The notes beneath the pieces are model-generated. The model saw only the letters and a program-made list of their open reading frames with translations, had not been told where the DNA came from and searched no databases. From positions 88,471 through 140,899 of the forward strand of contig SVKD01000003.1 in the NCBI GenBank assembly GCA_015068645.1: 52,429 nucleotides of DNA, read 5' to 3'. This document shows positions 1-52,429 of the stretch, one piece after another. The stretch comes from Oscillospiraceae bacterium. GTDB taxonomy: Bacteria > Bacillota > Clostridia > UMGS1840. The translations under genes and the position numbers were made by a program. Positions within the stretch are counted from its first letter, which is position 1; each line of letters starts with the position of its first letter.

Positions 1-1354
<1,354 letters not shown>

Positions 1355-1368
<14 letters not shown>

Positions 1369-2413
1369 CGGTTTCTCCTTCAGTATTTTCTAAAATATCG
1401 CTCATGAGTTTGGACATAGCTTCCAAAGTGGTAATTACCTTTCCGTAATTCATACGTTTGGGACCGATTACCGCAATGGCACCGTTTCGTCCACCATATG
1501 CCTTGTAGGTGGAAACCACCATACTTAAATCTTTATTCTTTAAAATAGGACTTTCGTCTCCAATCACCACGGTAATGCCGTTTTTGTTTTCTTGCGCTGC
1601 GGTGTTGATTAAAGAGGTGATTTGCTCTTTATCTTCCACCAGATCCAAAAATCCAAGCACCTTATCTCTGCTGGAAAATTCGGGAGCCTTCAGGGTTTCG
1701 GATTTACCGCTGAAATAATATTCACCAAAGCCGGTTGCAGCTAAAGTTTCGGTCACAAATTCCAAAATGATTCCCAAAAGCTCAAAATTATCGTTGAATC
1801 TTCGTTTTAAACGTTCCACCTTGTCGGCAGTAATCATTTCCAAAGTGCATCCTGATAATTCCTCATTTAAAATCTGTTTCAAATACAAAATGGAATTCTC
1901 ATCAATATGAGTTAAGATACGAACTTGCCGCTTCTTTATCATACCCGTGTTGGTCACTAAGATAAACATTAAATAATGTTGGGATGCCTGCACAATTTCA
2001 AAATGACTGATGGCACCCGGATTCATACGGGGAGATCCCGTCACAGCGGTAAGACCGGTAGAATCGGAAATGGTTTTTGCGGAAAAGTCCAAAAATCGGT
2101 TTAATTCCGACAAATGGTCTTCCATTTTCCGCTTAATCAGTTCCATTTCCATACTGGTGGCACGGATGTTCTCAATCAAACTGTCCACATATAACCGATA
2201 CGCTAAATTGGAAGGAATTCGTCCTGCCGAAGTGTGAGGCTGAGCAAGATATCCCATTTCCTCCAAATCCGACATTTCGTTTCGAATGGTGGCGGAGGAA
2301 AGCCCGATATCACACTTTTTTGCAATGGTACGGGAGCCAACCGGCTCTGCGGTTTCGATATAATCTTCAATCAGCGCCTTTAATATGGCAATTTTTCTGC
2401 CGTCCAGATCCAT
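1355..2413 (-). CDS. hrcA: Heat-inducible transcription repressor HrcA
   Basis: Repressor that binds CIRCE operators and controls class I heat-shock genes; GroE normally keeps it active. The 352-residue protein has the winged-helix N-terminus, with the helix-turn-helix region around VGSRTIAKKCDIGLSSATIR and then MGYLAQPHTSAGRIPS, both diagnostic of HrcA. The GAF-like and dimerisation regions follow, including VTGSPRMNPG and the C-terminal GPKRMNYGKVITTLEAMSKL. I chose the ATG at 2413 because the AGAGG ribosome site fits it; a TTG one codon upstream is the alternative. It is the first gene of hrcA-grpE-dnaK and autoregulates through the CIRCE at 2479-2505. Confidence 0.97.
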
Positions 2414-2478
2414 CAATTGGCACCTCTCTTCCTCTCATATGTTATATCAATCGCTGTATTTCCAAGTGTTTTTTATTG

Positions 2479-2505
2479 TTAGCACTCCTTTTGTTTGAGT
2501 GCTAA
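2479..2505 (-). promoter_or_regulatory. CIRCE operator
   Basis: Perfect 9-9-9 inverted repeat: TTAGCACTC, nine bases, then GAGTGCTAA. This is the known HrcA binding site. It lies about 65 bp before hrcA, just downstream of the -10 box, so bound HrcA would block initiation or clearance. It is the only CIRCE I see in the window. Confidence 0.97.
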
Positions 2506-2512
2506 CAACTAT

Positions 2513-2541
2513 AAGATAGCAGATTTGATGCCGTTTGTCAA
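2513..2541 (-). promoter_or_regulatory. Sigma-A promoter of hrcA-grpE-dnaK
   Basis: On the minus strand, TTGACA (2536-2541) and TATCTT (2513-2518) are separated by 17 bp. The expected start point falls immediately before or in the CIRCE element, as in other class I heat-shock operons. Confidence 0.85.
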
Positions 2542-2582
2542 GCATTTTTATAAAAATTTTTTAAAAAGTGTAAAAAATAAGA

Positions 2583-2690
2583 ACCCGACCCGATGACGCA
2601 ATCAAAGATTGCGGTCGGGTGCCCCGGAACCTTGTTGTGTTCACAATAAAAGAGGGGTGCCTGATAAATAGCATCTCCTCTGAATCATTT
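2583..2690. other. Structured intergenic segment without a recognised gene
   Basis: The 465-bp gap between hrcA and the next gene holds CIRCE, its promoter and this segment. ACCCGACC (2583-2590) pairs with GGTCGGGT (2613-2620), with GCAATC/GATTGC nested inside. A second imperfect hairpin pairs AGAGGGGTGC with GCATCTCCTCT near 2651-2681. On the minus strand the first hairpin is followed by TTCTTATTTTTT, so it could end a short minus-strand transcript, but I see no convincing promoter for one. Confidence 0.35.
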
Positions 2691-2878
2691 ATGATATATA
2701 ATAGAAAGAAATTTCAAAAATTCATTTTTCAACACCTGTTGCTGATTTTTCCACACAACTGCTGTTCGCCTCGCAAAAATGAATTTTAGGAAAAATTTTT
2801 TCGTCATAATTCTTGTATTTTCTTGGTTTTTCGGGTAAGCTGATGCCAAATTCAAACAAAAAAAGGAGAATATGTGCC

Positions 2879-3286
2879 ATGCTAAACCAACAAACCATCC
2901 AAACTTTTCTGACCACACAAATTTCAAAAGAACCGCCCTGCTTCATCCCTGAAATTTTGGAGCATCACTATGACCGTTTCTTATGCTCCTTGCACTTTTC
3001 GCCCGCTTTAAAAGGATACCCTTATTTAAAGCAAGCCTTTTATCACGAGCATCAGAACCGCCATAACCTACCTGCCCTGACCAAAGACATTTATGAAGAA
3101 ATCGCCAAACTGTATCGCACACAAATTGCCGCCGTAGAACGCTGCATCACCTTTTCTGTCCAGAAAGCATACAAAAAGAATCCCGCCGGCTTCCGTCCCT
3201 TCTTTCCCGACTGCCAGAAGGCCCCTTCTAATTTCCGATTTATTAAAACCGTTTCTTTGCACCTGAACAATTCACAGGAACAATAA
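2879..3286 (+). CDS. Stand-alone Spo0A C-terminal-domain-like DNA-binding protein
   Basis: A 135-residue protein that resembles the DNA-binding (sigma-A activator) domain of the sporulation regulator Spo0A without its receiver domain. Visible correspondences are LHFSPALKGYPYLKQAF (Spo0A: IGVPAHIKGYxYLREAI), LTKDIYEEIAKLYRTQIAAV followed by ERCITFSVQKA (Spo0A: LYPxIAKKYxTTxSRVERAIRHAI), and the last helix KAPSNFRFIKTVSLHL (Spo0A: KPTNSEFIAMVADKL). The ATG at 2879 is preceded by AAAAGGAG at a good distance; an upstream in-frame start at 2813 lacks a ribosome site. No phosphorylatable aspartate domain is encoded nearby, so activity would be phosphorylation-independent or controlled by partners. 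Function is inferred from the fold only. Confidence 0.8.
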   Translation: MLNQQTIQTFLTTQISKEPPCFIPEILEHHYDRFLCSLHFSPALKGYPYLKQAFYHEHQNRHNLPALTKDIYEEIAKLYRTQIAAVERCITFSVQKAYKKNPAGFRPFFPDCQKAPSNFRFIKTVSLHLNNSQEQ

Positions 3287-3301
3287 TCGTTTTGATACAA
3301 C

Positions 3302-3335
3302 AAAAAAGGTATCGGCAAATGCCGATACCTTTTTT
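3302..3335. terminator. Bidirectional intrinsic terminator
   Basis: AAAAAAGGTATCGGC, loop AAAT, then GCCGATACCTTTTTT. The A-tract and T-tract flank the stem symmetrically, so it serves both the convergent Spo0A-C-like gene and hup. Confidence 0.93.
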
Positions 3336-3350
3336 ACAATAAGAAAACTC

Positions 3351-3620
3351 TTATTTAATAGCGTCTTTGAAAGCTTTACCAGCTTTGAAAACAGGAGCTT
3401 TGGAAGCAGGAATTTTGATTTCTTCTTTGGTCTGGGGATTTCTGCCGATTCTTGCAGCTCTTTCTTTCACTTCGAAAGTGCCGAAGCCCATGATAGCTAC
3501 TTTATCTCCTTTTTTTAATGCGCCGGTGATTGCATCGATGGTTGCTGCTAATGCTTTTTCAGCTTCGGTTTTTTTGAAACCAGCTGCTGCGATTGCTGCA
3601 ACTAATTCAGCTTTGTTCAT
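3351..3620 (-). CDS. hup: DNA-binding protein HU
   Basis: Histone-like nucleoid protein that bends and compacts DNA as a dimer. It is 89 residues long, the usual size. It begins [20 protein letters not shown] and carries the family signature [20 protein letters not shown], followed by [20 protein letters not shown]; the beta-arm RNPQT region is intact. GGAGG lies about 7 nt upstream of the ATG at 3620; an in-frame ATG five codons earlier overlaps that ribosome site and is rejected. It follows mazG by 50 bp on the same strand, an arrangement common in Firmicutes, and shares a bidirectional terminator with the convergent gene. Confidence 0.97.
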
Positions 3621-3670
3621 TTCGATTTCCTCCATAATAAATTTATTATTTTAAAAATTTTTTCCTTAGG

Positions 3671-4348
3671 TTATGATTCAAATCTTGCAATATACTTTTC
3701 ATTCTGGGTATACATGGCAGTTTCCAAATCAATTTTCTTTGCAGTAAACATTTCCACCAAAGTGGTCATCATCTCGCAAAGGGTTTCTTCCGAGGCAGAA
3801 TCTCCCTCATCCCTTACATTATCCAACATTTTCTGCAGTTTGTCAATATTTTTTGAGAAAATAATTTCATTTTTATGCATTTTTTTGGATTTTTCCGCCA
3901 AAATTGAGGCGCGAAGCACCGAAGGAAGGTGTTTTGCAGTGCTTTTTAAGGTGTATTCTTCCTTTTTTTCACCTTTTTTGATTTCTTCCCAACGGGTTAA
4001 AATCCCGGAAACAGACTGATCCTCTACCTCGCCGAACACATGAGGATGCCGACGAATCATTTTTTTGGAAATGGTGTCGATCACATCTTCCACGGTGAAA
4101 GTGCCTTCTTCCTTTCCGATTTGCGCATTCATCACAATCTGGAGTAACACATCCCCTAATTCGTCACACATTTTTGCACGGTTTCCTTCGTGGAGGGCAT
4201 CAATGTATTCATAACTTTCTTCAATCAAATTTTTCTTTAGGCTATCATAAGTCTGTTCCCGGTCCCAGGAGCATCCCCCGGGACTTCTTAAAATCTCAAT
4301 AATTTCACAAAAATCCGAAAAACTGTATCGTTCTTTCTTGGTATCCAT
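3671..4348 (-). CDS. mazG: Nucleoside triphosphate pyrophosphohydrolase MazG
   Basis: House-cleaning enzyme hydrolysing (d)NTPs to the monophosphate and pyrophosphate. It has 225 residues. The first MazG domain is complete: LRSPGGCSWDREQTYDSL, then the helical metal-binding ExxE...ExxD pattern in LIEESYEYIDAL and MCDELGDVLLQIV, and the linker MIRRHPHVFGE. The second half retains IRLA-type helices but is short and degenerate compared with the two-domain Escherichia coli enzyme. A GGAGAAGAACT ribosome site precedes the ATG. It lies between the M23 peptidase (55 bp upstream) and hup (50 bp downstream), all on the minus strand and probably co-transcribed from the promoter at 5891-5919. Confidence 0.95.
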   Translation of the reverse strand: MDTKKERYSFSDFCEIIEILRSPGGCSWDREQTYDSLKKNLIEESYEYIDALHEGNRAKMCDELGDVLLQIVMNAQIGKEEGTFTVEDVIDTISKKMIRRHPHVFGEVEDQSVSGILTRWEEIKKGEKKEEYTLKSTAKHLPSVLRASILAEKSKKMHKNEIIFSKNIDKLQKMLDNVRDEGDSASEETLCEMMTTLVEMFTAKKIDLETAMYTQNEKYIARFES

Positions 4349-4403
4349 AGTTCTTCTCCGTTACGCTGTGGCGTTAACCCCAAGCATTTTTTATTTTCAA
4401 AGT

Positions 4404-5876
4404 TTAATTCACATAATTGGAAGGATTCTGGCAAACCCCGTTTTTACGAACCTCAAAATGCAGGTGCGGGCCTGTGGAGTTTCCTGTGTTTCCGATTGCG
4501 CCAATATGAGAGCCCTTACCCACCTGCTGACCGTAGGTTACGGAGATACTGCTCAAATGGGCATAACAGGTTTCCAGACCGTTTCCGTGGCTGATTTTTA
4601 TCATTTTTCCGTAAGAACCGTTCCAACCTGCAAAAGTAACGGTTCCGCCATCTGCCGCAACTACCGAATCACCGGTGCTGCCGGCATAGTCAATTCCTGT
4701 GTGCGTAGAAGCCCAACGGGAACCGCTGGAGCCAAATCTTGCAGTTACAGCACCATAATACGGACGCATCATCACGCCTGTGGGCGCATTTTTCGGTTTT
4801 TCCTTAGTACCCACAATCACCACCTCGGTAACAGGTTCGCTTAACACGGTTTCCGATAACACTTTTCGGTCTGTGACCGTATGATTTACACGGGTGATTT
4901 CATATTCCACATCTTTTTTACCGAGAATTCCGGCAGAAACCACCTGACGGGTTCCTTCATACATAGAAGCATCCGGCTGCTCCTCCACCGCAAAAGGAAT
5001 CTGCTCCTCAATCCTGATTACTTCAGTGGATTCCACTGCAACCAAGGGCTGAGGCGCCATTACAGTAATGGTGGCTCCCTGCTGAAGATACTCCGGCACA
5101 ATTCCCGGATTGGCATCCAACAGCTGCTGTGTTCCAACCCCGTAATCCAACGCAATGGAGGAGAAAGTTTCTCCTGCTGCTACCTTATGGGTTAAACGGG
5201 CATCCTTGGTGCCGTTTAACACCCCGATGGCATCTTCTTCTCCCATAATCAGGTCTTTTTGTACCCGACAAGGCTCCACAATCACAGAATTGGCAAAATG
5301 GGTTTCTCCGGATTCTGTCTGATATTTTTCCTCAATCTGAGCTAGAGCATCATAACCGTCCTGCTCCGATTGCAACGCAACCACAACTTTTCCGTCCACC
5401 ATAATCCCGTATGCGGGAGTCAAGCCGTCAAAAGCAGCGGTAATTTTATTCTTGACAAGTTCTTCACTTTGCACCATATCACTGCTGACCGGAACCAGGT
5501 GGAAGGATGCATTTTCAAATTTATAATCCATACCTTTTACGGCAACAATTTCATCATAAGCCGTAAAAATAGAGGTTCGTGCCATTGCCTGAGATCCGAC
5601 CACACCAAAACTTTTGCCGTTTACTACAACACGGTAGCCAAAATCCAGTCGCACACTGCAACATAGGGCAATAAAGATGATTGCATACAGAAAAAAGGAT
5701 TGTCGAAACATCACTCTTTCTCCGCAATTCTCAGCTCTTTCTTGTATGAAATTCCACATTCTTCCAACAGGATTCTTCTCCCTATCTGTACGGGATTTTT
5801 TTGATTTCCTGCCGGGGAATCTGAATTTATCCGTCACCGAATCATCCTTTCTGATTTTAAAGGTAACATTACTCAT
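4404..5876 (-). CDS. M23 family peptidoglycan endopeptidase with LysM and G5 domains
   Basis: Membrane-anchored cell-wall hydrolase of 490 residues. A basic cytoplasmic N-terminus is followed by one transmembrane segment (about 60-80, FFLYAIIFIALCCSV). Then come a LysM repeat (about 240-285, HKVAAGETFSSIALDYGV), a G5 domain (about 290-370), and a C-terminal LytM/M23 domain (about 380-490). Catalytic zinc ligands are visible in HTGIDYAG (HxxxD) and in HLHFE, with YAHL before it. The start is uncertain: the ATG at 5876 has no good ribosome site and lies only about 8 nt after the predicted transcription start, whereas an ATG at 5711 (MFRQSFF) has GGAG at ideal spacing and would give 435 residues. 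It probably heads the mazG-hup unit. Confidence 0.9.
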   Translation of the reverse strand: MSNVTFKIRKDDSVTDKFRFPGRKSKKSRTDREKNPVGRMWNFIQERAENCGERVMFRQSFFLYAIIFIALCCSVRLDFGYRVVVNGKSFGVVGSQAMARTSIFTAYDEIVAVKGMDYKFENASFHLVPVSSDMVQSEELVKNKITAAFDGLTPAYGIMVDGKVVVALQSEQDGYDALAQIEEKYQTESGETHFANSVIVEPCRVQKDLIMGEEDAIGVLNGTKDARLTHKVAAGETFSSIALDYGVGTQQLLDANPGIVPEYLQQGATITVMAPQPLVAVESTEVIRIEEQIPFAVEEQPDASMYEGTRQVVSAGILGKKDVEYEITRVNHTVTDRKVLSETVLSEPVTEVVIVGTKEKPKNAPTGVMMRPYYGAVTARFGSSGSRWASTHTGIDYAGSTGDSVVAADGGTVTFAGWNGSYGKMIKISHGNGLETCYAHLSSISVTYGQQVGKGSHIGAIGNTGNSTGPHLHFEVRKNGVCQNPSNYVN

Positions 5877-5890
5877 ATATCACCGATTTT

Positions 5891-5919
5891 ATTGTACCAC
5901 ATTCTTCTAAAAAAATCAA
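5891..5919 (-). promoter_or_regulatory. Sigma-A promoter of the M23 peptidase unit
   Basis: Minus strand: TTGATT (5914-5919), 17 bp, TACAAT (5891-5896). It sits 14 bp before the longest ATG, implying a very short leader if that start is used. Confidence 0.75.
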
Positions 5920-6027
5920 CCCTTTCAAGTGATTTGCGCATATTTTTCCGTTTCCGGCATATGTTAAAACAGAAAAATAACTGTTTTTCAAACTTTGGAA
6001 CCGTTGGTTTGAAAGGAGAAATTTTCT

Positions 6028-6738
6028 GTGATCACCCTTGTGAGAGTCCTGCCCAAAAAACACCGCAAATTCTGTTTTTCGTTGCATCCCTACCACATTA
6101 CAACAGACTTCGTCGGTGAAGAATCCGTTCTGATTTACAATCTCCGACCTTGGTTAAAACCTTTGTTCCCAAAAATCTTAAAGCACCTCAAAAAAAAGCA
6201 CCCCGACCTGATTGATACAGAGCAGCCAAACACCAAAAACAAACTTTCCCCAACACAATTATACCCAAAATTAGAAGAAATTTTCACTTTGACAAACGCG
6301 GGAACTCCCCAAAGCTTTGCCATCCTTTGCCATAACGAAGAAGAAAAGCTCTTACATCTTCTGGAAATTCTCAGCCCCTTTGCCAGGACTGTCAGTTTGG
6401 TTACCGACAACCCACCTTCCAGCGAACAGACAGAAACCGTTCTGCAAACCGCACTGGAAAACTACGGCTTAACCGTAACCCAACGAAGCATCCACCAATT
6501 AGGAGAAGTTGACCTGCTTCTGCTGGTTTCCGGTCAGTTTGACCTTTCCTCCATCCAATGCGGCAATTTTATCAATTTAAGTGGTCATCCCGTTTCGGTT
6601 TCCGTTCCGATGCTGACAGACTTTGCCGCAAAAGAAACCACCGATTTTTTATCAAGACACCCTGAGCTTTTCATCAAACACGCTCACCTACTCCCCCAAA
6701 ACGCAAAAATCTCCCGTCTGATTTGGCAATATTGTTAA
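6028..6738 (+). CDS. Conserved-looking protein of unknown function
   Basis: I do not recognise this 236-residue protein. It starts with GTG at 6028 behind GAAAGGAG. It has no signal peptide or clear transmembrane segment. The N-terminal half is basic and rich in Lys/Leu. The middle (about 95-130) reads SFAILCHNEEEKLLHLLEIL then RTVSLVTDN, and the region around 165 reads DLLLLVSG. This alternation of hydrophobic strands and helices is reminiscent of a Rossmann-like fold. It stands alone between the divergent M23 peptidase and greA, with no terminator visible before the greA promoter. Codon use matches the neighbours, so I treat it as a real gene without assigning a function. Confidence 0.72.
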   Translation: MITLVRVLPKKHRKFCFSLHPYHITTDFVGEESVLIYNLRPWLKPLFPKILKHLKKKHPDLIDTEQPNTKNKLSPTQLYPKLEEIFTLTNAGTPQSFAILCHNEEEKLLHLLEILSPFARTVSLVTDNPPSSEQTETVLQTALENYGLTVTQRSIHQLGEVDLLLLVSGQFDLSSIQCGNFINLSGHPVSVSVPMLTDFAAKETTDFLSRHPELFIKHAHLLPQNAKISRLIWQYC

Positions 6739-6765
6739 AAATATACAGAAAATCAAAAAAATAAG

Positions 6766-6793
6766 TTGACAAATCAAAAAAAATGTATATAAT
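6766..6793 (+). promoter_or_regulatory. Sigma-A promoter and structured leader of greA
   Basis: Consensus TTGACA (6766-6771), 16 bp, consensus TATAAT (6788-6793). The leader of about 85 nt can form competing stems: GTTTCGG (6825-6831) with CCGAAAC (6853-6859), or GCCTT (6814-6818) with AAGGC (6833-6837). The two options appear mutually exclusive. Confidence 0.9.
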
Positions 6794-6886
6794 AGTATTT
6801 GCTATGTTATTTTGCCTTTTTATGGTTTCGGGAAGGCTATTTGCAAAAACTACCGAAACAAAATTCAAAGTAGAGGATGATATCGA

Positions 6887-7363
6887 ATGGAAAAAGCAAC
6901 GATTTTAACCAGCGAAGGCTTAAAAAAATATGAAACCGAACTGGCTTATCTGAAGGACACCAAGCGTATCGAAGTAGCAGAAAAAATCAAAGAAGCACGT
7001 TCTTTTGGTGACTTATCTGAAAATGCAGAATATGATGCCGCGAAAAAAGAACAGGCAGAATTGGAAGAAAGAATCGCCAAAATCGAACATATGTTAAAAA
7101 ACGTAACCGTGGTGGAAGAAGATGAAATTTCTACCGACACTGTTACCATCGGTTCTAAAGTGAAAGTATTGGACGTGGAAGAAAAAGAAGAACTGGTTCT
7201 GCAGATTGTGGGCTCCAACGAAGCAGACCCCTTCAACGATAAAATTTCCAATGAATCCCCCGTGGGTGCAGGATTACTGGGCAAGAAAAAAGGCAAAACC
7301 GTAACCATCACCACCCCCTCCGGTTTCACCACCAAATACAAAATTTTAGACATTACCAAATAA
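6887..7363 (+). CDS. greA: Transcription elongation factor GreA
   Basis: Rescues backtracked RNA polymerase by stimulating transcript cleavage. It is 158 residues, the usual length. The N-terminal coiled coil contains the catalytic acidic tip in the conserved [16 protein letters not shown] and the family motif [11 protein letters not shown]. The C-terminal FKBP-like domain contains GSKVKVLD, the GSNEADP turn, [17 protein letters not shown] and the terminal KYKILDI. The start follows a GAGG ribosome site. It precedes lysS, a frequent pairing in Firmicutes, but a hairpin plus T-run separates the two. Confidence 0.97.
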
Positions 7364-7376
7364 CACACTCTGAGCC

Positions 7377-7421
7377 GTGCAAGCAGCTTTCAAAAAAGAA
7401 GCCGCTTGCACCTCATTTTTT
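7377..7421 (+). terminator. Intrinsic terminator or attenuator between greA and lysS
   Basis: GTGCAAGC (7377-7384) pairs with GCTTGCAC (7404-7411), extended by AGCTT/AAGCC, and is followed by six Ts at 7416-7421. It lies 33 bp before the lysS ATG, so it may only partially terminate: no separate lysS promoter is visible. Confidence 0.75.
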
Positions 7422-7453
7422 CTAACGATTCCAAAGAGAAAGGAAGAATCACG

Positions 7454-8986
7454 ATGGAAGAAAAAGAATTATCACAGCTGTTGCAGGTAAGAAGAGACAA
7501 GCTTTCCGAGCTTCAGGCAGAAGGCAGAGACCCCTTCCAGATTACCAAGTATGACCGTACTCATACCACCAAACAGATTACCGAAGGTTACACCACCGAA
7601 GAAAGAACCATCACCGTAAGAGAAGAAGAACAGCAGATTACTGCCAAAATCTCTCCCTTAGACGGACAGACCGTATCCGTTGCCGGCAGAATCATGTCCA
7701 AACGCGGTATGGGTAAAGTTGGTTTTATCCATATTGCAGATATTGACGGTCAGATTCAGTTGTTTGTGAAAAAAGATGTGCTGGGCGAAGACGAATACAA
7801 TCATTTCAAAAAACTGGATACCGGTGACATTATCGGTGCAGTTGGCGTGGTATTTACCACCCAGACCGGTGAAATCTCCGTAAGAGCAGAAAAAATCACC
7901 CTTCTCTCTAAATCTTTACAGCCCTTGCCCGAAAAATTCCACGGTATGACCAACACCGACTTAAGATACCGTCAGCGTTATACCGACCTGATTATGAACC
8001 GTGACGTAAAGGACACCTTTATCAAACGTTCCAAAATCATTTCCACCATCCGTAAATACTTAGACGGTCAGGGATTTTTGGAAGTGGAAACTCCTATGCT
8101 GGTTTCCAATGCGGGCGGTGCGGCAGCGCGTCCCTTCTTAACTCATTCCAATGCATTGGGCGAAGAATTTAAATTAAGAATTTCTTTGGAATTATACTTA
8201 AAACGTCTGATTGTTGGCGGTTTGGAACGAGTGTACGAAATCGGCAGAGTATTCCGTAACGAAGGTGTTGACACCCGTCATAACCCCGAATTCACCTTAA
8301 TGGAATTATATCAGGCATACACCGATTATCACGGTATGATGGACTTAACCGAAAATCTGTACCGTCACGTGGCACAGGAAGTGTTAGGCACTACCAAAAT
8401 CGTGTATAACGGCATCGAAATGGATTTAGGTCAGCCTTTCGAAAGAATCACCATGTTAGACGCTGTGAAAAAATATTCTGGTGTTGATTTCAACGAAATC
8501 CACACTCAGGAAGAAGCTCAGGCAGTGGCAAAAGAACACCACGTGGAATTTGAAAAACACCATAAGAAAGGTGACATCTTGAATCTGTTCTTTGAAGAAT
8601 TTGTTGAAGATCACTTAATTCAGCCCACCTTTGTTATGGATCACCCCGTGGAAATTTCTCCCTTAACCAAAAAGAAACCCGAAAATCCCGACTATGTGGA
8701 ACGTTTCGAGTTCTTTATGAACGGTTGGGAAATGGCAAATGCGTACTCCGAGTTAAACGACCCCATCGACCAGAGAGAACGTTTCAAAGCACAGGAAGAA
8801 CTGCTCTCCTTGGGTGATGAAGAAGCAAACACCACCGACGAAGACTTTATGAATGCGTTGGAAATCGGTATGGCTCCCACCGGCGGTATCGGATTTGGTA
8901 TCGACCGTATGTGTATGTTATTAACCGACTCTTTGGCAATCCGCGATGTGCTCTTGTTCCCCACCATGAAAAGTCTGGATAAATAA
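7454..8986 (+). CDS. lysS: Lysyl-tRNA synthetase, class II
   Basis: Charges tRNA-Lys with lysine in the cytoplasm. It has 510 residues. The N-terminal OB fold (about 45-150) contains VSVAGRIMSKRGMGKVGFIH for anticodon binding. The class II catalytic core shows motif 1 (FLEVETPMLVSNAGGAAARP), motif 2 (ERVYEIGRVFRNEGVDTRHN, then PEFTLMELYQAY) and motif 3 (GIGFGIDRMCMLLTD), ending RDVLLFPTMK. I place the start at the ATG at 7454 behind AAAGGAAG; an upstream in-frame TTG lies inside the preceding hairpin and has no ribosome site. Confidence 0.97.
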   Translation: MEEKELSQLLQVRRDKLSELQAEGRDPFQITKYDRTHTTKQITEGYTTEERTITVREEEQQITAKISPLDGQTVSVAGRIMSKRGMGKVGFIHIADIDGQIQLFVKKDVLGEDEYNHFKKLDTGDIIGAVGVVFTTQTGEISVRAEKITLLSKSLQPLPEKFHGMTNTDLRYRQRYTDLIMNRDVKDTFIKRSKIISTIRKYLDGQGFLEVETPMLVSNAGGAAARPFLTHSNALGEEFKLRISLELYLKRLIVGGLERVYEIGRVFRNEGVDTRHNPEFTLMELYQAYTDYHGMMDLTENLYRHVAQEVLGTTKIVYNGIEMDLGQPFERITMLDAVKKYSGVDFNEIHTQEEAQAVAKEHHVEFEKHHKKGDILNLFFEEFVEDHLIQPTFVMDHPVEISPLTKKKPENPDYVERFEFFMNGWEMANAYSELNDPIDQRERFKAQEELLSLGDEEANTTDEDFMNALEIGMAPTGGIGFGIDRMCMLLTDSLAIRDVLLFPTMKSLDK

Positions 8987-9000
8987 TATTGAAAAAGCAA

Positions 9001-9034
9001 AAAACACTGTCACAAATTGTGGCAGTGTTTTTTT
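9001..9034 (+). terminator. Intrinsic terminator after lysS
   Basis: AAAACACTG pairs with CAGTGTTTT around a CACAA/TTGTG inner stem, followed by a run of eight Ts. It begins 14 bp after the lysS stop. Confidence 0.92.
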
Positions 9035-9089
9035 AGTAACTGCTATGTACTACCCCTTCGAGGTTTTCCAACAAAATTCTGCCCATATA

Positions 9090-9118
9090 TTGAATTTTTT
9101 AGCAGTTGGTGTTATAAT
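9090..9118 (+). promoter_or_regulatory. Sigma-A promoter of the membrane-anchored protein pair
   Basis: TTGAAT (9090-9095), 17 bp, TATAAT (9113-9118). It lies about 90 bp upstream of the first ATG. Confidence 0.85.
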
Positions 9119-9209
9119 AAAAAATAATGATAGGACATTTTCTTCATAAAATGATTCCGACTCTCCCAAAAATCTTTTCCCAACATCAATCATATAACGA
9201 GGTGACACG

Positions 9210-10136
9210 ATGAATAACCAACAAAACAAAAACAAAAACAAACTAAAGTTGATTCTGCTGGTTCTGCTTTGTATTTTATGTGTACTGCTTGCCTTATTTC
9301 TCGGCATTGTGGTAGGCAAAAACCGTCAGAAGACAGTCACTACTGCTCCTGCAGTAAACCAAAATCAAACCGCAACAAACAATGCAGACAATGCTGCGAA
9401 TGCTATTCCAAACGAAAGTGGCAAAAGAGAAATCTCCCCTAGCAACACCGAACCCCCTTCCAAAGATACCGCAACCTCTGTTTCGGATGAAAATAATCAA
9501 GGAGAAACTGCTCCTGCCGACACCGGCAATCAATCGGAAATTGACTTAAGCGGTGAACCGGTTGCCACCTTATATCAGGATGGCGGAAAAACCTATACAG
9601 TTCCGTTAGAGGAAGTTTCTGCCTACATAGAAGCGGGATGGCGACCTCTTCACAAATATTTGTTTGAAGCCTCTTTCGACGACGTGCAAAGCCATTTCGG
9701 CTCCCTGAGCCTGGTATCACGTCATGAAGGTTCCGCTGACAGCGGTGATATCCCTACCAATGATTATTCCAATAGTAAAAACAGCCTTTTACACATTCCC
9801 AAGATTTCCTACTGGCCTCAGTATATGGAATGCGTATACTTGGAATTAAAGCTGAAGGATGCATTTCCCTTCCTGGCATTATATGCAGATTCCAACGGAA
9901 ACCTGAGCGCCGCAGATGTGAACGAAGCATTCGGAAATTCAGGAATATACGGTCCCGATTACCGTGTAACAGATGAGGCAAACAGTGCGTTTGGAACCTT
10001 TGATCACCTGAACCTCCGTCACGGAGATGACCATTACAGTTTTGTATATGATGATATGTTTGCAACCATCTCTATCGACGAATTGGGATATATTAACATC
10101 AACACCTCAATATGCAGCTTCTGCACTATCCCGTAA
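9210..10136 (+). CDS. Membrane-anchored extracellular protein of unknown function
   Basis: A 308-residue protein I cannot assign to a family. A short polar N-terminus (MNNQQNKNKNK) precedes one strongly hydrophobic segment (about 12-36) that acts as signal anchor or uncleaved signal. A disordered linker rich in Asn, Thr, Ser, Ala and Pro follows (about 38-112), then an extracellular domain of about 190 residues. The start of that domain reads VSAYIEAGWRPL, similar to short GW-type motifs in clostridial surface proteins. Two cysteines lie near the C-terminus. It is followed 49 bp later by a second gene with the same first five residues and the same layout, and both sit behind the promoter at 9090. 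A role at the cell surface is inferred from topology only. Confidence 0.75.
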   Translation: MNNQQNKNKNKLKLILLVLLCILCVLLALFLGIVVGKNRQKTVTTAPAVNQNQTATNNADNAANAIPNESGKREISPSNTEPPSKDTATSVSDENNQGETAPADTGNQSEIDLSGEPVATLYQDGGKTYTVPLEEVSAYIEAGWRPLHKYLFEASFDDVQSHFGSLSLVSRHEGSADSGDIPTNDYSNSKNSLLHIPKISYWPQYMECVYLELKLKDAFPFLALYADSNGNLSAADVNEAFGNSGIYGPDYRVTDEANSAFGTFDHLNLRHGDDHYSFVYDDMFATISIDELGYININTSICSFCTIP

Positions 10137-10185
10137 AAGGAACTTTCAACGAATTTCTAAATAACAACTGATTCGAGGTAACTTT

Positions 10186-11361
10186 ATGAATAATCAACAG
10201 CCAAATTGGCAATCCACACCCCCATCGGGCAATAACAAAGGCTTAAAGGGAATTATCATTGCATGCATTTGTGTGCTGGCGATTTTACTAATCGTGTTAA
10301 TCAGTCTGCTGTTTCAAAACCAATACCCCAAAGTATTTTATCAGTTAGCAGGCAAAACACCCGTTACCGAAACAACTGATAAAACTACAACAAAAACGCC
10401 AAACAACAATAGCAACAGTGGCGCACCCGATTATGAGCAGAAGCTTTCTCAAACAATTTACCACGATTTTAACGGATCCCCAATTTATTTTGAAAACCGA
10501 ACCTATTACGATAGCGGTTTATTGTGCAGCACTACCTTATACACCGTTAATCAAATAGGAAGATCTGCCGACGTTTACTATTCTCCACAGTACACCTTTT
10601 TATACCTGTATAACGAAAAAGGGCAACAGATAAATCGGGTTTACGGTGCTTTGGGCTCTACTCCGTCTTATGACAATAGCGGATACACCATTGAACTGTT
10701 CAGCGAATACGATGAAAACCGAACAGAAACCATCATTAGTCCGCTATCAGACAATATCAATCAGGAACAGTTCGGCGTGGACCCTTCAAAAACACAGGAA
10801 ATCTACGGAGAATACACAACAATCCCTGCCAACACGTCTGAAAATTGGGCAACCACCTATCTTAATAAAGTGCTGCCCAATATTGACACAACAGATATGA
10901 CTGTGTGCAGCCTACTTCATATTGATGATAACGGCATCCCGGAAGTATGGTTTGATCACGGCTACAGTTATGCGGGAGAAGAAATTTTCACCGCAAGAAA
11001 CAGCGAAGTAGCTAACGCTAAGCTAAGCTCACTCCGTTGGGTAAAACAAACGGGAAAATTCTTGGATGCGGGTGGCCGTATGGATGTTTACCTCGATAAT
11101 GTTTATGAAATAAAAGACGGCTCCTTTATCTGCACAGACAAAGGGAATTACGGCGCAAAAGATAACAGTCGTGTGGAAATTGATGCAAACGGAGAACCCA
11201 TTTACAGCTACTATTGGAATGATACAGAAGTTTCCAAAGAAGTCTATACCAAAAATTTAAAAGCTGTATTCCCCGATGCAAATCTTCCCAGAAACCTCCC
11301 CAATATCTTTACCCTTGACCAATTAACAACATTATTAGAACATGTTGCCAATGCCGACTAA
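10186..11361 (+). CDS. Membrane-anchored extracellular protein of unknown function
   Basis: A 391-residue protein with the same plan as its upstream neighbour. It begins MNNQQPNWQ and has a transmembrane segment at about 23-45, a Thr/Asn-rich linker (about 60-85) and a large extracellular domain. The domain is rich in Tyr, Asp and Asn (for example IYHDFNGSPIYFENRTYYDS) and ends in a helix, LDQLTTLLEHVANAD. GAGG lies 8 nt before the ATG. I do not recognise the domain. It is co-directional with the 308-aa protein and ends at a strong terminator, so the two probably form a two-gene unit. No catalytic motif is visible. Confidence 0.75.
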   Translation: MNNQQPNWQSTPPSGNNKGLKGIIIACICVLAILLIVLISLLFQNQYPKVFYQLAGKTPVTETTDKTTTKTPNNNSNSGAPDYEQKLSQTIYHDFNGSPIYFENRTYYDSGLLCSTTLYTVNQIGRSADVYYSPQYTFLYLYNEKGQQINRVYGALGSTPSYDNSGYTIELFSEYDENRTETIISPLSDNINQEQFGVDPSKTQEIYGEYTTIPANTSENWATTYLNKVLPNIDTTDMTVCSLLHIDDNGIPEVWFDHGYSYAGEEIFTARNSEVANAKLSSLRWVKQTGKFLDAGGRMDVYLDNVYEIKDGSFICTDKGNYGAKDNSRVEIDANGEPIYSYYWNDTEVSKEVYTKNLKAVFPDANLPRNLPNIFTLDQLTTLLEHVANAD

Positions 11362-11390
11362 ATACACATCAATTTTTTATTTTACTCTCA

Positions 11391-11430
11391 AAAAAGGACT
11401 GAATTCACAATGAAATTCAGTCCTTTTTTT
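11391..11430. terminator. Bidirectional intrinsic terminator
   Basis: AAAAAGGACTGAATT pairs with AATTCAGTCCTTTTT, with an A-tract on one side and T7 on the other. It serves the plus-strand pair and overlaps the stop codon of the minus-strand 49-aa gene. Confidence 0.92.
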
Positions 11431-11578
11431 ATACCACTTGTTTTATCATCACAAATTCCACTTTTTTATCGGGATGCATTGCTTTTACCTGCTTTTTGGC
11501 TTCGGTTTTGGTTTCGGCATCCACCACAATACGGTCAATTTTGCCATCGATTTCCACGATAATTTCATAGGATTTCAA
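11429..11578 (-). CDS. Small 49-residue protein of unknown function
   Basis: A short gene on the minus strand supported by complete expression signals. These are a sigma-A promoter (TTGACA, 17 bp, TACAAT at 11629-11657), a consensus AAGGAGG ribosome site about 10 nt before a TTG start at 11578, and a terminator at its end. The product begins (M)KSYEIIVEIDGKIDRIVVDA, continues ETKTEAKKQVKAMHPDKK and ends VEFVMIKQVV. It looks like a small beta-alpha-beta protein with a basic helix in the middle. No family is recognised. It runs divergently from the adjacent tyrosine recombinase gene. Confidence 0.78.
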   Translation of the reverse strand: MKSYEIIVEIDGKIDRIVVDAETKTEAKKQVKAMHPDKKVEFVMIKQVV

Positions 11579-11628
11579 TCGGGTTACACCTCCTTGACAG
11601 GTTGGTTTAAAACATCAGAATTTTCTCT

Positions 11629-11657
11629 ATTGTACTCCCATAACTTCCATTTGTCAA
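11629..11657 (-). promoter_or_regulatory. Sigma-A promoter of the 49-aa gene
   Basis: Minus strand: consensus TTGACA (11652-11657), 17 bp, TACAAT (11629-11634), about 50 bp before the AAGGAGG-TTG start. Confidence 0.85.
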
Positions 11658-11670
11658 CTTTTTTCTGTAA

Positions 11671-12276
11671 TTGTATCATATCCGATATTTCAAAAAAACA
11701 AAAAACATCCGTTTACAAAATCGAACATTCTTCGACCAATGCAAAGAGCTGACAAAAGAAGAATACGAACGGCTTCTTTCTACAGCGCTCCACATGAAAA
11801 AACATCGGCTGTTCCTAATCCTTCAAACAATTTGCTCGACGGGAATCCGTGTTTCTGAGTTGAAATATATCACGGTATCAGCCATAGAAAAAGGATATAC
11901 AACTGTTCACTGCAAGGCAAAAATTCGAATGGTAATTCTTCCGGATAAACTATGTAATATTCTCTCCTCTTATTGTAAAGAAAAGCAAATTAAAAGTGGC
12001 TCAGTTTTTATCTCAAATCGCGGAAATCCGCTGGATCGAAGCAACATATGGTCGGAAATGAAGGAACTTTGCGATAAAGCACAAGTGCCTTGCATAAAAG
12101 TGTTTCCGCATAACCTCAGGCACCTGTTTGCACGCACTTATTATTCTTGCCAAAATGATGTGGTACGTCTTGCCGATATTTTAGGACACTCCAATATTAA
12201 CACCACACGGATTTATACCATGGAAAGTGGAGAAATTCATCGTAATCAAAGTCAAAATTTGGGCCTGATTCGTTAA
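11671..12276 (+). CDS. Short tyrosine recombinase, candidate DNA invertase of the adjacent switch
   Basis: Catalytic domain of a tyrosine site-specific recombinase, 201 residues. The catalytic set is present: Arg I in STGIRVSEL, the Lys region in HCKAKIRMVILP, HxxR in FPHNLRHLFARTYY, then LGHSNINTTRIY with the second His and the nucleophilic Tyr. The N-terminal SAM-like arm-binding domain of ordinary integrases is absent; the size matches the FimB/FimE inversion recombinases. The only available start is a TTG at 11671 with no clear ribosome site, so an N-terminally truncated integrase relic is a real alternative. Adjacent to its stop are two inverted 24-bp sites around a promoter, which favours a working invertase. 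No other phage or transposon genes are near. Confidence 0.7.
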   Translation: MYHIRYFKKTKNIRLQNRTFFDQCKELTKEEYERLLSTALHMKKHRLFLILQTICSTGIRVSELKYITVSAIEKGYTTVHCKAKIRMVILPDKLCNILSSYCKEKQIKSGSVFISNRGNPLDRSNIWSEMKELCDKAQVPCIKVFPHNLRHLFARTYYSCQNDVVRLADILGHSNINTTRIYTMESGEIHRNQSQNLGLIR

Positions 12277-12288
12277 CAAAACAACGCC

Positions 12289-12312
12289 ACAACATAATTT
12301 TCATTATGTTGT
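12289..12312. repeat. Left inverted site (IRL) of candidate invertible promoter
   Basis: 24-bp palindrome: arm ACAACATAA, 6-nt centre TTTTCA, arm TTATGTTGT. It starts 12 bp after the recombinase stop. It matches the reverse complement of 12477-12500 at 21 of 24 positions. Two of the three differences (positions 3 and 22) preserve arm pairing. The asymmetric centre gives the sites an inverted relative orientation. Confidence 0.75.
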
Positions 12313-12413
12313 TGAAAATAAGATAAATTGCTTACATACACATGTTCTTTAGAACAAAAACAAGCCGGAATGAGAAAAAGTTTTGACTTTTTTTTTCGTA
12401 ATTTGAAAATACA

Positions 12414-12442
12414 TTGACTTTTGCAAACAAAAGTGCTATACT
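12414..12442 (+). promoter_or_regulatory. Sigma-A promoter inside the candidate invertible segment
   Basis: TTGACT (12414-12419), 17 bp, TATACT (12437-12442), predicted start near 12449. It lies between the two inverted sites and points at the gene at 12529, so in this orientation the downstream operon would be ON. Inversion would aim it at the recombinase 3' end. Confidence 0.85.
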
Positions 12443-12476
12443 ATAGTTGTATAGCTTGGATAAGTTTACCTTTTTT

Positions 12477-12500
12477 ACCACATCATGAAAATTATGTGGT
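12477..12500. repeat. Right inverted site (IRR) of candidate invertible promoter
   Basis: Reverse-complement-related copy of the site at 12289. On the minus strand it has the same centre TTTTCA and a 13-nt identical core ACATAATTTTCAT, with arms ACCACAT/ATGTGGT. The palindrome extends through flanking T6/A6 to 13-bp arms (12471-12506). It lies in the predicted 5' leader, 28 bp before the ATG at 12529, and leaves the ribosome site outside the invertible segment. The T-run precedes the stem on both strands, so it is not an intrinsic terminator. Confidence 0.75.
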
Positions 12501-12528
12501 AAAAAACCAAAATAAAGGAGTTTTCCGT

Positions 12529-13389
12529 ATGAGAGAAAAAAAGGCGAAAAATAAAAACTCCAAAAAGAAAAAATGGTGGATAATTTTACTCATTCTTCTT
12601 GTACTATCCGTGGTTCTTTTGATTGGCGGTATCCATTTTTACCGTCATAACCAACGAACCATTGATGCGATCAGGCTGGCAAATCAGGAAGGGGAAGAAG
12701 GGTTAGAGCAAAAACAAAAAGAATTAACCGACGTATTTCACGAAACGGTGCTAAATATCCCCGATTCTCATTCAGAAATCTTAAACGAGCGTGACCACCG
12801 CAAATTAAAAGGCGGCGATCTAACTCCGGAACAAACCGCTGAAATTTTTGCAGAGGCAAGAAAACGCGCTGGAATTGAATTGGATGAAAATGGTTCTCCC
12901 ATCACAAATTCCGAAGAATCCGACGCACAAAACACTGCAGAGGATTCGACAACTGATACAGTCGCCACCCCCCAATCTCAAGAAACCCAATCAACCGAAA
13001 CAAATCAAGACAGTGAATCCCAAACTGAAACTTCCGCTGTTGAATATACCAATATCGACGCTTTGATTGAAGACTTTTATGTGCTGAAATCAAAATATCT
13101 AACAGGGTTGGAAGGAGTGCTTCGCCAAGGGAAAAATGAATGGCGCGCCAAGCCAAAATCAGAGCATACACTAACTGCCAGATTTCAGATGGCACAAAAA
13201 TGCATGAGCTGGGGCACTGCTTTGGAGGTTCAATGTGATGCCGAAATGAACATGCTGTTGGCAGAGCTGGAAAGTGCACTGATTGCCAACGGAGAAAGCA
13301 CCGCGCTTGTGGGTCAAATCAGAAGTTTATACGAACAGGAAAAAAGCGTCAAACGAGCAGCGCTGATTGGGGAATATTATCCCAAATAA
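12529..13389 (+). CDS. Membrane-anchored extracellular protein of unknown function, first gene behind the switch
   Basis: A 286-residue protein. A very basic cytoplasmic N-terminus (MREKKAKNKNSKKKKWW) is followed by one transmembrane helix (about 17-40) and an extracellular helical region. A Ser/Thr/Glu/Gln-rich linker (about 125-175) precedes a helical C-terminal domain of about 110 residues (IDALIEDFYVLKSKYLTGLE onward). The ATG at 12529 is chosen because AAAGGAG lies 8 nt before it. An upstream in-frame start would lie within the promoter. No known family is recognised. It is the first gene after the candidate invertible promoter and is followed closely by an SLH protein, so a cell-envelope role is inferred from context. 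Confidence 0.78.
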   Translation: MREKKAKNKNSKKKKWWIILLILLVLSVVLLIGGIHFYRHNQRTIDAIRLANQEGEEGLEQKQKELTDVFHETVLNIPDSHSEILNERDHRKLKGGDLTPEQTAEIFAEARKRAGIELDENGSPITNSEESDAQNTAEDSTTDTVATPQSQETQSTETNQDSESQTETSAVEYTNIDALIEDFYVLKSKYLTGLEGVLRQGKNEWRAKPKSEHTLTARFQMAQKCMSWGTALEVQCDAEMNMLLAELESALIANGESTALVGQIRSLYEQEKSVKRAALIGEYYPK

Positions 13390-13446
13390 TATTGCCCACC
13401 TTATCTATTGCAACAAATCATATCAAATAAAAAGGAGTCTTTCATC

Positions 13447-15198
13447 ATGATGAAAAAGTTTTCTTGTGTATTGCTGGCTGTCATGCTGTTGTTCCAACTG
13501 GGAACCTCCGTTTTTGCAGCAAGCTACCATGACAATGTGAATGTTTCCGCTACTCTGCAGGTAGCACCCGCAGGAACCCCTATGTCAGAATCCACCCCCA
13601 ATGCCGCTTCCGTGTCTAAAACAACTGCAGAACCTTTCCCGGCATTTGATTTCAGATGTATTCTGAATATGGAACCTGTTCGCACCAAATTTAACGACTA
13701 TTACGCAAACTGGATTTCCATTTTAAACTATGTGGGTCCTTCTGACAGAATCGATGCGTTGAACACTGAACTGCAAGCAATGCATATTACCGGTTCTTTC
13801 ACCGTAGAATTTACTTATCCCAACACGATGGTAATGCCTGCTGAATTTTTGGTAGATAACCAGATGGTTGGCTTTGATGACAATGCTAAACTGATTTTCG
13901 GTAACGATACCCGTACCGTAACCAACGGCATCAACACCAATACCTTAACCATTACCGTTTCTGTGGTTGGCGTTGATGATAATGGCACCCGTCCCGGTTA
14001 TGTGTTGGCAAGTGACCTCTTTGCCAACAAAGATACCTATCTGGCAGACTTCAATGTAACCCTGCCCAATATCGGAACCACCGGTTACGGCGACCATCCC
14101 GTGTCCGGCAAATTAACCGGTATCACCTTAGCAACCGGCGATACCACTGATTTAACCATCAACTATCAGACCAATCCTGAATATGCAACTGCAACTGCAA
14201 CCGTTACCGAAAAAGGTAACCGTCCGGTTCCCACCAGCGCCCCCATTCCCACCAGCACTCCCATTCCCACCAGCACTCCCGCTCCCGACGAAGTCAAGTA
14301 TGCAGTAAACTTCTTTGTGAACGGTGAAACAGCTGACTGCAATCCTGTAACGAAACCGGAAGGCGCAATCGTTTCTTTATCCGATTTACCCATCCCCTAC
14401 CAGGATGGCTATTCCTTCAACGGTTGGTATACCGATAAAGAACTGACCAAGAAAGTAACGGCTGATTTCCCCCTGACGCAAGATGTGAATCTTTACGGTG
14501 CATTTGTAAGAAATCAGAGTGCACGGGAATTAAACGATGTTGACCATTTTGCATACATCATCGGTTACCCCGAAGGTGATGTAAAACCGGAAAATCCCAT
14601 CACTCGTGAAGAAGTGGCAACTATTTTCTTCCGTTTGTTAAAAGACGATGTCAGAAAAGCTTTGCTGGCGAAAGCCGGCTCCTTCTCCGATGTGGATGCC
14701 GACCGTTGGTCCAACACTGCGATTTCCACCTTGGCAGCCGGCAATTTTATCCATGGTTATGAAGACGGCGCCTTCCGTCCCAATGCCACCATTACCAGAG
14801 CAGAATTTGCAACCATCGCTTCCCGTTTGGATACTATGATGGAAAACCCCACGCATAACTTTACCGACCTGAACGGTCACTGGGCAGAGCAATCCGTTGC
14901 CAATGCCGTGGCAAAAGGCTGGATTACCGGTTATGAAGACGGCACCTTCCGTCCCGATCAGCAAATTACCCGTGCAGAAGCAGTTACCGTAATCAACAGA
15001 ATGCTGAATCGTTATCTGCATCAAGACGGTACTCATAAAGATGCCAATATCTGGCCCGATAATCCTCAGGATGCTTGGTATCACTTAGCAATTATTGAAG
15101 CCACCAACGGCCACGATTACGACAGAAATGAAAATTCCGTTTATGAAAACTGGTCGAATTTAAGAGAAAATCCCAACTGGAAAGCGTTAGAAGATTAA
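13447..15198 (+). CDS. Secreted S-layer-homology (SLH) protein with an InlB-type repeat
   Basis: Secreted surface protein of 583 residues. The signal peptide is MMKKFSCVLLAVMLLFQLG then TSVFAA. A globular N-terminal domain (about 30-260) follows, then a Pro/Thr linker of repeated PIPTSTP units (about 262-282) and one InlB B/Listeria-Bacteroides-type repeat ending SFNGWYTDKELT...NLYGAF. Three SLH motifs form the C-terminus (about 360-560), clearest in FIHGYEDGAFRPNATITRAE and WITGYEDGTFRPDQQITRAE; these normally bind pyruvylated secondary wall polysaccharide. AAAGGAG lies 9 nt before the ATG at 13447. It is co-directional with the anchored protein upstream and the glycopolymer cluster downstream, and likely in the same transcript. 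Confidence 0.9.
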   Translation: MMKKFSCVLLAVMLLFQLGTSVFAASYHDNVNVSATLQVAPAGTPMSESTPNAASVSKTTAEPFPAFDFRCILNMEPVRTKFNDYYANWISILNYVGPSDRIDALNTELQAMHITGSFTVEFTYPNTMVMPAEFLVDNQMVGFDDNAKLIFGNDTRTVTNGINTNTLTITVSVVGVDDNGTRPGYVLASDLFANKDTYLADFNVTLPNIGTTGYGDHPVSGKLTGITLATGDTTDLTINYQTNPEYATATATVTEKGNRPVPTSAPIPTSTPIPTSTPAPDEVKYAVNFFVNGETADCNPVTKPEGAIVSLSDLPIPYQDGYSFNGWYTDKELTKKVTADFPLTQDVNLYGAFVRNQSARELNDVDHFAYIIGYPEGDVKPENPITREEVATIFFRLLKDDVRKALLAKAGSFSDVDADRWSNTAISTLAAGNFIHGYEDGAFRPNATITRAEFATIASRLDTMMENPTHNFTDLNGHWAEQSVANAVAKGWITGYEDGTFRPDQQITRAEAVTVINRMLNRYLHQDGTHKDANIWPDNPQDAWYHLAIIEATNGHDYDRNENSVYENWSNLRENPNWKALED

Positions 15199-15210
15199 AG
15201 TATGATTGTT

Positions 15211-15296
15211 CCGTAGCTGACCAAGCGGTCAGCTACGGAGATAAAAAGCCATCCGATGATTCCTTGAATGGCAAAACGTAAGGATAGGGTTTTATT
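15211..15296 (+). promoter_or_regulatory. Stable hairpin and structured leader before the glycopolymer genes
   Basis: A perfect 12-bp stem, CCGTAGCTGACC with GGTCAGCTACGG around loop AAGC (15211-15238), has no T-run after it. Downstream, GCCAT pairs with ATGGC, and AAAAC with GTTTT around 15272-15293. I see no promoter here. The hairpin may be a weak attenuator or a processing/stabilising structure that sets the ratio of SLH protein to biosynthesis genes. I do not recognise a known riboswitch class. Confidence 0.45.
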
Positions 15297-15971
15297 ATGA
15301 ACTTATTGCATAAAAATGCCACTACCCCCCTTCCCCGGATTGAGGAACATAAAAACACATATCTGATTAAAGAAACCAAACCCGCAGGTGGGTTTGGTTT
15401 TTGTGCATTGAAACGCTTGTTTGACATTGTTTTTGCCTTGGTTTTCGGCATCATCATGTTGCCTGCGATGCTGGTGATTGCCTTACTGATTAAATTGGAT
15501 TCTCCCGGAAAAGTGTTCTATATCCAGGAGCGTGTGGGCAAAAACGGAAAATCGTTTAAAATGCTGAAATTCCGAACAATGATTGCCAATGCGGAAAAAG
15601 GAATTCCCGTTTGGGCAGACACAAACGACCCCCGTTGCACCAAACTTGGCAGAAAGCTGCGAAGTTGTCGCTTGGATGAGCTCCCCCAGATGTGGAACAT
15701 TTTATTGGGGCATATGAGCGTGGTTGGCCCCCGCCCCGAACGACAATGTTTCTATGATGAATTCGAAATTTATATCCACGGTTTCAAACATCGCCTGGCT
15801 GTAAAACCCGGGCTCACCGGACTGGCGCAGGTAAACGGAGGATATGATTTACTCCCCGAAGAAAAAATCGTGTATGATATGGAATATATTAAACGCCGTA
15901 ATTTATGGCTGGATATCAAAATCATTTTTAAAACCATTAAAGTAATCTTAAAAAAAGAGGGCGTGAAATAG
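15297..15971 (+). CDS. Priming sugar-phosphate transferase (bacterial sugar transferase family)
   Basis: Transfers a sugar-1-phosphate to undecaprenyl phosphate, the first membrane step of repeat-unit synthesis. It has 224 residues. One N-terminal hydrophobic hairpin (about 40-66, FDIVFALVFGIIMLPAMLVI) is followed by the PglC/WcaJ-type catalytic core. That core has VFYIQERVGKNGKSFKMLKF then RTM, the RLDELPQMWNIL motif, VVGPRPER and VKPGLTGLAQVNG. It lacks the extra transmembrane helices of WbaP/WcaJ and so resembles the minimal PglC-like form. The ribosome site is weak (AAGGATAGG). It is the first glycan gene of the cluster, and its stop overlaps the next start by 1 bp. Confidence 0.93.
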   Translation: MNLLHKNATTPLPRIEEHKNTYLIKETKPAGGFGFCALKRLFDIVFALVFGIIMLPAMLVIALLIKLDSPGKVFYIQERVGKNGKSFKMLKFRTMIANAEKGIPVWADTNDPRCTKLGRKLRSCRLDELPQMWNILLGHMSVVGPRPERQCFYDEFEIYIHGFKHRLAVKPGLTGLAQVNGGYDLLPEEKIVYDMEYIKRRNLWLDIKIIFKTIKVILKKEGVK

Positions 15972-16813
15972 TGAACTATTCAGTGCTGATGTCAATATAC
16001 CATAAAGAACAGCCGGAATTTTTTCAGGCTGCTGTTGAAAGTATGCTGAATCAGACTGTTCCCCCTTCCGACTTTGTAATTGTTTGCGACGGTGCTTTAA
16101 CCAAAGAATTAGATGCAGTGATTGCAGCATTTTGCCAAACCAATCCCCAACTGTTTCAAATTATCCGTTTACCAGAAAACCAAGGCTTGGGGCTTGCCTT
16201 AAAAGAAGGACTTCCCCACTGTAGAGAAGCATTGGTTGCTCGTATGGATTCAGACGATATTGCAACGAAAGACCGTATGCACAAACAACTGCAATTCTTA
16301 AAAGAGCATCCCGAAATCAGCGTGGTTGGTGCTCAGATTGCAGAATTTGAAGAAACCCCCGACCGGATTATCCGGTATCGGATGGTTCCCGAATATCAAA
16401 AAGATATTCTTCACAAACTGAAATTTTCCAATCCTGTAAACCATGTAACTACCGTGTTTCGAAAAGAACATGTATTAAACGCGGGAAGTTATCCCGATCA
16501 TCCCGGCTTTGAAGACTATCATCTTTGGACAAAGCTGTTATCAGAAGGATATGTATTCCACAATCTTCCCGATACCTGCTGTTTTGTACGGGCAGATGCC
16601 CACATGTTAAAACGACGTGACGGTTGGACCTATTTTAAAAACACAGTAAAAATGGAAAAACTGCTTCGGAAAAAGAAACTGATTTCTCCCTGGCAGTATC
16701 TTGTGAATATCACCGTCCGATTCGGGGGCACTGTTTTGCTTCCTCACGGACTCAGAAAAAAATTATTCTCAAAATTGATGAGAAAGCAACCTGCAAAAGA
16801 ACAAAATGCTTAG
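15971..16813 (+). CDS. Glycosyltransferase family 2
   Basis: Inverting GT-A glycosyltransferase of 280 residues, probably adding a sugar to the lipid-linked repeat unit at the cytoplasmic membrane face. The N-terminus reads YSVLMSIYHKEQPEFFQAAV (nucleotide-binding strand) and the metal-binding DxD is in ARMDSDDIA. The acceptor region contains GFEDYHLWTKLLSEGY. The C-terminus is basic and amphipathic, typical of membrane-associated enzymes. The GTG start overlaps the TAG of the priming transferase, so translation is coupled. The sugar specificity cannot be read from the sequence. Confidence 0.92.
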   Translation: MNYSVLMSIYHKEQPEFFQAAVESMLNQTVPPSDFVIVCDGALTKELDAVIAAFCQTNPQLFQIIRLPENQGLGLALKEGLPHCREALVARMDSDDIATKDRMHKQLQFLKEHPEISVVGAQIAEFEETPDRIIRYRMVPEYQKDILHKLKFSNPVNHVTTVFRKEHVLNAGSYPDHPGFEDYHLWTKLLSEGYVFHNLPDTCCFVRADAHMLKRRDGWTYFKNTVKMEKLLRKKKLISPWQYLVNITVRFGGTVLLPHGLRKKLFSKLMRKQPAKEQNA

Positions 16814-16823
16814 GAGAATTCCT

Positions 16824-17885
16824 ATGGTACTTCTACATATCGCACATATCGAAACCGCCATCGTGGGCGGTGTGAATATCGCAGTGCCTAAAATGGTGCA
16901 TGCTCAAAAAGAGTTTGCCACCGTAGGTATCATAAACTTAACAGGAGAACCAATTGAATCTGTACCCACCTTCTGTTTGGAAGATTTCTTTCACAAAAAA
17001 ATACCCGAACCCTTTCAAAAACCTGATCTGGTAATTTTTCACGAAGTGTATCGTCCCCCGTTTTTAAAACTTGCCTCTTTTTTCAAAAAAGAGAATATTC
17101 CTTATATCGTGATTCCTCACGGTTGTATGACAAAAACGGCACAACAAAAGAAAATTTTAAAAAAAATTGCAGCAAATCTGTTATTATTTGGTCACTTTTT
17201 AAAAAATGCCGCTTCCATTCAGTACTTATCCCACAGGGAACAGAATCAATCTGCATTTTCCTATCCCTCGCTGGTGTTGCCAAATGGAATCAAAATCCCC
17301 GAAGAATCCAAAACGACTTCCTTATCCAAACCGATCAGATTTCTGTATATCGGACGCTTGGAAATTGGCATCAAAGGATTTGATCTGATGCTAGGCGCAA
17401 TTAACCTGCAAAAAGAAACCATGCGAGATGCATGCGCAATCCTGACGATTCACGGTCCCGAAGACGATTCTTCCCGTGAAGAACTACAAAAACTCATTGA
17501 ACGCTACGAAATTTCAGATATTGTTCATCTGCAAGGAGAAGTGTGGGGAGAAAACAAGAAAAAAGCCTTTCTTTCTTCCGATTATTTTATCCAGACCTCT
17601 CGTAGCGAAGGAATGCCAATGGGTCTTTTAGAAGCCTTAGCTCACGGATTACCCGTAATTGTAACCGAAGGAACAGGCTTTGCAGAACTTGTGAATGAAA
17701 ATCACTGCGGTTTTGGTTGCCAAACCACCCCAGAAGACATTGCACTTGCCGTCCAAAAGGCAATTACGCAACAATGCAATTATCCCGCGCAATCCCAACG
17801 TGCAAGAGCGCTGATTCAAGATAATTTTGAAGAAAAAGCAGTAGCAAAAAAAACAATTACCGCTTACCAAACTCTTCTTACATAA
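16824..17885 (+). CDS. Glycosyltransferase family 4
   Basis: Retaining GT-B glycosyltransferase of 353 residues. Two Rossmann-like halves are visible. The N-terminal half has VLLHIAHIETAIVGGVNIAV and IVIPHGCMTK. The C-terminal half has RFLYIGRLEIGIKGFDLMLG, the donor-binding region TSRSEGMPMGLLEALAHGLP (the family EGMP...EA motif) and VIVTEGTGFAELV. I place the start at the ATG at 16824 behind TAGGAGAATTCCT rather than an in-frame ATG six codons earlier that overlaps the previous gene. It belongs to the same tightly spaced cluster. Confidence 0.92.
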   Translation: MVLLHIAHIETAIVGGVNIAVPKMVHAQKEFATVGIINLTGEPIESVPTFCLEDFFHKKIPEPFQKPDLVIFHEVYRPPFLKLASFFKKENIPYIVIPHGCMTKTAQQKKILKKIAANLLLFGHFLKNAASIQYLSHREQNQSAFSYPSLVLPNGIKIPEESKTTSLSKPIRFLYIGRLEIGIKGFDLMLGAINLQKETMRDACAILTIHGPEDDSSREELQKLIERYEISDIVHLQGEVWGENKKKAFLSSDYFIQTSRSEGMPMGLLEALAHGLPVIVTEGTGFAELVNENHCGFGCQTTPEDIALAVQKAITQQCNYPAQSQRARALIQDNFEEKAVAKKTITAYQTLLT

Positions 17886-17912
17886 ATTTTAAACCGATGA
17901 AAGGATGCCCCT

Positions 17913-19046
17913 ATGTTTCTCATTGAGCGACTGATTGGCGTCAGCATTTACAGCTATATTTTAATTATGATCTGTTTGCTGATTGCCTTTTCCAATATCA
18001 AGTGCAAAAACATATTGCGACTGTATCTGTTGCTGTTGGGCGGCATGGGCTTCTTTTACTACCCCTATATCACCGCCGATTTGTACCGCATTTACGAAGC
18101 GATGGAATGGTACGCCACCTTTAGCTTCCCTCAGTTTTACGAAACACTGGTGGTCACCTCCTCCGTCCCCACGTCCCGAATTTTGTTCTGGCTTGTCGGG
18201 AAAACCGGGATTGTGGAACTCTTGCCGTTAATTTCGGCAATACTCTCTTATTCTTTGATTTTTTACATTTTAGAAAAATCCAGTAAACGATTTCATATCT
18301 CCAGACCAAATTTTGCCGTAACACTGTTTTTCTTAATGAGCGGCTCCATTTACGTTTCCGTAATTGGTGGAATCCGTATGATGTTGGCGCTTTCAATCAT
18401 TTCATTCTGTTTTTATCGGGAAACAGTGGAAAAGAAAAAGTTACCACTACATATCCCATTGTATATCATTGCCGTGTTTATGCACGATATGGCTCTGATT
18501 GTAACTGCAATCAGAATCGTAACCTCCATTTTTGACAAAAGAAAATCCCCAACAAAAAAACTGCTTATTGTGCTGGGAATTTTTGCAATGTTTTTAGCAG
18601 CAATCGTATTATTCCGATATAAATTTGACAGTGTGTTTGAAAAATCCGCAAGTTATCTTTCCGATACCGGTTATTATGACCTTTGGGAATATCTGATGGG
18701 CGGAATTTATGTCTTATTTTTTCTATTTCTGTCTGTCAAATTCAAGCCTCTCAGAAAACAATATCTGGAGCTGAACTGCTATTATATGGCAGCAGGAATC
18801 GGCAGTTTATTTGCGATTTTATTCTGCTATGACTTTTCTATTTTTTATCGGTGTATCGGACACTTGGTTCCCATTCTGATGTTGCCCGTATTGATGATTG
18901 TGTTAGAACACGCAGGAAAGAATCCCACCGGAAGATTCAAGGTGGTTTCCATCCAATGTGTAGTGCTTTTGGTAAGTTTAGCCCTGCTGTTCATTGGCGG
19001 AACCCGTGGTTCCTTAAGCGCTTTGAAATTTTTCGCATTCAGCTAA
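17913..19046 (+). CDS. EpsG-like membrane polysaccharide polymerase
   Basis: Integral membrane protein of 377 residues with about ten hydrophobic segments. It resembles the EpsG/Wzy-like family that polymerises repeat units on the outer face of the membrane. Supporting features are the loop motif ISAILSYSLIFYILEKSS, the conserved GGIRMMLALSIISFCFYRE after a SGSIYVSVI helix, and a HDMAL motif following LYIIAVFM (family: H-x-x-A/S-L). AAAGGATG precedes the ATG. No other polymerase candidate is present in the cluster, which supports the assignment. Confidence 0.82.
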   Translation: MFLIERLIGVSIYSYILIMICLLIAFSNIKCKNILRLYLLLLGGMGFFYYPYITADLYRIYEAMEWYATFSFPQFYETLVVTSSVPTSRILFWLVGKTGIVELLPLISAILSYSLIFYILEKSSKRFHISRPNFAVTLFFLMSGSIYVSVIGGIRMMLALSIISFCFYRETVEKKKLPLHIPLYIIAVFMHDMALIVTAIRIVTSIFDKRKSPTKKLLIVLGIFAMFLAAIVLFRYKFDSVFEKSASYLSDTGYYDLWEYLMGGIYVLFFLFLSVKFKPLRKQYLELNCYYMAAGIGSLFAILFCYDFSIFYRCIGHLVPILMLPVLMIVLEHAGKNPTGRFKVVSIQCVVLLVSLALLFIGGTRGSLSALKFFAFS

Positions 19047-19061
19047 AGGAGAACAGAAGCT

Positions 19062-20072
19062 ATGACAAACAACCCCTTGTTTTCCATCGTTGTGCCTGCT
19101 TATAACAGCGAGCAATTCTTATCGATGTGTATCCGGAGCGTACTCTCTCAGAGCGAATCAGACTTTGAACTGCTGATTGTGGATGACGGTTCTTCCGATA
19201 ATACTTTATCCATCCTACAAAAATTGTCGCAAACAGATGCTCGCATCAAGGTGTTTCATCAGGAAAACAAAGGACACACCGGTGCCAGAAACACAGGTCT
19301 GAAAAACGCCACCGGAGAATATGTTTTATTTTTAGACAGTGATGACGGATTGGAACCCGATGTGTTAAAACAATGTAAAAACGCATTCCAAAAGGATTCC
19401 TCCGACATTGTTATCTTCGGAATCTGTCAACACTTCGGCACCAAAACCAAACAGTTTCAGAATCTGGTGCCGGACGGGCATTACAATCTGCAGGACCTCG
19501 ATAATGCGGTGCTTCCCAACCTGTTGATGGCACCCAATGGAACCTTCACCTTCCCGAAATCCTTAAGCGGAAAAGCATTCCGACGGGAAATAATCAACCC
19601 CTGTCAGCTAAAAATTCCTTCTGATATTTTAATGGGAGAAGACGGACTTGCCTTTGTACACGCCGTATTGTTGGCAAAAAGTGTCAGCGTGATTTCCGAT
19701 GTGAACTATTTATATTACCTAAGAACAGACTCTGTGTCACATCAGAAAGACCCCCTGGCATTTTCCCGATTTACTTCCCTGCTTCAATATTATCAGGAAA
19801 CGGTTGTTCCCCTTCATCCTTGTATCAGCGAGCAATTTGACCGTTTTGTAATTGCCCAATTAGATACGGCAACACGTTTTTTATTCCGTTCAGGCTGTAG
19901 TTTGAAACAATTCAAAAAACAATGGAAGCAAATCACCGCCCCCGATTACATCAAACAAGCTATCCAATCTGCAAAATTCGACCAAAAAGATAAAAAAGGC
20001 AGAAAAATGAAACTGAAACATTTTCTGCAACGCCATCAATTATTTTGGCTCAGTAAACTATTGCTGAAATAA
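19062..20072 (+). CDS. Glycosyltransferase family 2
   Basis: GT-A enzyme of 336 residues. It begins with the canonical FSIVVPAYNSEQFLSMCIRS, followed by LLIVDDGSSDNT, GHTGARNTGLKNATGEYVLF and the metal-binding LDSDDGLEP. The C-terminal half resembles capsular side-chain transferases and is helical and basic near its end (KDKKGRKMKLKHFLQRHQLF). AAAGGAG is correctly placed. It lies between the EpsG-like polymerase and LicD. The acceptor is unknown. Confidence 0.92.
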   Translation: MTNNPLFSIVVPAYNSEQFLSMCIRSVLSQSESDFELLIVDDGSSDNTLSILQKLSQTDARIKVFHQENKGHTGARNTGLKNATGEYVLFLDSDDGLEPDVLKQCKNAFQKDSSDIVIFGICQHFGTKTKQFQNLVPDGHYNLQDLDNAVLPNLLMAPNGTFTFPKSLSGKAFRREIINPCQLKIPSDILMGEDGLAFVHAVLLAKSVSVISDVNYLYYLRTDSVSHQKDPLAFSRFTSLLQYYQETVVPLHPCISEQFDRFVIAQLDTATRFLFRSGCSLKQFKKQWKQITAPDYIKQAIQSAKFDQKDKKGRKMKLKHFLQRHQLFWLSKLLLK

Positions 20073-20093
20073 CCCCTAAAAGGAAGTGAGCTT

Positions 20094-20927
20094 TTGCAAC
20101 AAATCACCGAGATTACCAAAATCCAATCCCATCTGGCTGAACTGTTAGCCCATTTTGCCGATTTTTGCAAAAAACATAACCTCACCTTCTTTTTATCCAA
20201 CGGCACCTTGATCGGAGCTGTCAAATACCAGAACTTTGTTCCCTGGGATGACGACTGCGATGTGATGATGCCAAGAGAAGACTACGATAAGTTCTTAACA
20301 TTATATAAAGAGCATTATCCTCATGCCAAATATCGTCTGCTTTCCCGGGTAACATCCGAAACCTGGCGAATGCCCTATGCAAAATTATCCGACACCGCAA
20401 CCCTTTTAAGAGAAGGGGATTATGAATTCGGAGAAGAACTGGGGATTTCTTTAGATATTTTCCCCATAGACCGTTGGCATCCCAACAAAAAAAGAGCAAT
20501 CTTCCAAACATTTCGGGCAGAGCTTTACAAACGTTTTTTAATCTGTGCCAATGCGCCCTCTTTCCAAACTGAGAAAAAAGGCATCAAACGCTTCATCCTT
20601 TGGGGTATTCATATCACAGGAAAGGTATACGGCTGGAAGCGGTTGCAAAAAAAACTTTGCAATATGGCTGAAAAATCCCATAAATACCCCAATACTTACG
20701 TGGGCTGTGTGGCATGGTGTTGCCACGGAACAGGTGAAATTCTGCCGTCCTGCGTATTTTCAAACGCCGTGGATGTGACTTTTCAAGGAAAAACCTACCC
20801 TGCTCCCGCAGGTTATGACCAATATCTCACCAACTTATACGGAGAATGGAGAAAGGAACTCCCTCCCGAAAAACAAAAATCCAATCACAACATTGAGGTT
20901 TTCAAGAAAGATGTCGAAGAAATCTAA
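20094..20927 (+). CDS. LicD-family phosphotransferase
   Basis: LicD proteins transfer phosphocholine or related phospho-alcohols from a nucleotide carrier onto glycans. The 277-residue protein contains FFLSNGTLIGAVKYQNFVPW followed by DDDCDVMMPREDY, the nucleotidyltransferase-like active-site pattern of the family. Further matches are KLSDTATL and LGISLDIFPID. The likely start is a TTG at 20094 behind GGAAGTGA. The end overlaps the flippase gene by 17 bp. The same operon encodes a secreted enzyme with choline-binding-type repeats, which fits a phosphocholine-decorated polymer; that substrate is my inference. Confidence 0.9.
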   Translation: MQQITEITKIQSHLAELLAHFADFCKKHNLTFFLSNGTLIGAVKYQNFVPWDDDCDVMMPREDYDKFLTLYKEHYPHAKYRLLSRVTSETWRMPYAKLSDTATLLREGDYEFGEELGISLDIFPIDRWHPNKKRAIFQTFRAELYKRFLICANAPSFQTEKKGIKRFILWGIHITGKVYGWKRLQKKLCNMAEKSHKYPNTYVGCVAWCCHGTGEILPSCVFSNAVDVTFQGKTYPAPAGYDQYLTNLYGEWRKELPPEKQKSNHNIEVFKKDVEEI

Positions 20928-22335
20928 CGTCCTAAAAAATATGCTGCACGTTGCGTTCTCCCAGGGAATCTCTCTGGCGGCAAGCATTGTGACCAGTATT
21001 TTTCTTCCCAAAATTTTAAACGTAAACGATTACGGATTGTTTCGCATTTTCACTTTATACTTAGGGTACACCGCCCTGCTTCATTTCGGCTTTGTAGACG
21101 GAATTTTGCTGCGGTTTGCCGGAAACAACTATGAAAGTCTTTCCAAAGAAGAAATGCGCACCTATTCCCGTTTTTATATCACAATGCAGCTGATTGTGGG
21201 CGGAATTGTTTGCATAAGCGGAATATTTGTTGCCAACTCGGACTATCGCTTTATCCTCTGGATGTTGGGGATTGACCTTATTGCCATCAATTTGACCTCT
21301 TATTATCAGTTTTTATCGCAGGCAACCAAACGATTCCGGGAGTACGCCCTAAAAAATCTGACCCTCTCCGTCTTTAAAACAATTTTCGTATTGGCATTAC
21401 TCCTTTGCCACACCGGATTTCATTGGCAAATTTCTTACCGCTTTTATCTTTTGTTCTTAGTAATAGCCGACTTGCTGATGCTTCTTTGGTATCTTGTGAT
21501 TTACCGCAAAATTACCTTTGGAAAAAAACTCCCCCTCTCTGTGCAGAGAAAACCAATTGTTGATTTGTTCCGAACAGGGATTGTGCTGACTGTGGCTTAT
21601 CAGGTATCACACCTGATTCATATGCTGGACCGCCAGTTTGTCAGTATGCTATACTCCATTGAAACCTATGCGATGTACGCCTTCCCTTATAATCTGGTAA
21701 CCTTAATTTCCACCATGGTTTCTTCCATTGCCATTGTGATGTTCCCTATGTTAAAAAAATCAAGCAAGGAAGTCCTCGAAAAAAATTATAACACCATTTT
21801 ATCCGGCGTTTGTTCCATTATCGGTGCTGCTTTGGTGTTATACTATCCGTTGGTGGCATTTATCGGCTGGTTTTTACCCGAGTATATCCCCTCGGTGACC
21901 TACTTAAAAATTGTGCTTCCCTGCATTTTATACACAGGCGCCATTTCGGTAGTCATGTTCACCTTTGTGAAAATTTTAAATGAAAATTTCAAGTTTTTTA
22001 AAAACAGCCTACTCATTTTAGCCCTTGGATTTGTCACAAACTATATTGCACAGGTAGTATTTCATACCCCCCAGGCAATTTCATTTGCTTCTCTTTTCAC
22101 AATGGCTGCGTGGTTTGTTTTGGAGGGACATCATTTAAAAAAGATTTTAAACCTTTCCTATTTAAAAGAATTCTTATATGTATTAGCAATTACTGCAGGA
22201 TTTTTATTGATTGTAAACGTAATTTCCGAACTGTTTTTGGGAATGGGATGCTATCTGATTGTTTTTGCGACAATTACCTTGCTCTTCTATCCCAAACTAC
22301 CTAAAACAGCGCTGTCTTTTCTTCGAAAAAAATAA
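20911..22335 (+). CDS. Lipid-linked oligosaccharide flippase (polysaccharide transport family)
   Basis: Multispanning membrane protein of 474 residues with about 12-14 hydrophobic segments, of the Wzx/PST branch of the MOP superfamily. It moves undecaprenyl-linked units across the membrane. The N-terminus has the typical MLHVAFSQGISLAASIVTSI then FLPKILNVNDYGLF, and the centre DRQFVSMLYSIETYAMYAF. I choose the ATG at 20911 (MSKKSNVLKN) within the end of licD, because earlier in-frame starts lie deep inside that gene. It completes a Wzx/Wzy-type set with the EpsG-like polymerase. Confidence 0.9.
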   Translation: MSKKSNVLKNMLHVAFSQGISLAASIVTSIFLPKILNVNDYGLFRIFTLYLGYTALLHFGFVDGILLRFAGNNYESLSKEEMRTYSRFYITMQLIVGGIVCISGIFVANSDYRFILWMLGIDLIAINLTSYYQFLSQATKRFREYALKNLTLSVFKTIFVLALLLCHTGFHWQISYRFYLLFLVIADLLMLLWYLVIYRKITFGKKLPLSVQRKPIVDLFRTGIVLTVAYQVSHLIHMLDRQFVSMLYSIETYAMYAFPYNLVTLISTMVSSIAIVMFPMLKKSSKEVLEKNYNTILSGVCSIIGAALVLYYPLVAFIGWFLPEYIPSVTYLKIVLPCILYTGAISVVMFTFVKILNENFKFFKNSLLILALGFVTNYIAQVVFHTPQAISFASLFTMAAWFVLEGHHLKKILNLSYLKEFLYVLAITAGFLLIVNVISELFLGMGCYLIVFATITLLFYPKLPKTALSFLRKK

Positions 22336-22372
22336 TAAATTATATAAATTTTAAAAAAAGGAGACGAGAAAC

Positions 22373-25300
22373 GTGAAAAAAGTTTTTCGAAACGCATTAG
22401 CACTGGCACTGGTGCTTTGTATGCTCCCCCTGTCTGTTTTTGCAGCCGTGGATTACAATTTGGGTACCACCAACTGTAATTACTACAAGCTGATTTCCAA
22501 AACAGACTACAACTTAGCGCCCGGTGCGATTGAATCCGAAATCATCATCAATGATGAAACCGGCAACAACCGAAATGTAATCCACGCCATCGAAGTGGAT
22601 TTGACCAACCCCAACATTTCTGTGATGCCCACCAGCAAAAACATTTCGGAAACGGTTGATTATACCGATACCGATAACTGGGGTATCCAAACTATGACTG
22701 AACAGGCTGCACATGTAGAAAACGACCTGGGCTTAAATGTTGTGGGTGGTATGAACTGTAGCTTAAGCTGGAGCTTTACCCATCCTTACGGTCTGTTAAT
22801 TTACAACGGCAAAGTGCTGTGTGATAACAGAGCTTCCTGTGACACTTGTGGCGCAGGTCATCCCGGTGGCGGTTATCTTGCCATCACCAAAGACGGAAAA
22901 GCGGAACTCCGCGATAAAAACGCACCCTTAACCGGTGACGAATGGATGGCGCAGACCGTTTGCTTTAACTATCTGGTAAGAGATGGTGTTAATCTGCATC
23001 CTACCGAAGACCATAAGAGCGACCGTGCTCCCCGTTCTGTAATCGGTATCAAAGCAGACGGTAAATTAGTACTGATGATGAACGATGGTCGTCAGGCTCC
23101 CTATTCTGCAGGTTTCACTAACCACGAAATGGCAGAAACCATGATTGCTTTAGGCTGTGTGGATGCCATCAACTGTGACGGTGGCGGTTCCTCCACTTTC
23201 TTATCCGAAAGAGAAGGTACCAATGCGTTAACTATGAAATCCAGCCCCTCCGACGGTAGTGAACGTTCCACTCTGTCCGGTATTCTGGTAATTTCCAAAG
23301 CAACCAGAGACGGTAAATTCGACCATTTATCTTTAGAAGTATCTGATCCTTATGTAACTCCCGGTTCCACCGTTACCTTCACTGCTACCGGTGCTGACTC
23401 TGCCGGCGGTCCTGCAGAAATTCCTGCAGATGTAACCTGGCAGTTAAAAGACGCATCCATGGGTACTGTGGAAAACGGCAAATTTATCTCCAATGGTACT
23501 GTTGGAGAAGCTGTGATTCAGGCTGTTTACAATGGTAATGTAGTTGGCGAAGGCACCGTAAACGTAGTCATTCCCGAATCCATTTCCTTTGTTATGGCAA
23601 ATATTACCGCTCCCTTCGGCAAATCTGTTACTTTAGACGTAACCGCTAAATACGGCTACGCTGACGTAACCTTAAAACCCGAAGATGTAACCTTCACCTT
23701 ATCCGATAACGCTTTAGGTTCCATCGACGGTATTAAATTCACTGCTCCCAAGGAATCTGAAGTGGTATCCGGTACTGTTACCGCTACTTTGGTTCACAAT
23801 CCCCAGATTACTGCATCTGCAGGCTTAATGCTGGGCAAAGGCTCCGAAATTGTTTACGACTTTGAAGAAGGTCCCGAAGCAATTGCAAACTGGACTTTGG
23901 CCTATAAAGGCGTTTACACTCCCGATAAATATTTCTTCAACGATGAACTGAGCGTTTGTACCAAAGAAGACGGTAAGGTAAGAAACGGTAACTACGCATT
24001 CAAATACAAATCCACCTCCAATTCCATCACCTGTATGAACTGGTGTCAGAGTAAATTACAGGGTTGGAGCCTGGATTTAACCGACGCAGTTTCCGTAAGC
24101 TTCTGGATGTACATTCCCGAAGGTTCTCACGGTTATGAATGGGACTTCGGCAGTGCAATCCCGGTTGTATTGGGTCACGAATTCAAATACGGCACCGGCT
24201 GGCAGTATTTCACCGTTCCCGTAAAAGATATCGGTGCGAATGTAACCAGCTTAAACGAAGTTCGTTTGTATAGAAGTGATACCAACAACACTGCAGACGG
24301 TTATTATCACAACGAAAGACCCAACTACTACGCAGACGTTACCTACTATATCGACGATATAACCATTAACTACTCTTCCGCTGTGGAAGATTTTGATGCC
24401 CCCATCATTTCTAACGTGCAGGTAGGTCACTCCATGATCGATACCCCTATCGAAATCAACGGACAGACCATTTCTGAAAACGTGGTATCTTTTGTGGCAA
24501 ATGCAAGAGACGCTATGGATAAAACCAACTACACCGGTTTAGATGCTACCTCCGCAAAAATGTATGTAGATGGCGTTGAAATCCCCTCCACCTGTTCCTC
24601 TGCAGGTTACATTGCATCCAACAACGTAACCTTAGCAAACGGCGTACATACCGTTCGTGTGGAAATTTCCGATAACAACGGCAATACCTCTTATCAGGAA
24701 AGAACCTTAACCATCGAAAATAGCGCAAACACCTTAGACACCATCCACTATGTAAAAGCAGATGAAACCTTAGAAAACGTTGGTATCGGCTCTTTAGTAT
24801 GGATGAACTTAGTGTCTGACAACATCGAAAATGTGGACGTTATCACCACCACTTTGGAATTGGATAACAACAATACTTGGGAATTAGACCACATGGTATT
24901 GGCAAACGGTTTCTCAGCAGAATACACCATCGACCCCGAAACCAACGATGCAACCATTACCATTACCCGTGAAAACCCCACTGCTCAGACAGGAGAAGCA
25001 GTAGTAGCTTCCTTACCCATCAGAGTATGGATTCCTGAATTTATCAACACTACCGGTAGCGAAGATTACAAATCATACCGTCTGGTTTCCGTGATGACCG
25101 GCGTTGAAATGGGTCATTTGACCTGCACCGACGGTAACGAAGCAACCTTCGCATCCGAAATTCTGACTACTTCTACCGAATATAACTCTACCCGTCTGAC
25201 CTCCACCTTCGACAAAGAAGGCTGGCATGTTCACGAAGAAGTGGCATTAGAAGACAAAGCTGCAACCTGTACTGAAGACGGTTACACCGGCAGAACCTTC

Positions 25301-26548
25301 TGTAATGACTGTAACTCCATTATCACCTGGGGTGAAACCTTAGAAGCAACCGGCCATAACTACACTGTTGTTGGCGGTCAGAACGTATGCGCTAACTGTG
25401 GCGAAACCGGTTCCACCGCAAACGGCTGGATCGAAGACGAAAACGGTTGGAAATACTACTTAGAAGGTCAACCTGTATATGGATGGGTAAACTTAGAAGA
25501 CGGCTGGCATTATTTCCACTCCAATGGCTATGCTGCAAAAGGCACCGTTACCATGAATGGCATTGACTATAAGTTCAAAGGCGAAAAAGGTTTATCCGAA
25601 GGTGGCTGGAAATATACCGAAGACGGTAATATGTTCTACTACTGCCACAGATACTACAAACAGACTTGGGCAGAAATTAACGGTGATACCTACTACTTCG
25701 ACTACCGAGGCATTTGTGCAACCGGCATCACCACCATTGATACGGAAGCTTACGAATTTAGTGAAGACGGTAAACTGATTCGTGCAATTGATGGTGTATT
25801 CCTGTATGATGACTATTACTATTATGCAATCGACGGAAAAATCCAGTATGATACCGGTCTGATAAAATGGAACGATGATTACTACTATGTTCGTTTAAAC
25901 GGCCGTCTGATAACTTGGGCTATCACAATCTCCGAAGACAAAGCTAACGGCTTACTGCCCGAAGGCGATTACGCATTTGGCGCAGACGCTAAAATGATTC
26001 TGAAAAACGGTCCTGCTTTAGATGATTACGGCAACCTGTGCTTCTTCATTAATGGTCAGCAGCAGTACGGCATCGGTATGGTAGAATGGAAAGGCGATTT
26101 CTATTTCGTTCGTACCAACGGTAAACTGCTTACCTACGAAAGAACCATTGCAGAATCTGAAACCAATGGTTTAATCCCTGCAGGCACCTACCCCTTCGGT
26201 GAAGATGGTAAAATGGTACTGCCCAAAGGTACCTGGTTCTACGATGTTGAAACAGAAAAAATGGTAGATTCCTTAGAAAACGTAAACTACCTGCAGGCAA
26301 AAGTTACCTTCGAAGGAATCGAAACCGGCACCGCAACCGTATTGGCAGCTCATTACGATAAAACCACCAATGCACTGCTTGAAATGGAATTTATCGATGC
26401 CCAAGTGGTTACCACCGAAGGTGCAAACACCACTTACAACACTCCCACAATGACAGTTGGAGAAAGCGAAACCATCAAAATTTATGTTTGGAATTCTACC
26501 GGAGAATTAACTCCCGTGATGAGCACTCCTGCAGTGATTTCCAAATAA
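22373..26548 (+). CDS. Secreted phosphodiester glycosidase with choline-binding-type repeats
   Basis: Secreted modular enzyme of 1391 residues. The signal peptide ends about 24 (PLSVFA). A phosphodiester glycosidase (NAGPA-like) domain follows (about 55-305), with VVGGMNCSLSW, APRSVIGIKADGKLVLMMND and INCDGGGSSTF. Two Ig/Big-like domains (about 315-490), a CBM-like jelly roll (490-670) and further beta domains follow. A Cys-rich segment (about 950-1015) carries CxxC pairs (FCNDC, CANC). Next come CW-binding repeats (about 1015-1290, for example GWKYYLEGQPVYGW and GDTYYFDYRGI). A final module of about 105 residues begins WFYDVETEKMVDSL and matches the N-terminal module of the three Hint proteins downstream. 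GTG start behind AAGGAG. It probably trims or remodels the surface polymer. Confidence 0.88.
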   Translation: MKKVFRNALALALVLCMLPLSVFAAVDYNLGTTNCNYYKLISKTDYNLAPGAIESEIIINDETGNNRNVIHAIEVDLTNPNISVMPTSKNISETVDYTDTDNWGIQTMTEQAAHVENDLGLNVVGGMNCSLSWSFTHPYGLLIYNGKVLCDNRASCDTCGAGHPGGGYLAITKDGKAELRDKNAPLTGDEWMAQTVCFNYLVRDGVNLHPTEDHKSDRAPRSVIGIKADGKLVLMMNDGRQAPYSAGFTNHEMAETMIALGCVDAINCDGGGSSTFLSEREGTNALTMKSSPSDGSERSTLSGILVISKATRDGKFDHLSLEVSDPYVTPGSTVTFTATGADSAGGPAEIPADVTWQLKDASMGTVENGKFISNGTVGEAVIQAVYNGNVVGEGTVNVVIPESISFVMANITAPFGKSVTLDVTAKYGYADVTLKPEDVTFTLSDNALGSIDGIKFTAPKESEVVSGTVTATLVHNPQITASAGLMLGKGSEIVYDFEEGPEAIANWTLAYKGVYTPDKYFFNDELSVCTKEDGKVRNGNYAFKYKSTSNSITCMNWCQSKLQGWSLDLTDAVSVSFWMYIPEGSHGYEWDFGSAIPVVLGHEFKYGTGWQYFTVPVKDIGANVTSLNEVRLYRSDTNNTADGYYHNERPNYYADVTYYIDDITINYSSAVEDFDAPIISNVQVGHSMIDTPIEINGQTISENVVSFVANARDAMDKTNYTGLDATSAKMYVDGVEIPSTCSSAGYIASNNVTLANGVHTVRVEISDNNGNTSYQERTLTIENSANTLDTIHYVKADETLENVGIGSLVWMNLVSDNIENVDVITTTLELDNNNTWELDHMVLANGFSAEYTIDPETNDATITITRENPTAQTGEAVVASLPIRVWIPEFINTTGSEDYKSYRLVSVMTGVEMGHLTCTDGNEATFASEILTTSTEYNSTRLTSTFDKEGWHVHEEVALEDKAATCTEDGYTGRTFCNDCNSIITWGETLEATGHNYTVVGGQNVCANCGETGSTANGWIEDENGWKYYLEGQPVYGWVNLEDGWHYFHSNGYAAKGTVTMNGIDYKFKGEKGLSEGGWKYTEDGNMFYYCHRYYKQTWAEINGDTYYFDYRGICATGITTIDTEAYEFSEDGKLIRAIDGVFLYDDYYYYAIDGKIQYDTGLIKWNDDYYYVRLNGRLITWAITISEDKANGLLPEGDYAFGADAKMILKNGPALDDYGNLCFFINGQQQYGIGMVEWKGDFYFVRTNGKLLTYERTIAESETNGLIPAGTYPFGEDGKMVLPKGTWFYDVETEKMVDSLENVNYLQAKVTFEGIETGTATVLAAHYDKTTNALLEMEFIDAQVVTTEGANTTYNTPTMTVGESETIKIYVWNSTGELTPVMSTPAVISK

Positions 26549-26575
26549 TTCATAACGGTACTTAAAACCAAAAAG

Positions 26576-26599
26576 CCCCGGGAGCTTCGGCTCCCGGGG
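26576..26599. other. Very stable GC-rich hairpin with TTCG tetraloop
   Basis: CCCCGGGAGC, loop TTCG, GCTCCCGGGG. On the plus strand no T-run follows, so it is not a normal terminator for the operon; on the minus strand it is followed by CTTTTTGGTTTT. On the plus strand it more likely protects or separates the upstream mRNA from the phosphatase/kinase genes. Confidence 0.75.
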
Positions 26600-26627
26600 A
26601 ACCATCTTAACGAGGAGGGGATTTTCC

Positions 26628-27350
26628 ATGGAATTCTCCGATATTCACTCACACATTCTATTTAACACCGACGACGGTCCCAAATCCAAGGAAGAAATGT
26701 TTTCCTTGATTGATAAAATTTATGAAGAAGGGATCCGGCACCTTTGCCTGACCTCTCATTTTCATCCCGGTTATTACGGAAACAACACCTCTAAAAAGAA
26801 CCAAGCTTACGAAACTCTTTTAGAATACACAAGTAAAAAATATCCCGACCTTTACTTATATTCGGGCAATGAGCTTCACTATAGCCCCGACTGTGTGTCC
26901 TGGCTTCACGAAGGCCTTTGCCACACCTTGAACCACAGCCGTTATGTGCTGGTGGATTTTCCCCACCGCACCGCTTACAAAGAAGTGCAAAACGGCTTAA
27001 AATCTCTTCTTTCTGCGGGATACATTCCCGTGCTTGCCCATGCAGAACGTTACCGGATTTCCAAAAAGCAAGTTATTTCTTTAAAACAGTTGGGCGTTCT
27101 GATTCAACTGAACGCACAAGCAATTCTGGGAAAATCCGGCTGGTTTGAAAAAATAAAAACTCAGAAAATTCTGTCGAAGCATCTTGCCGATTTTGTGGCA
27201 ACTGATACTCACGACATCACATACAGACCGCCAAACCTTAAAAATTGTTACCAATATCTGCAGAAGCGATACGGCAAATCCTATGCCGATCACCTTTGCC
27301 TTAACCACGCATTAACCCTTATTCTAAAAAATTATTCAGGAAGGAAATAA
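26628..27350 (+). CDS. CpsB/YwqE-type PHP protein-tyrosine phosphatase
   Basis: Manganese-dependent phosphotyrosine phosphatase of the PHP superfamily that reverses BY-kinase phosphorylation and so controls polymer length or amount. It has 240 residues. Metal-binding motifs visible are DIHSHILFNTDDGPKS, LTSHFHPG, AHAERY and ATDTHD, with the family strand VLIQLNAQAIL. A strong GAGGAGGGG ribosome site precedes the ATG. It begins the regulatory trio phosphatase-adaptor-kinase at the end of the cluster, with 1-4 bp gaps between the genes. Confidence 0.94.
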   Translation: MEFSDIHSHILFNTDDGPKSKEEMFSLIDKIYEEGIRHLCLTSHFHPGYYGNNTSKKNQAYETLLEYTSKKYPDLYLYSGNELHYSPDCVSWLHEGLCHTLNHSRYVLVDFPHRTAYKEVQNGLKSLLSAGYIPVLAHAERYRISKKQVISLKQLGVLIQLNAQAILGKSGWFEKIKTQKILSKHLADFVATDTHDITYRPPNLKNCYQYLQKRYGKSYADHLCLNHALTLILKNYSGRK

Positions 27351-27351
27351 T

Positions 27352-28161
27352 ATGGAAAACAATACAAAAATCAGAGTGGTGTCCTTTGGAGACCTATGGA
27401 ACATATTTGTGCAGAAAATATGGATTATCATCCTGGTGTGTGTGCTGGTATCAGCCGGACTTTTTGCACTAGATACCTTCACCTTCAAACCGGAATATCG
27501 CTCCACGGCAACCATGTATATTCTTCGTCAGGATTTAAAACAAGTGACTCCTGAGCAAAACACTGCCGATGATGTAGCAACCGATTTTTCCTCCGCTTTG
27601 GACGTAGTAAGAGACTGCGACTATCTGATGAAGAGCTACACTGTGGTGGAACAGGTAAAAACCAACCTGAATCTGACGGAGGATTATCGCGAACTTTCCG
27701 AACGTATTTCCACCTCCAACCCGGAAAATACCCGTATCTTAGAAGTATCTGTTACGGCAGACTCTCCGGAATATGCAAAACGAATGGTGGATAATCTCTG
27801 TGAGGTGGGTGCCTCCGCCATCAACGAAACCATGGGCTTTGAGCAAATCAGCCTATATGAATACGGAAACTTAAACTACGAACCCAGCAACAAAACCAAA
27901 CCGCTTGTATTTGTATTTATCGGGCTGATTGCTGCGGTATTGACCTATTCCGTTTTCTTGATAGTCTTCCTATTGGATGCCACCATCAAAACAGATGAGG
28001 ACATCGAAAATTACTTAGGCTTAAGTATCTTAGGGGATATTCCCGAAGCCAATAACGATAAGAAAAACAAGCAAAAATATCGCTATAAATACAGACGTAA
28101 GGGTTATGGCTACGGCTATATCAATCCAAATATCTTAGAAAAAAACAAAGGGGAGGAATAA
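27352..28161 (+). CDS. Chain-length determinant / BY-kinase membrane adaptor (CpsC/CapA-like)
   Basis: Membrane protein of 269 residues with the Wzz fold: transmembrane helix 1 (about 22-43), an extracellular helical region beginning FKPEYRSTATMYIL, and transmembrane helix 2 (about 180-205), then a cytoplasmic tail. It activates the cognate tyrosine kinase and sets polymer length. The tail ends unusually in a Tyr- and basic-rich run, KYRYKYRRKGYGYGYINPN, similar in style to the kinase tail. It starts 1 bp after the phosphatase stop and ends 4 bp before the kinase. Confidence 0.92.
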   Translation: MENNTKIRVVSFGDLWNIFVQKIWIIILVCVLVSAGLFALDTFTFKPEYRSTATMYILRQDLKQVTPEQNTADDVATDFSSALDVVRDCDYLMKSYTVVEQVKTNLNLTEDYRELSERISTSNPENTRILEVSVTADSPEYAKRMVDNLCEVGASAINETMGFEQISLYEYGNLNYEPSNKTKPLVFVFIGLIAAVLTYSVFLIVFLLDATIKTDEDIENYLGLSILGDIPEANNDKKNKQKYRYKYRRKGYGYGYINPNILEKNKGEE

Positions 28162-28165
28162 ATAT

Positions 28166-28858
28166 ATGAAACCGATTCAGTTGAACCTGCCCGGAACCAA
28201 TGATTTTTTTACCGAAGAAGCTTACAAGGTGCTTCGCACCAATCTGCAATTCTGCGGAAAGGATGTAAAGGTGATTGTTATTACCAGCTGCAATGAAAAC
28301 GAAGGGAAATCCACCGTTTCTCTGCACGCTGCCAAAAGCTTTGCAGAGCTTGGAAAAAAAGTGCTTCTAATTGATGCAGATATGAGAAAATCCGTAATTG
28401 CAGGCAGAAACACCACTGTCACCAAACACAATGGCTTAAGCGAAGTGTTAACCGGGTTAAACACCTTGGAGGAATGTTTATATCCTGTGGAAGATTCTTC
28501 CATGAAGATTCTGTTTGCAGGAAAATATCCGCCCAATCCTGTGGAGCTTTTAAACTCCAAATATTTTGAAGAGTTAATCAATCATTGCCGCACAGAATAT
28601 GATTATATTATTATAGACACCCCCCCTTTGGGATTAGTTATTGATGCCGCTGTCATCGCCAAACAAAGTGATGGTGTGGTAATGGTAATCAGTAACGCTA
28701 AAGTGCACTACAAGGACGCACAAAACGTGGTAAACCTAATCAATAAGAGCGGCTCCAAAATGCTGGGAGTTATCCGTAACAACACCAATAAAACCAAAGG
28801 CCGCTATTCTTACAGAAAACGAGGCTACAAAGGTTATTATTCTGCATCAGAATCCTAA
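28166..28858 (+). CDS. Bacterial tyrosine kinase (CpsD/CapB-like)
   Basis: BY-kinase of 230 residues that autophosphorylates a C-terminal tyrosine cluster to regulate glycopolymer synthesis. It begins with the contact region EEAYKVLRTNLQF. Walker A is SCNENEGKSTVS, Walker A' VLLIDADMRKS and Walker B DYIIIDTPPLG. The tail carries the tyrosine cluster RYSYRKRGYKGYYSASES. In Walker A the usual GEGKS appears as NEGKS; the catalytic Lys is kept. It is the last gene before a strong terminator. Confidence 0.94.
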   Translation: MKPIQLNLPGTNDFFTEEAYKVLRTNLQFCGKDVKVIVITSCNENEGKSTVSLHAAKSFAELGKKVLLIDADMRKSVIAGRNTTVTKHNGLSEVLTGLNTLEECLYPVEDSSMKILFAGKYPPNPVELLNSKYFEELINHCRTEYDYIIIDTPPLGLVIDAAVIAKQSDGVVMVISNAKVHYKDAQNVVNLINKSGSKMLGVIRNNTNKTKGRYSYRKRGYKGYYSASES

Positions 28859-28865
28859 ATACAAC

Positions 28866-28902
28866 AAAAAAGGAACAAATCCTAAGATTTGTTCCTTTTT
28901 TT
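28866..28902. terminator. Bidirectional terminator at the end of the glycopolymer operon
   Basis: AAAAAAGGAACAAATC, loop CTAA, GATTTGTTCCTTTTTTT. It is the first hairpin with a T-run after 12529 on the plus strand, and it also ends the convergent gene of the 1066-aa Hint protein. Confidence 0.94.
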
Positions 28903-28910
28903 ATGAGATA

Positions 28911-31900
28911 TTATTTCACATACAGTTTGATGAGTTTTAAGATGTAATCTTTGGTGAAAAGTCCTTTTTCTACAGGGATTCTTAAATAAGCACCATGAAA
29001 GTCCACAAATTGTTCATAGGTCACGTAATCTTTAAAATCATCGTAGGTGTATAATCCGTAGGTTGTTACATCTTTTTGGAAGCTTTCGGTATCATAACGG
29101 AGTTTATCTCCCATCGGTACCCAGTTATAGAAATCATCCGGCGGTGCTACTGTCAAAAGCCCTTCGGCAAGGGCATTATAGTTTCCTGCAGAAGTTAAAG
29201 AATATGCTCCTGTTACTTCATAGGTTTTTTCTGCCTGATCCAAAGTAACCAGACGATATCCGTCTTCATCCATTTTCACAAAGGTGTGACCGATGTACTC
29301 ATCCATATTATCTACGGTGAGATACACATATTTGTTTAAATCATAGTCAAACACACCGTGTTCTGCAATTACTTTTAATATCGCACCGTCGGAGAAGGTC
29401 AGGTTTGCAACGGGATATTCATCCACGCCGTGATTAACCACCAGTGCCACATCTTTTGCTTCGGTCTGTCCGGTAAAGAAATTGTAGGTCAGGATGGTAT
29501 CTTCGGTGGTAATATCTTGGATTGCCTTTTTAGTGCCGTCTGCCATTGTGATTACGGTATCAGCGGTAAAGCAACCGTTATCCTCTGCTGCGGCTAATGT
29601 ACCTTCGCAGAAAGCGGAATAACTATACGGATTGGTTTTATCTTCTGCCACACTCCAGGTATGAGAGAAACTCAGTTTTTTGCCGTTTTTATCTTCAAAA
29701 GTATAGGACACAGGCACATTTCTTGCTGTGTTTCCGGTATTTACCAAACCGCCGGAGTTAGATGCCACAAAGAACAACTTGTTGGTTCCGTTTACGTCCA
29801 CCACAACGGGCATTGCAAACACTTTATTGGAAGAATGCACCTGACCACCCGTTACGGTTAAGATAAAGTCTCCGTTGTCGGGTGTATAAGTCCACACAGT
29901 GTCAGTGTCATTCTGCTTGCCCACATTTTCGGGAGTGAAATCAGCCAAAGAAACGGTTTTATACTGACTTTCCGCCACACTCCAATAACGAACCTGTAAC
30001 CCTTCTAAAGCAGGTGCCGCACCGCTCCAGGTGCTTCCTTTTTTAGTTGCCACGCAAAGACCTGTTCCCCAATCGGATGCCACTAAGGAAGGCGCATCTT
30101 TATTGGATTCGGTACCACTGATATACAGAGGATAGGTATAAGTCACGGTTTTATCAAAACTTTCGCCGTTTTCATTGTAGAAAATATTGTCAGTAACAGT
30201 TACATCATACATTTGGGTACCAACTGTTACAGGAATTTTTTTGGTAGTGTCCACTGCCACACCATCTTTTTGGACGGTGTAGGAAAGTTCTTTGCCATAT
30301 TTTTCTAAAGTGAATTTGCCAAAATCAAAGCTGTATGCACCACGGTCTAAATTCACGGTGAAGCGGTTAATCCAACCGGTTTCGTTTACATATTCTTTGG
30401 TCAGCACTTTGTTTTCATCAGTTTCCTCATAGGTTGCAGTTGCTAAAATATTGCCGTTTTTGGTGGAAGTATAGGTAGGATAAGTGGTTACTTCAGCATC
30501 TGTACCATTGGAATTTTTATAGGAGAACACCTTTACCGAAGTCATATCCAGCGTTTCATAGGGAACTTCCGCTTTATTCACACGATTATCATAAATCACA
30601 GGGTCGGAAAGCACAGGATTGGTTCCGTCTTCAATCATATAGATAAAGCCTAAATTTAAAGAATCACGGGTAACGCCATCCCGGTAGGTAACAGGGTGAA
30701 TATAGTCGGTCTGATTTAAGACATAATTCACCATAGACTGCCCTTCTGCAGGCACATAGGTTTTATATTCCTCGTTTGCCCAGGCATACTGAATGAGTTT
30801 TCCTTCTAAGGTAATGGGGGTAGAATTCCCTTCGGAATCCGCAATGGTGATTAAGCTTAAGCCCATTAAAGTTTTCGTAGTATCGTGAACAGTTGCGGTA
30901 ATGGGTTCCTGAATCAAGGTCACATCCCGCATGGTGAGACTGTTTGCCGCATTTAAGTGAATATTGGCAGCTGCACCACCATATACGGTGGTGTTATCCA
31001 ACTCTAAATCCCCTGCAGTCACATACAGTGCCGCACGTCCGCCTTCAATATAGGAATTTTTAATACTGCAATCACCTGAGGTCATTACTGCGCTTCGGAT
31101 ATTGTAATAACGGGTTTTGGTGCCATCAATCTGATTGGGAGTGGGGTCATCTTTTTTATTTGCTTCATACAGAATGGGGAACGGGAAATGAGGTACTTTG
31201 ATTCGCACGTTATCTAAATTACCGTTTTCCATGGTCACAAAAGCATAACCTCTGTCTAATGCTGCTGAGTCTGAAGAAGCGGTTAACGAAAAACCGTTGC
31301 CGTAGATGGTATGTCCGCCTGACACGACAAGCTGACCCATTCCGCAATCATTTAAGAGTACAATATCACGGTCGGTAGCGCTTGCACCCGATGTCACGTT
31401 ATAAGCATCCACCACTTCCAGATAAAGCTCGGTAGGTTTGGTGTTTTCCATATCATCGGTAACAGTTAATTTGATAATACCGATTCCCTGTGCCCAAATT
31501 GTTCTGTTTTGCCAGTCTGCTTCATTGGAAACATGAACGGTAACACCTGTATTGTCCATTGCTTCTGCCGTAATACTCACGTTACCAAGTTCGCCACCAT
31601 CGATGGCAGAAAACAGTTTATTTACAGCAACAGCGTTCTGATTCCCGATACGGTATAAATAAGAATCGGTATTGGGAAATACCACTTCAAATTTTTCCGT
31701 TAAGATGGGCGCATAGGTAATGGTTGCCGCAGGAAGTAAGGGACAGATGGTTTCTTCATCGGTCCAGCAGAACACTCTGAACTCTTCCGTATCGCCCACG
31801 GTAATGTTTTCTATGGGAATTTCTAAAGTATCTCCCGGCAGACCTCCCTTCACAGAAACGGGTTCCATCTTGATAAGCTTGCCGCTTTCTTGTTCATAAT

Positions 31901-32111
31901 GGCCCACAAACACCGAAGCCATTGCAGATCTGGGTGCTTGGACAGTTACTTTGGCTTTTAAAGTGGTAACACCGTCTAATGTGGTAATCATTTTGTTGGT
32001 TTCGGCATTATAAAACACAACACCTTCTGCTTCGCTTGCTCTTGCCACAATGGATGCAAGCAGAACTGCAACCATGGCAATTACCAGAATAAAGCTTACT
32101 ACTCGTTTCAT
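28911..32111 (-). CDS. Secreted Hint-domain surface protein, shortest paralog (1066 aa)
   Basis: Signal peptide (about 1-27), then a module of about 100 residues starting VVFYNAETNKMITTLDGV that also ends the phosphodiester glycosidase. Next is a YLYRIGNQN domain (about 150) and a beta-helix-like region (about 215-390, for example IKNSYIEGGRAALYV). Further beta domains follow, then an acidic linker and a 220-residue C-terminus starting at Cys847 (bases 28914-29573). This C-terminus reads as a Hint domain: CFTADTVITMADG, EHGVFDYDLN (His918) and AYSLTSAGNYNALAEGLL, the block before the usual His-Asn. Here TVAPP replaces His-Asn, and a conserved 75-residue tail follows. By analogy with Hedgehog, N-terminal thioester cleavage is plausible but splicing is not. 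No anchor motif. AAAGGAA precedes the ATG. Confidence 0.85.
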   Translation of the reverse strand: MKRVVSFILVIAMVAVLLASIVARASEAEGVVFYNAETNKMITTLDGVTTLKAKVTVQAPRSAMASVFVGHYEQESGKLIKMEPVSVKGGLPGDTLEIPIENITVGDTEEFRVFCWTDEETICPLLPAATITYAPILTEKFEVVFPNTDSYLYRIGNQNAVAVNKLFSAIDGGELGNVSITAEAMDNTGVTVHVSNEADWQNRTIWAQGIGIIKLTVTDDMENTKPTELYLEVVDAYNVTSGASATDRDIVLLNDCGMGQLVVSGGHTIYGNGFSLTASSDSAALDRGYAFVTMENGNLDNVRIKVPHFPFPILYEANKKDDPTPNQIDGTKTRYYNIRSAVMTSGDCSIKNSYIEGGRAALYVTAGDLELDNTTVYGGAAANIHLNAANSLTMRDVTLIQEPITATVHDTTKTLMGLSLITIADSEGNSTPITLEGKLIQYAWANEEYKTYVPAEGQSMVNYVLNQTDYIHPVTYRDGVTRDSLNLGFIYMIEDGTNPVLSDPVIYDNRVNKAEVPYETLDMTSVKVFSYKNSNGTDAEVTTYPTYTSTKNGNILATATYEETDENKVLTKEYVNETGWINRFTVNLDRGAYSFDFGKFTLEKYGKELSYTVQKDGVAVDTTKKIPVTVGTQMYDVTVTDNIFYNENGESFDKTVTYTYPLYISGTESNKDAPSLVASDWGTGLCVATKKGSTWSGAAPALEGLQVRYWSVAESQYKTVSLADFTPENVGKQNDTDTVWTYTPDNGDFILTVTGGQVHSSNKVFAMPVVVDVNGTNKLFFVASNSGGLVNTGNTARNVPVSYTFEDKNGKKLSFSHTWSVAEDKTNPYSYSAFCEGTLAAAEDNGCFTADTVITMADGTKKAIQDITTEDTILTYNFFTGQTEAKDVALVVNHGVDEYPVANLTFSDGAILKVIAEHGVFDYDLNKYVYLTVDNMDEYIGHTFVKMDEDGYRLVTLDQAEKTYEVTGAYSLTSAGNYNALAEGLLTVAPPDDFYNWVPMGDKLRYDTESFQKDVTTYGLYTYDDFKDYVTYEQFVDFHGAYLRIPVEKGLFTKDYILKLIKLYVK

Positions 32112-32177
32112 CTTTTTTGGTTCCTTTCTTTCATAGTATATTTTCGGAAAGTGTGGTTACATTTTTTCTGTAACTCC

Positions 32178-32225
32178 CCATTTTATTCTATTTATAATGT
32201 ACCATTTTCCAAAAGGGTTTGTCAA
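32178..32225 (-). promoter_or_regulatory. Promoter of the 1066-aa Hint protein with shared downstream motif
   Basis: Minus strand: TTGACA (32220-32225), 18 bp, TACATT (32196-32201). Five bp downstream lies TAGAATAAAATGG (32178-32190), identical to the same position in the 2113-aa paralog's promoter. The 319-bp gap 32112-32430 also holds the divergent lipoprotein promoter; I see nothing else in it. Confidence 0.75.
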
Positions 32226-32356
32226 GATTTTTTTCAATTTCCGGTATTTTTGCAGCAAAATGTGTGAAAACTGGATAAAAAAACATTAAAAATATGTGTT
32301 TTTTGCAGAAAAATACATTTTAATTTTACAGAACAGTAACATTTTTCATCGAAATA

Positions 32357-32385
32357 TTGACTTTTTTATTGATTTATGCTAAAAT
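32357..32385 (+). promoter_or_regulatory. Sigma-A promoter of the lipoprotein gene
   Basis: TTGACT (32357-32362), 17 bp, TAAAAT (32380-32385), about 45 bp before the ATG. Confidence 0.85.
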
Positions 32386-32430
32386 GGGAAAAAAATAGAA
32401 AGCATATGCTTAAAAAGGAGAAAAAAAACA

Positions 32431-33201
32431 ATGAAAAAATCAATCGCGCTTTTACTCTCCGCTACCATGTTAATCGGTTCCTCTATGGCATTAACCGGTT
32501 GTAAAGCGGAATTCACCGAAGACGGTGGCATCAAAATCACAGAAGACAAAAAAGTTGAAGACACCAACACTGCAACTGAAGTAACAACCGAAACCAAAAC
32601 TGATGAAGGTAACACTGTAGGAACTGCTACCGAAACCACCACACCCGCTGAAGAAACCAAAACTGCCGACGATACCAAATCCAACTCTGTAGCACCCACT
32701 GCTACTAAAACCGCAACCGGCGCAAGCACCTTAAACGTAAATGAAACCGTTACCATCGGTGACGTTATGGAATTAACCTTAGAATCCGCTGCTTGGACCG
32801 AAGAAATCGAACCTTCCAACACCTCTGCTAGCTACTATTCCACTATCGATGACAAAGAAGGCGAAAAATTCTTCGTTGTAAGAGGTAAAGTGAAAAACTT
32901 AGCAGGCGGCGACTTAGACCTGTCCTGGAAAGGCTTCAAAGGCGAAATGTTAATCAACGATACTTACAAATCTGATTTAAGCATTGAAGTTGAAAAATCT
33001 GATGGAACCGGCTTCTACGCTGATATCAAACCCTTACAGACCTTAAACGTTATTATTTACGCATCTATCTCTGATGAATTACAGGGCATGGCTGAAAGCG
33101 CTTCTGTAAACTTAAAATTCGTAAATGATGCTGAATACATCGATGAATACTTCTACGAAGATAAAGTTCCTTACAACGAATACAACATCTTATTCAAATA
33201 A
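32431..33201 (+). CDS. Surface lipoprotein of unknown function
   Basis: A 256-residue lipoprotein. The signal peptide MKKSIALLLSATMLIGSS is followed by lipobox LTGC, so Cys24 would be lipidated and the protein held on the outer membrane face. A Thr/Glu/Lys-rich disordered stalk (about 30-105) follows, then a beta-sandwich-like domain (about 108-240) containing GDVMELTLESAAWTEE and KFFVVRGKVKNLAGGDLDL. That pattern resembles DUF4352-type domains, although I am not certain of the family. AAAAAGGAG precedes the ATG. It lies between two Hint-protein genes on the opposite strand, with its own promoter and terminator. A role with those proteins is only suggested by position. Confidence 0.85.
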   Translation: MKKSIALLLSATMLIGSSMALTGCKAEFTEDGGIKITEDKKVEDTNTATEVTTETKTDEGNTVGTATETTTPAEETKTADDTKSNSVAPTATKTATGASTLNVNETVTIGDVMELTLESAAWTEEIEPSNTSASYYSTIDDKEGEKFFVVRGKVKNLAGGDLDLSWKGFKGEMLINDTYKSDLSIEVEKSDGTGFYADIKPLQTLNVIIYASISDELQGMAESASVNLKFVNDAEYIDEYFYEDKVPYNEYNILFK

Positions 33202-33216
33202 GAAATTCTTTTCATA

Positions 33217-33255
33217 AAAAAAATCCCGAATGCAATTTGCATTCGGGATTTTTTT
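33217..33255. terminator. Bidirectional intrinsic terminator
   Basis: TCCCGAATGCAA and TTGCATTCGGGA form a 12-bp inverted repeat around a single T, with A-tract and T-tract flanks. It ends the lipoprotein gene and, from the other side, the 2113-aa Hint gene. Confidence 0.93.
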
Positions 33256-33303
33256 ATGCTTTTTATTGTTTGTTTTTGGATATTTTGATTGATATACGTT
33301 TGC

Positions 33304-36300
33304 TTACTTCACATATAAATCAATCAGTTCCAAAATGTAATCCCAGCTAAAGATTCCTTTTTCCACGGGGATTTTTAAGTATGCGCCATTTAATTCGATA
33401 AACTGTTCGTAAGTAACATACTGAGAAAAATCATCGTAGGTGTATAAGCCGTAGGATTCGATGTCGTTTTGGAAAGCATCGGTATCGTAACGGAGTTTTT
33501 CGCCCATCGGCATCCAGTTATACAAATCATCGGGAGGTGCTACTGTCAAAAGACCTTCTGCCAAAGCATTGAAGTTTCCGGCAGAGGTTAAAGAATATGC
33601 ACCGATGGTTTCCGTTGTTTTTTCTGCTTTGTCTAAAGTAACCGTGGTATAGCCGTCTTCGTGCATCTTCACAAAGGTATGTCCAATGTATTCTGCCATA
33701 TTGTCCATGGTGAGGTACACATATTGGTTCAAATCATAATCAAACACACCGTGGTCTTCGATTACTTTTAATACCGTACCGTCTGAGAAGGTTAAGTTGG
33801 CAACGGGATATTCTGCTACGCCATGATTTACCACCAGCGCCACATCTTTCGCTTCCATTTCACCTGTAAAGAAATTATAGGTCAAAATGGAATCCTCAGT
33901 AGTAATCTCTTTGATAGCTTTCTTCGTGCCGTCTGCCATAGTGATTAAGGTATCTTCACTAAAGCAACCGCCACTTGAGGAAGCAGAAACAGTTACATTG
34001 GAAGCAGGCATACTAAAGGTATAGGTACCGGCTGTGCTTTCGCTTAGTAAAGTATTTCCGTTTCCATCGGTCACCTTCAGGGATTTACTGTTATTCTGAG
34101 AGAAGGAAACAGTCACGGTAAAGCTGTCACCGTAATATGCAGTTTGTCCGTTGGTCACACCGGTTACGGTTGCATTGGATTGAGAAACAGTGATGGTATA
34201 GGGTGTTTTGACCCACTGTGCATATAAAGTGATGCTTTCATCAGGGGTGTAAGATGCACCTGCACCGCCGATTTTGGTGCCGCCCTCAGCTTGGGTAAAC
34301 CAACCCTGGAAGGTATATCCTGTGAGAGTGGGAGTGGGTAAGGTTAAGGGTGCGCCCATATAGGTCTGAGAATCGGTGGAACAGCTTCCGCCGTTGGCAT
34401 CATAAGTCACCACGGAAGGTGCTTCCCAATGGGCATACAAGGTGATATGTGCGGTAGGAAGATAGGTGTCATTTCCCATACCGATGAAAGTACCGCCGTT
34501 TTCTTCGGTATACCAGCCGGCAAATGCTCTTGCTGTGTCAGAGGGTAAGGGCAAGGTGAGAACAGTTCCCACATAATCCATAGAGGTGGGTGTTACGTTT
34601 CCGCCCGTTGGGTTGTAAGTTACGGTATAAACAGGGCTCCAGCCTGCATAGAAGGTGGTATTTTTGGTGGGATTTAAAATCACACCGTTCAACCCATAAA
34701 GCTTGGTACAAGCGGCATCTTCATACCAGCCTGTGAACCAATAACCCGATTTTTCTGGTAAGGGAAGAACGATTTGTTCTCCATTATAGTTTATAGTTTC
34801 GGGAGTTACGCTGCCACCCGTAGCATCCAAGGTCACGGTACAAGGTTTGCCCCACTGTGCATAGAGAGTAACATCACCGCCGGGAGTATATAAATCCCCT
34901 GCTCCGCCGACACGGTTACCCTGATAGGGAGCATCATACCAGCCGGCAAACACATACCCATAACGAGTGGGATTGGGTAAAGTCAATGTATTATAATGAT
35001 TGGTCTGATAACCAACACTCTGTCCGCATAAGCCCCCGTTGGCATCATAGGTCACGGTAGCAGACACGGTTGCAGAGAAAGTACCGGTGGGTTTGGTGAA
35101 ACTTGTCGCATCCACCCCGGACTTACCAAAGTTTACGGAACCCGAATTGATGACTACCCCGTTATTGCCGGTAAATTCGTAGTCATACACTCTCCAGATC
35201 TGACCGCTGGAAGCAGTACCACCGTCGTTTACTACATAGAAAATGTTTTTGTTGGTTTTAATCGAGCCGGAATGGGTAGAACCGCCTGCCGTTGCTTTGA
35301 CGTCCAGGTCAATTTTTAACACACCGCCATCCACCAGTTTTACGGTGATGATATGATAGCCTTTGGCTTCCCCGGTGGTATTTAAGTTTTCGATGGTGGC
35401 AGATACCACTTTTTGATAGGCGTTATCATCACCGTCAAATCTTAAATAACGGGTATCGCCCATATAGTCATAGATTTTTAAGCCTGCCAAGAAAGGCATA
35501 AACTGAATTTTATCGCCCAAAAGTGCTTTGTTGTAGTAAATCACCTGTTTCGTGGAATCAAACGAAAATTCCGCATTGGGGGTAGACGTGTCTTTTAATG
35601 CCACAGAAACCGGTAATTTTTTGGTGTAAACCACCGTTTGTGCCACACTTTCTCCGTTTTCGTTATAGAATATGGTATCGGTTAAGGTGTAGGTCACAAT
35701 GTATTCTTTTGTTTCGGATAGGGTGAGTTTTCCGTTGGTTAAAGAAACTTCATCACCGTTTTCATCGGTGCAGGTAATTTGGGTCTGCAAATCCTGACCG
35801 CTATACTTATTGATGTCAAATATTTTAGTAAAATCAATCTCAAAAGATTCTCCTGCAGGAATCATCACTTTTAAGGTGTCAGAATCCATATAGCAATATT
35901 TGTTGCAACCGTCCGTGTTGGCGATATACTGACCGCCCAAGGTGGAATTGGGATAAATCTGAGGTTCATATAATCCGTTTCCACCGCAGATGTACGGAAT
36001 CACGCCGTCAGTTTCGGGATTGTAACGGTAATCGGCAGTAACGGCACTGCCTGCCGCCACGGTATACACTCTGCCGGTTGCTCCCAAAAAGCTTACCTTG
36101 TTTAACGCATAAGGAATTTCCGCCTTGTTGGTACGCTCATCAATGATGTTGGCAGGATAAGAGGTGATGTATGCCATTCCCAAGTTTACAGTATTTTTAC
36201 CGTTTATGGTATGCTGATATGCACTTTCCTTTAATGCTACCTCCAACACGCTCTTAGCATAACTGTTGGAAACAGAAGAATGATCGCTGGTTACCCAGTT

Positions 36301-39300
36301 ATATTGTCTGAGGTCCCCTTTTAAACGAATATAGGGATTGGATTTGGTATCCGCATCCCCCACTGCAATCCCAAGACCCATCACGTTTTTGGAAGTATCG
36401 TAAGAAGAGGTGGTCATATACTGAATGGTGGTCACATCTTCTAAGGTAACAGTGAATTCGTCGGAACTTCTTACAATCTGAATGTTGGCAAAGCTTCCGC
36501 ATTCGGTAACGGTGTTTTTCACGGTGGCATTTCCGCCACCGATAAAAATGTTACATCTTGCACCATAAATATAACAGTTAGAAATGGTGGAATCATCAGT
36601 TAAAAGGACTGCAGATTTAAAGTAGTCATAACCCGATGCATCGGAGGTATATAAATAAGATTCGGGGAAAATATCGCAGATAATTCTGGTGTTATCTAAA
36701 ATACCGCCTTTGGATACATTGATAAAACCGGTGGTCAGCAGCTTAAGGCCGGGATTACCTTTTCCTGCACAGGTTACGGTAAAGCCGTTGCCGTAAAAAG
36801 CATAACCGTTGGACACGTTAAAGGTGCCGGAAATATCGTTTAATAATACCACGTTATTGGCAGTTGCCGATGTGGCAGTGGTCACGTTCTTCGCATCCAC
36901 AATTTCTAGGTACAAAGAATACGGAGTACTTTCTTCATCCGAAATGGTCACTTTTACCACGCCGGTACCGCTGAATTTTAAGGTAGACTTGGTCCAATCG
37001 GTGTTTTTGGTATAGGTAGCAGAAACCAAAGGAGTGTTTGCCAGAGGTTCCACTGCTACGTTTACGGTACCAACACTCACACCGTCTAAAGCTTTAAAGA
37101 TGCTTCCCAATGCCACGGTATTCTGATTGCCGATTCTATATAAATAATCTTCGTGATTTACAAATTTGGTATCAAATTTTGCAATCTGAGGAGGTGCTAA
37201 TTCTGTTACAGTTACGGTAGCAGAGGTTGCGGTACAGTAAAAACCGTCAGTAATGGTAACGGTATAAGTGCCGCCACCGCTAAAGGTGACAATACCGTTA
37301 TCCCAGGTTGCATCCTTCGTGAAGGAAGAAGCACCGGTTACAGACACAGTAGCATCTTTAATCAGATTACCGTTTGCGCTGAACAGCTCTCCTAAAGTTT
37401 TCGTTACTGCAACACCTTGTTCAGTTTCATAAGCTAAATCAGATTTTGCAGTCCATTTGTCAACTGCAGCAGGTTCTTTTACCGTAACGGTAGCGGTTGC
37501 TACGTTACAGTAGAAGTTATCGGTTGCGGTAACGGTGATGGTACCTAAACCTTCAACAGTTACTTTACCGTCTGCATAGGTACCGCCGGTTACAGTAATT
37601 TCTTTCACTTCATAGCCGTTGGTATCAAATAAATCTGCAAAGTCTACGGTGTACTTACCGCTTTCAATAGTAGCTAAAGTATGAGTTACTTCGATATCTT
37701 TGCCAATGAATTTGTCTACGTTTGCTGCATCGTTTACAACGATAATAGCAGTTGCTTCGTTACAGTAGAAGTTATCAGTAACAGTTACGGTGTAGGTACC
37801 AATGGTTCCGGGAACGGTAATAACGCCATCAGCATAGGTACCGCCATTATCTACAGTTACTTCTACTGTTTTGATAATTGCACCGTCAATTGCGGTGAAC
37901 AGGTCAGCGAAGTTTACGGTCTGGTCTTTGCCAACAGTATCAACGGTTAAGGTGATTTCTTTATTAGTTGCATTCCATTTATCAATGTTTGCAGGCTCGT
38001 TTACGGTTACGGTTGCGGTTGCAACATTACAGTAGTAATTATCGGTTACAGTGATCGTTTTTTTGCCAAAACCGTCCACGGTGATTGTGCCGTCTTCGTA
38101 AGTTGCACCGGTGACAGTCAGGTTATCCATATCTACGGGAACGCCGTCGATTACGGTGAACAGCTCGGCAAAGTCATAGGTTACGGTATTTGCTTCCGCG
38201 GTTTCTAAGGTGTGAGTATAAGTCACATCTTTACCAATGAATTTGTCGATGGAAGGAATGTTTTTGGGTGTGAAGGTGTAGGTTCTGCCAATTACGTAAG
38301 ATTCGTCTTCGTTATTGGGGTTATACATCTTCAGTGCCAGAGTTACTTCTAAATCGGGATTCGCTACTAAAAATTCAGGTGCGAAGAAGATCCCGCAATC
38401 AAAATCCTTTACCCGTTCATACACTTCCTGATAGGTGTATTTGAGACCGGGTTTTCCGTAGGCTTCTGCCGCGGTTTCCATAATTTTTAAGGGAGTACCG
38501 GGGGTCAAGGTGATAGCCATTTTGGGCACACTTACCCAAGCAGGACTCCAGGAATCGTACTGACCTGCCAGATAGCCGTCACAGGTTCCGTCTGAATGGA
38601 AGGTAGCAGTCTTATTGATCATGATTTCATAATCTGCATACCAGTCTCCAAACACTGCCAACTGAGATTCTGTAGAAGGGTCTGCTTTGAAGTTTAATGC
38701 AAAGGTTAAATCTACATCCTGGATTGCTTCTACATCCAGCTCGGTAACCGTTGCTGTGGGTAAGCAGAATTCAAAGTCTTTTTCTGCGATCGTATAGATA
38801 TTGCCATTTTCAGGATTTACCAGTACCAGTGCTAAGGAAACCTCCAGACCATCATTTTCTTTTAAGAAATCATGGGAGAAGTTTACGCCACAGTCAAAAT
38901 CTTTTACGGTTTCTGCTACATCCCTGTAAGTCACGGTTAATCCGGCAGCATCCATAATGGAAACAGGTGTATTTGCAGTTACCGCTAAATCGGTTGCCGG
39001 AATTTTTACAAATTCAGGACCGAATTCATCATACTGGCCGATTAAGTAACCGTCACGGGTACCGTCGGCATTGAAGGTTGCATCTTTGTTCATTTTGAAT
39101 ACAAAGTCTGCTTTCCAGTCGCCGTAGAATGCTAACTGTTCATCAGTTACTTCATCTGCTGTGAAGTTCAAAGCAAAATCCGCATCTTCTGCTTCGATTT
39201 CGGTAACAGTGGCTGTCGGGAGTTCCTCCAGCAGGTCACGTTCGATAATGCCGGGATTGGTTAACGGAACTAAAGAATCAGTACCCTCCCAGCAGAATAC

Positions 39301-39645
39301 TTTTAATAATTCGGTATCTGCTACCGAAATTTCTCTGCTGTATTGGTTTTCTTCCCCTGCCACAGCAGAAACTGTGGTAATAGGCTCTGTTTTACAAAGC
39401 ACACCGTCTGCAGTGTAGTGAGAAACAATCACCTGCGCCGAATTCTTTTCGGTTGGGGTAAAGGTGATGTTGGCAGTCACCGTATCGCATCCGTCCAAAG
39501 CGGTAATCACTTCTCCCCCTTCATTATAAAAGGAAACGCTTCCTAAATCGGAAGCCGTTGCAGCAAGGGCAGAAAATACCCCCAAAAGCAACGTAAGTGC
39601 AGTCAAAAGGCAAAGTAGTTTTTTTATGTTTTTCTTGGTTTTCAT
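33304..39645 (-). CDS. Secreted Hint-domain surface protein, middle paralog (2113 aa)
   Basis: Signal peptide (about 1-31), then the shared FYN module (about 35-137). Two repeats of about 155-165 residues beginning PTATVTE follow (about 141-462), then four Ig-like repeats each ending in a TVTDNFYCN-type motif (463-815). The YLYRIGNQN domain (about 836), a beta-helix-like region (about 930-1130) and four InlB-type repeats (1530-1812, for example GWYDAP...TLYAQW) come next, then a Ser-rich linker. The 220-residue Hint C-terminus (bases 33307-33966) starts at Cys1894 (CFSEDTLITMADG), with His1965 and NFNALAEGLLTVAPP; I count 175 of 220 residues identical to the 1066-aa paralog. AAAGGAC precedes the ATG. 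No SLH, LPXTG or other anchor is visible. Confidence 0.86.
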   Translation of the reverse strand: MKTKKNIKKLLCLLTALTLLLGVFSALAATASDLGSVSFYNEGGEVITALDGCDTVTANITFTPTEKNSAQVIVSHYTADGVLCKTEPITTVSAVAGEENQYSREISVADTELLKVFCWEGTDSLVPLTNPGIIERDLLEELPTATVTEIEAEDADFALNFTADEVTDEQLAFYGDWKADFVFKMNKDATFNADGTRDGYLIGQYDEFGPEFVKIPATDLAVTANTPVSIMDAAGLTVTYRDVAETVKDFDCGVNFSHDFLKENDGLEVSLALVLVNPENGNIYTIAEKDFEFCLPTATVTELDVEAIQDVDLTFALNFKADPSTESQLAVFGDWYADYEIMINKTATFHSDGTCDGYLAGQYDSWSPAWVSVPKMAITLTPGTPLKIMETAAEAYGKPGLKYTYQEVYERVKDFDCGIFFAPEFLVANPDLEVTLALKMYNPNNEDESYVIGRTYTFTPKNIPSIDKFIGKDVTYTHTLETAEANTVTYDFAELFTVIDGVPVDMDNLTVTGATYEDGTITVDGFGKKTITVTDNYYCNVATATVTVNEPANIDKWNATNKEITLTVDTVGKDQTVNFADLFTAIDGAIIKTVEVTVDNGGTYADGVITVPGTIGTYTVTVTDNFYCNEATAIIVVNDAANVDKFIGKDIEVTHTLATIESGKYTVDFADLFDTNGYEVKEITVTGGTYADGKVTVEGLGTITVTATDNFYCNVATATVTVKEPAAVDKWTAKSDLAYETEQGVAVTKTLGELFSANGNLIKDATVSVTGASSFTKDATWDNGIVTFSGGGTYTVTITDGFYCTATSATVTVTELAPPQIAKFDTKFVNHEDYLYRIGNQNTVALGSIFKALDGVSVGTVNVAVEPLANTPLVSATYTKNTDWTKSTLKFSGTGVVKVTISDEESTPYSLYLEIVDAKNVTTATSATANNVVLLNDISGTFNVSNGYAFYGNGFTVTCAGKGNPGLKLLTTGFINVSKGGILDNTRIICDIFPESYLYTSDASGYDYFKSAVLLTDDSTISNCYIYGARCNIFIGGGNATVKNTVTECGSFANIQIVRSSDEFTVTLEDVTTIQYMTTSSYDTSKNVMGLGIAVGDADTKSNPYIRLKGDLRQYNWVTSDHSSVSNSYAKSVLEVALKESAYQHTINGKNTVNLGMAYITSYPANIIDERTNKAEIPYALNKVSFLGATGRVYTVAAGSAVTADYRYNPETDGVIPYICGGNGLYEPQIYPNSTLGGQYIANTDGCNKYCYMDSDTLKVMIPAGESFEIDFTKIFDINKYSGQDLQTQITCTDENGDEVSLTNGKLTLSETKEYIVTYTLTDTIFYNENGESVAQTVVYTKKLPVSVALKDTSTPNAEFSFDSTKQVIYYNKALLGDKIQFMPFLAGLKIYDYMGDTRYLRFDGDDNAYQKVVSATIENLNTTGEAKGYHIITVKLVDGGVLKIDLDVKATAGGSTHSGSIKTNKNIFYVVNDGGTASSGQIWRVYDYEFTGNNGVVINSGSVNFGKSGVDATSFTKPTGTFSATVSATVTYDANGGLCGQSVGYQTNHYNTLTLPNPTRYGYVFAGWYDAPYQGNRVGGAGDLYTPGGDVTLYAQWGKPCTVTLDATGGSVTPETINYNGEQIVLPLPEKSGYWFTGWYEDAACTKLYGLNGVILNPTKNTTFYAGWSPVYTVTYNPTGGNVTPTSMDYVGTVLTLPLPSDTARAFAGWYTEENGGTFIGMGNDTYLPTAHITLYAHWEAPSVVTYDANGGSCSTDSQTYMGAPLTLPTPTLTGYTFQGWFTQAEGGTKIGGAGASYTPDESITLYAQWVKTPYTITVSQSNATVTGVTNGQTAYYGDSFTVTVSFSQNNSKSLKVTDGNGNTLLSESTAGTYTFSMPASNVTVSASSSGGCFSEDTLITMADGTKKAIKEITTEDSILTYNFFTGEMEAKDVALVVNHGVAEYPVANLTFSDGTVLKVIEDHGVFDYDLNQYVYLTMDNMAEYIGHTFVKMHEDGYTTVTLDKAEKTTETIGAYSLTSAGNFNALAEGLLTVAPPDDLYNWMPMGEKLRYDTDAFQNDIESYGLYTYDDFSQYVTYEQFIELNGAYLKIPVEKGIFSWDYILELIDLYVK

Positions 39646-39730
39646 AAACGATTTGTCCTTTCTTTATGGTTCCTTTGGTGATGTAAAAAACGGGGTACGA
39701 ATTTTAGAAGCATTATGTAGTTACACCACA

Positions 39731-39778
39731 CCATTTTATTCTATCTACATCTTACCACTTTTTGATGGATTTTGTCAA
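39731..39778 (-). promoter_or_regulatory. Promoter of the 2113-aa Hint protein with shared downstream motif
   Basis: Minus strand: TTGACA (39773-39778), 18 bp, TAAGAT (39749-39754). TAGAATAAAATGG (39731-39743) follows at the same distance as in the 1066-aa paralog. Confidence 0.78.
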
Positions 39779-39814
39779 GGTTTTTCGTTATTTTCACTGT
39801 CTCTCCACCGAAAC

Positions 39815-39851
39815 AAAAACTCCCTGCAGAGAACTCTGCAGGGAGTTTTTT
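39815..39851. terminator. Bidirectional intrinsic terminator
   Basis: AAAAACTCCCTGCAGAG pairs with CTCTGCAGGGAGTTTTT. It begins 14 bp after the 2756-codon gene's stop on the minus strand and precedes the promoter of the next minus-strand gene. Confidence 0.9.
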
Positions 39852-39865
39852 CATACGAAAACGTA

Positions 39866-42800
39866 TTACGGATTTACATATAAGCCAATTAACTCAACAA
39901 TGTAATCCCAGGTGAAGATTCCTTTTTCTACAGCAATCTTTAAGTATGCGCCGTTTAATTCGATAAACTGTTCTTCAGTTACCAAACCGCCGAAATCTTC
40001 TAAGGTGTATAAACCGTAGGTTTCGATATCTTTTTGGAAGCTTTCGGTATCGTAACGGAGTTTTTCACCCATTTCAATCCAGTTATAGAAACCAGCAGGA
40101 GGAGCAAGTGTCAGCATACCTTCTGCAAATGCGTTGGCATTGCCTGCAGAGGTTAAGGAATAGATTCCCAGGGTTTCTTCAGTTTTTTCTGCTTTCACTA
40201 AGGTTACCAAGTCATAACCTTCCGCATTTTCTTTCACAAAGGTGTGACCAATGTATGCATCCATATTATCTATGTTAATGTATACATAATCGTTTAAGTC
40301 ATAGTCAAACACACCGTGGTCACCAACGATTCTTAAGGTAGTGCCGTCGGAGAAGGTTAAGTTTGCCACTGCGTAAGTATCCACGCCGTGAGAAATTAAG
40401 AGTGCCACATCTTTTGCTTCGTAACAGCCTGTAAAGAAGTTGTAGGTTAAGATGGTATCATCCTTGGTAACATCCTTCATTGCTTTTTGGCTGCCGTCAC
40501 CCATGGTGATTAAGGTATCTTCGGTAAAGCAGCTACCGCTAGAAGATGCGGTTACGGTAACGGTCTGCGCCGGCATGTTAAAGGGTGAATTATAGGTAGT
40601 GCCATCTGCACCCTTAATGGTGGTGGAACGGCTGTTACTCTGAGAGTAGGTTACGTCAACAGTTACCTGAGTGCCGTAGGGAATGTTAATGGAACCGTTA
40701 TTAGCAACGGTGGTATTGTTAATTTTTACAGTTGCATTTGTAGCAGAAACTTTTACAGTGTAGCTACCAATCGTCCACTGTGCATATAAGGTAATGTTGG
40801 AAGACGGAGTGTATTCTGCGCCTGCATTCCCAACCTTGGTGCCACCGGATGCCGCAGTATACCAGCCGTTGAAGGTGTAACCGGTTCTGGTGGGGTTGGG
40901 TAAAGTAAGAGCAGTTCCTTCGTAAGTTGCAGAAGCAGGACTTACGCTACCGCTGTTTGCATTGTAGGTCACGGTGTAGGAAATTGCTTCCTGCCACTGT
41001 GCATACAGGGTGATTGCGCCGCCCGGATGATAACCTTCACCCGCATCACCGATTTTTTCGCCACCGGTGGGTGCAGTGTACCAACCTAAGAACCAGTAAC
41101 CGTCACGACTTGCATTGGGTAAGCTTAATGCAGTGCCGTTATAGGTCTGAACGGTAACAGAAGCAGTACCGCCGTTTGCGTCATAACTTACATCACAAGG
41201 TTTGCCCCACTGTGCATATAAGGTGATATTTGCGGAAGGAGCATAGGAATCTCCTGCACCGCCCACACGGGTTCCGCCGGTAGGAGCAGTGTACCAACCT
41301 GCAAACAGGAATCCGCCACGTTTGGGAGTGGGCAGAGTTACGGAAGTTGCAGCTGATGTTGCATAACCAATGGTCTGTACACAGGAACCGCCATTTGCAT
41401 CATAGGTTACCGTTGCTTTAATGGTGGTACTAAAGTTTCCGGAAGGAGTGGAAACACTGGAACCGCTGGAATTAAAGGTCTGCTGAGCAGAGGTAATGGT
41501 TACCCCGTTGTTACCGGTAAAGGTGTAGTAATCCACATACCAGTATGCAGAGGTGGTGGTGGAAGCAGAGTTACTGGTACCACCGCCGTTTACAAAGTAA
41601 ACAGTGTTGTCTTTGGTTTTAATAGAACCGGTATAGGTGGAAGCACCGCCACTGTTTGCACGTGCTAAGAATCTGGTGTTAATCACACCGCCGTCAGTCA
41701 GTTTTACTTCTACCAACGCTTTGTTGCTGGAATAGCCGGTGATGGTGATGGATGCAATTTTGTTGAAATCAGAATCACCGTTGAAACGTAAGTATTCGCT
41801 CTGACCGTTGTGGTCATAAATCTGTAAACCTTTTAAGAAGGGTAAATACTGTTTTACATCGCCTAAGGTAGGTTTATAGTAACCCATTTTCTGGCTGTCT
41901 TTGTTGAATGCAAAACGTGCATCGGGAACTGCATTGTCTTTTAAGGAAACAGATAAGGTAATCGGGAAGGTATAAGTTACGGTATCTGCCACAACCTGAC
42001 CGTCTTTAGCATAGAACAAAGTATCGGTTACGGTGTAGGTTACGGTGTAGGTTCCTTTGTTGGTTAAGGAAACGCTGGTTCCGGATACAGGAACTGCCAC
42101 GCCGTTTTCATCCACACAGGTAATGGTCATACCTAAATCTTCGCCGGTGTATTTTTCAATATTTACCAGACCTGCTAAATCTACCACTTTGGTATCACCG
42201 TCGGTGAACAGAATGTTCACGGTTTTGCCGGTGGTGTATAAATATTCGTCACAACCTTCCACGTTTTCGATATACTGTCCGCCTAAATCATCGTCAAATT
42301 TAAACTGGGGTTTATACAGGTCAGTTGCGATGGTTTTGTCTGCATTTTCGTAATCAGAGAAAATCTGGGTGTCGACTGCACCGGATAAGGAGTATGCCTG
42401 ACCGGAAACACCGCTCACGGAAATACTATCCAAAGCATAGGGCAAGCCGGTCTGATTGTCGATGATTGCAGTTTTGGTATTTAAGTATACAATACCCATA
42501 TTTACGCTGGTTTGACCATTCACACTGTGCTGATATTTGGAAACAGCCAATGCGCTGTTGATAGCAGATCTTGCATAAGAATCGCTTACTGCATTCATGT
42601 CATCAGCATTCACCCAGTTATACTGTTTTAAGTTACCTTTTAATACCAGGTTCGGGTTGGTAGAAGTGTTGGGACCAACAATCACACCAAAGCCCAGCAT
42701 GGTGTTGTTTTTCAGGCTGTCGTTTGCATAAACGGTGGGTTTGTTCTGATACTGAATGGTAGTAACGTCTTCTAAGGTTACGGTGTATTCACTACCGCTT

Positions 42801-45800
42801 TCAATCTGCATATTGGAAAGTACGCCTGCTTCCAGAATGGTATCCTTCACGGTCACATTACCGGCACCAACATAGATGTTGTTTCTTGCGCCGTAAATAT
42901 GACAGTTGGAAATGGTGGAATCACCACTTACCGCTACTGCGGAAAGCTGATAGTAGTATCTGATTTTAGAAGGATCTTTTGAATCCACTTCATAGTAATC
43001 TTCCACCTGGTTGGAGTACAGTGCTGCAATGGGGAAGATGGCTGCACGAACTACGGTGTTTTCTAAAGTACCGCCTTCTTTTACGGTGATAATACCCTGT
43101 TTTAAACCGCTACCTAATCCTAAGTAACGTCCGTCATTGGTATTGCTTACGGTAAAGCCGTTGCCATAGAAGGTGTTATCACCGGATACGGTAAAGCCAT
43201 TTAAGGTACTGCAATTATTAACCAATACGGTATTGCCGGAAATGGTACCGTTTACGCCGGTTACGTTGGTTGCATCCACAACTTCTAAGTACAGTTCGGT
43301 GGGTAAGCAAGCAGGATCAGCTGTGTCCACGATAGACACTTTTACCACGCCGGTACCGTTAAATTTCAGAGTAGTTGCAGTAATATCTGCAGTTACCTGA
43401 GATGCTTCCACAGGAGTTACAGTTACGGTTGCATTGGTGGGAACAAAACCGTCAACAGGAACGAAGATTTTTTCAATCGCAACTTCGTTTTGGTTACCGA
43501 TACGGTACATAAAGTCGGTTTTGTCAAATTTCTTCACGAATTTTTCTTCGGGAATAATGTCGGGTTCTTCCACGATAACAGTTGCAGTTGCAGTGTTACA
43601 GTAGAAGTTATCGGTTACGGTTACGGTGTAAGTGCCTGCACCGGTAAAGGTGAACACGCCATTTTCGTAAACGCCGTCACCGCCTACGGTGAGTTCTTTT
43701 ACAGTATAGCCGTTATTGGTGAACAATTCATCAAAGGTTACAGTTACGGTGTTTTCGCCGTAAACTAATTTTTTGGAAACGGTTTGACCGGTCCATTTAT
43801 CAACATTAGCAGGTTCTTTTACGGTAATGGTTGCAGTTGCTTTGTTACAGTAGAAATTATCAGTTGCGGTAACGGTGAAGGTACCGATACCGGTAACAGT
43901 GATTTTGCCGTCTGCATAAGTTGCACCTTCCACGGTGATGTCTTTTACATCATAACCGTTATTGGTGAACAGTTCGTCAAAGTTGTAAGTTACAGTGTTA
44001 CCTTCGATAGTATCTAAGGTATGAGTGTAAGTTACAGCTTTACCGGTGAACTTGTCAACATTTGCAGGTTCATTTACGGTAACAGTTGCAGTTGCAATGT
44101 TACAATAGAAGTTATCGGTTGCGGTAACGGTGTAAGTACCTGCTTTTCCGGGTACGGTTACAACGCCACCTGTAAAGCTTGCTCCGTTATCTACGGTTAC
44201 GGAAATCGCTTTGATTACTACACCTTCAACTGCGGTGAATAAATCTTCAAAGTTTACGGTCTGATCCTGACCAACAGTATTAACGGTTAAGTCAATGGTT
44301 TTGTTGGTAGCAGTAAATTTATTTACATTTGCAGGAGCGTTTACGGTAACAGTTGCAGTTGCAATGTTACAGTAGAAGTTATCGGTTGCGGTAACGGTAA
44401 TAGTTCCTAAACCGGTAACAGTGATTTTACCGTCTGCATAAGTTGCGCCTTCCACGGTAATATCTTCCGCTTTTACATTTGCACCTTCAACGGTTTCAAA
44501 CAGGTCTGCAAAATTGTAAGTTACAGTGTTACCTTCGATAGTATCTAAGGTATGAGTGTAAGTTACGGTGTTACCGGTGAATTTGTCCATCGCAACAGGA
44601 GCATTTACAACTACAGTTGCAGTTGCAGTGTTACAATAATAGTTATCGGTTACGGTGATGGTTTTGGTACCGAAACCTTCTACGGTGATTTTGCCGTCTG
44701 CATAAGTTGCGCCGGTTACGGTGATGTCTTCCATTTTCACGGGAACGCCGCCGATGGTGTCAAACAGCTCAGCAAAATCATAAGTTACGGTATTTGCTTC
44801 CACGGTGTCTAAGGTGTGATTATAGGTCACAGCTTTACCGATGAATTTGTCGATAGAAGGAATGGTTTCAGGAGTGAAGGTGTAGGTTCTGCCAACCACG
44901 TAAGATTCGTTTTCGTTATTGGGATTATACATCTTCAGTGCCAGAGTTACTTCTAAGTCGGGGTTAGCAACTAAAAATTCGGGAGTAAATGCTAAACCGC
45001 AGTTAAAGTCTTTTACAGAAGTAACGATATCTGCGTAAGTCAGTTTCAGACCGCTCTGACCCATGAGAGCTGCTGCAGTTTCCATTACTCTTACAGGAGT
45101 ATTTGCTTCTAAGGTTGCATCTTCAAAGGGAACGGATACCCAGTTTTTGCTCCATGCGTCATACTGACCGGAGAGGAAACCGTCTGCATTGCCGTTTGCA
45201 TTGAAGGTTGCGGTTTTGTTTACGGTTAATTCGTAATCTGCATACCAATCACCGAACATCAGGAGCTGTTCCTGAGTAGATTCGTCTGCTTTAAAGTTTA
45301 ATGCGAAATCTAAATCAACGCCTTCGATTGCTTCAACGTCCAGTTCAGTAACGGTTGCAGTGGGCTGTTTCCAGGTTCTGGTGATTGCATCACCGATTAC
45401 ATAGGATTCAGCGGGATTTAAGGGATTGTAGATTCTTAATTCCACGGTAGCGGATACGCCATCGTTTGCTGCTAAGAACTCTTTAGAGAAGTTGATACCG
45501 CAATCAAAATCTTTTACGGTTTCAACGATATCACGGTAGGTAACATCCATTCCTGCAGATTCTAACACGTTAATAGTGGTATTTGCAGGAACTACTAAAT
45601 CGGTTGCAGGTAATTTTACCCATTCTGCGCCGAATTCGTCATACTGACCCAGTAAGTAACCATCTTTTTCGCCGTTTGCGTTCAGGGCTACATCTTTGGA
45701 AATGGTTACAGCATAATCAGCTTTCCAGTTACCGAAGGTTTTTAACTGTTCTTCGGTTGCTTCGTTTGCTTTAAAATTCATTGCAAAGTCTGCTTCCACA

Positions 45801-48127
45801 TCCAGGTTGTTGGTGTCTAAGTGAGTTACGGTTGCGGTGGGTAAAGTCCAGTTATAAGTATAAACATCGCCGATGATATAAGATTCTGCTTCGTTTGCAG
45901 GGTTATACATCTTCAGGCACAGGGTTACTTCCAGACCGTCGTTTGCTGCTAAAAATTCGGGAGAGAAATAAATACCGCAGTCAAAGTCTTTTACTTTGTC
46001 ATACACTTCCTGATAGGTATATTTTAATCCCGGTTTACCGTAGGTTTTTGCAGCAGTTTCCATAATCTTTAAGGGAGTGCCGGGAGTTAAGGTGATATCC
46101 ATTTTCGGAACCTGTACCCAAGCCGGGCTCCAGGAATCGTACTGACCTGCCAAATAACCATCTTCGGTGCCGTCTAAATTAAAGGTTGCAGTTTTATTGA
46201 TGGTGATTTCGTAATCTGCATACCAGTCGCCAAACATTGCAAGCTGAGATGCTGTGGAAGGATCCGCTTTGAAGTTTAACGCATAAGTTAAGGGAACATC
46301 CTTAATATCTGCCACATCGAGTTCGGTTACGGTTGCGGTGGGCAGGGTGAAATCGAATGCTTTTTCTGCGATGGTGTATGCTTCGCCGGTAACAGGATTT
46401 ACGATTACCAGTGCTAAGGATACTTCTAAACCGTCATTTGCTTTTAAGTATGCTTCGGTAAAGTTAACACCGCAATTAAATTCTTTTACGGTTTCAACTA
46501 CGTCACGGTAGGTTACATCCATACCTGCTGCATCCATAACGGAAACAGGTTCTCCTGCAGTCACACTCAGGTCGGTTGCCGGAATTTTTACAATTTCGGG
46601 ACCGAATTCGTCATACTGACCAACTAAGTAACCGTCTTTGGTGCCGTTGGCATTGAAGGTTGCATCTTTGTTGGTAGTAAATACAAAGTCTGCTTTCCAA
46701 TCGCCGAAGGTTGCTACCTGAGATTCGGTTGCTTCGTCTGCTTTGAAGTTTAATGCGAAGTCTGCTTCTGCTACGTCAATTTCGGTAACAGTTGCAGTAG
46801 GCATGGTAAAGTCAAATGCTTTTTCCGCGATGGTGTATGCTTCGCCGGTAACAGGATTTACGATTACCAGTGCTAAGGATACTTCTAAACCATCATTTGC
46901 TTTTAAGTAGCTATCTGCAAAGTTTACGCCGCAGTCGAAATCTTTAATGGTTTCAACTACATCGCGATAAGTAACGTTCATGCCAGCACTTCCCAAAACA
47001 TTTACGGGAACGCCTGCGGTAACGGTTACATCCGCTGCGGGAACTTTTACAAATTCGGGACCGAATTCGTCATACTGACCAACTAAGTAACCGTCTTTGG
47101 TGCCGTTGGCATTGAAGGTTGCATCTTTGTTGGTGGTAAATACAAAGTCTGCTTTCCAATCGCCAAAGGTTGCTACCTGAGATTCGGTTGCTTCGTCAGC
47201 TTTAAAGTTTAATGCAAAGTCTGCTTCTGCTACGTCAATTTCGGTAACAGTTGCAGTAGGCATATTAAAGTCAAATGCTTTTTCTGCGATGGTGTAGGTA
47301 TTGCCGTTTTCGGGATTTACCAGTACCAGTGCTAAGGATACTTCTAAGCCATCATTTGCTTTTAAGTAAGCATCTGCATAGTCAACACCACAGTCGAATT
47401 CTTTTACGGTTTCAACCACATCACGGAAGGTAACATTCAGACCTGCTGCATCCATAATGGATACGGGAGTACCTGCAGTAATTGCGAAATCGGTTGCAGG
47501 AACTTTTACAAATTCAGGGCCGAATTCATCGTACTGACCAACTAAGTAACCGTCTTTAGTGCCGTTAGCATTGAAGGTTGCTGCTTTGTTGGCAGTAAAT
47601 ACAAAGTCTGCCTCCCAATCACCGTAGAATGCCAACTGTTCATCAGTTACTTCGTCTGCAGCGAAGTTTAACGCAAAGTCTGCATCGGTAGAAATTGCAG
47701 TCACGGTTGCGGTGGGAAGTTCTTCTAATAAATCACGTTCAATCGTGCCCACATTGGTTAAAGGAGCGAGAGTTGCTTCGTCCCAAGCGAACACTTTCAA
47801 TAAATCGGTATCGGCTACCGAAATTGCAGAGGTAGTAAAGTTCGCAACTACGCCTGCAGTCATACTAACAGAATCAATAGATTCCATTTTTTCAAGTTTA
47901 CCGGTTTCGATATCGTAATGAGCTACCATTACGCTTGCGGTACCGGTTTTACTTGCGGTGAAGGTCACGTTGGCATAAAGGTTGTCCACGCCATCCAACT
48001 GAGTTGCTACGCTGTTATCTTCAGCATTGTAGAACGCAATTGTACCAAGCTCATTTGCATAAGTTGCAAATGTGAACATGCTTGCCAACAGGGACATTGC
48101 GAGAAGAAGACTGAATAGTTTCTTCAA
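39866..48127 (-). CDS. Secreted Hint-domain surface protein, longest paralog (about 2753 aa)
   Basis: Signal peptide MKKLFSLLLAMSLLASMFTF and onward. I prefer the TTG at 48127 because AAAGGAAG is ideally spaced for it; a GTG at 48136 overlaps that ribosome site. Next is the FYN module (about 27-130), then six repeats of 153-167 residues beginning PTATVT (about 136-1085) and five Ig-like repeats ending in YCN motifs (1085-1520). The MYRIGNQN domain (about 1542), a beta-helix-like region (about 1600-1790) and three InlB-type repeats (about 2235-2450) follow. The Hint C-terminus (bases 39869-40531) starts at Cys2533 with His2604 and keeps the conserved tail, ending LYVNP. Repeats 2 and 3 are nearly identical in DNA. 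No wall anchor is visible. Likely a long stalk displayed or released through Hint chemistry. Confidence 0.86.
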   Translation of the reverse strand: MKKLFSLLLAMSLLASMFTFATYANELGTIAFYNAEDNSVATQLDGVDNLYANVTFTASKTGTASVMVAHYDIETGKLEKMESIDSVSMTAGVVANFTTSAISVADTDLLKVFAWDEATLAPLTNVGTIERDLLEELPTATVTAISTDADFALNFAADEVTDEQLAFYGDWEADFVFTANKAATFNANGTKDGYLVGQYDEFGPEFVKVPATDFAITAGTPVSIMDAAGLNVTFRDVVETVKEFDCGVDYADAYLKANDGLEVSLALVLVNPENGNTYTIAEKAFDFNMPTATVTEIDVAEADFALNFKADEATESQVATFGDWKADFVFTTNKDATFNANGTKDGYLVGQYDEFGPEFVKVPAADVTVTAGVPVNVLGSAGMNVTYRDVVETIKDFDCGVNFADSYLKANDGLEVSLALVIVNPVTGEAYTIAEKAFDFTMPTATVTEIDVAEADFALNFKADEATESQVATFGDWKADFVFTTNKDATFNANGTKDGYLVGQYDEFGPEIVKIPATDLSVTAGEPVSVMDAAGMDVTYRDVVETVKEFNCGVNFTEAYLKANDGLEVSLALVIVNPVTGEAYTIAEKAFDFTLPTATVTELDVADIKDVPLTYALNFKADPSTASQLAMFGDWYADYEITINKTATFNLDGTEDGYLAGQYDSWSPAWVQVPKMDITLTPGTPLKIMETAAKTYGKPGLKYTYQEVYDKVKDFDCGIYFSPEFLAANDGLEVTLCLKMYNPANEAESYIIGDVYTYNWTLPTATVTHLDTNNLDVEADFAMNFKANEATEEQLKTFGNWKADYAVTISKDVALNANGEKDGYLLGQYDEFGAEWVKLPATDLVVPANTTINVLESAGMDVTYRDIVETVKDFDCGINFSKEFLAANDGVSATVELRIYNPLNPAESYVIGDAITRTWKQPTATVTELDVEAIEGVDLDFALNFKADESTQEQLLMFGDWYADYELTVNKTATFNANGNADGFLSGQYDAWSKNWVSVPFEDATLEANTPVRVMETAAALMGQSGLKLTYADIVTSVKDFNCGLAFTPEFLVANPDLEVTLALKMYNPNNENESYVVGRTYTFTPETIPSIDKFIGKAVTYNHTLDTVEANTVTYDFAELFDTIGGVPVKMEDITVTGATYADGKITVEGFGTKTITVTDNYYCNTATATVVVNAPVAMDKFTGNTVTYTHTLDTIEGNTVTYNFADLFETVEGANVKAEDITVEGATYADGKITVTGLGTITVTATDNFYCNIATATVTVNAPANVNKFTATNKTIDLTVNTVGQDQTVNFEDLFTAVEGVVIKAISVTVDNGASFTGGVVTVPGKAGTYTVTATDNFYCNIATATVTVNEPANVDKFTGKAVTYTHTLDTIEGNTVTYNFDELFTNNGYDVKDITVEGATYADGKITVTGIGTFTVTATDNFYCNKATATITVKEPANVDKWTGQTVSKKLVYGENTVTVTFDELFTNNGYTVKELTVGGDGVYENGVFTFTGAGTYTVTVTDNFYCNTATATVIVEEPDIIPEEKFVKKFDKTDFMYRIGNQNEVAIEKIFVPVDGFVPTNATVTVTPVEASQVTADITATTLKFNGTGVVKVSIVDTADPACLPTELYLEVVDATNVTGVNGTISGNTVLVNNCSTLNGFTVSGDNTFYGNGFTVSNTNDGRYLGLGSGLKQGIITVKEGGTLENTVVRAAIFPIAALYSNQVEDYYEVDSKDPSKIRYYYQLSAVAVSGDSTISNCHIYGARNNIYVGAGNVTVKDTILEAGVLSNMQIESGSEYTVTLEDVTTIQYQNKPTVYANDSLKNNTMLGFGVIVGPNTSTNPNLVLKGNLKQYNWVNADDMNAVSDSYARSAINSALAVSKYQHSVNGQTSVNMGIVYLNTKTAIIDNQTGLPYALDSISVSGVSGQAYSLSGAVDTQIFSDYENADKTIATDLYKPQFKFDDDLGGQYIENVEGCDEYLYTTGKTVNILFTDGDTKVVDLAGLVNIEKYTGEDLGMTITCVDENGVAVPVSGTSVSLTNKGTYTVTYTVTDTLFYAKDGQVVADTVTYTFPITLSVSLKDNAVPDARFAFNKDSQKMGYYKPTLGDVKQYLPFLKGLQIYDHNGQSEYLRFNGDSDFNKIASITITGYSSNKALVEVKLTDGGVINTRFLARANSGGASTYTGSIKTKDNTVYFVNGGGTSNSASTTTSAYWYVDYYTFTGNNGVTITSAQQTFNSSGSSVSTPSGNFSTTIKATVTYDANGGSCVQTIGYATSAATSVTLPTPKRGGFLFAGWYTAPTGGTRVGGAGDSYAPSANITLYAQWGKPCDVSYDANGGTASVTVQTYNGTALSLPNASRDGYWFLGWYTAPTGGEKIGDAGEGYHPGGAITLYAQWQEAISYTVTYNANSGSVSPASATYEGTALTLPNPTRTGYTFNGWYTAASGGTKVGNAGAEYTPSSNITLYAQWTIGSYTVKVSATNATVKINNTTVANNGSINIPYGTQVTVDVTYSQSNSRSTTIKGADGTTYNSPFNMPAQTVTVTASSSGSCFTEDTLITMGDGSQKAMKDVTKDDTILTYNFFTGCYEAKDVALLISHGVDTYAVANLTFSDGTTLRIVGDHGVFDYDLNDYVYINIDNMDAYIGHTFVKENAEGYDLVTLVKAEKTEETLGIYSLTSAGNANAFAEGMLTLAPPAGFYNWIEMGEKLRYDTESFQKDIETYGLYTLEDFGGLVTEEQFIELNGAYLKIAVEKGIFTWDYIVELIGLYVNP
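44870..47720 (-). repeat. Six tandem in-gene repeats of about 459-500 bp
   Basis: Coding repeats of the longest Hint protein, each starting with a PTATVT motif near 47720, 47262, 46803, 46343, 45842 and 45362. Matching points in units 2 and 3 (for example 46601/47060 and 46371/46830) are exactly 459 bp apart and the DNA is almost identical over long stretches. Later units are more diverged and slightly longer. Confidence 0.88.
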
Positions 48128-48215
48128 TAGGGCCACTTCCTTTCTTTTTACACAAGATATATATGATTACATTTTTATTCTCAAATATTCCTATGGGATT
48201 CATTTGTGCACTTTC

Positions 48216-48267
48216 CCATCTTACTCTAATACAATTGTATTATATCTTTATTCTTTTGAAAAGTCAA
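48216..48267 (-). promoter_or_regulatory. Promoter of the longest Hint protein with variant of shared motif
   Basis: Minus strand: TTGACT (48262-48267), 17 bp, TATAAT (48239-48244). TAGAGTAAGATGG (48216-48228) differs at two positions from the motif in the other two promoters and lies 10 bp after the -10 box. The 5' leader is about 105 nt. Confidence 0.82.
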
Positions 48268-48350
48268 GAATTTTTTTGACCTGTATTTAGACATAATATT
48301 CCAAAAAACATCAAAAAGACACACAAACCTGCTACAAATAAGAAAAAAGC

Positions 48351-48379
48351 TTGATTTATAGGGGAAAATGTAGTATAAT
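48351..48379 (+). promoter_or_regulatory. Sigma-A promoter of the four-gene operon
   Basis: TTGATT (48351-48356), 17 bp, TATAAT (48374-48379), about 49 bp before the first ATG, divergent from the Hint promoter. Confidence 0.85.
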
Positions 48380-48427
48380 AAATTATAATAAAAATGAACC
48401 CCTAAGGCAGGGAAAGGAACGAACTTT

Positions 48428-49060
48428 ATGAAATCTTTAAAACATTTGAAGCGTTTTTCCAAAGAATGGTGGCAAAACGTCTGGTTTTATTATAAATGGT
48501 ATATGATTATCGGTGTCTGTCTGGTGGCGCTGCTGGCTAACACCATTTTCTATTCTTTCACTCGAGTGGAACCGGATGTACATGTATTATTCGGCGGTGA
48601 CTTTGCCCTTTTGGATGAAGATAAACGTATTTTGACCGAACGGCTGGAAGATGCAATTACCGACGTGAACAACGATGGCAAAACGGTTGCTCGCCTGCAT
48701 GTAATTTCTCTCTCCATTGATAAAGAAAAATTTGATGAAACCACTGCCGGAAGCAATCAACAACTGCAGACCCAGTTTATTACCGGGCAACAGCATATTT
48801 ACGTGTTGGATTTTGTCAACTTCAATCGCTTTTATGCGCAAGGGCTGTTAGACCCCGACACTTTATTTGAGCTAACCAAAGATAACCCGTTGTTTGAAGG
48901 CACGTCTCTGGCACAACAGGATTTAATTATGATTACCCGCATAAAACGGCACGATATGGAATCCGATTTCACCACCAGCCAGCAGATTATTGACCGCTTT
49001 GCAACTCCAAATACCAAGGAAAGGTTTCAAGAATATGTTAAAAACCATAACGAACAATAA
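48428..49060 (+). CDS. Membrane-anchored protein of unknown function
   Basis: A 210-residue protein. A basic, aromatic cytoplasmic N-terminus (MKSLKHLKRFSKEWWQNVWF) precedes one transmembrane helix (about 24-45) and an extracellular domain of about 160 residues. The domain begins EPDVHVLFGGDFALLDEDK and contains HIYVLDFVNFNRFYAQGLLD. Its alternating strands and helices are faintly like part of a solute-binding fold, but I do not assign a family. AAAGGAA precedes the ATG. Its 3' end overlaps the next gene by 26 bp, so the two are likely translationally coupled. Confidence 0.78.
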   Translation: MKSLKHLKRFSKEWWQNVWFYYKWYMIIGVCLVALLANTIFYSFTRVEPDVHVLFGGDFALLDEDKRILTERLEDAITDVNNDGKTVARLHVISLSIDKEKFDETTAGSNQQLQTQFITGQQHIYVLDFVNFNRFYAQGLLDPDTLFELTKDNPLFEGTSLAQQDLIMITRIKRHDMESDFTTSQQIIDRFATPNTKERFQEYVKNHNEQ

Positions 49061-50204
49061 CATTCTCATTTTAGACGGTGCCACCGGTACCGAACTGCAT
49101 AAGCTGGGGCTTGCTCCCGGTGTTTGCCCCGAAGAATGGATTCTTAATAACCCTGATGCAATCAAATCCGTGCAAACCGCATACAAAAATGCCGGAAGTG
49201 ATGCGGTGTATGCACCCACTTTCGGTGCCAACCGCAAAAAACTGCCCGTTCATATGGACGTGTATGAAACCAACAAAAAACTTCTCACCTTATGTAAGGA
49301 GGCGGTTGGTTACGGCGTTATGATTGGCGGCGATATGTCCCCCACGGGAGAACTTTTATATCCCATGGGAATGATGAGTGAGGACGAGCTGATTTCAGTT
49401 TACGAAGAACAGGTCAAAGCCTTTTACGATTTTGGCGTGGACTTCATCGTGATTGAAACCATGATGGATATGACGGAAGTAAAATGTGCGCTGTCCGCTG
49501 TAAAAAATGTGTATCAAGATAAAAAATGTCCGGTGTTTGTTACCGTGACCTTAGAAGAATCGGGAAAAATGCTCACAGGGTGTGACCCTGTGACCGCCTT
49601 ACTCTTAGCAGAGCATTACGGTGCAGACGCTTTCGGGTTTAACTGTTCCACCGGACCGGACAAGATGATTCCCCTACTGGATGAAATTGTACCCTATGCC
49701 TCGATTCCTCTGATTACCAAACCCAATGCAGGACTTCCCAAAGAAGAAGACGGCAAGACCGTATTTTCTATGGACCCAAAAGAATTTAAAAAATATGTCC
49801 GTCTTTTGATTGAACACGGAGCTGATATTGTGGGCGGTTGTTGCGGAACCTCTCCCGAATATATCAAAGAGATTTCCGAATTAAAAATCCCGGTAATGCC
49901 GGCTCGCCAAAAAGAATTTTCTTTTGTGTCTTCTCAGAGAAAAACCGTATTCGTTGATGATGACACCAACTTTGCAGCATTTCATTTTATGGAAGAATCT
50001 GACCCTATGGATTTCTGCTACGACTTGCAGGATGCAGATTGTGATGTGATTCATCTAACCTTTGCAGAAAATGCTGACAATGTGGAAGAATTTATCCAAA
50101 ATCTTGCACAAATGGTCACCACCCCCGTATTTTTTGATACCGAAGACGAATCCATTATCAAACTTGTCAATCGGTATTACACCGGTGCCCAGCGCATACA
50201 ATAG
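49035..50204 (+). CDS. Homocysteine S-methyltransferase-family protein with partial second domain
   Basis: The first about 290 residues form the homocysteine-binding, zinc-dependent barrel of MetH-type methionine synthases: ILDGATGTELHKLGL, VYAPTFGANRKKL, GGDMSPTGELLYP and the zinc cysteines in FGFNCSTGP and GGCCGTSPEYI. The last about 85 residues (DCDVIHLTFAENADNVEEFI, then PVFFDTEDESIIKLVNRYY) look like a fragment of the folate-binding barrel that follows in MetH. Cobalamin and reactivation domains are absent. It has 389 residues. The start at 49035 is supported by AAGGAAAGG. It may methylate homocysteine or another thiol with a partner protein; the exact reaction is open. Confidence 0.85.
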   Translation: MLKTITNNNILILDGATGTELHKLGLAPGVCPEEWILNNPDAIKSVQTAYKNAGSDAVYAPTFGANRKKLPVHMDVYETNKKLLTLCKEAVGYGVMIGGDMSPTGELLYPMGMMSEDELISVYEEQVKAFYDFGVDFIVIETMMDMTEVKCALSAVKNVYQDKKCPVFVTVTLEESGKMLTGCDPVTALLLAEHYGADAFGFNCSTGPDKMIPLLDEIVPYASIPLITKPNAGLPKEEDGKTVFSMDPKEFKKYVRLLIEHGADIVGGCCGTSPEYIKEISELKIPVMPARQKEFSFVSSQRKTVFVDDDTNFAAFHFMEESDPMDFCYDLQDADCDVIHLTFAENADNVEEFIQNLAQMVTTPVFFDTEDESIIKLVNRYYTGAQRIQ

Positions 50205-50220
50205 AAAGGAGTCTATCACT

Positions 50221-51213
50221 ATGTCTGAAAAAAAAGCAAATTTCAGCCAATGCCCCGTGTTATACATCGTGGTGCCTTGCTATAACGAAGAAGAGGTACT
50301 CCCCGAATCCGCCAAGCAGTTCTATCGGGCAATTTCTGATATGATGGAAAAACAGTTGGTTTCCAGAGACAGCAAAATTCTGTTTGTAAACGACGGAAGT
50401 CGTGATAAAACCTGGGATCTGATTGAAAAATACGCCAAAAGCAGTCCCGTATTCTCAGGAGTTTGTCTTGCCAAAAACCGTGGTCACCAGAATGCGTTGA
50501 TGGCAGGCTTGGAAACCGCAAGAAAGTTTGCTGATATCACCGTTACCATTGATGCAGATTTGCAGGATGATATTGGTGCCATCTATGAAATGGTGGAAAA
50601 ATACAGAAACGAAGAGTGCGATGTGGTATTCGGTGTCCGTAGCGAACGAGCTACCGACACGTTCTTCAAACGTACCACCGCCCAAGGATTTTACAAACTG
50701 ATGAAATGGATGGGGGTTGACGTGGTGTATAACCACGCAGATTACCGTCTGATGAGTAAACGTGCCTTGGATTCTTTGATGGAATACAAGGAAGTCAACC
50801 TGTTTTTACGCGGAATTGTCAGCGATATGGGTTACAAAACCGACGTGGTTTACTACAAACGCAATGAACGTTTTGCAGGAGAATCCAAATACCCCTTAAA
50901 GAAAATGCTTGCTTTTGCATTCCAGGGAATTTCTTCCTTCAGTATTTCTCCTATCCGCTTAATTACCAGCCTTGGAGTTTTGGTTTCCATTGGAAGCGTG
51001 ATTGCGATTCTCTATGCGTTAATCAGTTTAGCTTGCGGCAGTGTAATGCCCGGCTGGACCTCTTTATTGATGTCTGTATGGTTACTGGGTGGTCTGCAAC
51101 TGTTATCCATCGGCTTAATCGGGGAATACATCGGCAAAATTTATCTGGAAGCAAAACATCGCCCCCTTTACTTTATTGCAAAAACTGCGGGACTTTCCGA
51201 GGAGAATGAATAA
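50221..51213 (+). CDS. Polyprenyl-phosphate glycosyltransferase (DPM1/GtrB-like)
   Basis: GT2 enzyme of 330 residues that transfers a sugar from a nucleotide donor to undecaprenyl phosphate. The N-terminal domain has LYIVVPCYNEEEVLPES, ILFVNDGSRDKTW, CLAKNRGHQNALMAGLE and the metal site TIDADLQDD, all typical of DPM1/GtrB/CsbB proteins. Two C-terminal transmembrane helices (about 235-265 and 270-300) anchor it. AAAGGAG is 9 nt before the ATG at 50221. The lipid-linked sugar would usually be used outside the membrane by a GT-C enzyme; none is seen in the window. Confidence 0.93.
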   Translation: MSEKKANFSQCPVLYIVVPCYNEEEVLPESAKQFYRAISDMMEKQLVSRDSKILFVNDGSRDKTWDLIEKYAKSSPVFSGVCLAKNRGHQNALMAGLETARKFADITVTIDADLQDDIGAIYEMVEKYRNEECDVVFGVRSERATDTFFKRTTAQGFYKLMKWMGVDVVYNHADYRLMSKRALDSLMEYKEVNLFLRGIVSDMGYKTDVVYYKRNERFAGESKYPLKKMLAFAFQGISSFSISPIRLITSLGVLVSIGSVIAILYALISLACGSVMPGWTSLLMSVWLLGGLQLLSIGLIGEYIGKIYLEAKHRPLYFIAKTAGLSEENE

Positions 51214-51214
51214 C

Positions 51215-52132
51215 ATGTTTTTAATCGATGCTCATAACGATACTCCCTATCGGATGTATTTTGAAAGCGGCAACCTTTATGAAAACAGTTTTCAAAACAG
51301 CATACAAAAACAAAAGGGTTTTCGGACCCTTTTGTTGTATGCCATTTTTATGGATCCTGAGAAATTAAAGGACTTTTCTTCCCCACACTCCTATTTTGAT
51401 GCTTTATACGATTATTTTGTGAAAGAACTTTCCCAAAACAAAGAATCTATGGAATGGGTAACGGATGCTTCCGCTTTTACCAAATCCCAAAAACAACAGG
51501 CAATATTGACCGTGGAAGGCGGAAGCATGATTGAATCGGTTGAACAGATTGATTCCCTATGGCAGAAAAAAATCAAAGTATTAACCCTCACCTGGAATGA
51601 TTCCAATTTGCTTGCTACATCCCAAATGTCGGGCGATGCGGGCGGATTGACTCCTCTTGGAAAAGAAGTCCTCAAAAAAATGAATTCTTTGGGAATGATT
51701 GCGGACTTATCTCACGCCTCTGATGAAACCTTTTGGGATGTGATGAAAGTTACCGAAAAGCCTGTGCTGGTTTCTCATTCCAATGCTCGTGCCCTTTGCA
51801 ATCACCTCCGAAATATTACTGATGATATGTTTTTGGCACTTTGCCAGAATAACGGTGTGCTGGGGATTAATTTCTATCCTCCGTTTTTAGAAAACCAACC
51901 CCAAAAGGCTGATCTAAACAGTATTTTCAATCACATGGAACACTTTTTGGAATTAGGCGGAGAAAATCATATCGGCTTTGGCTCGGATTTTGACGGCGTG
52001 GATTTTTTGCCAACGGGAATCACCGATTTTTCTTCTTATTCTAAAATTATTTCGGAAATGGAACGAAGAAATTATTCAAAAGAACTGATAGAAAAACTAT
52101 GCTACAAAAATATGATGCGGATTCTATCCTAA
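51215..52132 (+). CDS. Membrane dipeptidase family M19 (zinc dipeptidase)
   Basis: Metal-dependent dipeptidase of the renal dipeptidase family, 305 residues. It begins FLIDAHNDTPYRM (first HxD metal ligands) and continues with LTVEGGSMIE (bridging Glu), VLTLTWNDSNLL, MIADLSHASDETFWDV and VSHSNARALCNH (His ligands), and HIGFGSDFDGV. No signal peptide is present, so it is probably cytoplasmic. I choose the ATG at 51215, 10 nt after GAGGAG and 1 bp after the previous stop; an ATG at 51206 is too close to that site. Last gene of the operon. Confidence 0.93.
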   Translation: MFLIDAHNDTPYRMYFESGNLYENSFQNSIQKQKGFRTLLLYAIFMDPEKLKDFSSPHSYFDALYDYFVKELSQNKESMEWVTDASAFTKSQKQQAILTVEGGSMIESVEQIDSLWQKKIKVLTLTWNDSNLLATSQMSGDAGGLTPLGKEVLKKMNSLGMIADLSHASDETFWDVMKVTEKPVLVSHSNARALCNHLRNITDDMFLALCQNNGVLGINFYPPFLENQPQKADLNSIFNHMEHFLELGGENHIGFGSDFDGVDFLPTGITDFSSYSKIISEMERRNYSKELIEKLCYKNMMRILS

Positions 52133-52172
52133 GTGGACGGAACCCGCATTTTTTCTTTCTATTACCACCTTG

Positions 52173-52255
52173 TTGTAGGAGCGGATATCTACATCCGCCC
52201 ATTTTTGGCATCAGAATTTTCAGCAACGGGACGATGTGGGCATCGTCCCCTACAT
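52173..52255. repeat. Small palindromic intergenic element
   Basis: Begins TTGTAGGAGCGGAT and ends ATCGTCCCCTACAT, giving imperfect terminal inverted repeats. It contains two hairpins: GGCGGAT-type pairing near 52179-52199 and GGGACGATG/CATCGTCCC (52228-52249). The layout is that of a REP/MITE-like dispersed element. Only one copy is in this window, so dispersal is unproven. Confidence 0.55.
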
Positions 52256-52268
52256 TGTTTTCACATAT

Positions 52269-52302
52269 AAAAACGGACTGTCAAAAAGACAGTCCGTTTT
52301 TT
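52269..52302. terminator. Intrinsic terminator after the dipeptidase operon
   Basis: AAAAACGGACTGTC, loop AAAAA, GACAGTCCGTTTTTT. Symmetric A and T flanks suggest use in both directions. Confidence 0.92.
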
Positions 52303-52310
52303 GTTGTGTG

Positions 52311-52334
52311 ATTTGTTCATTTGCACGAACAAAT
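52311..52334. other. Short inverted repeat
   Basis: ATTTGTTC, loop ATTTGCAC, GAACAAAT, followed on the plus strand by a short T stretch. Possibly a second weak terminator between the operon and the minus-strand gene at the edge. Confidence 0.4.
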
Positions 52335-52371
52335 TTTTCGCTGTGTCGCTACACGACGAGTTCATCAGCGA

Positions 52372-52429
52372 TTATTGACCGAAGGTTTCACCGGTTCCAA
52401 CAAGGTTGATATATTTCATACCTTTGTTG
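52372..52429 (-). CDS. C-terminal end of a minus-strand gene, cut by window edge
   Basis: The last bases read on the minus strand as NKGMKYINLVGTGETFGQ followed by TAA (52372-52374). Codon choice matches neighbouring genes and terminators lie just beyond, so it is probably the end of a real protein. The fragment is too short for identification. Confidence 0.4.
   Translation of the reverse strand, partial: NKGMKYINLVGTGETFGQ

Follow-up and report, generated by a model that had tools for sequence, protein, structure and literature searches.

A fim-like promoter switch of a clostridial recombinase family, probably fixed ON upstream of SLH and exopolysaccharide genes

In the fim switch of Escherichia coli (FimB/FimE, fimS), a promoter lies in an inverted segment, the recombinase gene adjoins it, and a surface structure is encoded downstream. 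FimB-type invertases have about 200 residues and function without a SAM-like domain. The cwpV switch of Clostridioides difficile, as described in the available part of the report, is a 195-bp inverted segment with imperfect 21-bp repeats 5' of a cell-wall protein gene; its recombinase RecV is a XerC/D-type tyrosine recombinase, and recV is not near cwpV but works from afar (PMC2784873). Among inversion-positive Firmicutes samples, 14 of 15 were Clostridia, according to the accessible text of PMC5903667. The main text of a further report ties inverton group 139, with 32 of its 33 invertons from Clostridia, to tyrosine recombinase group 35; a tyrosine-type recombinase lies near nearly all members, inversion was seen in reads, the setting is the hCom2 gut community, and in Clostridium sp. 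D5, given as an example, about 205 bp separate the 26-bp repeats (PMC11892184, available part). Published work on locked or broken recombinase switches, as far as its available text goes, concerns mostly E. coli and C. difficile.

The locus compared here with these systems lies in a stretch of 52,429 nucleotides from contig SVKD01000003.1 of an Oscillospiraceae bacterium, hereafter the window. Positions count from its first letter, and G, C and L handles denote genomes, contigs and loci. The features are as follows.

11671..12276, plus strand: tyrosine recombinase open reading frame, 201 aa, TTG start, PF00589 only
12289..12312, plus strand: putative left recombination site, dyad ACAACATAA-TTTTCA-TTATGTTGT
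12298..12303, plus strand: asymmetric 6-nt centre TTTTCA of the left site, presumed crossover region
12313..12476, no strand: candidate invertible segment, 164 bp, ON orientation at present
12366..12405, plus strand: predicted hairpin with a T-rich 3' arm, possible terminator 5' of the promoter (weak evidence)
12414..12442, plus strand: TTGACT-17-TATACT promoter directed at the gene at 12529, consensus match, inside the segment
12477..12500, minus strand: putative right recombination site, reading ACCACATAATTTTCATGATGTGGT on the minus strand
12486..12491, minus strand: asymmetric 6-nt centre TTTTCA of the right site
12514..12520, plus strand: ribosome-binding site AAAGGAG of the 12529 gene, outside the segment
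12529..13389, plus strand: first gene served, 286 aa, no Pfam family, hydrophobic N-terminal stretch, orthologue in G002
13450..15198, plus strand: S-layer homology (SLH) protein, PF00395
15297..28858, plus strand: exopolysaccharide genes, from Pfam matches

A sequence scan reproduced all coordinates that the first-pass annotation had given for two inverted 24-bp sites, and likewise the promoter that it had placed in the 164 bp between them, aimed at 12529. The recombinase frame stops at 12276, with 12 bp between it and the left site, as that annotation had it, and the ribosome-binding site of the 12529 gene does lie outside the segment. The gene content of the proposed SLH/exopolysaccharide operon is borne out by Pfam matches, which in the exopolysaccharide part cover a sugar transferase, glycosyltransferases, EpsG, LicD, a flippase, a NAGPA protein, CpsB/CapC, Wzz and an AAA_31 ATPase. 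Past the operon, two very long minus-strand open reading frames occupy 33304-39645 (2113 aa) and 39866-48136 (2756 aa). Proteins of the 12529 type and SLH proteins occur near each other again at G000:C6:4645-6844 (in this same genome), G003:C14 and G001:C32, and may form a paired surface module.

Compared in inverted orientation, the two sites match at 21 of 24 positions; 13 consecutive nucleotides are identical, and the centre is TTTTCA in both. The site pattern, allowing up to three mismatches, occurs twice in the window (none expected from 100 shuffles) and twice in the whole 1.76-Mb genome, where this pair is its only occurrence. The left site alone already forms a dyad, with 10 of 12 arm pairs matching, and both sites are predicted to fold as hairpins. 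Their mismatches, one in the 18-nt core and three in the 24 positions, are inside the family range (L047, L010, L051); we rejected them as a sign of decay, relatives with intact recombinases being equally mismatched. The segment folds with z of -1.1 on the plus strand and -2.4 on the minus strand, and 38 of 53 family segments reach z values under -2 on one strand or the other (30 shuffles each), which is only suggestive of a conserved terminator within such segments.

A search with the 201-aa recombinase against 60 genomes and GTDB contigs placed 41 relatives in frame, of which 38 were testable after dropping L015 (the same gene as L065) and the contig ends L016 and L037. An inverted site pair lies just downstream of the recombinase in 36 of the 38, the exceptions being L008 (in G004) and L066, a recombinase fragment; L063 was counted as paired by one site scan and not by the other, and the pairs of L012, L017 and L056 are short or of another sequence. 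Searching 391 Clostridia genomes gave a second sample of 30 loci, which left 21 testable new loci once seven repeats of earlier loci, L104 (the L038 gene) and L127 (a contig end) were dropped. The pair recurs in 20 of them with 19-24 matches, and the one miss, L133, is on a contig ending 266 bp past the stop. At 20 distant XerC/D-like control loci, the best pair reached 19/24 and a family-type dyad was present in none.

In the family layout the recombinase comes first, and a pair of inverted 24-bp sites, in most loci no more than about 100 bp further on, encloses a segment of roughly 120-390 bp. Most loci have sites of the form ACCACATAA-N6-TTATGTGGT or close to it; at L009 the arms match at 20/20. 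Centres are highly diverse (28 different 6-nt centres in 33 loci), and the two sites of each pair have the same centre, as crossing over there requires; operators and terminators would have no need of it. The window shares the defining traits of a recombinase at least 50% identical and an ACATAAT-N4-ATTATGT-like pair just downstream, and departs from the family in having no full-length recombinase with an N-terminal SAM-like domain. Family recombinases occur in 60 of the 391 sampled Clostridia genomes. Two genomes, G109 and G315, have six each, and some Clostridia may run many independent surface switches. At L008, L037, L046 and L048 the recombinase stop codon falls inside the left site (the protein ending Thr-Thr-stop), which would put site and C-terminus under joint constraint. 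A Pfam scan of the first downstream genes (28 loci, 29 proteins) found many secreted or surface products: SLH (L010, L013, L062), collagen-like with or without cohesin (L039, L041, L052, L053), BspA-type repeats (L045, L047), dockerin (L049) and Big_2 (L040). Products not obviously of the surface are YpsA (L009), Band 7 (L018), a serine recombinase (L048) and a lyase (L055), and nine proteins have no Pfam family.

Promoters scoring at least 10/12 are present in 50 of 53 segments, the window's included, against 5 of 20 control intervals. By promoter direction, 13 segments are ON (away from the recombinase), among them that of the window, 31 are OFF (towards it), 6 have promoters on both strands and 3 have none. 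Three locus pairs carry their segments in opposite orientations: L120/L122 (190/231 identities in reverse; recombinases 500/569), L013/L111 (162/193; recombinases 502/568) and L058/L061 (164/206; recombinases 503/569; downstream 512/655). The forward scores of all three are much lower than the reverse ones, and L013 is in G003, of the same genus as the window. Since homologous segments face opposite ways in related genomes, the alignments tell us that inversion has happened in the recombinase family. The comparison of orientations among relatives, proposed as a check in the first-pass annotation, therefore upholds its invertible-promoter reading at the level of the family, together with the common layout and the identity of centres within pairs; the segment is found in both orientations across relatives, and this species is represented by one genome.

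The window recombinase is the unusual part of the locus. PF00589 spans residues 26-184, and the catalytic domain is complete; the N-terminal SAM-like (core-binding) domain found in the ~280-aa family is absent. Relatives are mostly of 270-310 aa and carry that domain. Neither the TTG at 11671 nor the ATG at 11794 has a Shine-Dalgarno sequence, and one of at least 5 nt precedes 31 of 35 family relatives (a count that omits L015, L016, L017, L063 and L066, with L003 and L008 outside the 35). The 391 Clostridia genomes contain 93 family matches at E 1e-60, a limit that disfavours short copies. One of these, G326:C14, has its start cut by a contig end, and among the other 92 only the window copy is without the N-terminal part; the alignment of G031:C86 begins at residue 44, but its reading frame stays open further upstream. 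There are also shorter recombinase fragments, namely L066, G050:C53 and one in G031:C86. Judged by these alignments, the window recombinase belongs to a XerD/XerA-like family of ~280 aa and has been truncated at its N-terminus. The missing N-terminal piece was searched for in the window and in the genome and not found. An inversion breakpoint cutting the gene was considered as the cause and is unproven, because no second half was found. A minus-strand small gene of about 50 codons (11428-11580), with a ribosome site and a TTGACA-17-TACAAT promoter and conserved in G002, adjoins the point at which the N-terminus is missing. A search of this genome for a second copy of the recombinase family returned none; its two other recombinases, on contigs C18 and C11, are XerC/D-like and 29-35% identical to the window's family member.

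The recombinase had been called FimB-sized, which at 201 aa it is, the FimB-type model having a length of 200. A FimB identity does not follow: it scores 42.8 bits against NCBIfam NF007370 (cut-off 221) and 27.3 bits against NF007371 (cut-off 222), which we take to be the FimB/FimE-type models, and the size reflects truncation. The catalytic domain deviates at 1 of 69 columns conserved at 90% or more across the family (L015, L017, L063 and L066 omitted). So little change argues against decay of the gene, unless decay set in very recently.

Other members of the genus place this truncation in context. In G002 (77% complete, with one contig at this locus) the operon occupies the same place, and window positions 11429-11664 match at 89% and those from 12516 onward at 72-82%, with the 851 bp in between replaced by 326 bp carrying a fixed TTGACT-17-TATAAT. 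The G002 interval does not align significantly with the window segment alone (66/1000 shuffles reach the score); the whole interval scores 76, which 0/200 shuffles reach and which compares with a maximum of 71 in 652 tiles, a weak sign of a recombinase remnant. G004 (L008) keeps a recombinase (70%) whose ATG is in a different frame from the remainder of the gene; a single site follows. Aligned together with its flank, this site matches the right site and leader of the window (score 70 versus 29.5, sd 4.9, for shuffles; 0/1000). Beyond it, the operon is mostly missing as far as Wzz. Compared with the window, G004 has a block from HU to lysS (L078:9387-10802) in reverse, and one of the breakpoints lies immediately 5' of the recombinase. 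G001 and G003 have intact switches, and there the 12529 gene has distant relatives only. The first-pass annotation had named, as telling against its reading, a recombinase that persists after its sites are lost. This is not the pattern of the family, but G004 does keep a recombinase with a single site left. The simplest reading of these sequences is that the switch at this operon is being lost in the genus and that the window is at an early stage, facing ON; the order and age of the losses we infer.

We thus favor, with a probability of about 0.6, a fim-like invertible promoter of a clostridial family that is here fixed ON or nearly so. The cassette, of a kind widespread in Clostridia, has a XerD/XerA-like tyrosine recombinase gene and then a segment with one promoter between inverted sites, and crossover at the 6-nt site centre would flip this segment. 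The surface genes downstream would be ON when the promoter faces away from the recombinase and OFF when it faces back. In its present ON orientation, the promoter would serve the operon starting at 12529, including the SLH and exopolysaccharide genes. With the N-terminal core-binding domain and the ribosome site lost from the resident recombinase, and no other family member in the genome, the switch is most likely fixed ON. The truncated enzyme makes ON/OFF subpopulations in this species doubtful.

The main competing account is that of a fully working ON/OFF phase switch, in which the 201-aa recombinase is a minimal FimB-like enzyme that still flips the promoter. Enzymes of the FimB type have about 200 residues without such a domain, so the 201-aa enzyme could be active, and the complete catalytic domain with its single changed column, the identical site centres and the 200-aa length of the FimB-type model are all consistent with this. 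We regard it as possible but not favored, since all intact relatives have the N-terminal domain, the recombinase is without a ribosome site or the usual start codon, and this locus has eroded in both G004 and G002. Somewhat more doubtful is the specific proposal that a 280-aa XerD-like invertase, on losing its core-binding domain, gave rise to the 201-aa protein as a minimal but functional recombinase, with the catalytic domain kept by selection; this would be a natural second route to a FimB-sized enzyme.

Flipping could also come from elsewhere. The genome does contain two distant recombinases, the XerC/D-like proteins of C18 and C11, and recV works from afar in C. difficile (PMC2784873, available part). 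Their identity of only 29-35% to the family member, and the absence of such sites beside them and beside comparable proteins elsewhere (0/20), make flipping in trans very improbable. We give equally little credence to the idea that the dyads are operators of a DNA-binding regulator or leader-RNA hairpins with an incidental recombinase. In its favor, both sites fold as hairpins and the mRNA leader would contain the right one, but the pairs track the recombinase in 36/38 and 20/21 loci, against 0/20 controls, segments are found inverted, and centres vary between loci while being equal within pairs, for which operators have no need.

The finding places an envelope operon of an uncultured member of the Clostridia under a recognisable switch class. 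It also supplies a search rule for such switches in raw genomes: a recombinase, then paired dyads with a matching centre. The genus shows stages of switch loss at one locus, so it becomes testable whether lineages drop coat bet-hedging through a broken recombinase, with the promoter left facing ON.

Set against the described systems, the window has the working layout of the E. coli fim switch (in part PMC2784873), as the first-pass annotation proposed: an inverted site pair with a common asymmetric centre, a consensus-matching promoter inside the segment, its target's ribosome site outside, an adjoining recombinase and surface genes downstream. Its recombinase nevertheless lies off the FimB/FimE branch (43 and 27 bits versus cut-offs of 221 and 222). 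The likeness to cwpV that was proposed alongside fails on architecture, and the window is not of the cwpV/RecV type: in the available description, the cwpV promoter is outside the switch and recV is distant, whereas here the promoter is inside and the recombinase 12 bp away (PMC2784873). A literature search with the half-site letters returned unrelated papers only, as far as their available text goes, and the accessible text of PMC5903667 defines no such recombinase-site family. The window family probably matches inverton group 139, whose geometry and taxa fit in a comparison made by main-text description, not by sequence; a truncated recombinase and a frozen state are not mentioned for group 139 in the available text (PMC11892184). 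The inverton kind is therefore known, and the window copy, with its truncated enzyme, would be a new and possibly frozen member.

Follow-up and report, generated by a model that had tools for sequence, protein, structure and literature searches.

The Hint fold and the first step of its chemistry are already known. In Hedgehog, the Hint domain forms a thioester and a helix-loop-helix, the sterol recognition region (SRR), directs the adduct; without the SRR only cleavage takes place (PMC7242414, PMC9163320). According to PMC7242414, no protein other than Hedgehog has a Hint thioester that cholesterol intercepts, and nothing clearly homologous to its recognition region exists in any of the domains of life. 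B-type BIL domains provide a precedent without splicing, N-terminal cleavage being reported for them in PMC7765530. Buerglin described in 2008 a subgroup of secreted bacterial Hint proteins (Myxococcus, Photorhabdus, Yersinia), some with signal peptides and with a Hint region at the C-terminus whose length is Hog-like (PMC2362128).

We analysed a 52,429-nt stretch of DNA, here called the window, from Oscillospiraceae bacterium (UMGS1840; GCA_015068645.1, SVKD01000003.1 positions 88,471-140,899, forward strand), a Clostridia bacterium of gut type whose own genome is labelled G000. Three large exoproteins encoded in the window end in a 220-residue module, a Hint domain followed by a helical tail. 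The layout of the module proteins is that of Hedgehog: signal peptide, passenger, Gly/Ser linker, Hint and obligate tail. As in the Hedgehog Hog domain (Hint plus SRR/ARR), the Hint is C-terminal in a secreted precursor, Cys1 follows a small residue, the block-B His is at position 72, the C-terminal Asn is absent and a helical region of 50-100 residues follows. Unlike Hedgehog, the module has no SRR homology that we could find, lacks the TxxH Thr and the SCYA Cys, and is bacterial. Bacteria as a rule do not contain cholesterol.

Like BIL domains, the module combines a Hint fold with variable bacterial exoproteins, and its closest solved relative by profile is a ciliate BIL2 domain (6y75). Its motif pattern fits the one-line definition of type B given in PMC7765530 (all intein motifs but the C-terminal), a comparison made with that definition only. 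In contrast to type A it has no C-terminal His-Asn, and in contrast to both types it carries an obligate conserved tail, none being described for either in the literature examined. With class 1 inteins it shares the fold, Cys1 and the block-B His, but it has neither His-Asn nor a +1 nucleophile and is found at the ends of exoproteins and not within conserved enzymes. Polymorphic toxins of the PT-HINT type are likewise exported and have a Hint close to their C-terminus, but there variable toxin domains follow instead of a conserved tail; the PT-HINT profile matched 3 of 15 members, with a best E of 6.6e-4. A polymorphic toxin was ruled out since what follows the Hint is a conserved region and not a toxin. 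The subgroup of Buerglin, compared by description only, has signal peptides (in some members) and a Hog-like length in common with the module but is not from Clostridia. In the open-access literature, short of the older BIL-type papers, we found no description of the obligate tail, the passenger range or the phage link, and no study of Hint modules carried by gut exoproteins or by tail fibres; it is possible that part of the family was noticed earlier.

The locus and its three exoproteins

All three genes are on the minus strand. Exoprotein 1 (28911..32111, 1066 aa) consists of a signal peptide, an N-domain of ~100 aa, a YLYRIGN beta-helix-like passenger (core by profile match at 30642..31697, G000:C3:119112-120167), the Hint domain (29136..29573, residues 847-992, with Cys847 as Cys1 and His918 as block-B His) and the tail (28914..29135, residues 993-1066). 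Exoprotein 2 (33304..39645, 2113 aa) has a signal peptide, N-domain, repeats, a YLYRIGN core (profile match, 36175..37179), four List_Bact repeats, Hint (33529..33966, Cys1894 as Cys1) and tail (33307..33528). Exoprotein 3 (39866..48136, 2756 aa, GTG start) has a signal peptide, N-domain, repeats, a YLYRIGN core (profile match, 42488..43546), three List_Bact repeats, Hint (40094..40531, Cys2536 as Cys1) and tail (39869..40093). The first-pass annotation gave the same lengths for the first two proteins; its figure of ~2753 aa for the third corresponds to a start three codons after the GTG at 48136 and was corrected.

Other features claimed in that annotation were confirmed. The three N-termini are signal-peptide-like by sequence, and the near-constant 220-residue C-termini are 69-80% identical to one another, against only 33-59% for the passengers. 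Cys1 (residues 847, 1894 and 2536, the last being 2533 in the earlier numbering) is preceded by G, G and S, and the quoted motifs C-F-x-x-D-T-h-I-T-M-x-D-G, [ED]HGVFDYDLN and YSLTSAGN-x-NA-h-AEG are all present. The exopolysaccharide cluster reported to adjoin the three genes is real (15297..28858, plus strand) and encodes a sugar transferase, glycosyltransferases, EpsG, a flippase, a phosphodiester glycosidase, CpsB, Wzz and a CpsD-like ATPase. The similarity among the three modules is far beyond chance, since the module profile, at E 1e-49 to 1e-106, matches relatives over their full length on exoproteins that differ elsewhere, and the within-genus dN/dS is ~0.1.

Between the genes for proteins 1 and 2 lies a small gene for a putative lipoprotein (32431..33201, plus strand; lipobox by sequence), for which a Pfam search gave no significant match. 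The C-terminal ~100-aa domain of the phosphodiester glycosidase (22373-26548) is the N-domain that opens the three Hint proteins. Two further paralogues that share the N-domain and the repeats are interrupted by contig ends (L183 at the start of G000:C2, L184 at the end of G000:C6). Since these run off the contigs, the genome probably encodes more than three such proteins, with C-termini outside the assembled contigs.

Hint fold, obligate tail and active site

A Hint domain had been proposed for this C-terminus, and both a profile search and a structure prediction of the 220 residues gave a Hint fold. In a search of PDB sequences with a profile of 15 modules, the ciliate BIL2 domain (6y75) was matched over positions 2-145 with an E of 4.9e-13, and Hedgehog (1at0) with one of 4e-4. 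AlphaFold2, given 13 sequences from the window and relatives, modelled the module with a pLDDT of 92.6 and a pTM of 0.88. The predicted fold matches BIL2, Hedgehog and inteins. Compared using VIA, the model aligned with 6y75 over 137 residues (Z 19.0, rmsd 2.1), with the DnaB intein 1mi8 over 136 (Z 18.7, rmsd 1.9) and with 1at0 over 138 (Z 18.3, rmsd 1.9); a Clostridium thermocellum BIL structure reached Z 17.4 (Foldseek/VIA). All structural matches by either program were confined to residues 1-145. While the constant C-terminus stood, its treatment as one Hint unit did not: residues 1-146 are the Hint, an assignment that homology and the model make safe, and residues 147-220 are the helical tail. 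No module reached the curated Pfam or NCBIfam cut-offs, which are library thresholds and not a feature of the Hint fold; Hint and intein N-terminal matches were sub-threshold only and began at Cys1 or a few residues before. Against PF01079 the window proteins in full length scored below cut-off (E 7e-4 to 0.02) and the best module member gave E 2.3e-8; TIGR01445 was likewise below cut-off on the module.

The tail, the last ~75 residues, is modelled as four helices, and the whole 220 residues as one confident unit. The high pTM of the whole module suggests a fixed packing of the tail against the Hint. The 72-residue tail alone was modelled less well (pLDDT 80) and had no PDB match by Foldseek; no kinship with the Hedgehog SRR was found in sequence or fold. 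When 391 genomes of the class were searched with the tail alone, 20 matches were obtained in 13 genomes, all 20 on Hint modules, the same as those already recovered with the full profile. The sole additional Hint match, in genome G045, was partial and tail-less. Among these 391 genomes the tail is thus never separated from the Hint, i.e. it is obligate, and in 28 of 30 modules it is also the end of the protein.

In an alignment of these 30 modules, whose pairwise identity goes down to ~30%, both Cys1 and His72, the block-B His, are present in 30/30. The residue before Cys1 is Gly or Ser in 23/30, often closing a Gly/Ser run. Thr is found in none of the 30 at position 69 (the Thr of TxxH), which is Ile or Val and once Tyr, and Asn in none at position 143 (Asn in BIL2), which is Ala, Pro, Ser, Thr or Gly. 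Position 48, nearby and at most a candidate counterpart of the Hedgehog general base Asp46, is His in 19/30 and Asp in 6/30. None of the 30 modules has, at its aligned end, the C-terminal His-Asn that splicing inteins have. The N-S acyl shift machinery is therefore kept and the C-terminal splicing machinery lost; since Cys1 and the block-B His are invariant and His-Asn is absent, the module could make a thioester but should not splice. A splicing intein was ruled out, as both His-Asn and a +1 nucleophile are missing. We regard Cys1-dependent cleavage as probable.

Passengers, module exchange and phage relatives

The commonest passenger is the beta-helix-like protein with the YLYRIGN signature. 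Others are secreted subtilases (L042, L045), a Big_2 protein with a type-IV-pilin-like N-terminal helix (L050, L051) and a 4500-aa ORF whose N-terminus is lipobox-like (L046). A 3500-aa protein with a C-terminal membrane helix (L016, 2083-12582) has two internal modules, at residues 340 and 1788. In this protein and in L106:4436-7033, modules are inside beta-helix proteins whose sequence continues past the tail. A 267-aa ORF without a clear signal peptide (L015:7993-8793) has ~40 residues followed by a complete Hint-tail module; it resembles a peptide precursor, the short leader of which would be the passenger.

The module is scattered over the class, in 14 of 391 genomes and 10 of 222 genera, and none was found in 387 other genomes sampled from the phylum outside the class. 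Within genera its dN/dS is about 0.06-0.27, mostly ~0.06-0.2, in those comparisons that were computable; the module is under purifying selection. The orthologue of protein 3 in G003, a genome of the same genus, has a passenger 85% identical to that of protein 3 but a module only 37% identical. Blocks of 50 residues are 76-100% identical, mostly 85-100%, until ~100 residues before Cys1. The module of this orthologue is 80% identical to one from G217 (family f71), with a grouping support of 100/99, while window module 3 shares 89.5% identity with the module carried by another G003 gene. Since the orthologue keeps its passenger and carries a module of another family, these comparisons indicate that the module is a shuffling cassette exchanged as a unit between passengers. 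A dedicated partner gene was rejected, since an all-against-all comparison of flanking ORFs revealed no conserved partner shared beyond a few relatives.

Relatives are also found on viral contigs, with the module at or near the C-terminus. The full module with its tail (tail E 1e-20) is on an 823-aa protein encoded directly after terminase and portal (L103:6225-8693, also L104 and L105). Hint proteins are encoded behind the tape-measure gene in L108 (6498-8939) and L113 (6441-8939), and one in L119 (6999-8624) has a tail-fibre-like N-terminus; unlike in L103, the tails of these three are different or diverged. Of the viral relatives, 47/47 have Cys1 and the aligned His. The secreted beta-helix protein of L106 is close to L016, and L106 may be host-derived.

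Possible function of the module

Hedgehog, in which a C-terminal helical region next to the Hint chooses the acceptor, is the precedent for the explanation that we tentatively favour, a self-processing cassette of the Hog-like (Hedgehog-like) kind. In the exported protein, Cys1 would attack the preceding carbonyl, mostly of Gly or Ser and often at the end of a Gly/Ser-rich linker; assisted by the invariant block-B His, the bond between passenger and module would become a thioester, and without a C-terminal His-Asn or +1 nucleophile splicing could not follow. The tail, packed on the Hint, would have a role like that of the Hedgehog sterol/adduct recognition region, positioning or targeting the acceptor for attack on the thioester. 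Once cut off, the passenger would have its new C-terminus passed to a surface acceptor, or to water by default. The lost TxxH Thr, the missing kinship with the SRR, the uncertain placing of an Asp46 counterpart and the lack of a conserved partner gene are points against this cassette, and the internal modules of L016 and the L015 ORF are at odds with a device that is C-terminal and at the surface throughout. We consider true ligation of the passenger to an acceptor rather unlikely. We are equally doubtful of the wider proposal of a prokaryotic counterpart of Hedgehog processing, in which a mobile Hint and recognition-tail cassette would transfer the C-termini of exported proteins, bacterial and in some cases phage, to a particular acceptor that the tail selects, for sortase-free covalent display or adhesion.

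Alternatively, the Hint may cut itself off by thioester hydrolysis, the tail doing no more than stabilising or timing the cut, and the passenger may simply be secreted or matured with nothing attached. Phage-fibre C-terminal chaperone domains remove themselves after folding in a comparable way, and many of the passengers here are fibrous (beta-helix, repeats). Relatives occur in phage tail or structural cassettes, where there is no cell envelope, subtilase passengers would benefit from a maturation step, and N-terminal cleavage is reported for B-type BIL domains. However, a conserved and inseparable tail of 75 residues is not obviously needed for hydrolysis alone, and thiol-induced cleavage survives deletion of the corresponding region of Hedgehog (PMC7242414). 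We consider such self-release less likely than the Hog-like cassette.

The first-pass annotation proposed that release from, or joining to, something at the surface by Hint chemistry takes the place of a missing SLH or LPXTG anchor; in the joining form, the passenger C-terminus would be attached to a nucleophile of the wall or exopolysaccharide. None of the three window proteins indeed has an SLH, LPXTG or membrane anchor, no sortase was matched in the own genome, an exopolysaccharide cluster adjoins in the window and, in G003, the array has a CpsD-like gene next to it. In addition, a YLYRIGN beta-helix relative in G057 lacks the module and has in its place a helix of pilin type at the N-terminus. 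As a general rule, however, anchor substitution was rejected. Since passengers already bearing a lipobox (L046), a pilin helix (L050, L051) or a membrane helix (L016) also carry the module, it is not simply an anchor; it is carried as well by subtilases and by phage proteins, and the latter need no wall anchor. Moreover, the exopolysaccharide neighbourhood is not seen beyond the genus, large anchor-less exoproteins also occur in these genomes, and SLH is in wide use in the own genome (64 matches). An anchoring role is therefore improbable. Least probable is an inactive Hint serving only as a structural or binding domain, which the lost TxxH Thr might suggest but which agrees poorly with Cys1 and His72 strictly invariant in modules as little as ~30% identical, with the aligned residues kept in the 47 viral relatives and with a Gly/Ser linker that stops exactly before Cys1.

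If the Hog-like cassette is correct, this bacterial Hint, compact and never parted from its recognition-like tail, would give a tractable test of how a Hint chooses its acceptor, on passengers that include adhesin-like proteins, proteases, a structural protein of a phage and a pilin-like protein. The module could also be a sortase-free means to cut or conjugate exported proteins. The whole of this Hint family sits below the cut-offs of curated libraries.

Elsewhere in the window, a tyrosine-recombinase-like gene, recognised by its sequence, is found at 11671-12273; its copy in G003 (L039:4922-5800) is 71% identical and lies two genes from the Hint array.

Follow-up and report, generated by a model that had tools for sequence, protein, structure and literature searches.

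A Hint domain paired with a conserved C-terminal tail domain on secreted proteins of gut Clostridia and on phage proteins

Three neighbouring genes with a shared C-terminal arrangement

The window analysed here is a stretch of 52,429 nucleotides from the genome of an Oscillospiraceae bacterium (contig SVKD01000003.1, positions 88,471 to 140,899). It contains three adjacent open reading frames, all on the minus strand, that encode proteins of 1066 aa (positions 28911-32111 of the window), 2113 aa (33304-39645) and, when read from a GTG start, 2756 aa (39866-48136), each with an N-terminus that reads like a signal peptide. Every one of these proteins is made up of a secreted N-terminal cargo, a Hint domain and a short tail domain. 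In the 1066-aa protein the cargo (29574-32111, minus strand) carries a signal peptide predicted from its sequence, MKRVVSFILVIAMVAVLLASIVARA, and matched no Pfam domain in a Pfam search; the Hint domain (29139-29573, minus strand) starts at Cys1, whose codon lies at 29571-29573, carries His72 and ends in LLTVAPP with no His-Asn; and the tail (75 aa, DDFYNW...LIKLYVK) occupies 28914-29138 of the same strand. The cargo of the 2113-aa protein (33967-39645) contains four Flg_new (InlB/Listeria-Bacteroides) repeats and is followed by a Hint domain at 33532-33966 and a 75-aa tail at 33307-33531. That of the 2756-aa protein (40532-48136) contains three Flg_new repeats together with tandem internal repeats with periods of 459 nt and ~260 nt, and is followed by a Hint domain at 40097-40531 and a 76-aa tail at 39869-40096; all of these features are likewise on the minus strand.

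Within the three Hint domains, Cys1 lies in a GCF or SCF motif and His72 in EHG or DHG. The domains end in AEGLLTVAPP (1066-aa and 2113-aa proteins) or AEGMLTLAPP (2756-aa protein), after which the tails of 75, 75 and 76 residues, respectively, run to the stop codon. Relative to the tail of the 1066-aa protein, the other two are 73% and 67% identical. An earlier note, made from the letters of the window, had described paralogs that end in LLTVAPP or MLTLAPP and then continue for about 75 residues, and we found this arrangement in all three window proteins. What the note named as three paralogs and as proteins of 2113 and 2753 aa are, however, the same three genes; the conservation of the tail among them holds, but the longest protein comes to 2756 aa from its GTG start. 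A search of the genome found no fourth copy of Hint plus tail. Curated profiles detect the Hint domain weakly (the Pfam Hint profile matched the 1066-aa protein at E=0.00067, under the curated cut-off) and detect nothing in the tails of the window proteins.

The point at which the Hint domain stops was fixed independently in two ways. By profile alignment, the solved BIL2 domain 6y75 stops with ...NGVLAH opposite ...GMLSM of the window family, and by structural alignment most Hint matches stop at model residue 153-158. The C-terminal His-Asn that characterizes inteins and type-A BIL domains was present at this end in none of 79 aligned relatives, which bears out the claim that the splicing Asn is missing. 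As neither a terminal Asn nor a following nucleophile is present, the Hint domain would not be expected to splice. The accompanying claim that C-terminal cleavage should be impossible is too strong, however, because C-terminal cleavage through an atypical reaction has been reported for B-type BIL domains without the motif (PMC7765530).

Occurrence of the tail and its pairing with the Hint domain

The tail is present in 78 relatives from gut Clostridia, some Bacilli and phage contigs. Hint plus tail occurs in three of five genomes of the window's family, a family that consists of one genus. At the level of the class, 13 of the 391 genomes in the sample gave matches spanning the tail. When 84,980 species genomes were scanned, 67 related loci were recovered, most with a full tail and mainly from gut Clostridia, with some from Bacilli; single matches labelled Bacteroidales, Corallococcus and Saccharibacteria may be mis-binned contigs.

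Searches with a profile of the tail alone returned the same places as Hint plus tail. All 20 strong matches among the 391 class-level genomes were of this kind, arguing that the co-occurrence of tail and Hint domain is not due to chance. The only strong matches among 398 phylum-level genomes were the window genome's own three copies, and a scan of viral contigs with the tail recovered seven tails, each fused to a Hint domain. The check that the earlier note had suggested, a search for the tail on proteins that lack Hint, therefore turned up no confident case in the class-level genomes, the phylum-level genomes or the viral contigs. A tblastn search against phage and plasmid records gave no match. 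Weak tail-only matches (L114, L115 and L192-L196; E 0.0008-0.009 per genome) were set aside as seemingly due to chance, since those that were read, L192-L196, are partial and lie inside unrelated proteins; the match in L115 is also partial (12.8 bits). In nearly all relatives the protein ends 0-15 residues past the matched tail, the exceptions being L138, with some 280 further residues, and L065, with 46; in L088 the tail match stops 32 residues short of the end of the protein. Relatives with Hint only (L074, L075 and L077) are without this tail and also without the terminal His-Asn, and in L075 and L077 the protein stops 2-3 residues past the Hint domain. The literature searched, in which coverage of subscription journals was poor, held no earlier description of the tail.

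The two domains are conserved to the same degree. Across 51 non-redundant members (<75% identity), mean pairwise identity is 0.41 for the Hint domain and 0.41 for the tail, and the similarity matrices of the two domains correlate at r=0.76, a value that 0 of 2000 permutations reached. The conserved residues of the tail include Tyr172-Gly173, Lys198 and Lys203. An AlphaFold2 model of Hint plus tail has a pLDDT of 92.7 and a pTM of 0.88, and the tail modelled alone is predicted to form four helices (pLDDT 89.8, pTM 0.76). Foldseek found no match to the tail in the PDB, a result that is not evidence of an unknown fold, as a second look had one chain to align. A profile of the tail had no significant match among PDB sequences, and comparison with Pfam and PHROGs gave scattered single-member matches (EF-hand, Fasciclin, PMBR, XkdX) with no consistent family. 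The tail is acidic, with a mean net charge of -8.7, and looks soluble more than clearly membrane-seeking. The best description of it is a partner dedicated to the Hint domain, which it could merely stabilise.

Hint fold, active site and likeness to known systems

The modelled Hint domain aligned with Tetrahymena BIL2 (6y75; Z 18.9, 2.1 A, 141 aligned residues), Hedgehog (1at0; Z 17.5, 2.0 A, 138 aligned) and a BIL domain of C. thermocellum (2lwy; Z 17.3, 1.8 A, 134 aligned), the matches covering model residues 7-155. Cys1, His72, Gly95 and Phe98 are invariant in the 51 non-redundant members, and Asp76 is present in 50. With structural Z scores of 17-19, an N-terminal Cys and the block-B His, the domain has the defining features of the Hint superfamily. 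The residues for N-terminal thioester chemistry remain, as had been proposed, and such chemistry is the best reading of Hint plus tail. Nearly all members, however, have Ile or Val in place of Thr69 of the TxxH motif; in Hedgehog this Thr supports catalysis, and the T326A variant is greatly reduced (PMC9163320). Its loss would fit proteins in which processing has disappeared and the Hint-tail unit serves merely as a folded cap or binding domain. We regard this as improbable, because invariance of Cys1 and His72 over deep divergence would not be expected without catalysis.

The family aligns with Hedgehog without gaps from Cys1 to His72, which places position 46 opposite D303/D46, where Hedgehog has the Asp (or His) that activates the sterol. 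The three window copies have Val, Val and Ile at this position, with His at position 48. Asp46 is found in 44 of 78 members, with three changes on the tree, and counts as about one event because it is nearly confined to one clade, a large sister clade of the window copies. In Hedgehog the D303A variant keeps thiol cleavage and loses full cholesteroylation (PMC9163320); in this respect, the Asp46 sister clade seems closer to Hedgehog than the window's own copies do. The tail occurs both with and without Asp46 and is thus not tied to it. Members with Asp46 also tend to carry a second Cys, at position 133 of the Hint domain (41 of 44, against 0 of 34 members without Asp46); lying near the active site, this additional thiol might act as a relay for the thioester.

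Like the Hog domain of Hedgehog, the module comprises a C-terminal Hint domain on a secreted cargo, with Cys1 and His72 and no terminal Asn, followed directly by a helical extension; in the sister clade it also has the Asp corresponding to D303/D46. The tail, a helical domain directly after Hint, accordingly occupies the position of the Hedgehog SRR, as had been put forward; the SRR is a helix-loop-helix of 50-100 residues (PMC7242414). Unlike in Hedgehog, the window copies have Val or Ile at position 46, Thr69 is replaced, and the hosts are bacteria and phage with no known sterol link. Motif J of Hedgehog (SCYA, with Cys143; described in PMC2362128) is absent, position 143 being Pro, Thr, Ala, Ser, Gly or Phe, and Cys in 0 of 51. 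The tail has no detectable sequence likeness to the SRR, and the structures compared by fold included no SRR; when full-length Hedgehog (6td6) was compared with the family profile, the match was confined to the Hint domain. The layout, and Asp46 in the sister clade as a hint of similar chemistry, lend the analogy with Hedgehog partial support; the window's Val or Ile at 46, the missing SCYA and the acidic tail that matches no solved structure do not. We describe the module as apparently Hog-like in layout, with no identity with the Hog domain implied.

In its motif pattern, the family resembles type-B BIL domains as a bacterial Hint without the intein C-terminal motif, yet it has its own constant C-terminal tail domain. 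Tetrahymena BIL2 (6y75, 6tmm) is the nearest solved structure to the Hint part both by sequence (E=4e-8) and by fold, but BIL2 has a C-terminal Asn (it was solved as N143A) and the solved chain is without such a tail. Outside Hedgehog-type proteins, we know of no Hint domain, and found none in the literature searched, that has its own constant nucleophile-recognition domain.

Cargo, phage members and a possible role

Pfam searches of 40 ectodomains identified Flg_new in 12 and Flg_new_2 in three, and subtilase, LRR_5, Big_2, dockerin and a/b-hydrolase domains in one or two each. Among 134 flanking genes of relatives there was no conserved neighbour, no family recurring beyond four Flg_new. As the cargo is diverse and the neighbours are not conserved, Hint plus tail is better described as a portable C-terminal module than as a toxin with an immunity gene. 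Hint domains directly precede C-terminal toxins in many bacteria (PMC3482391), and those of the window, like the Hint of PT-HINT pretoxins, are located towards the C-terminal end of long secreted proteins, so that the tail might be a toxin that Hint releases. The tail is, however, conserved across distant species rather than polymorphic and matches no toxin family, and a polymorphic-toxin arrangement seems to us very improbable. The PT-HINT form of this reading was rejected on two grounds: the PT-HINT profile (PF07591) had no match in the window genome, and no immunity-like neighbour is conserved.

On phage contigs (L199-L205 and L135-L137), Hint plus tail forms the C-terminal end of a protein some 730-820 residues long. 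Examination of three of these contigs (L201, L202 and L137) placed its gene immediately behind the portal gene; in L201 it is followed by the gene of a large protein that contains PBECR nuclease domains. Because the phage proteins are made in the cytosol, an acceptor found only in the envelope cannot explain the whole family. The lipid or glycan acceptor that had been proposed is weakened to this extent: one bound purely to the envelope does not fit a module that is also carried by cytosol-made proteins of the virion region. Loci L139-L147 belong to a second family of Hint proteins in phage, in which His-Asn is absent and a different conserved extension (NNIYPIxDMKFVKD...GLRLxEQ) forms the C-terminal end; the N-terminal matches of one member, L145, are tail/baseplate-like.

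We lean towards a reading in which secreted proteins, and some proteins of the phage virion region, carry Hint and tail as one portable, self-processing C-terminal module. Once exported, the Hint domain would fold and the peptide bond before Cys1 would shift to a thioester, as suggested by the Hint fold and by the invariance of Cys1 and His72. An outside nucleophile would then resolve the thioester and the cargo would be released from Hint-tail, the tail beside Hint probably governing which nucleophile reaches the thioester and when, in the manner of the Hedgehog SRR. A nucleophile retained on the cargo would make the outcome ligation, whereas water or a small thiol would make it release. The loss of Thr69 in nearly all members and the lack of Asp46 in the window copies count against this explanation, as do the cytosolic synthesis of the phage members, the other anchoring that the SLH domains of the genome imply, and the chance that the tail simply stabilises Hint.

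Phage tailspikes have self-cleaved chaperone domains, and Hint-tail could in a similar way be a folding aid: it would cap cargo that is long and repetitive or fibrous, or help such cargo to fold, before the module is itself set free through hydrolysis or by a small thiol. In favour of this, long and repetitive cargo is frequent, the module is encoded by phage genes of the virion region, and a related Hint, followed by another C-terminal extension, occurs in a phage tail/baseplate protein. We nonetheless consider a folding aid rather unlikely, given that the module is also found on enzymes such as subtilases and that Hint-only relatives exist without the tail.

By analogy with Hedgehog, it is possible that the tail recruits an acceptor. 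In full, such a counterpart would have the tail recruit a cell-wall or capsule sugar, a lipid or an amine, to which Hint would covalently attach the C-terminus of the cargo, providing anchoring without sortase. The position and size of the tail are those of the SRR (PMC7242414), one clade has Asp46, the surface cargo is diverse, no sortase was found in the window's genus and the window genes adjoin a capsule locus (described below). Against these points stand the absence of Asp46 from the window copies and of the SCYA motif from the family, the acidity of a tail with no fold match, a capsule neighbourhood that relatives do not keep, and the cytosolic phage members, and we treat ligation of this kind as a tentative possibility. 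Similarly doubtful is a bacterial and phage Hog-like ligase in which Hint, combined with an independently arisen adduct-recognition domain, would join the C-termini of many surface proteins to an acceptor without sortase.

Returning to the self-processing module that we favour, if the tail does recognise the nucleophile, gut bacteria would possess a self-contained, sortase-independent means of cleaving, and possibly attaching, their surface proteins, and C-terminal protein conjugation would gain a useful tool. Hint plus tail also offers a bacterial setting in which to test the origin of Hedgehog processing.

No sortase was detected in eight of the 13 tail-bearing genomes (the count covers tail-bearing genomes only), among them all three from the window's genus, so that attachment to the cell surface could take a different route. 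The window genome, in which sortase had no match, contains 64 matches to SLH domains, an abundance indicating that other anchoring exists there. One SLH-domain protein is encoded within the window, at 13408-15198, just upstream of a capsule/exopolysaccharide locus (15297-28858) that is convergent towards the Hint genes and adjoins them. This locus encodes a sugar transferase, glycosyltransferases, EpsG, LicD, a Wzx-like flippase, a phosphodiester glycosidase, CpsB/CapC, Wzz and a tyrosine-kinase-like ATPase. The capsule as acceptor, judged from this neighbourhood, was set aside, as capsule genes do not recur beside the loci of relatives. Within the window itself, the capsule locus and the Hint genes appear linked, because the C-terminal domain of the phosphodiester glycosidase (NAGPA) protein (22373-26548; FYDVETEKMVDSLENV...) resembles, by eye, the N-terminal domain of the three Hint proteins (FYNAETNKMITTLDGV...).
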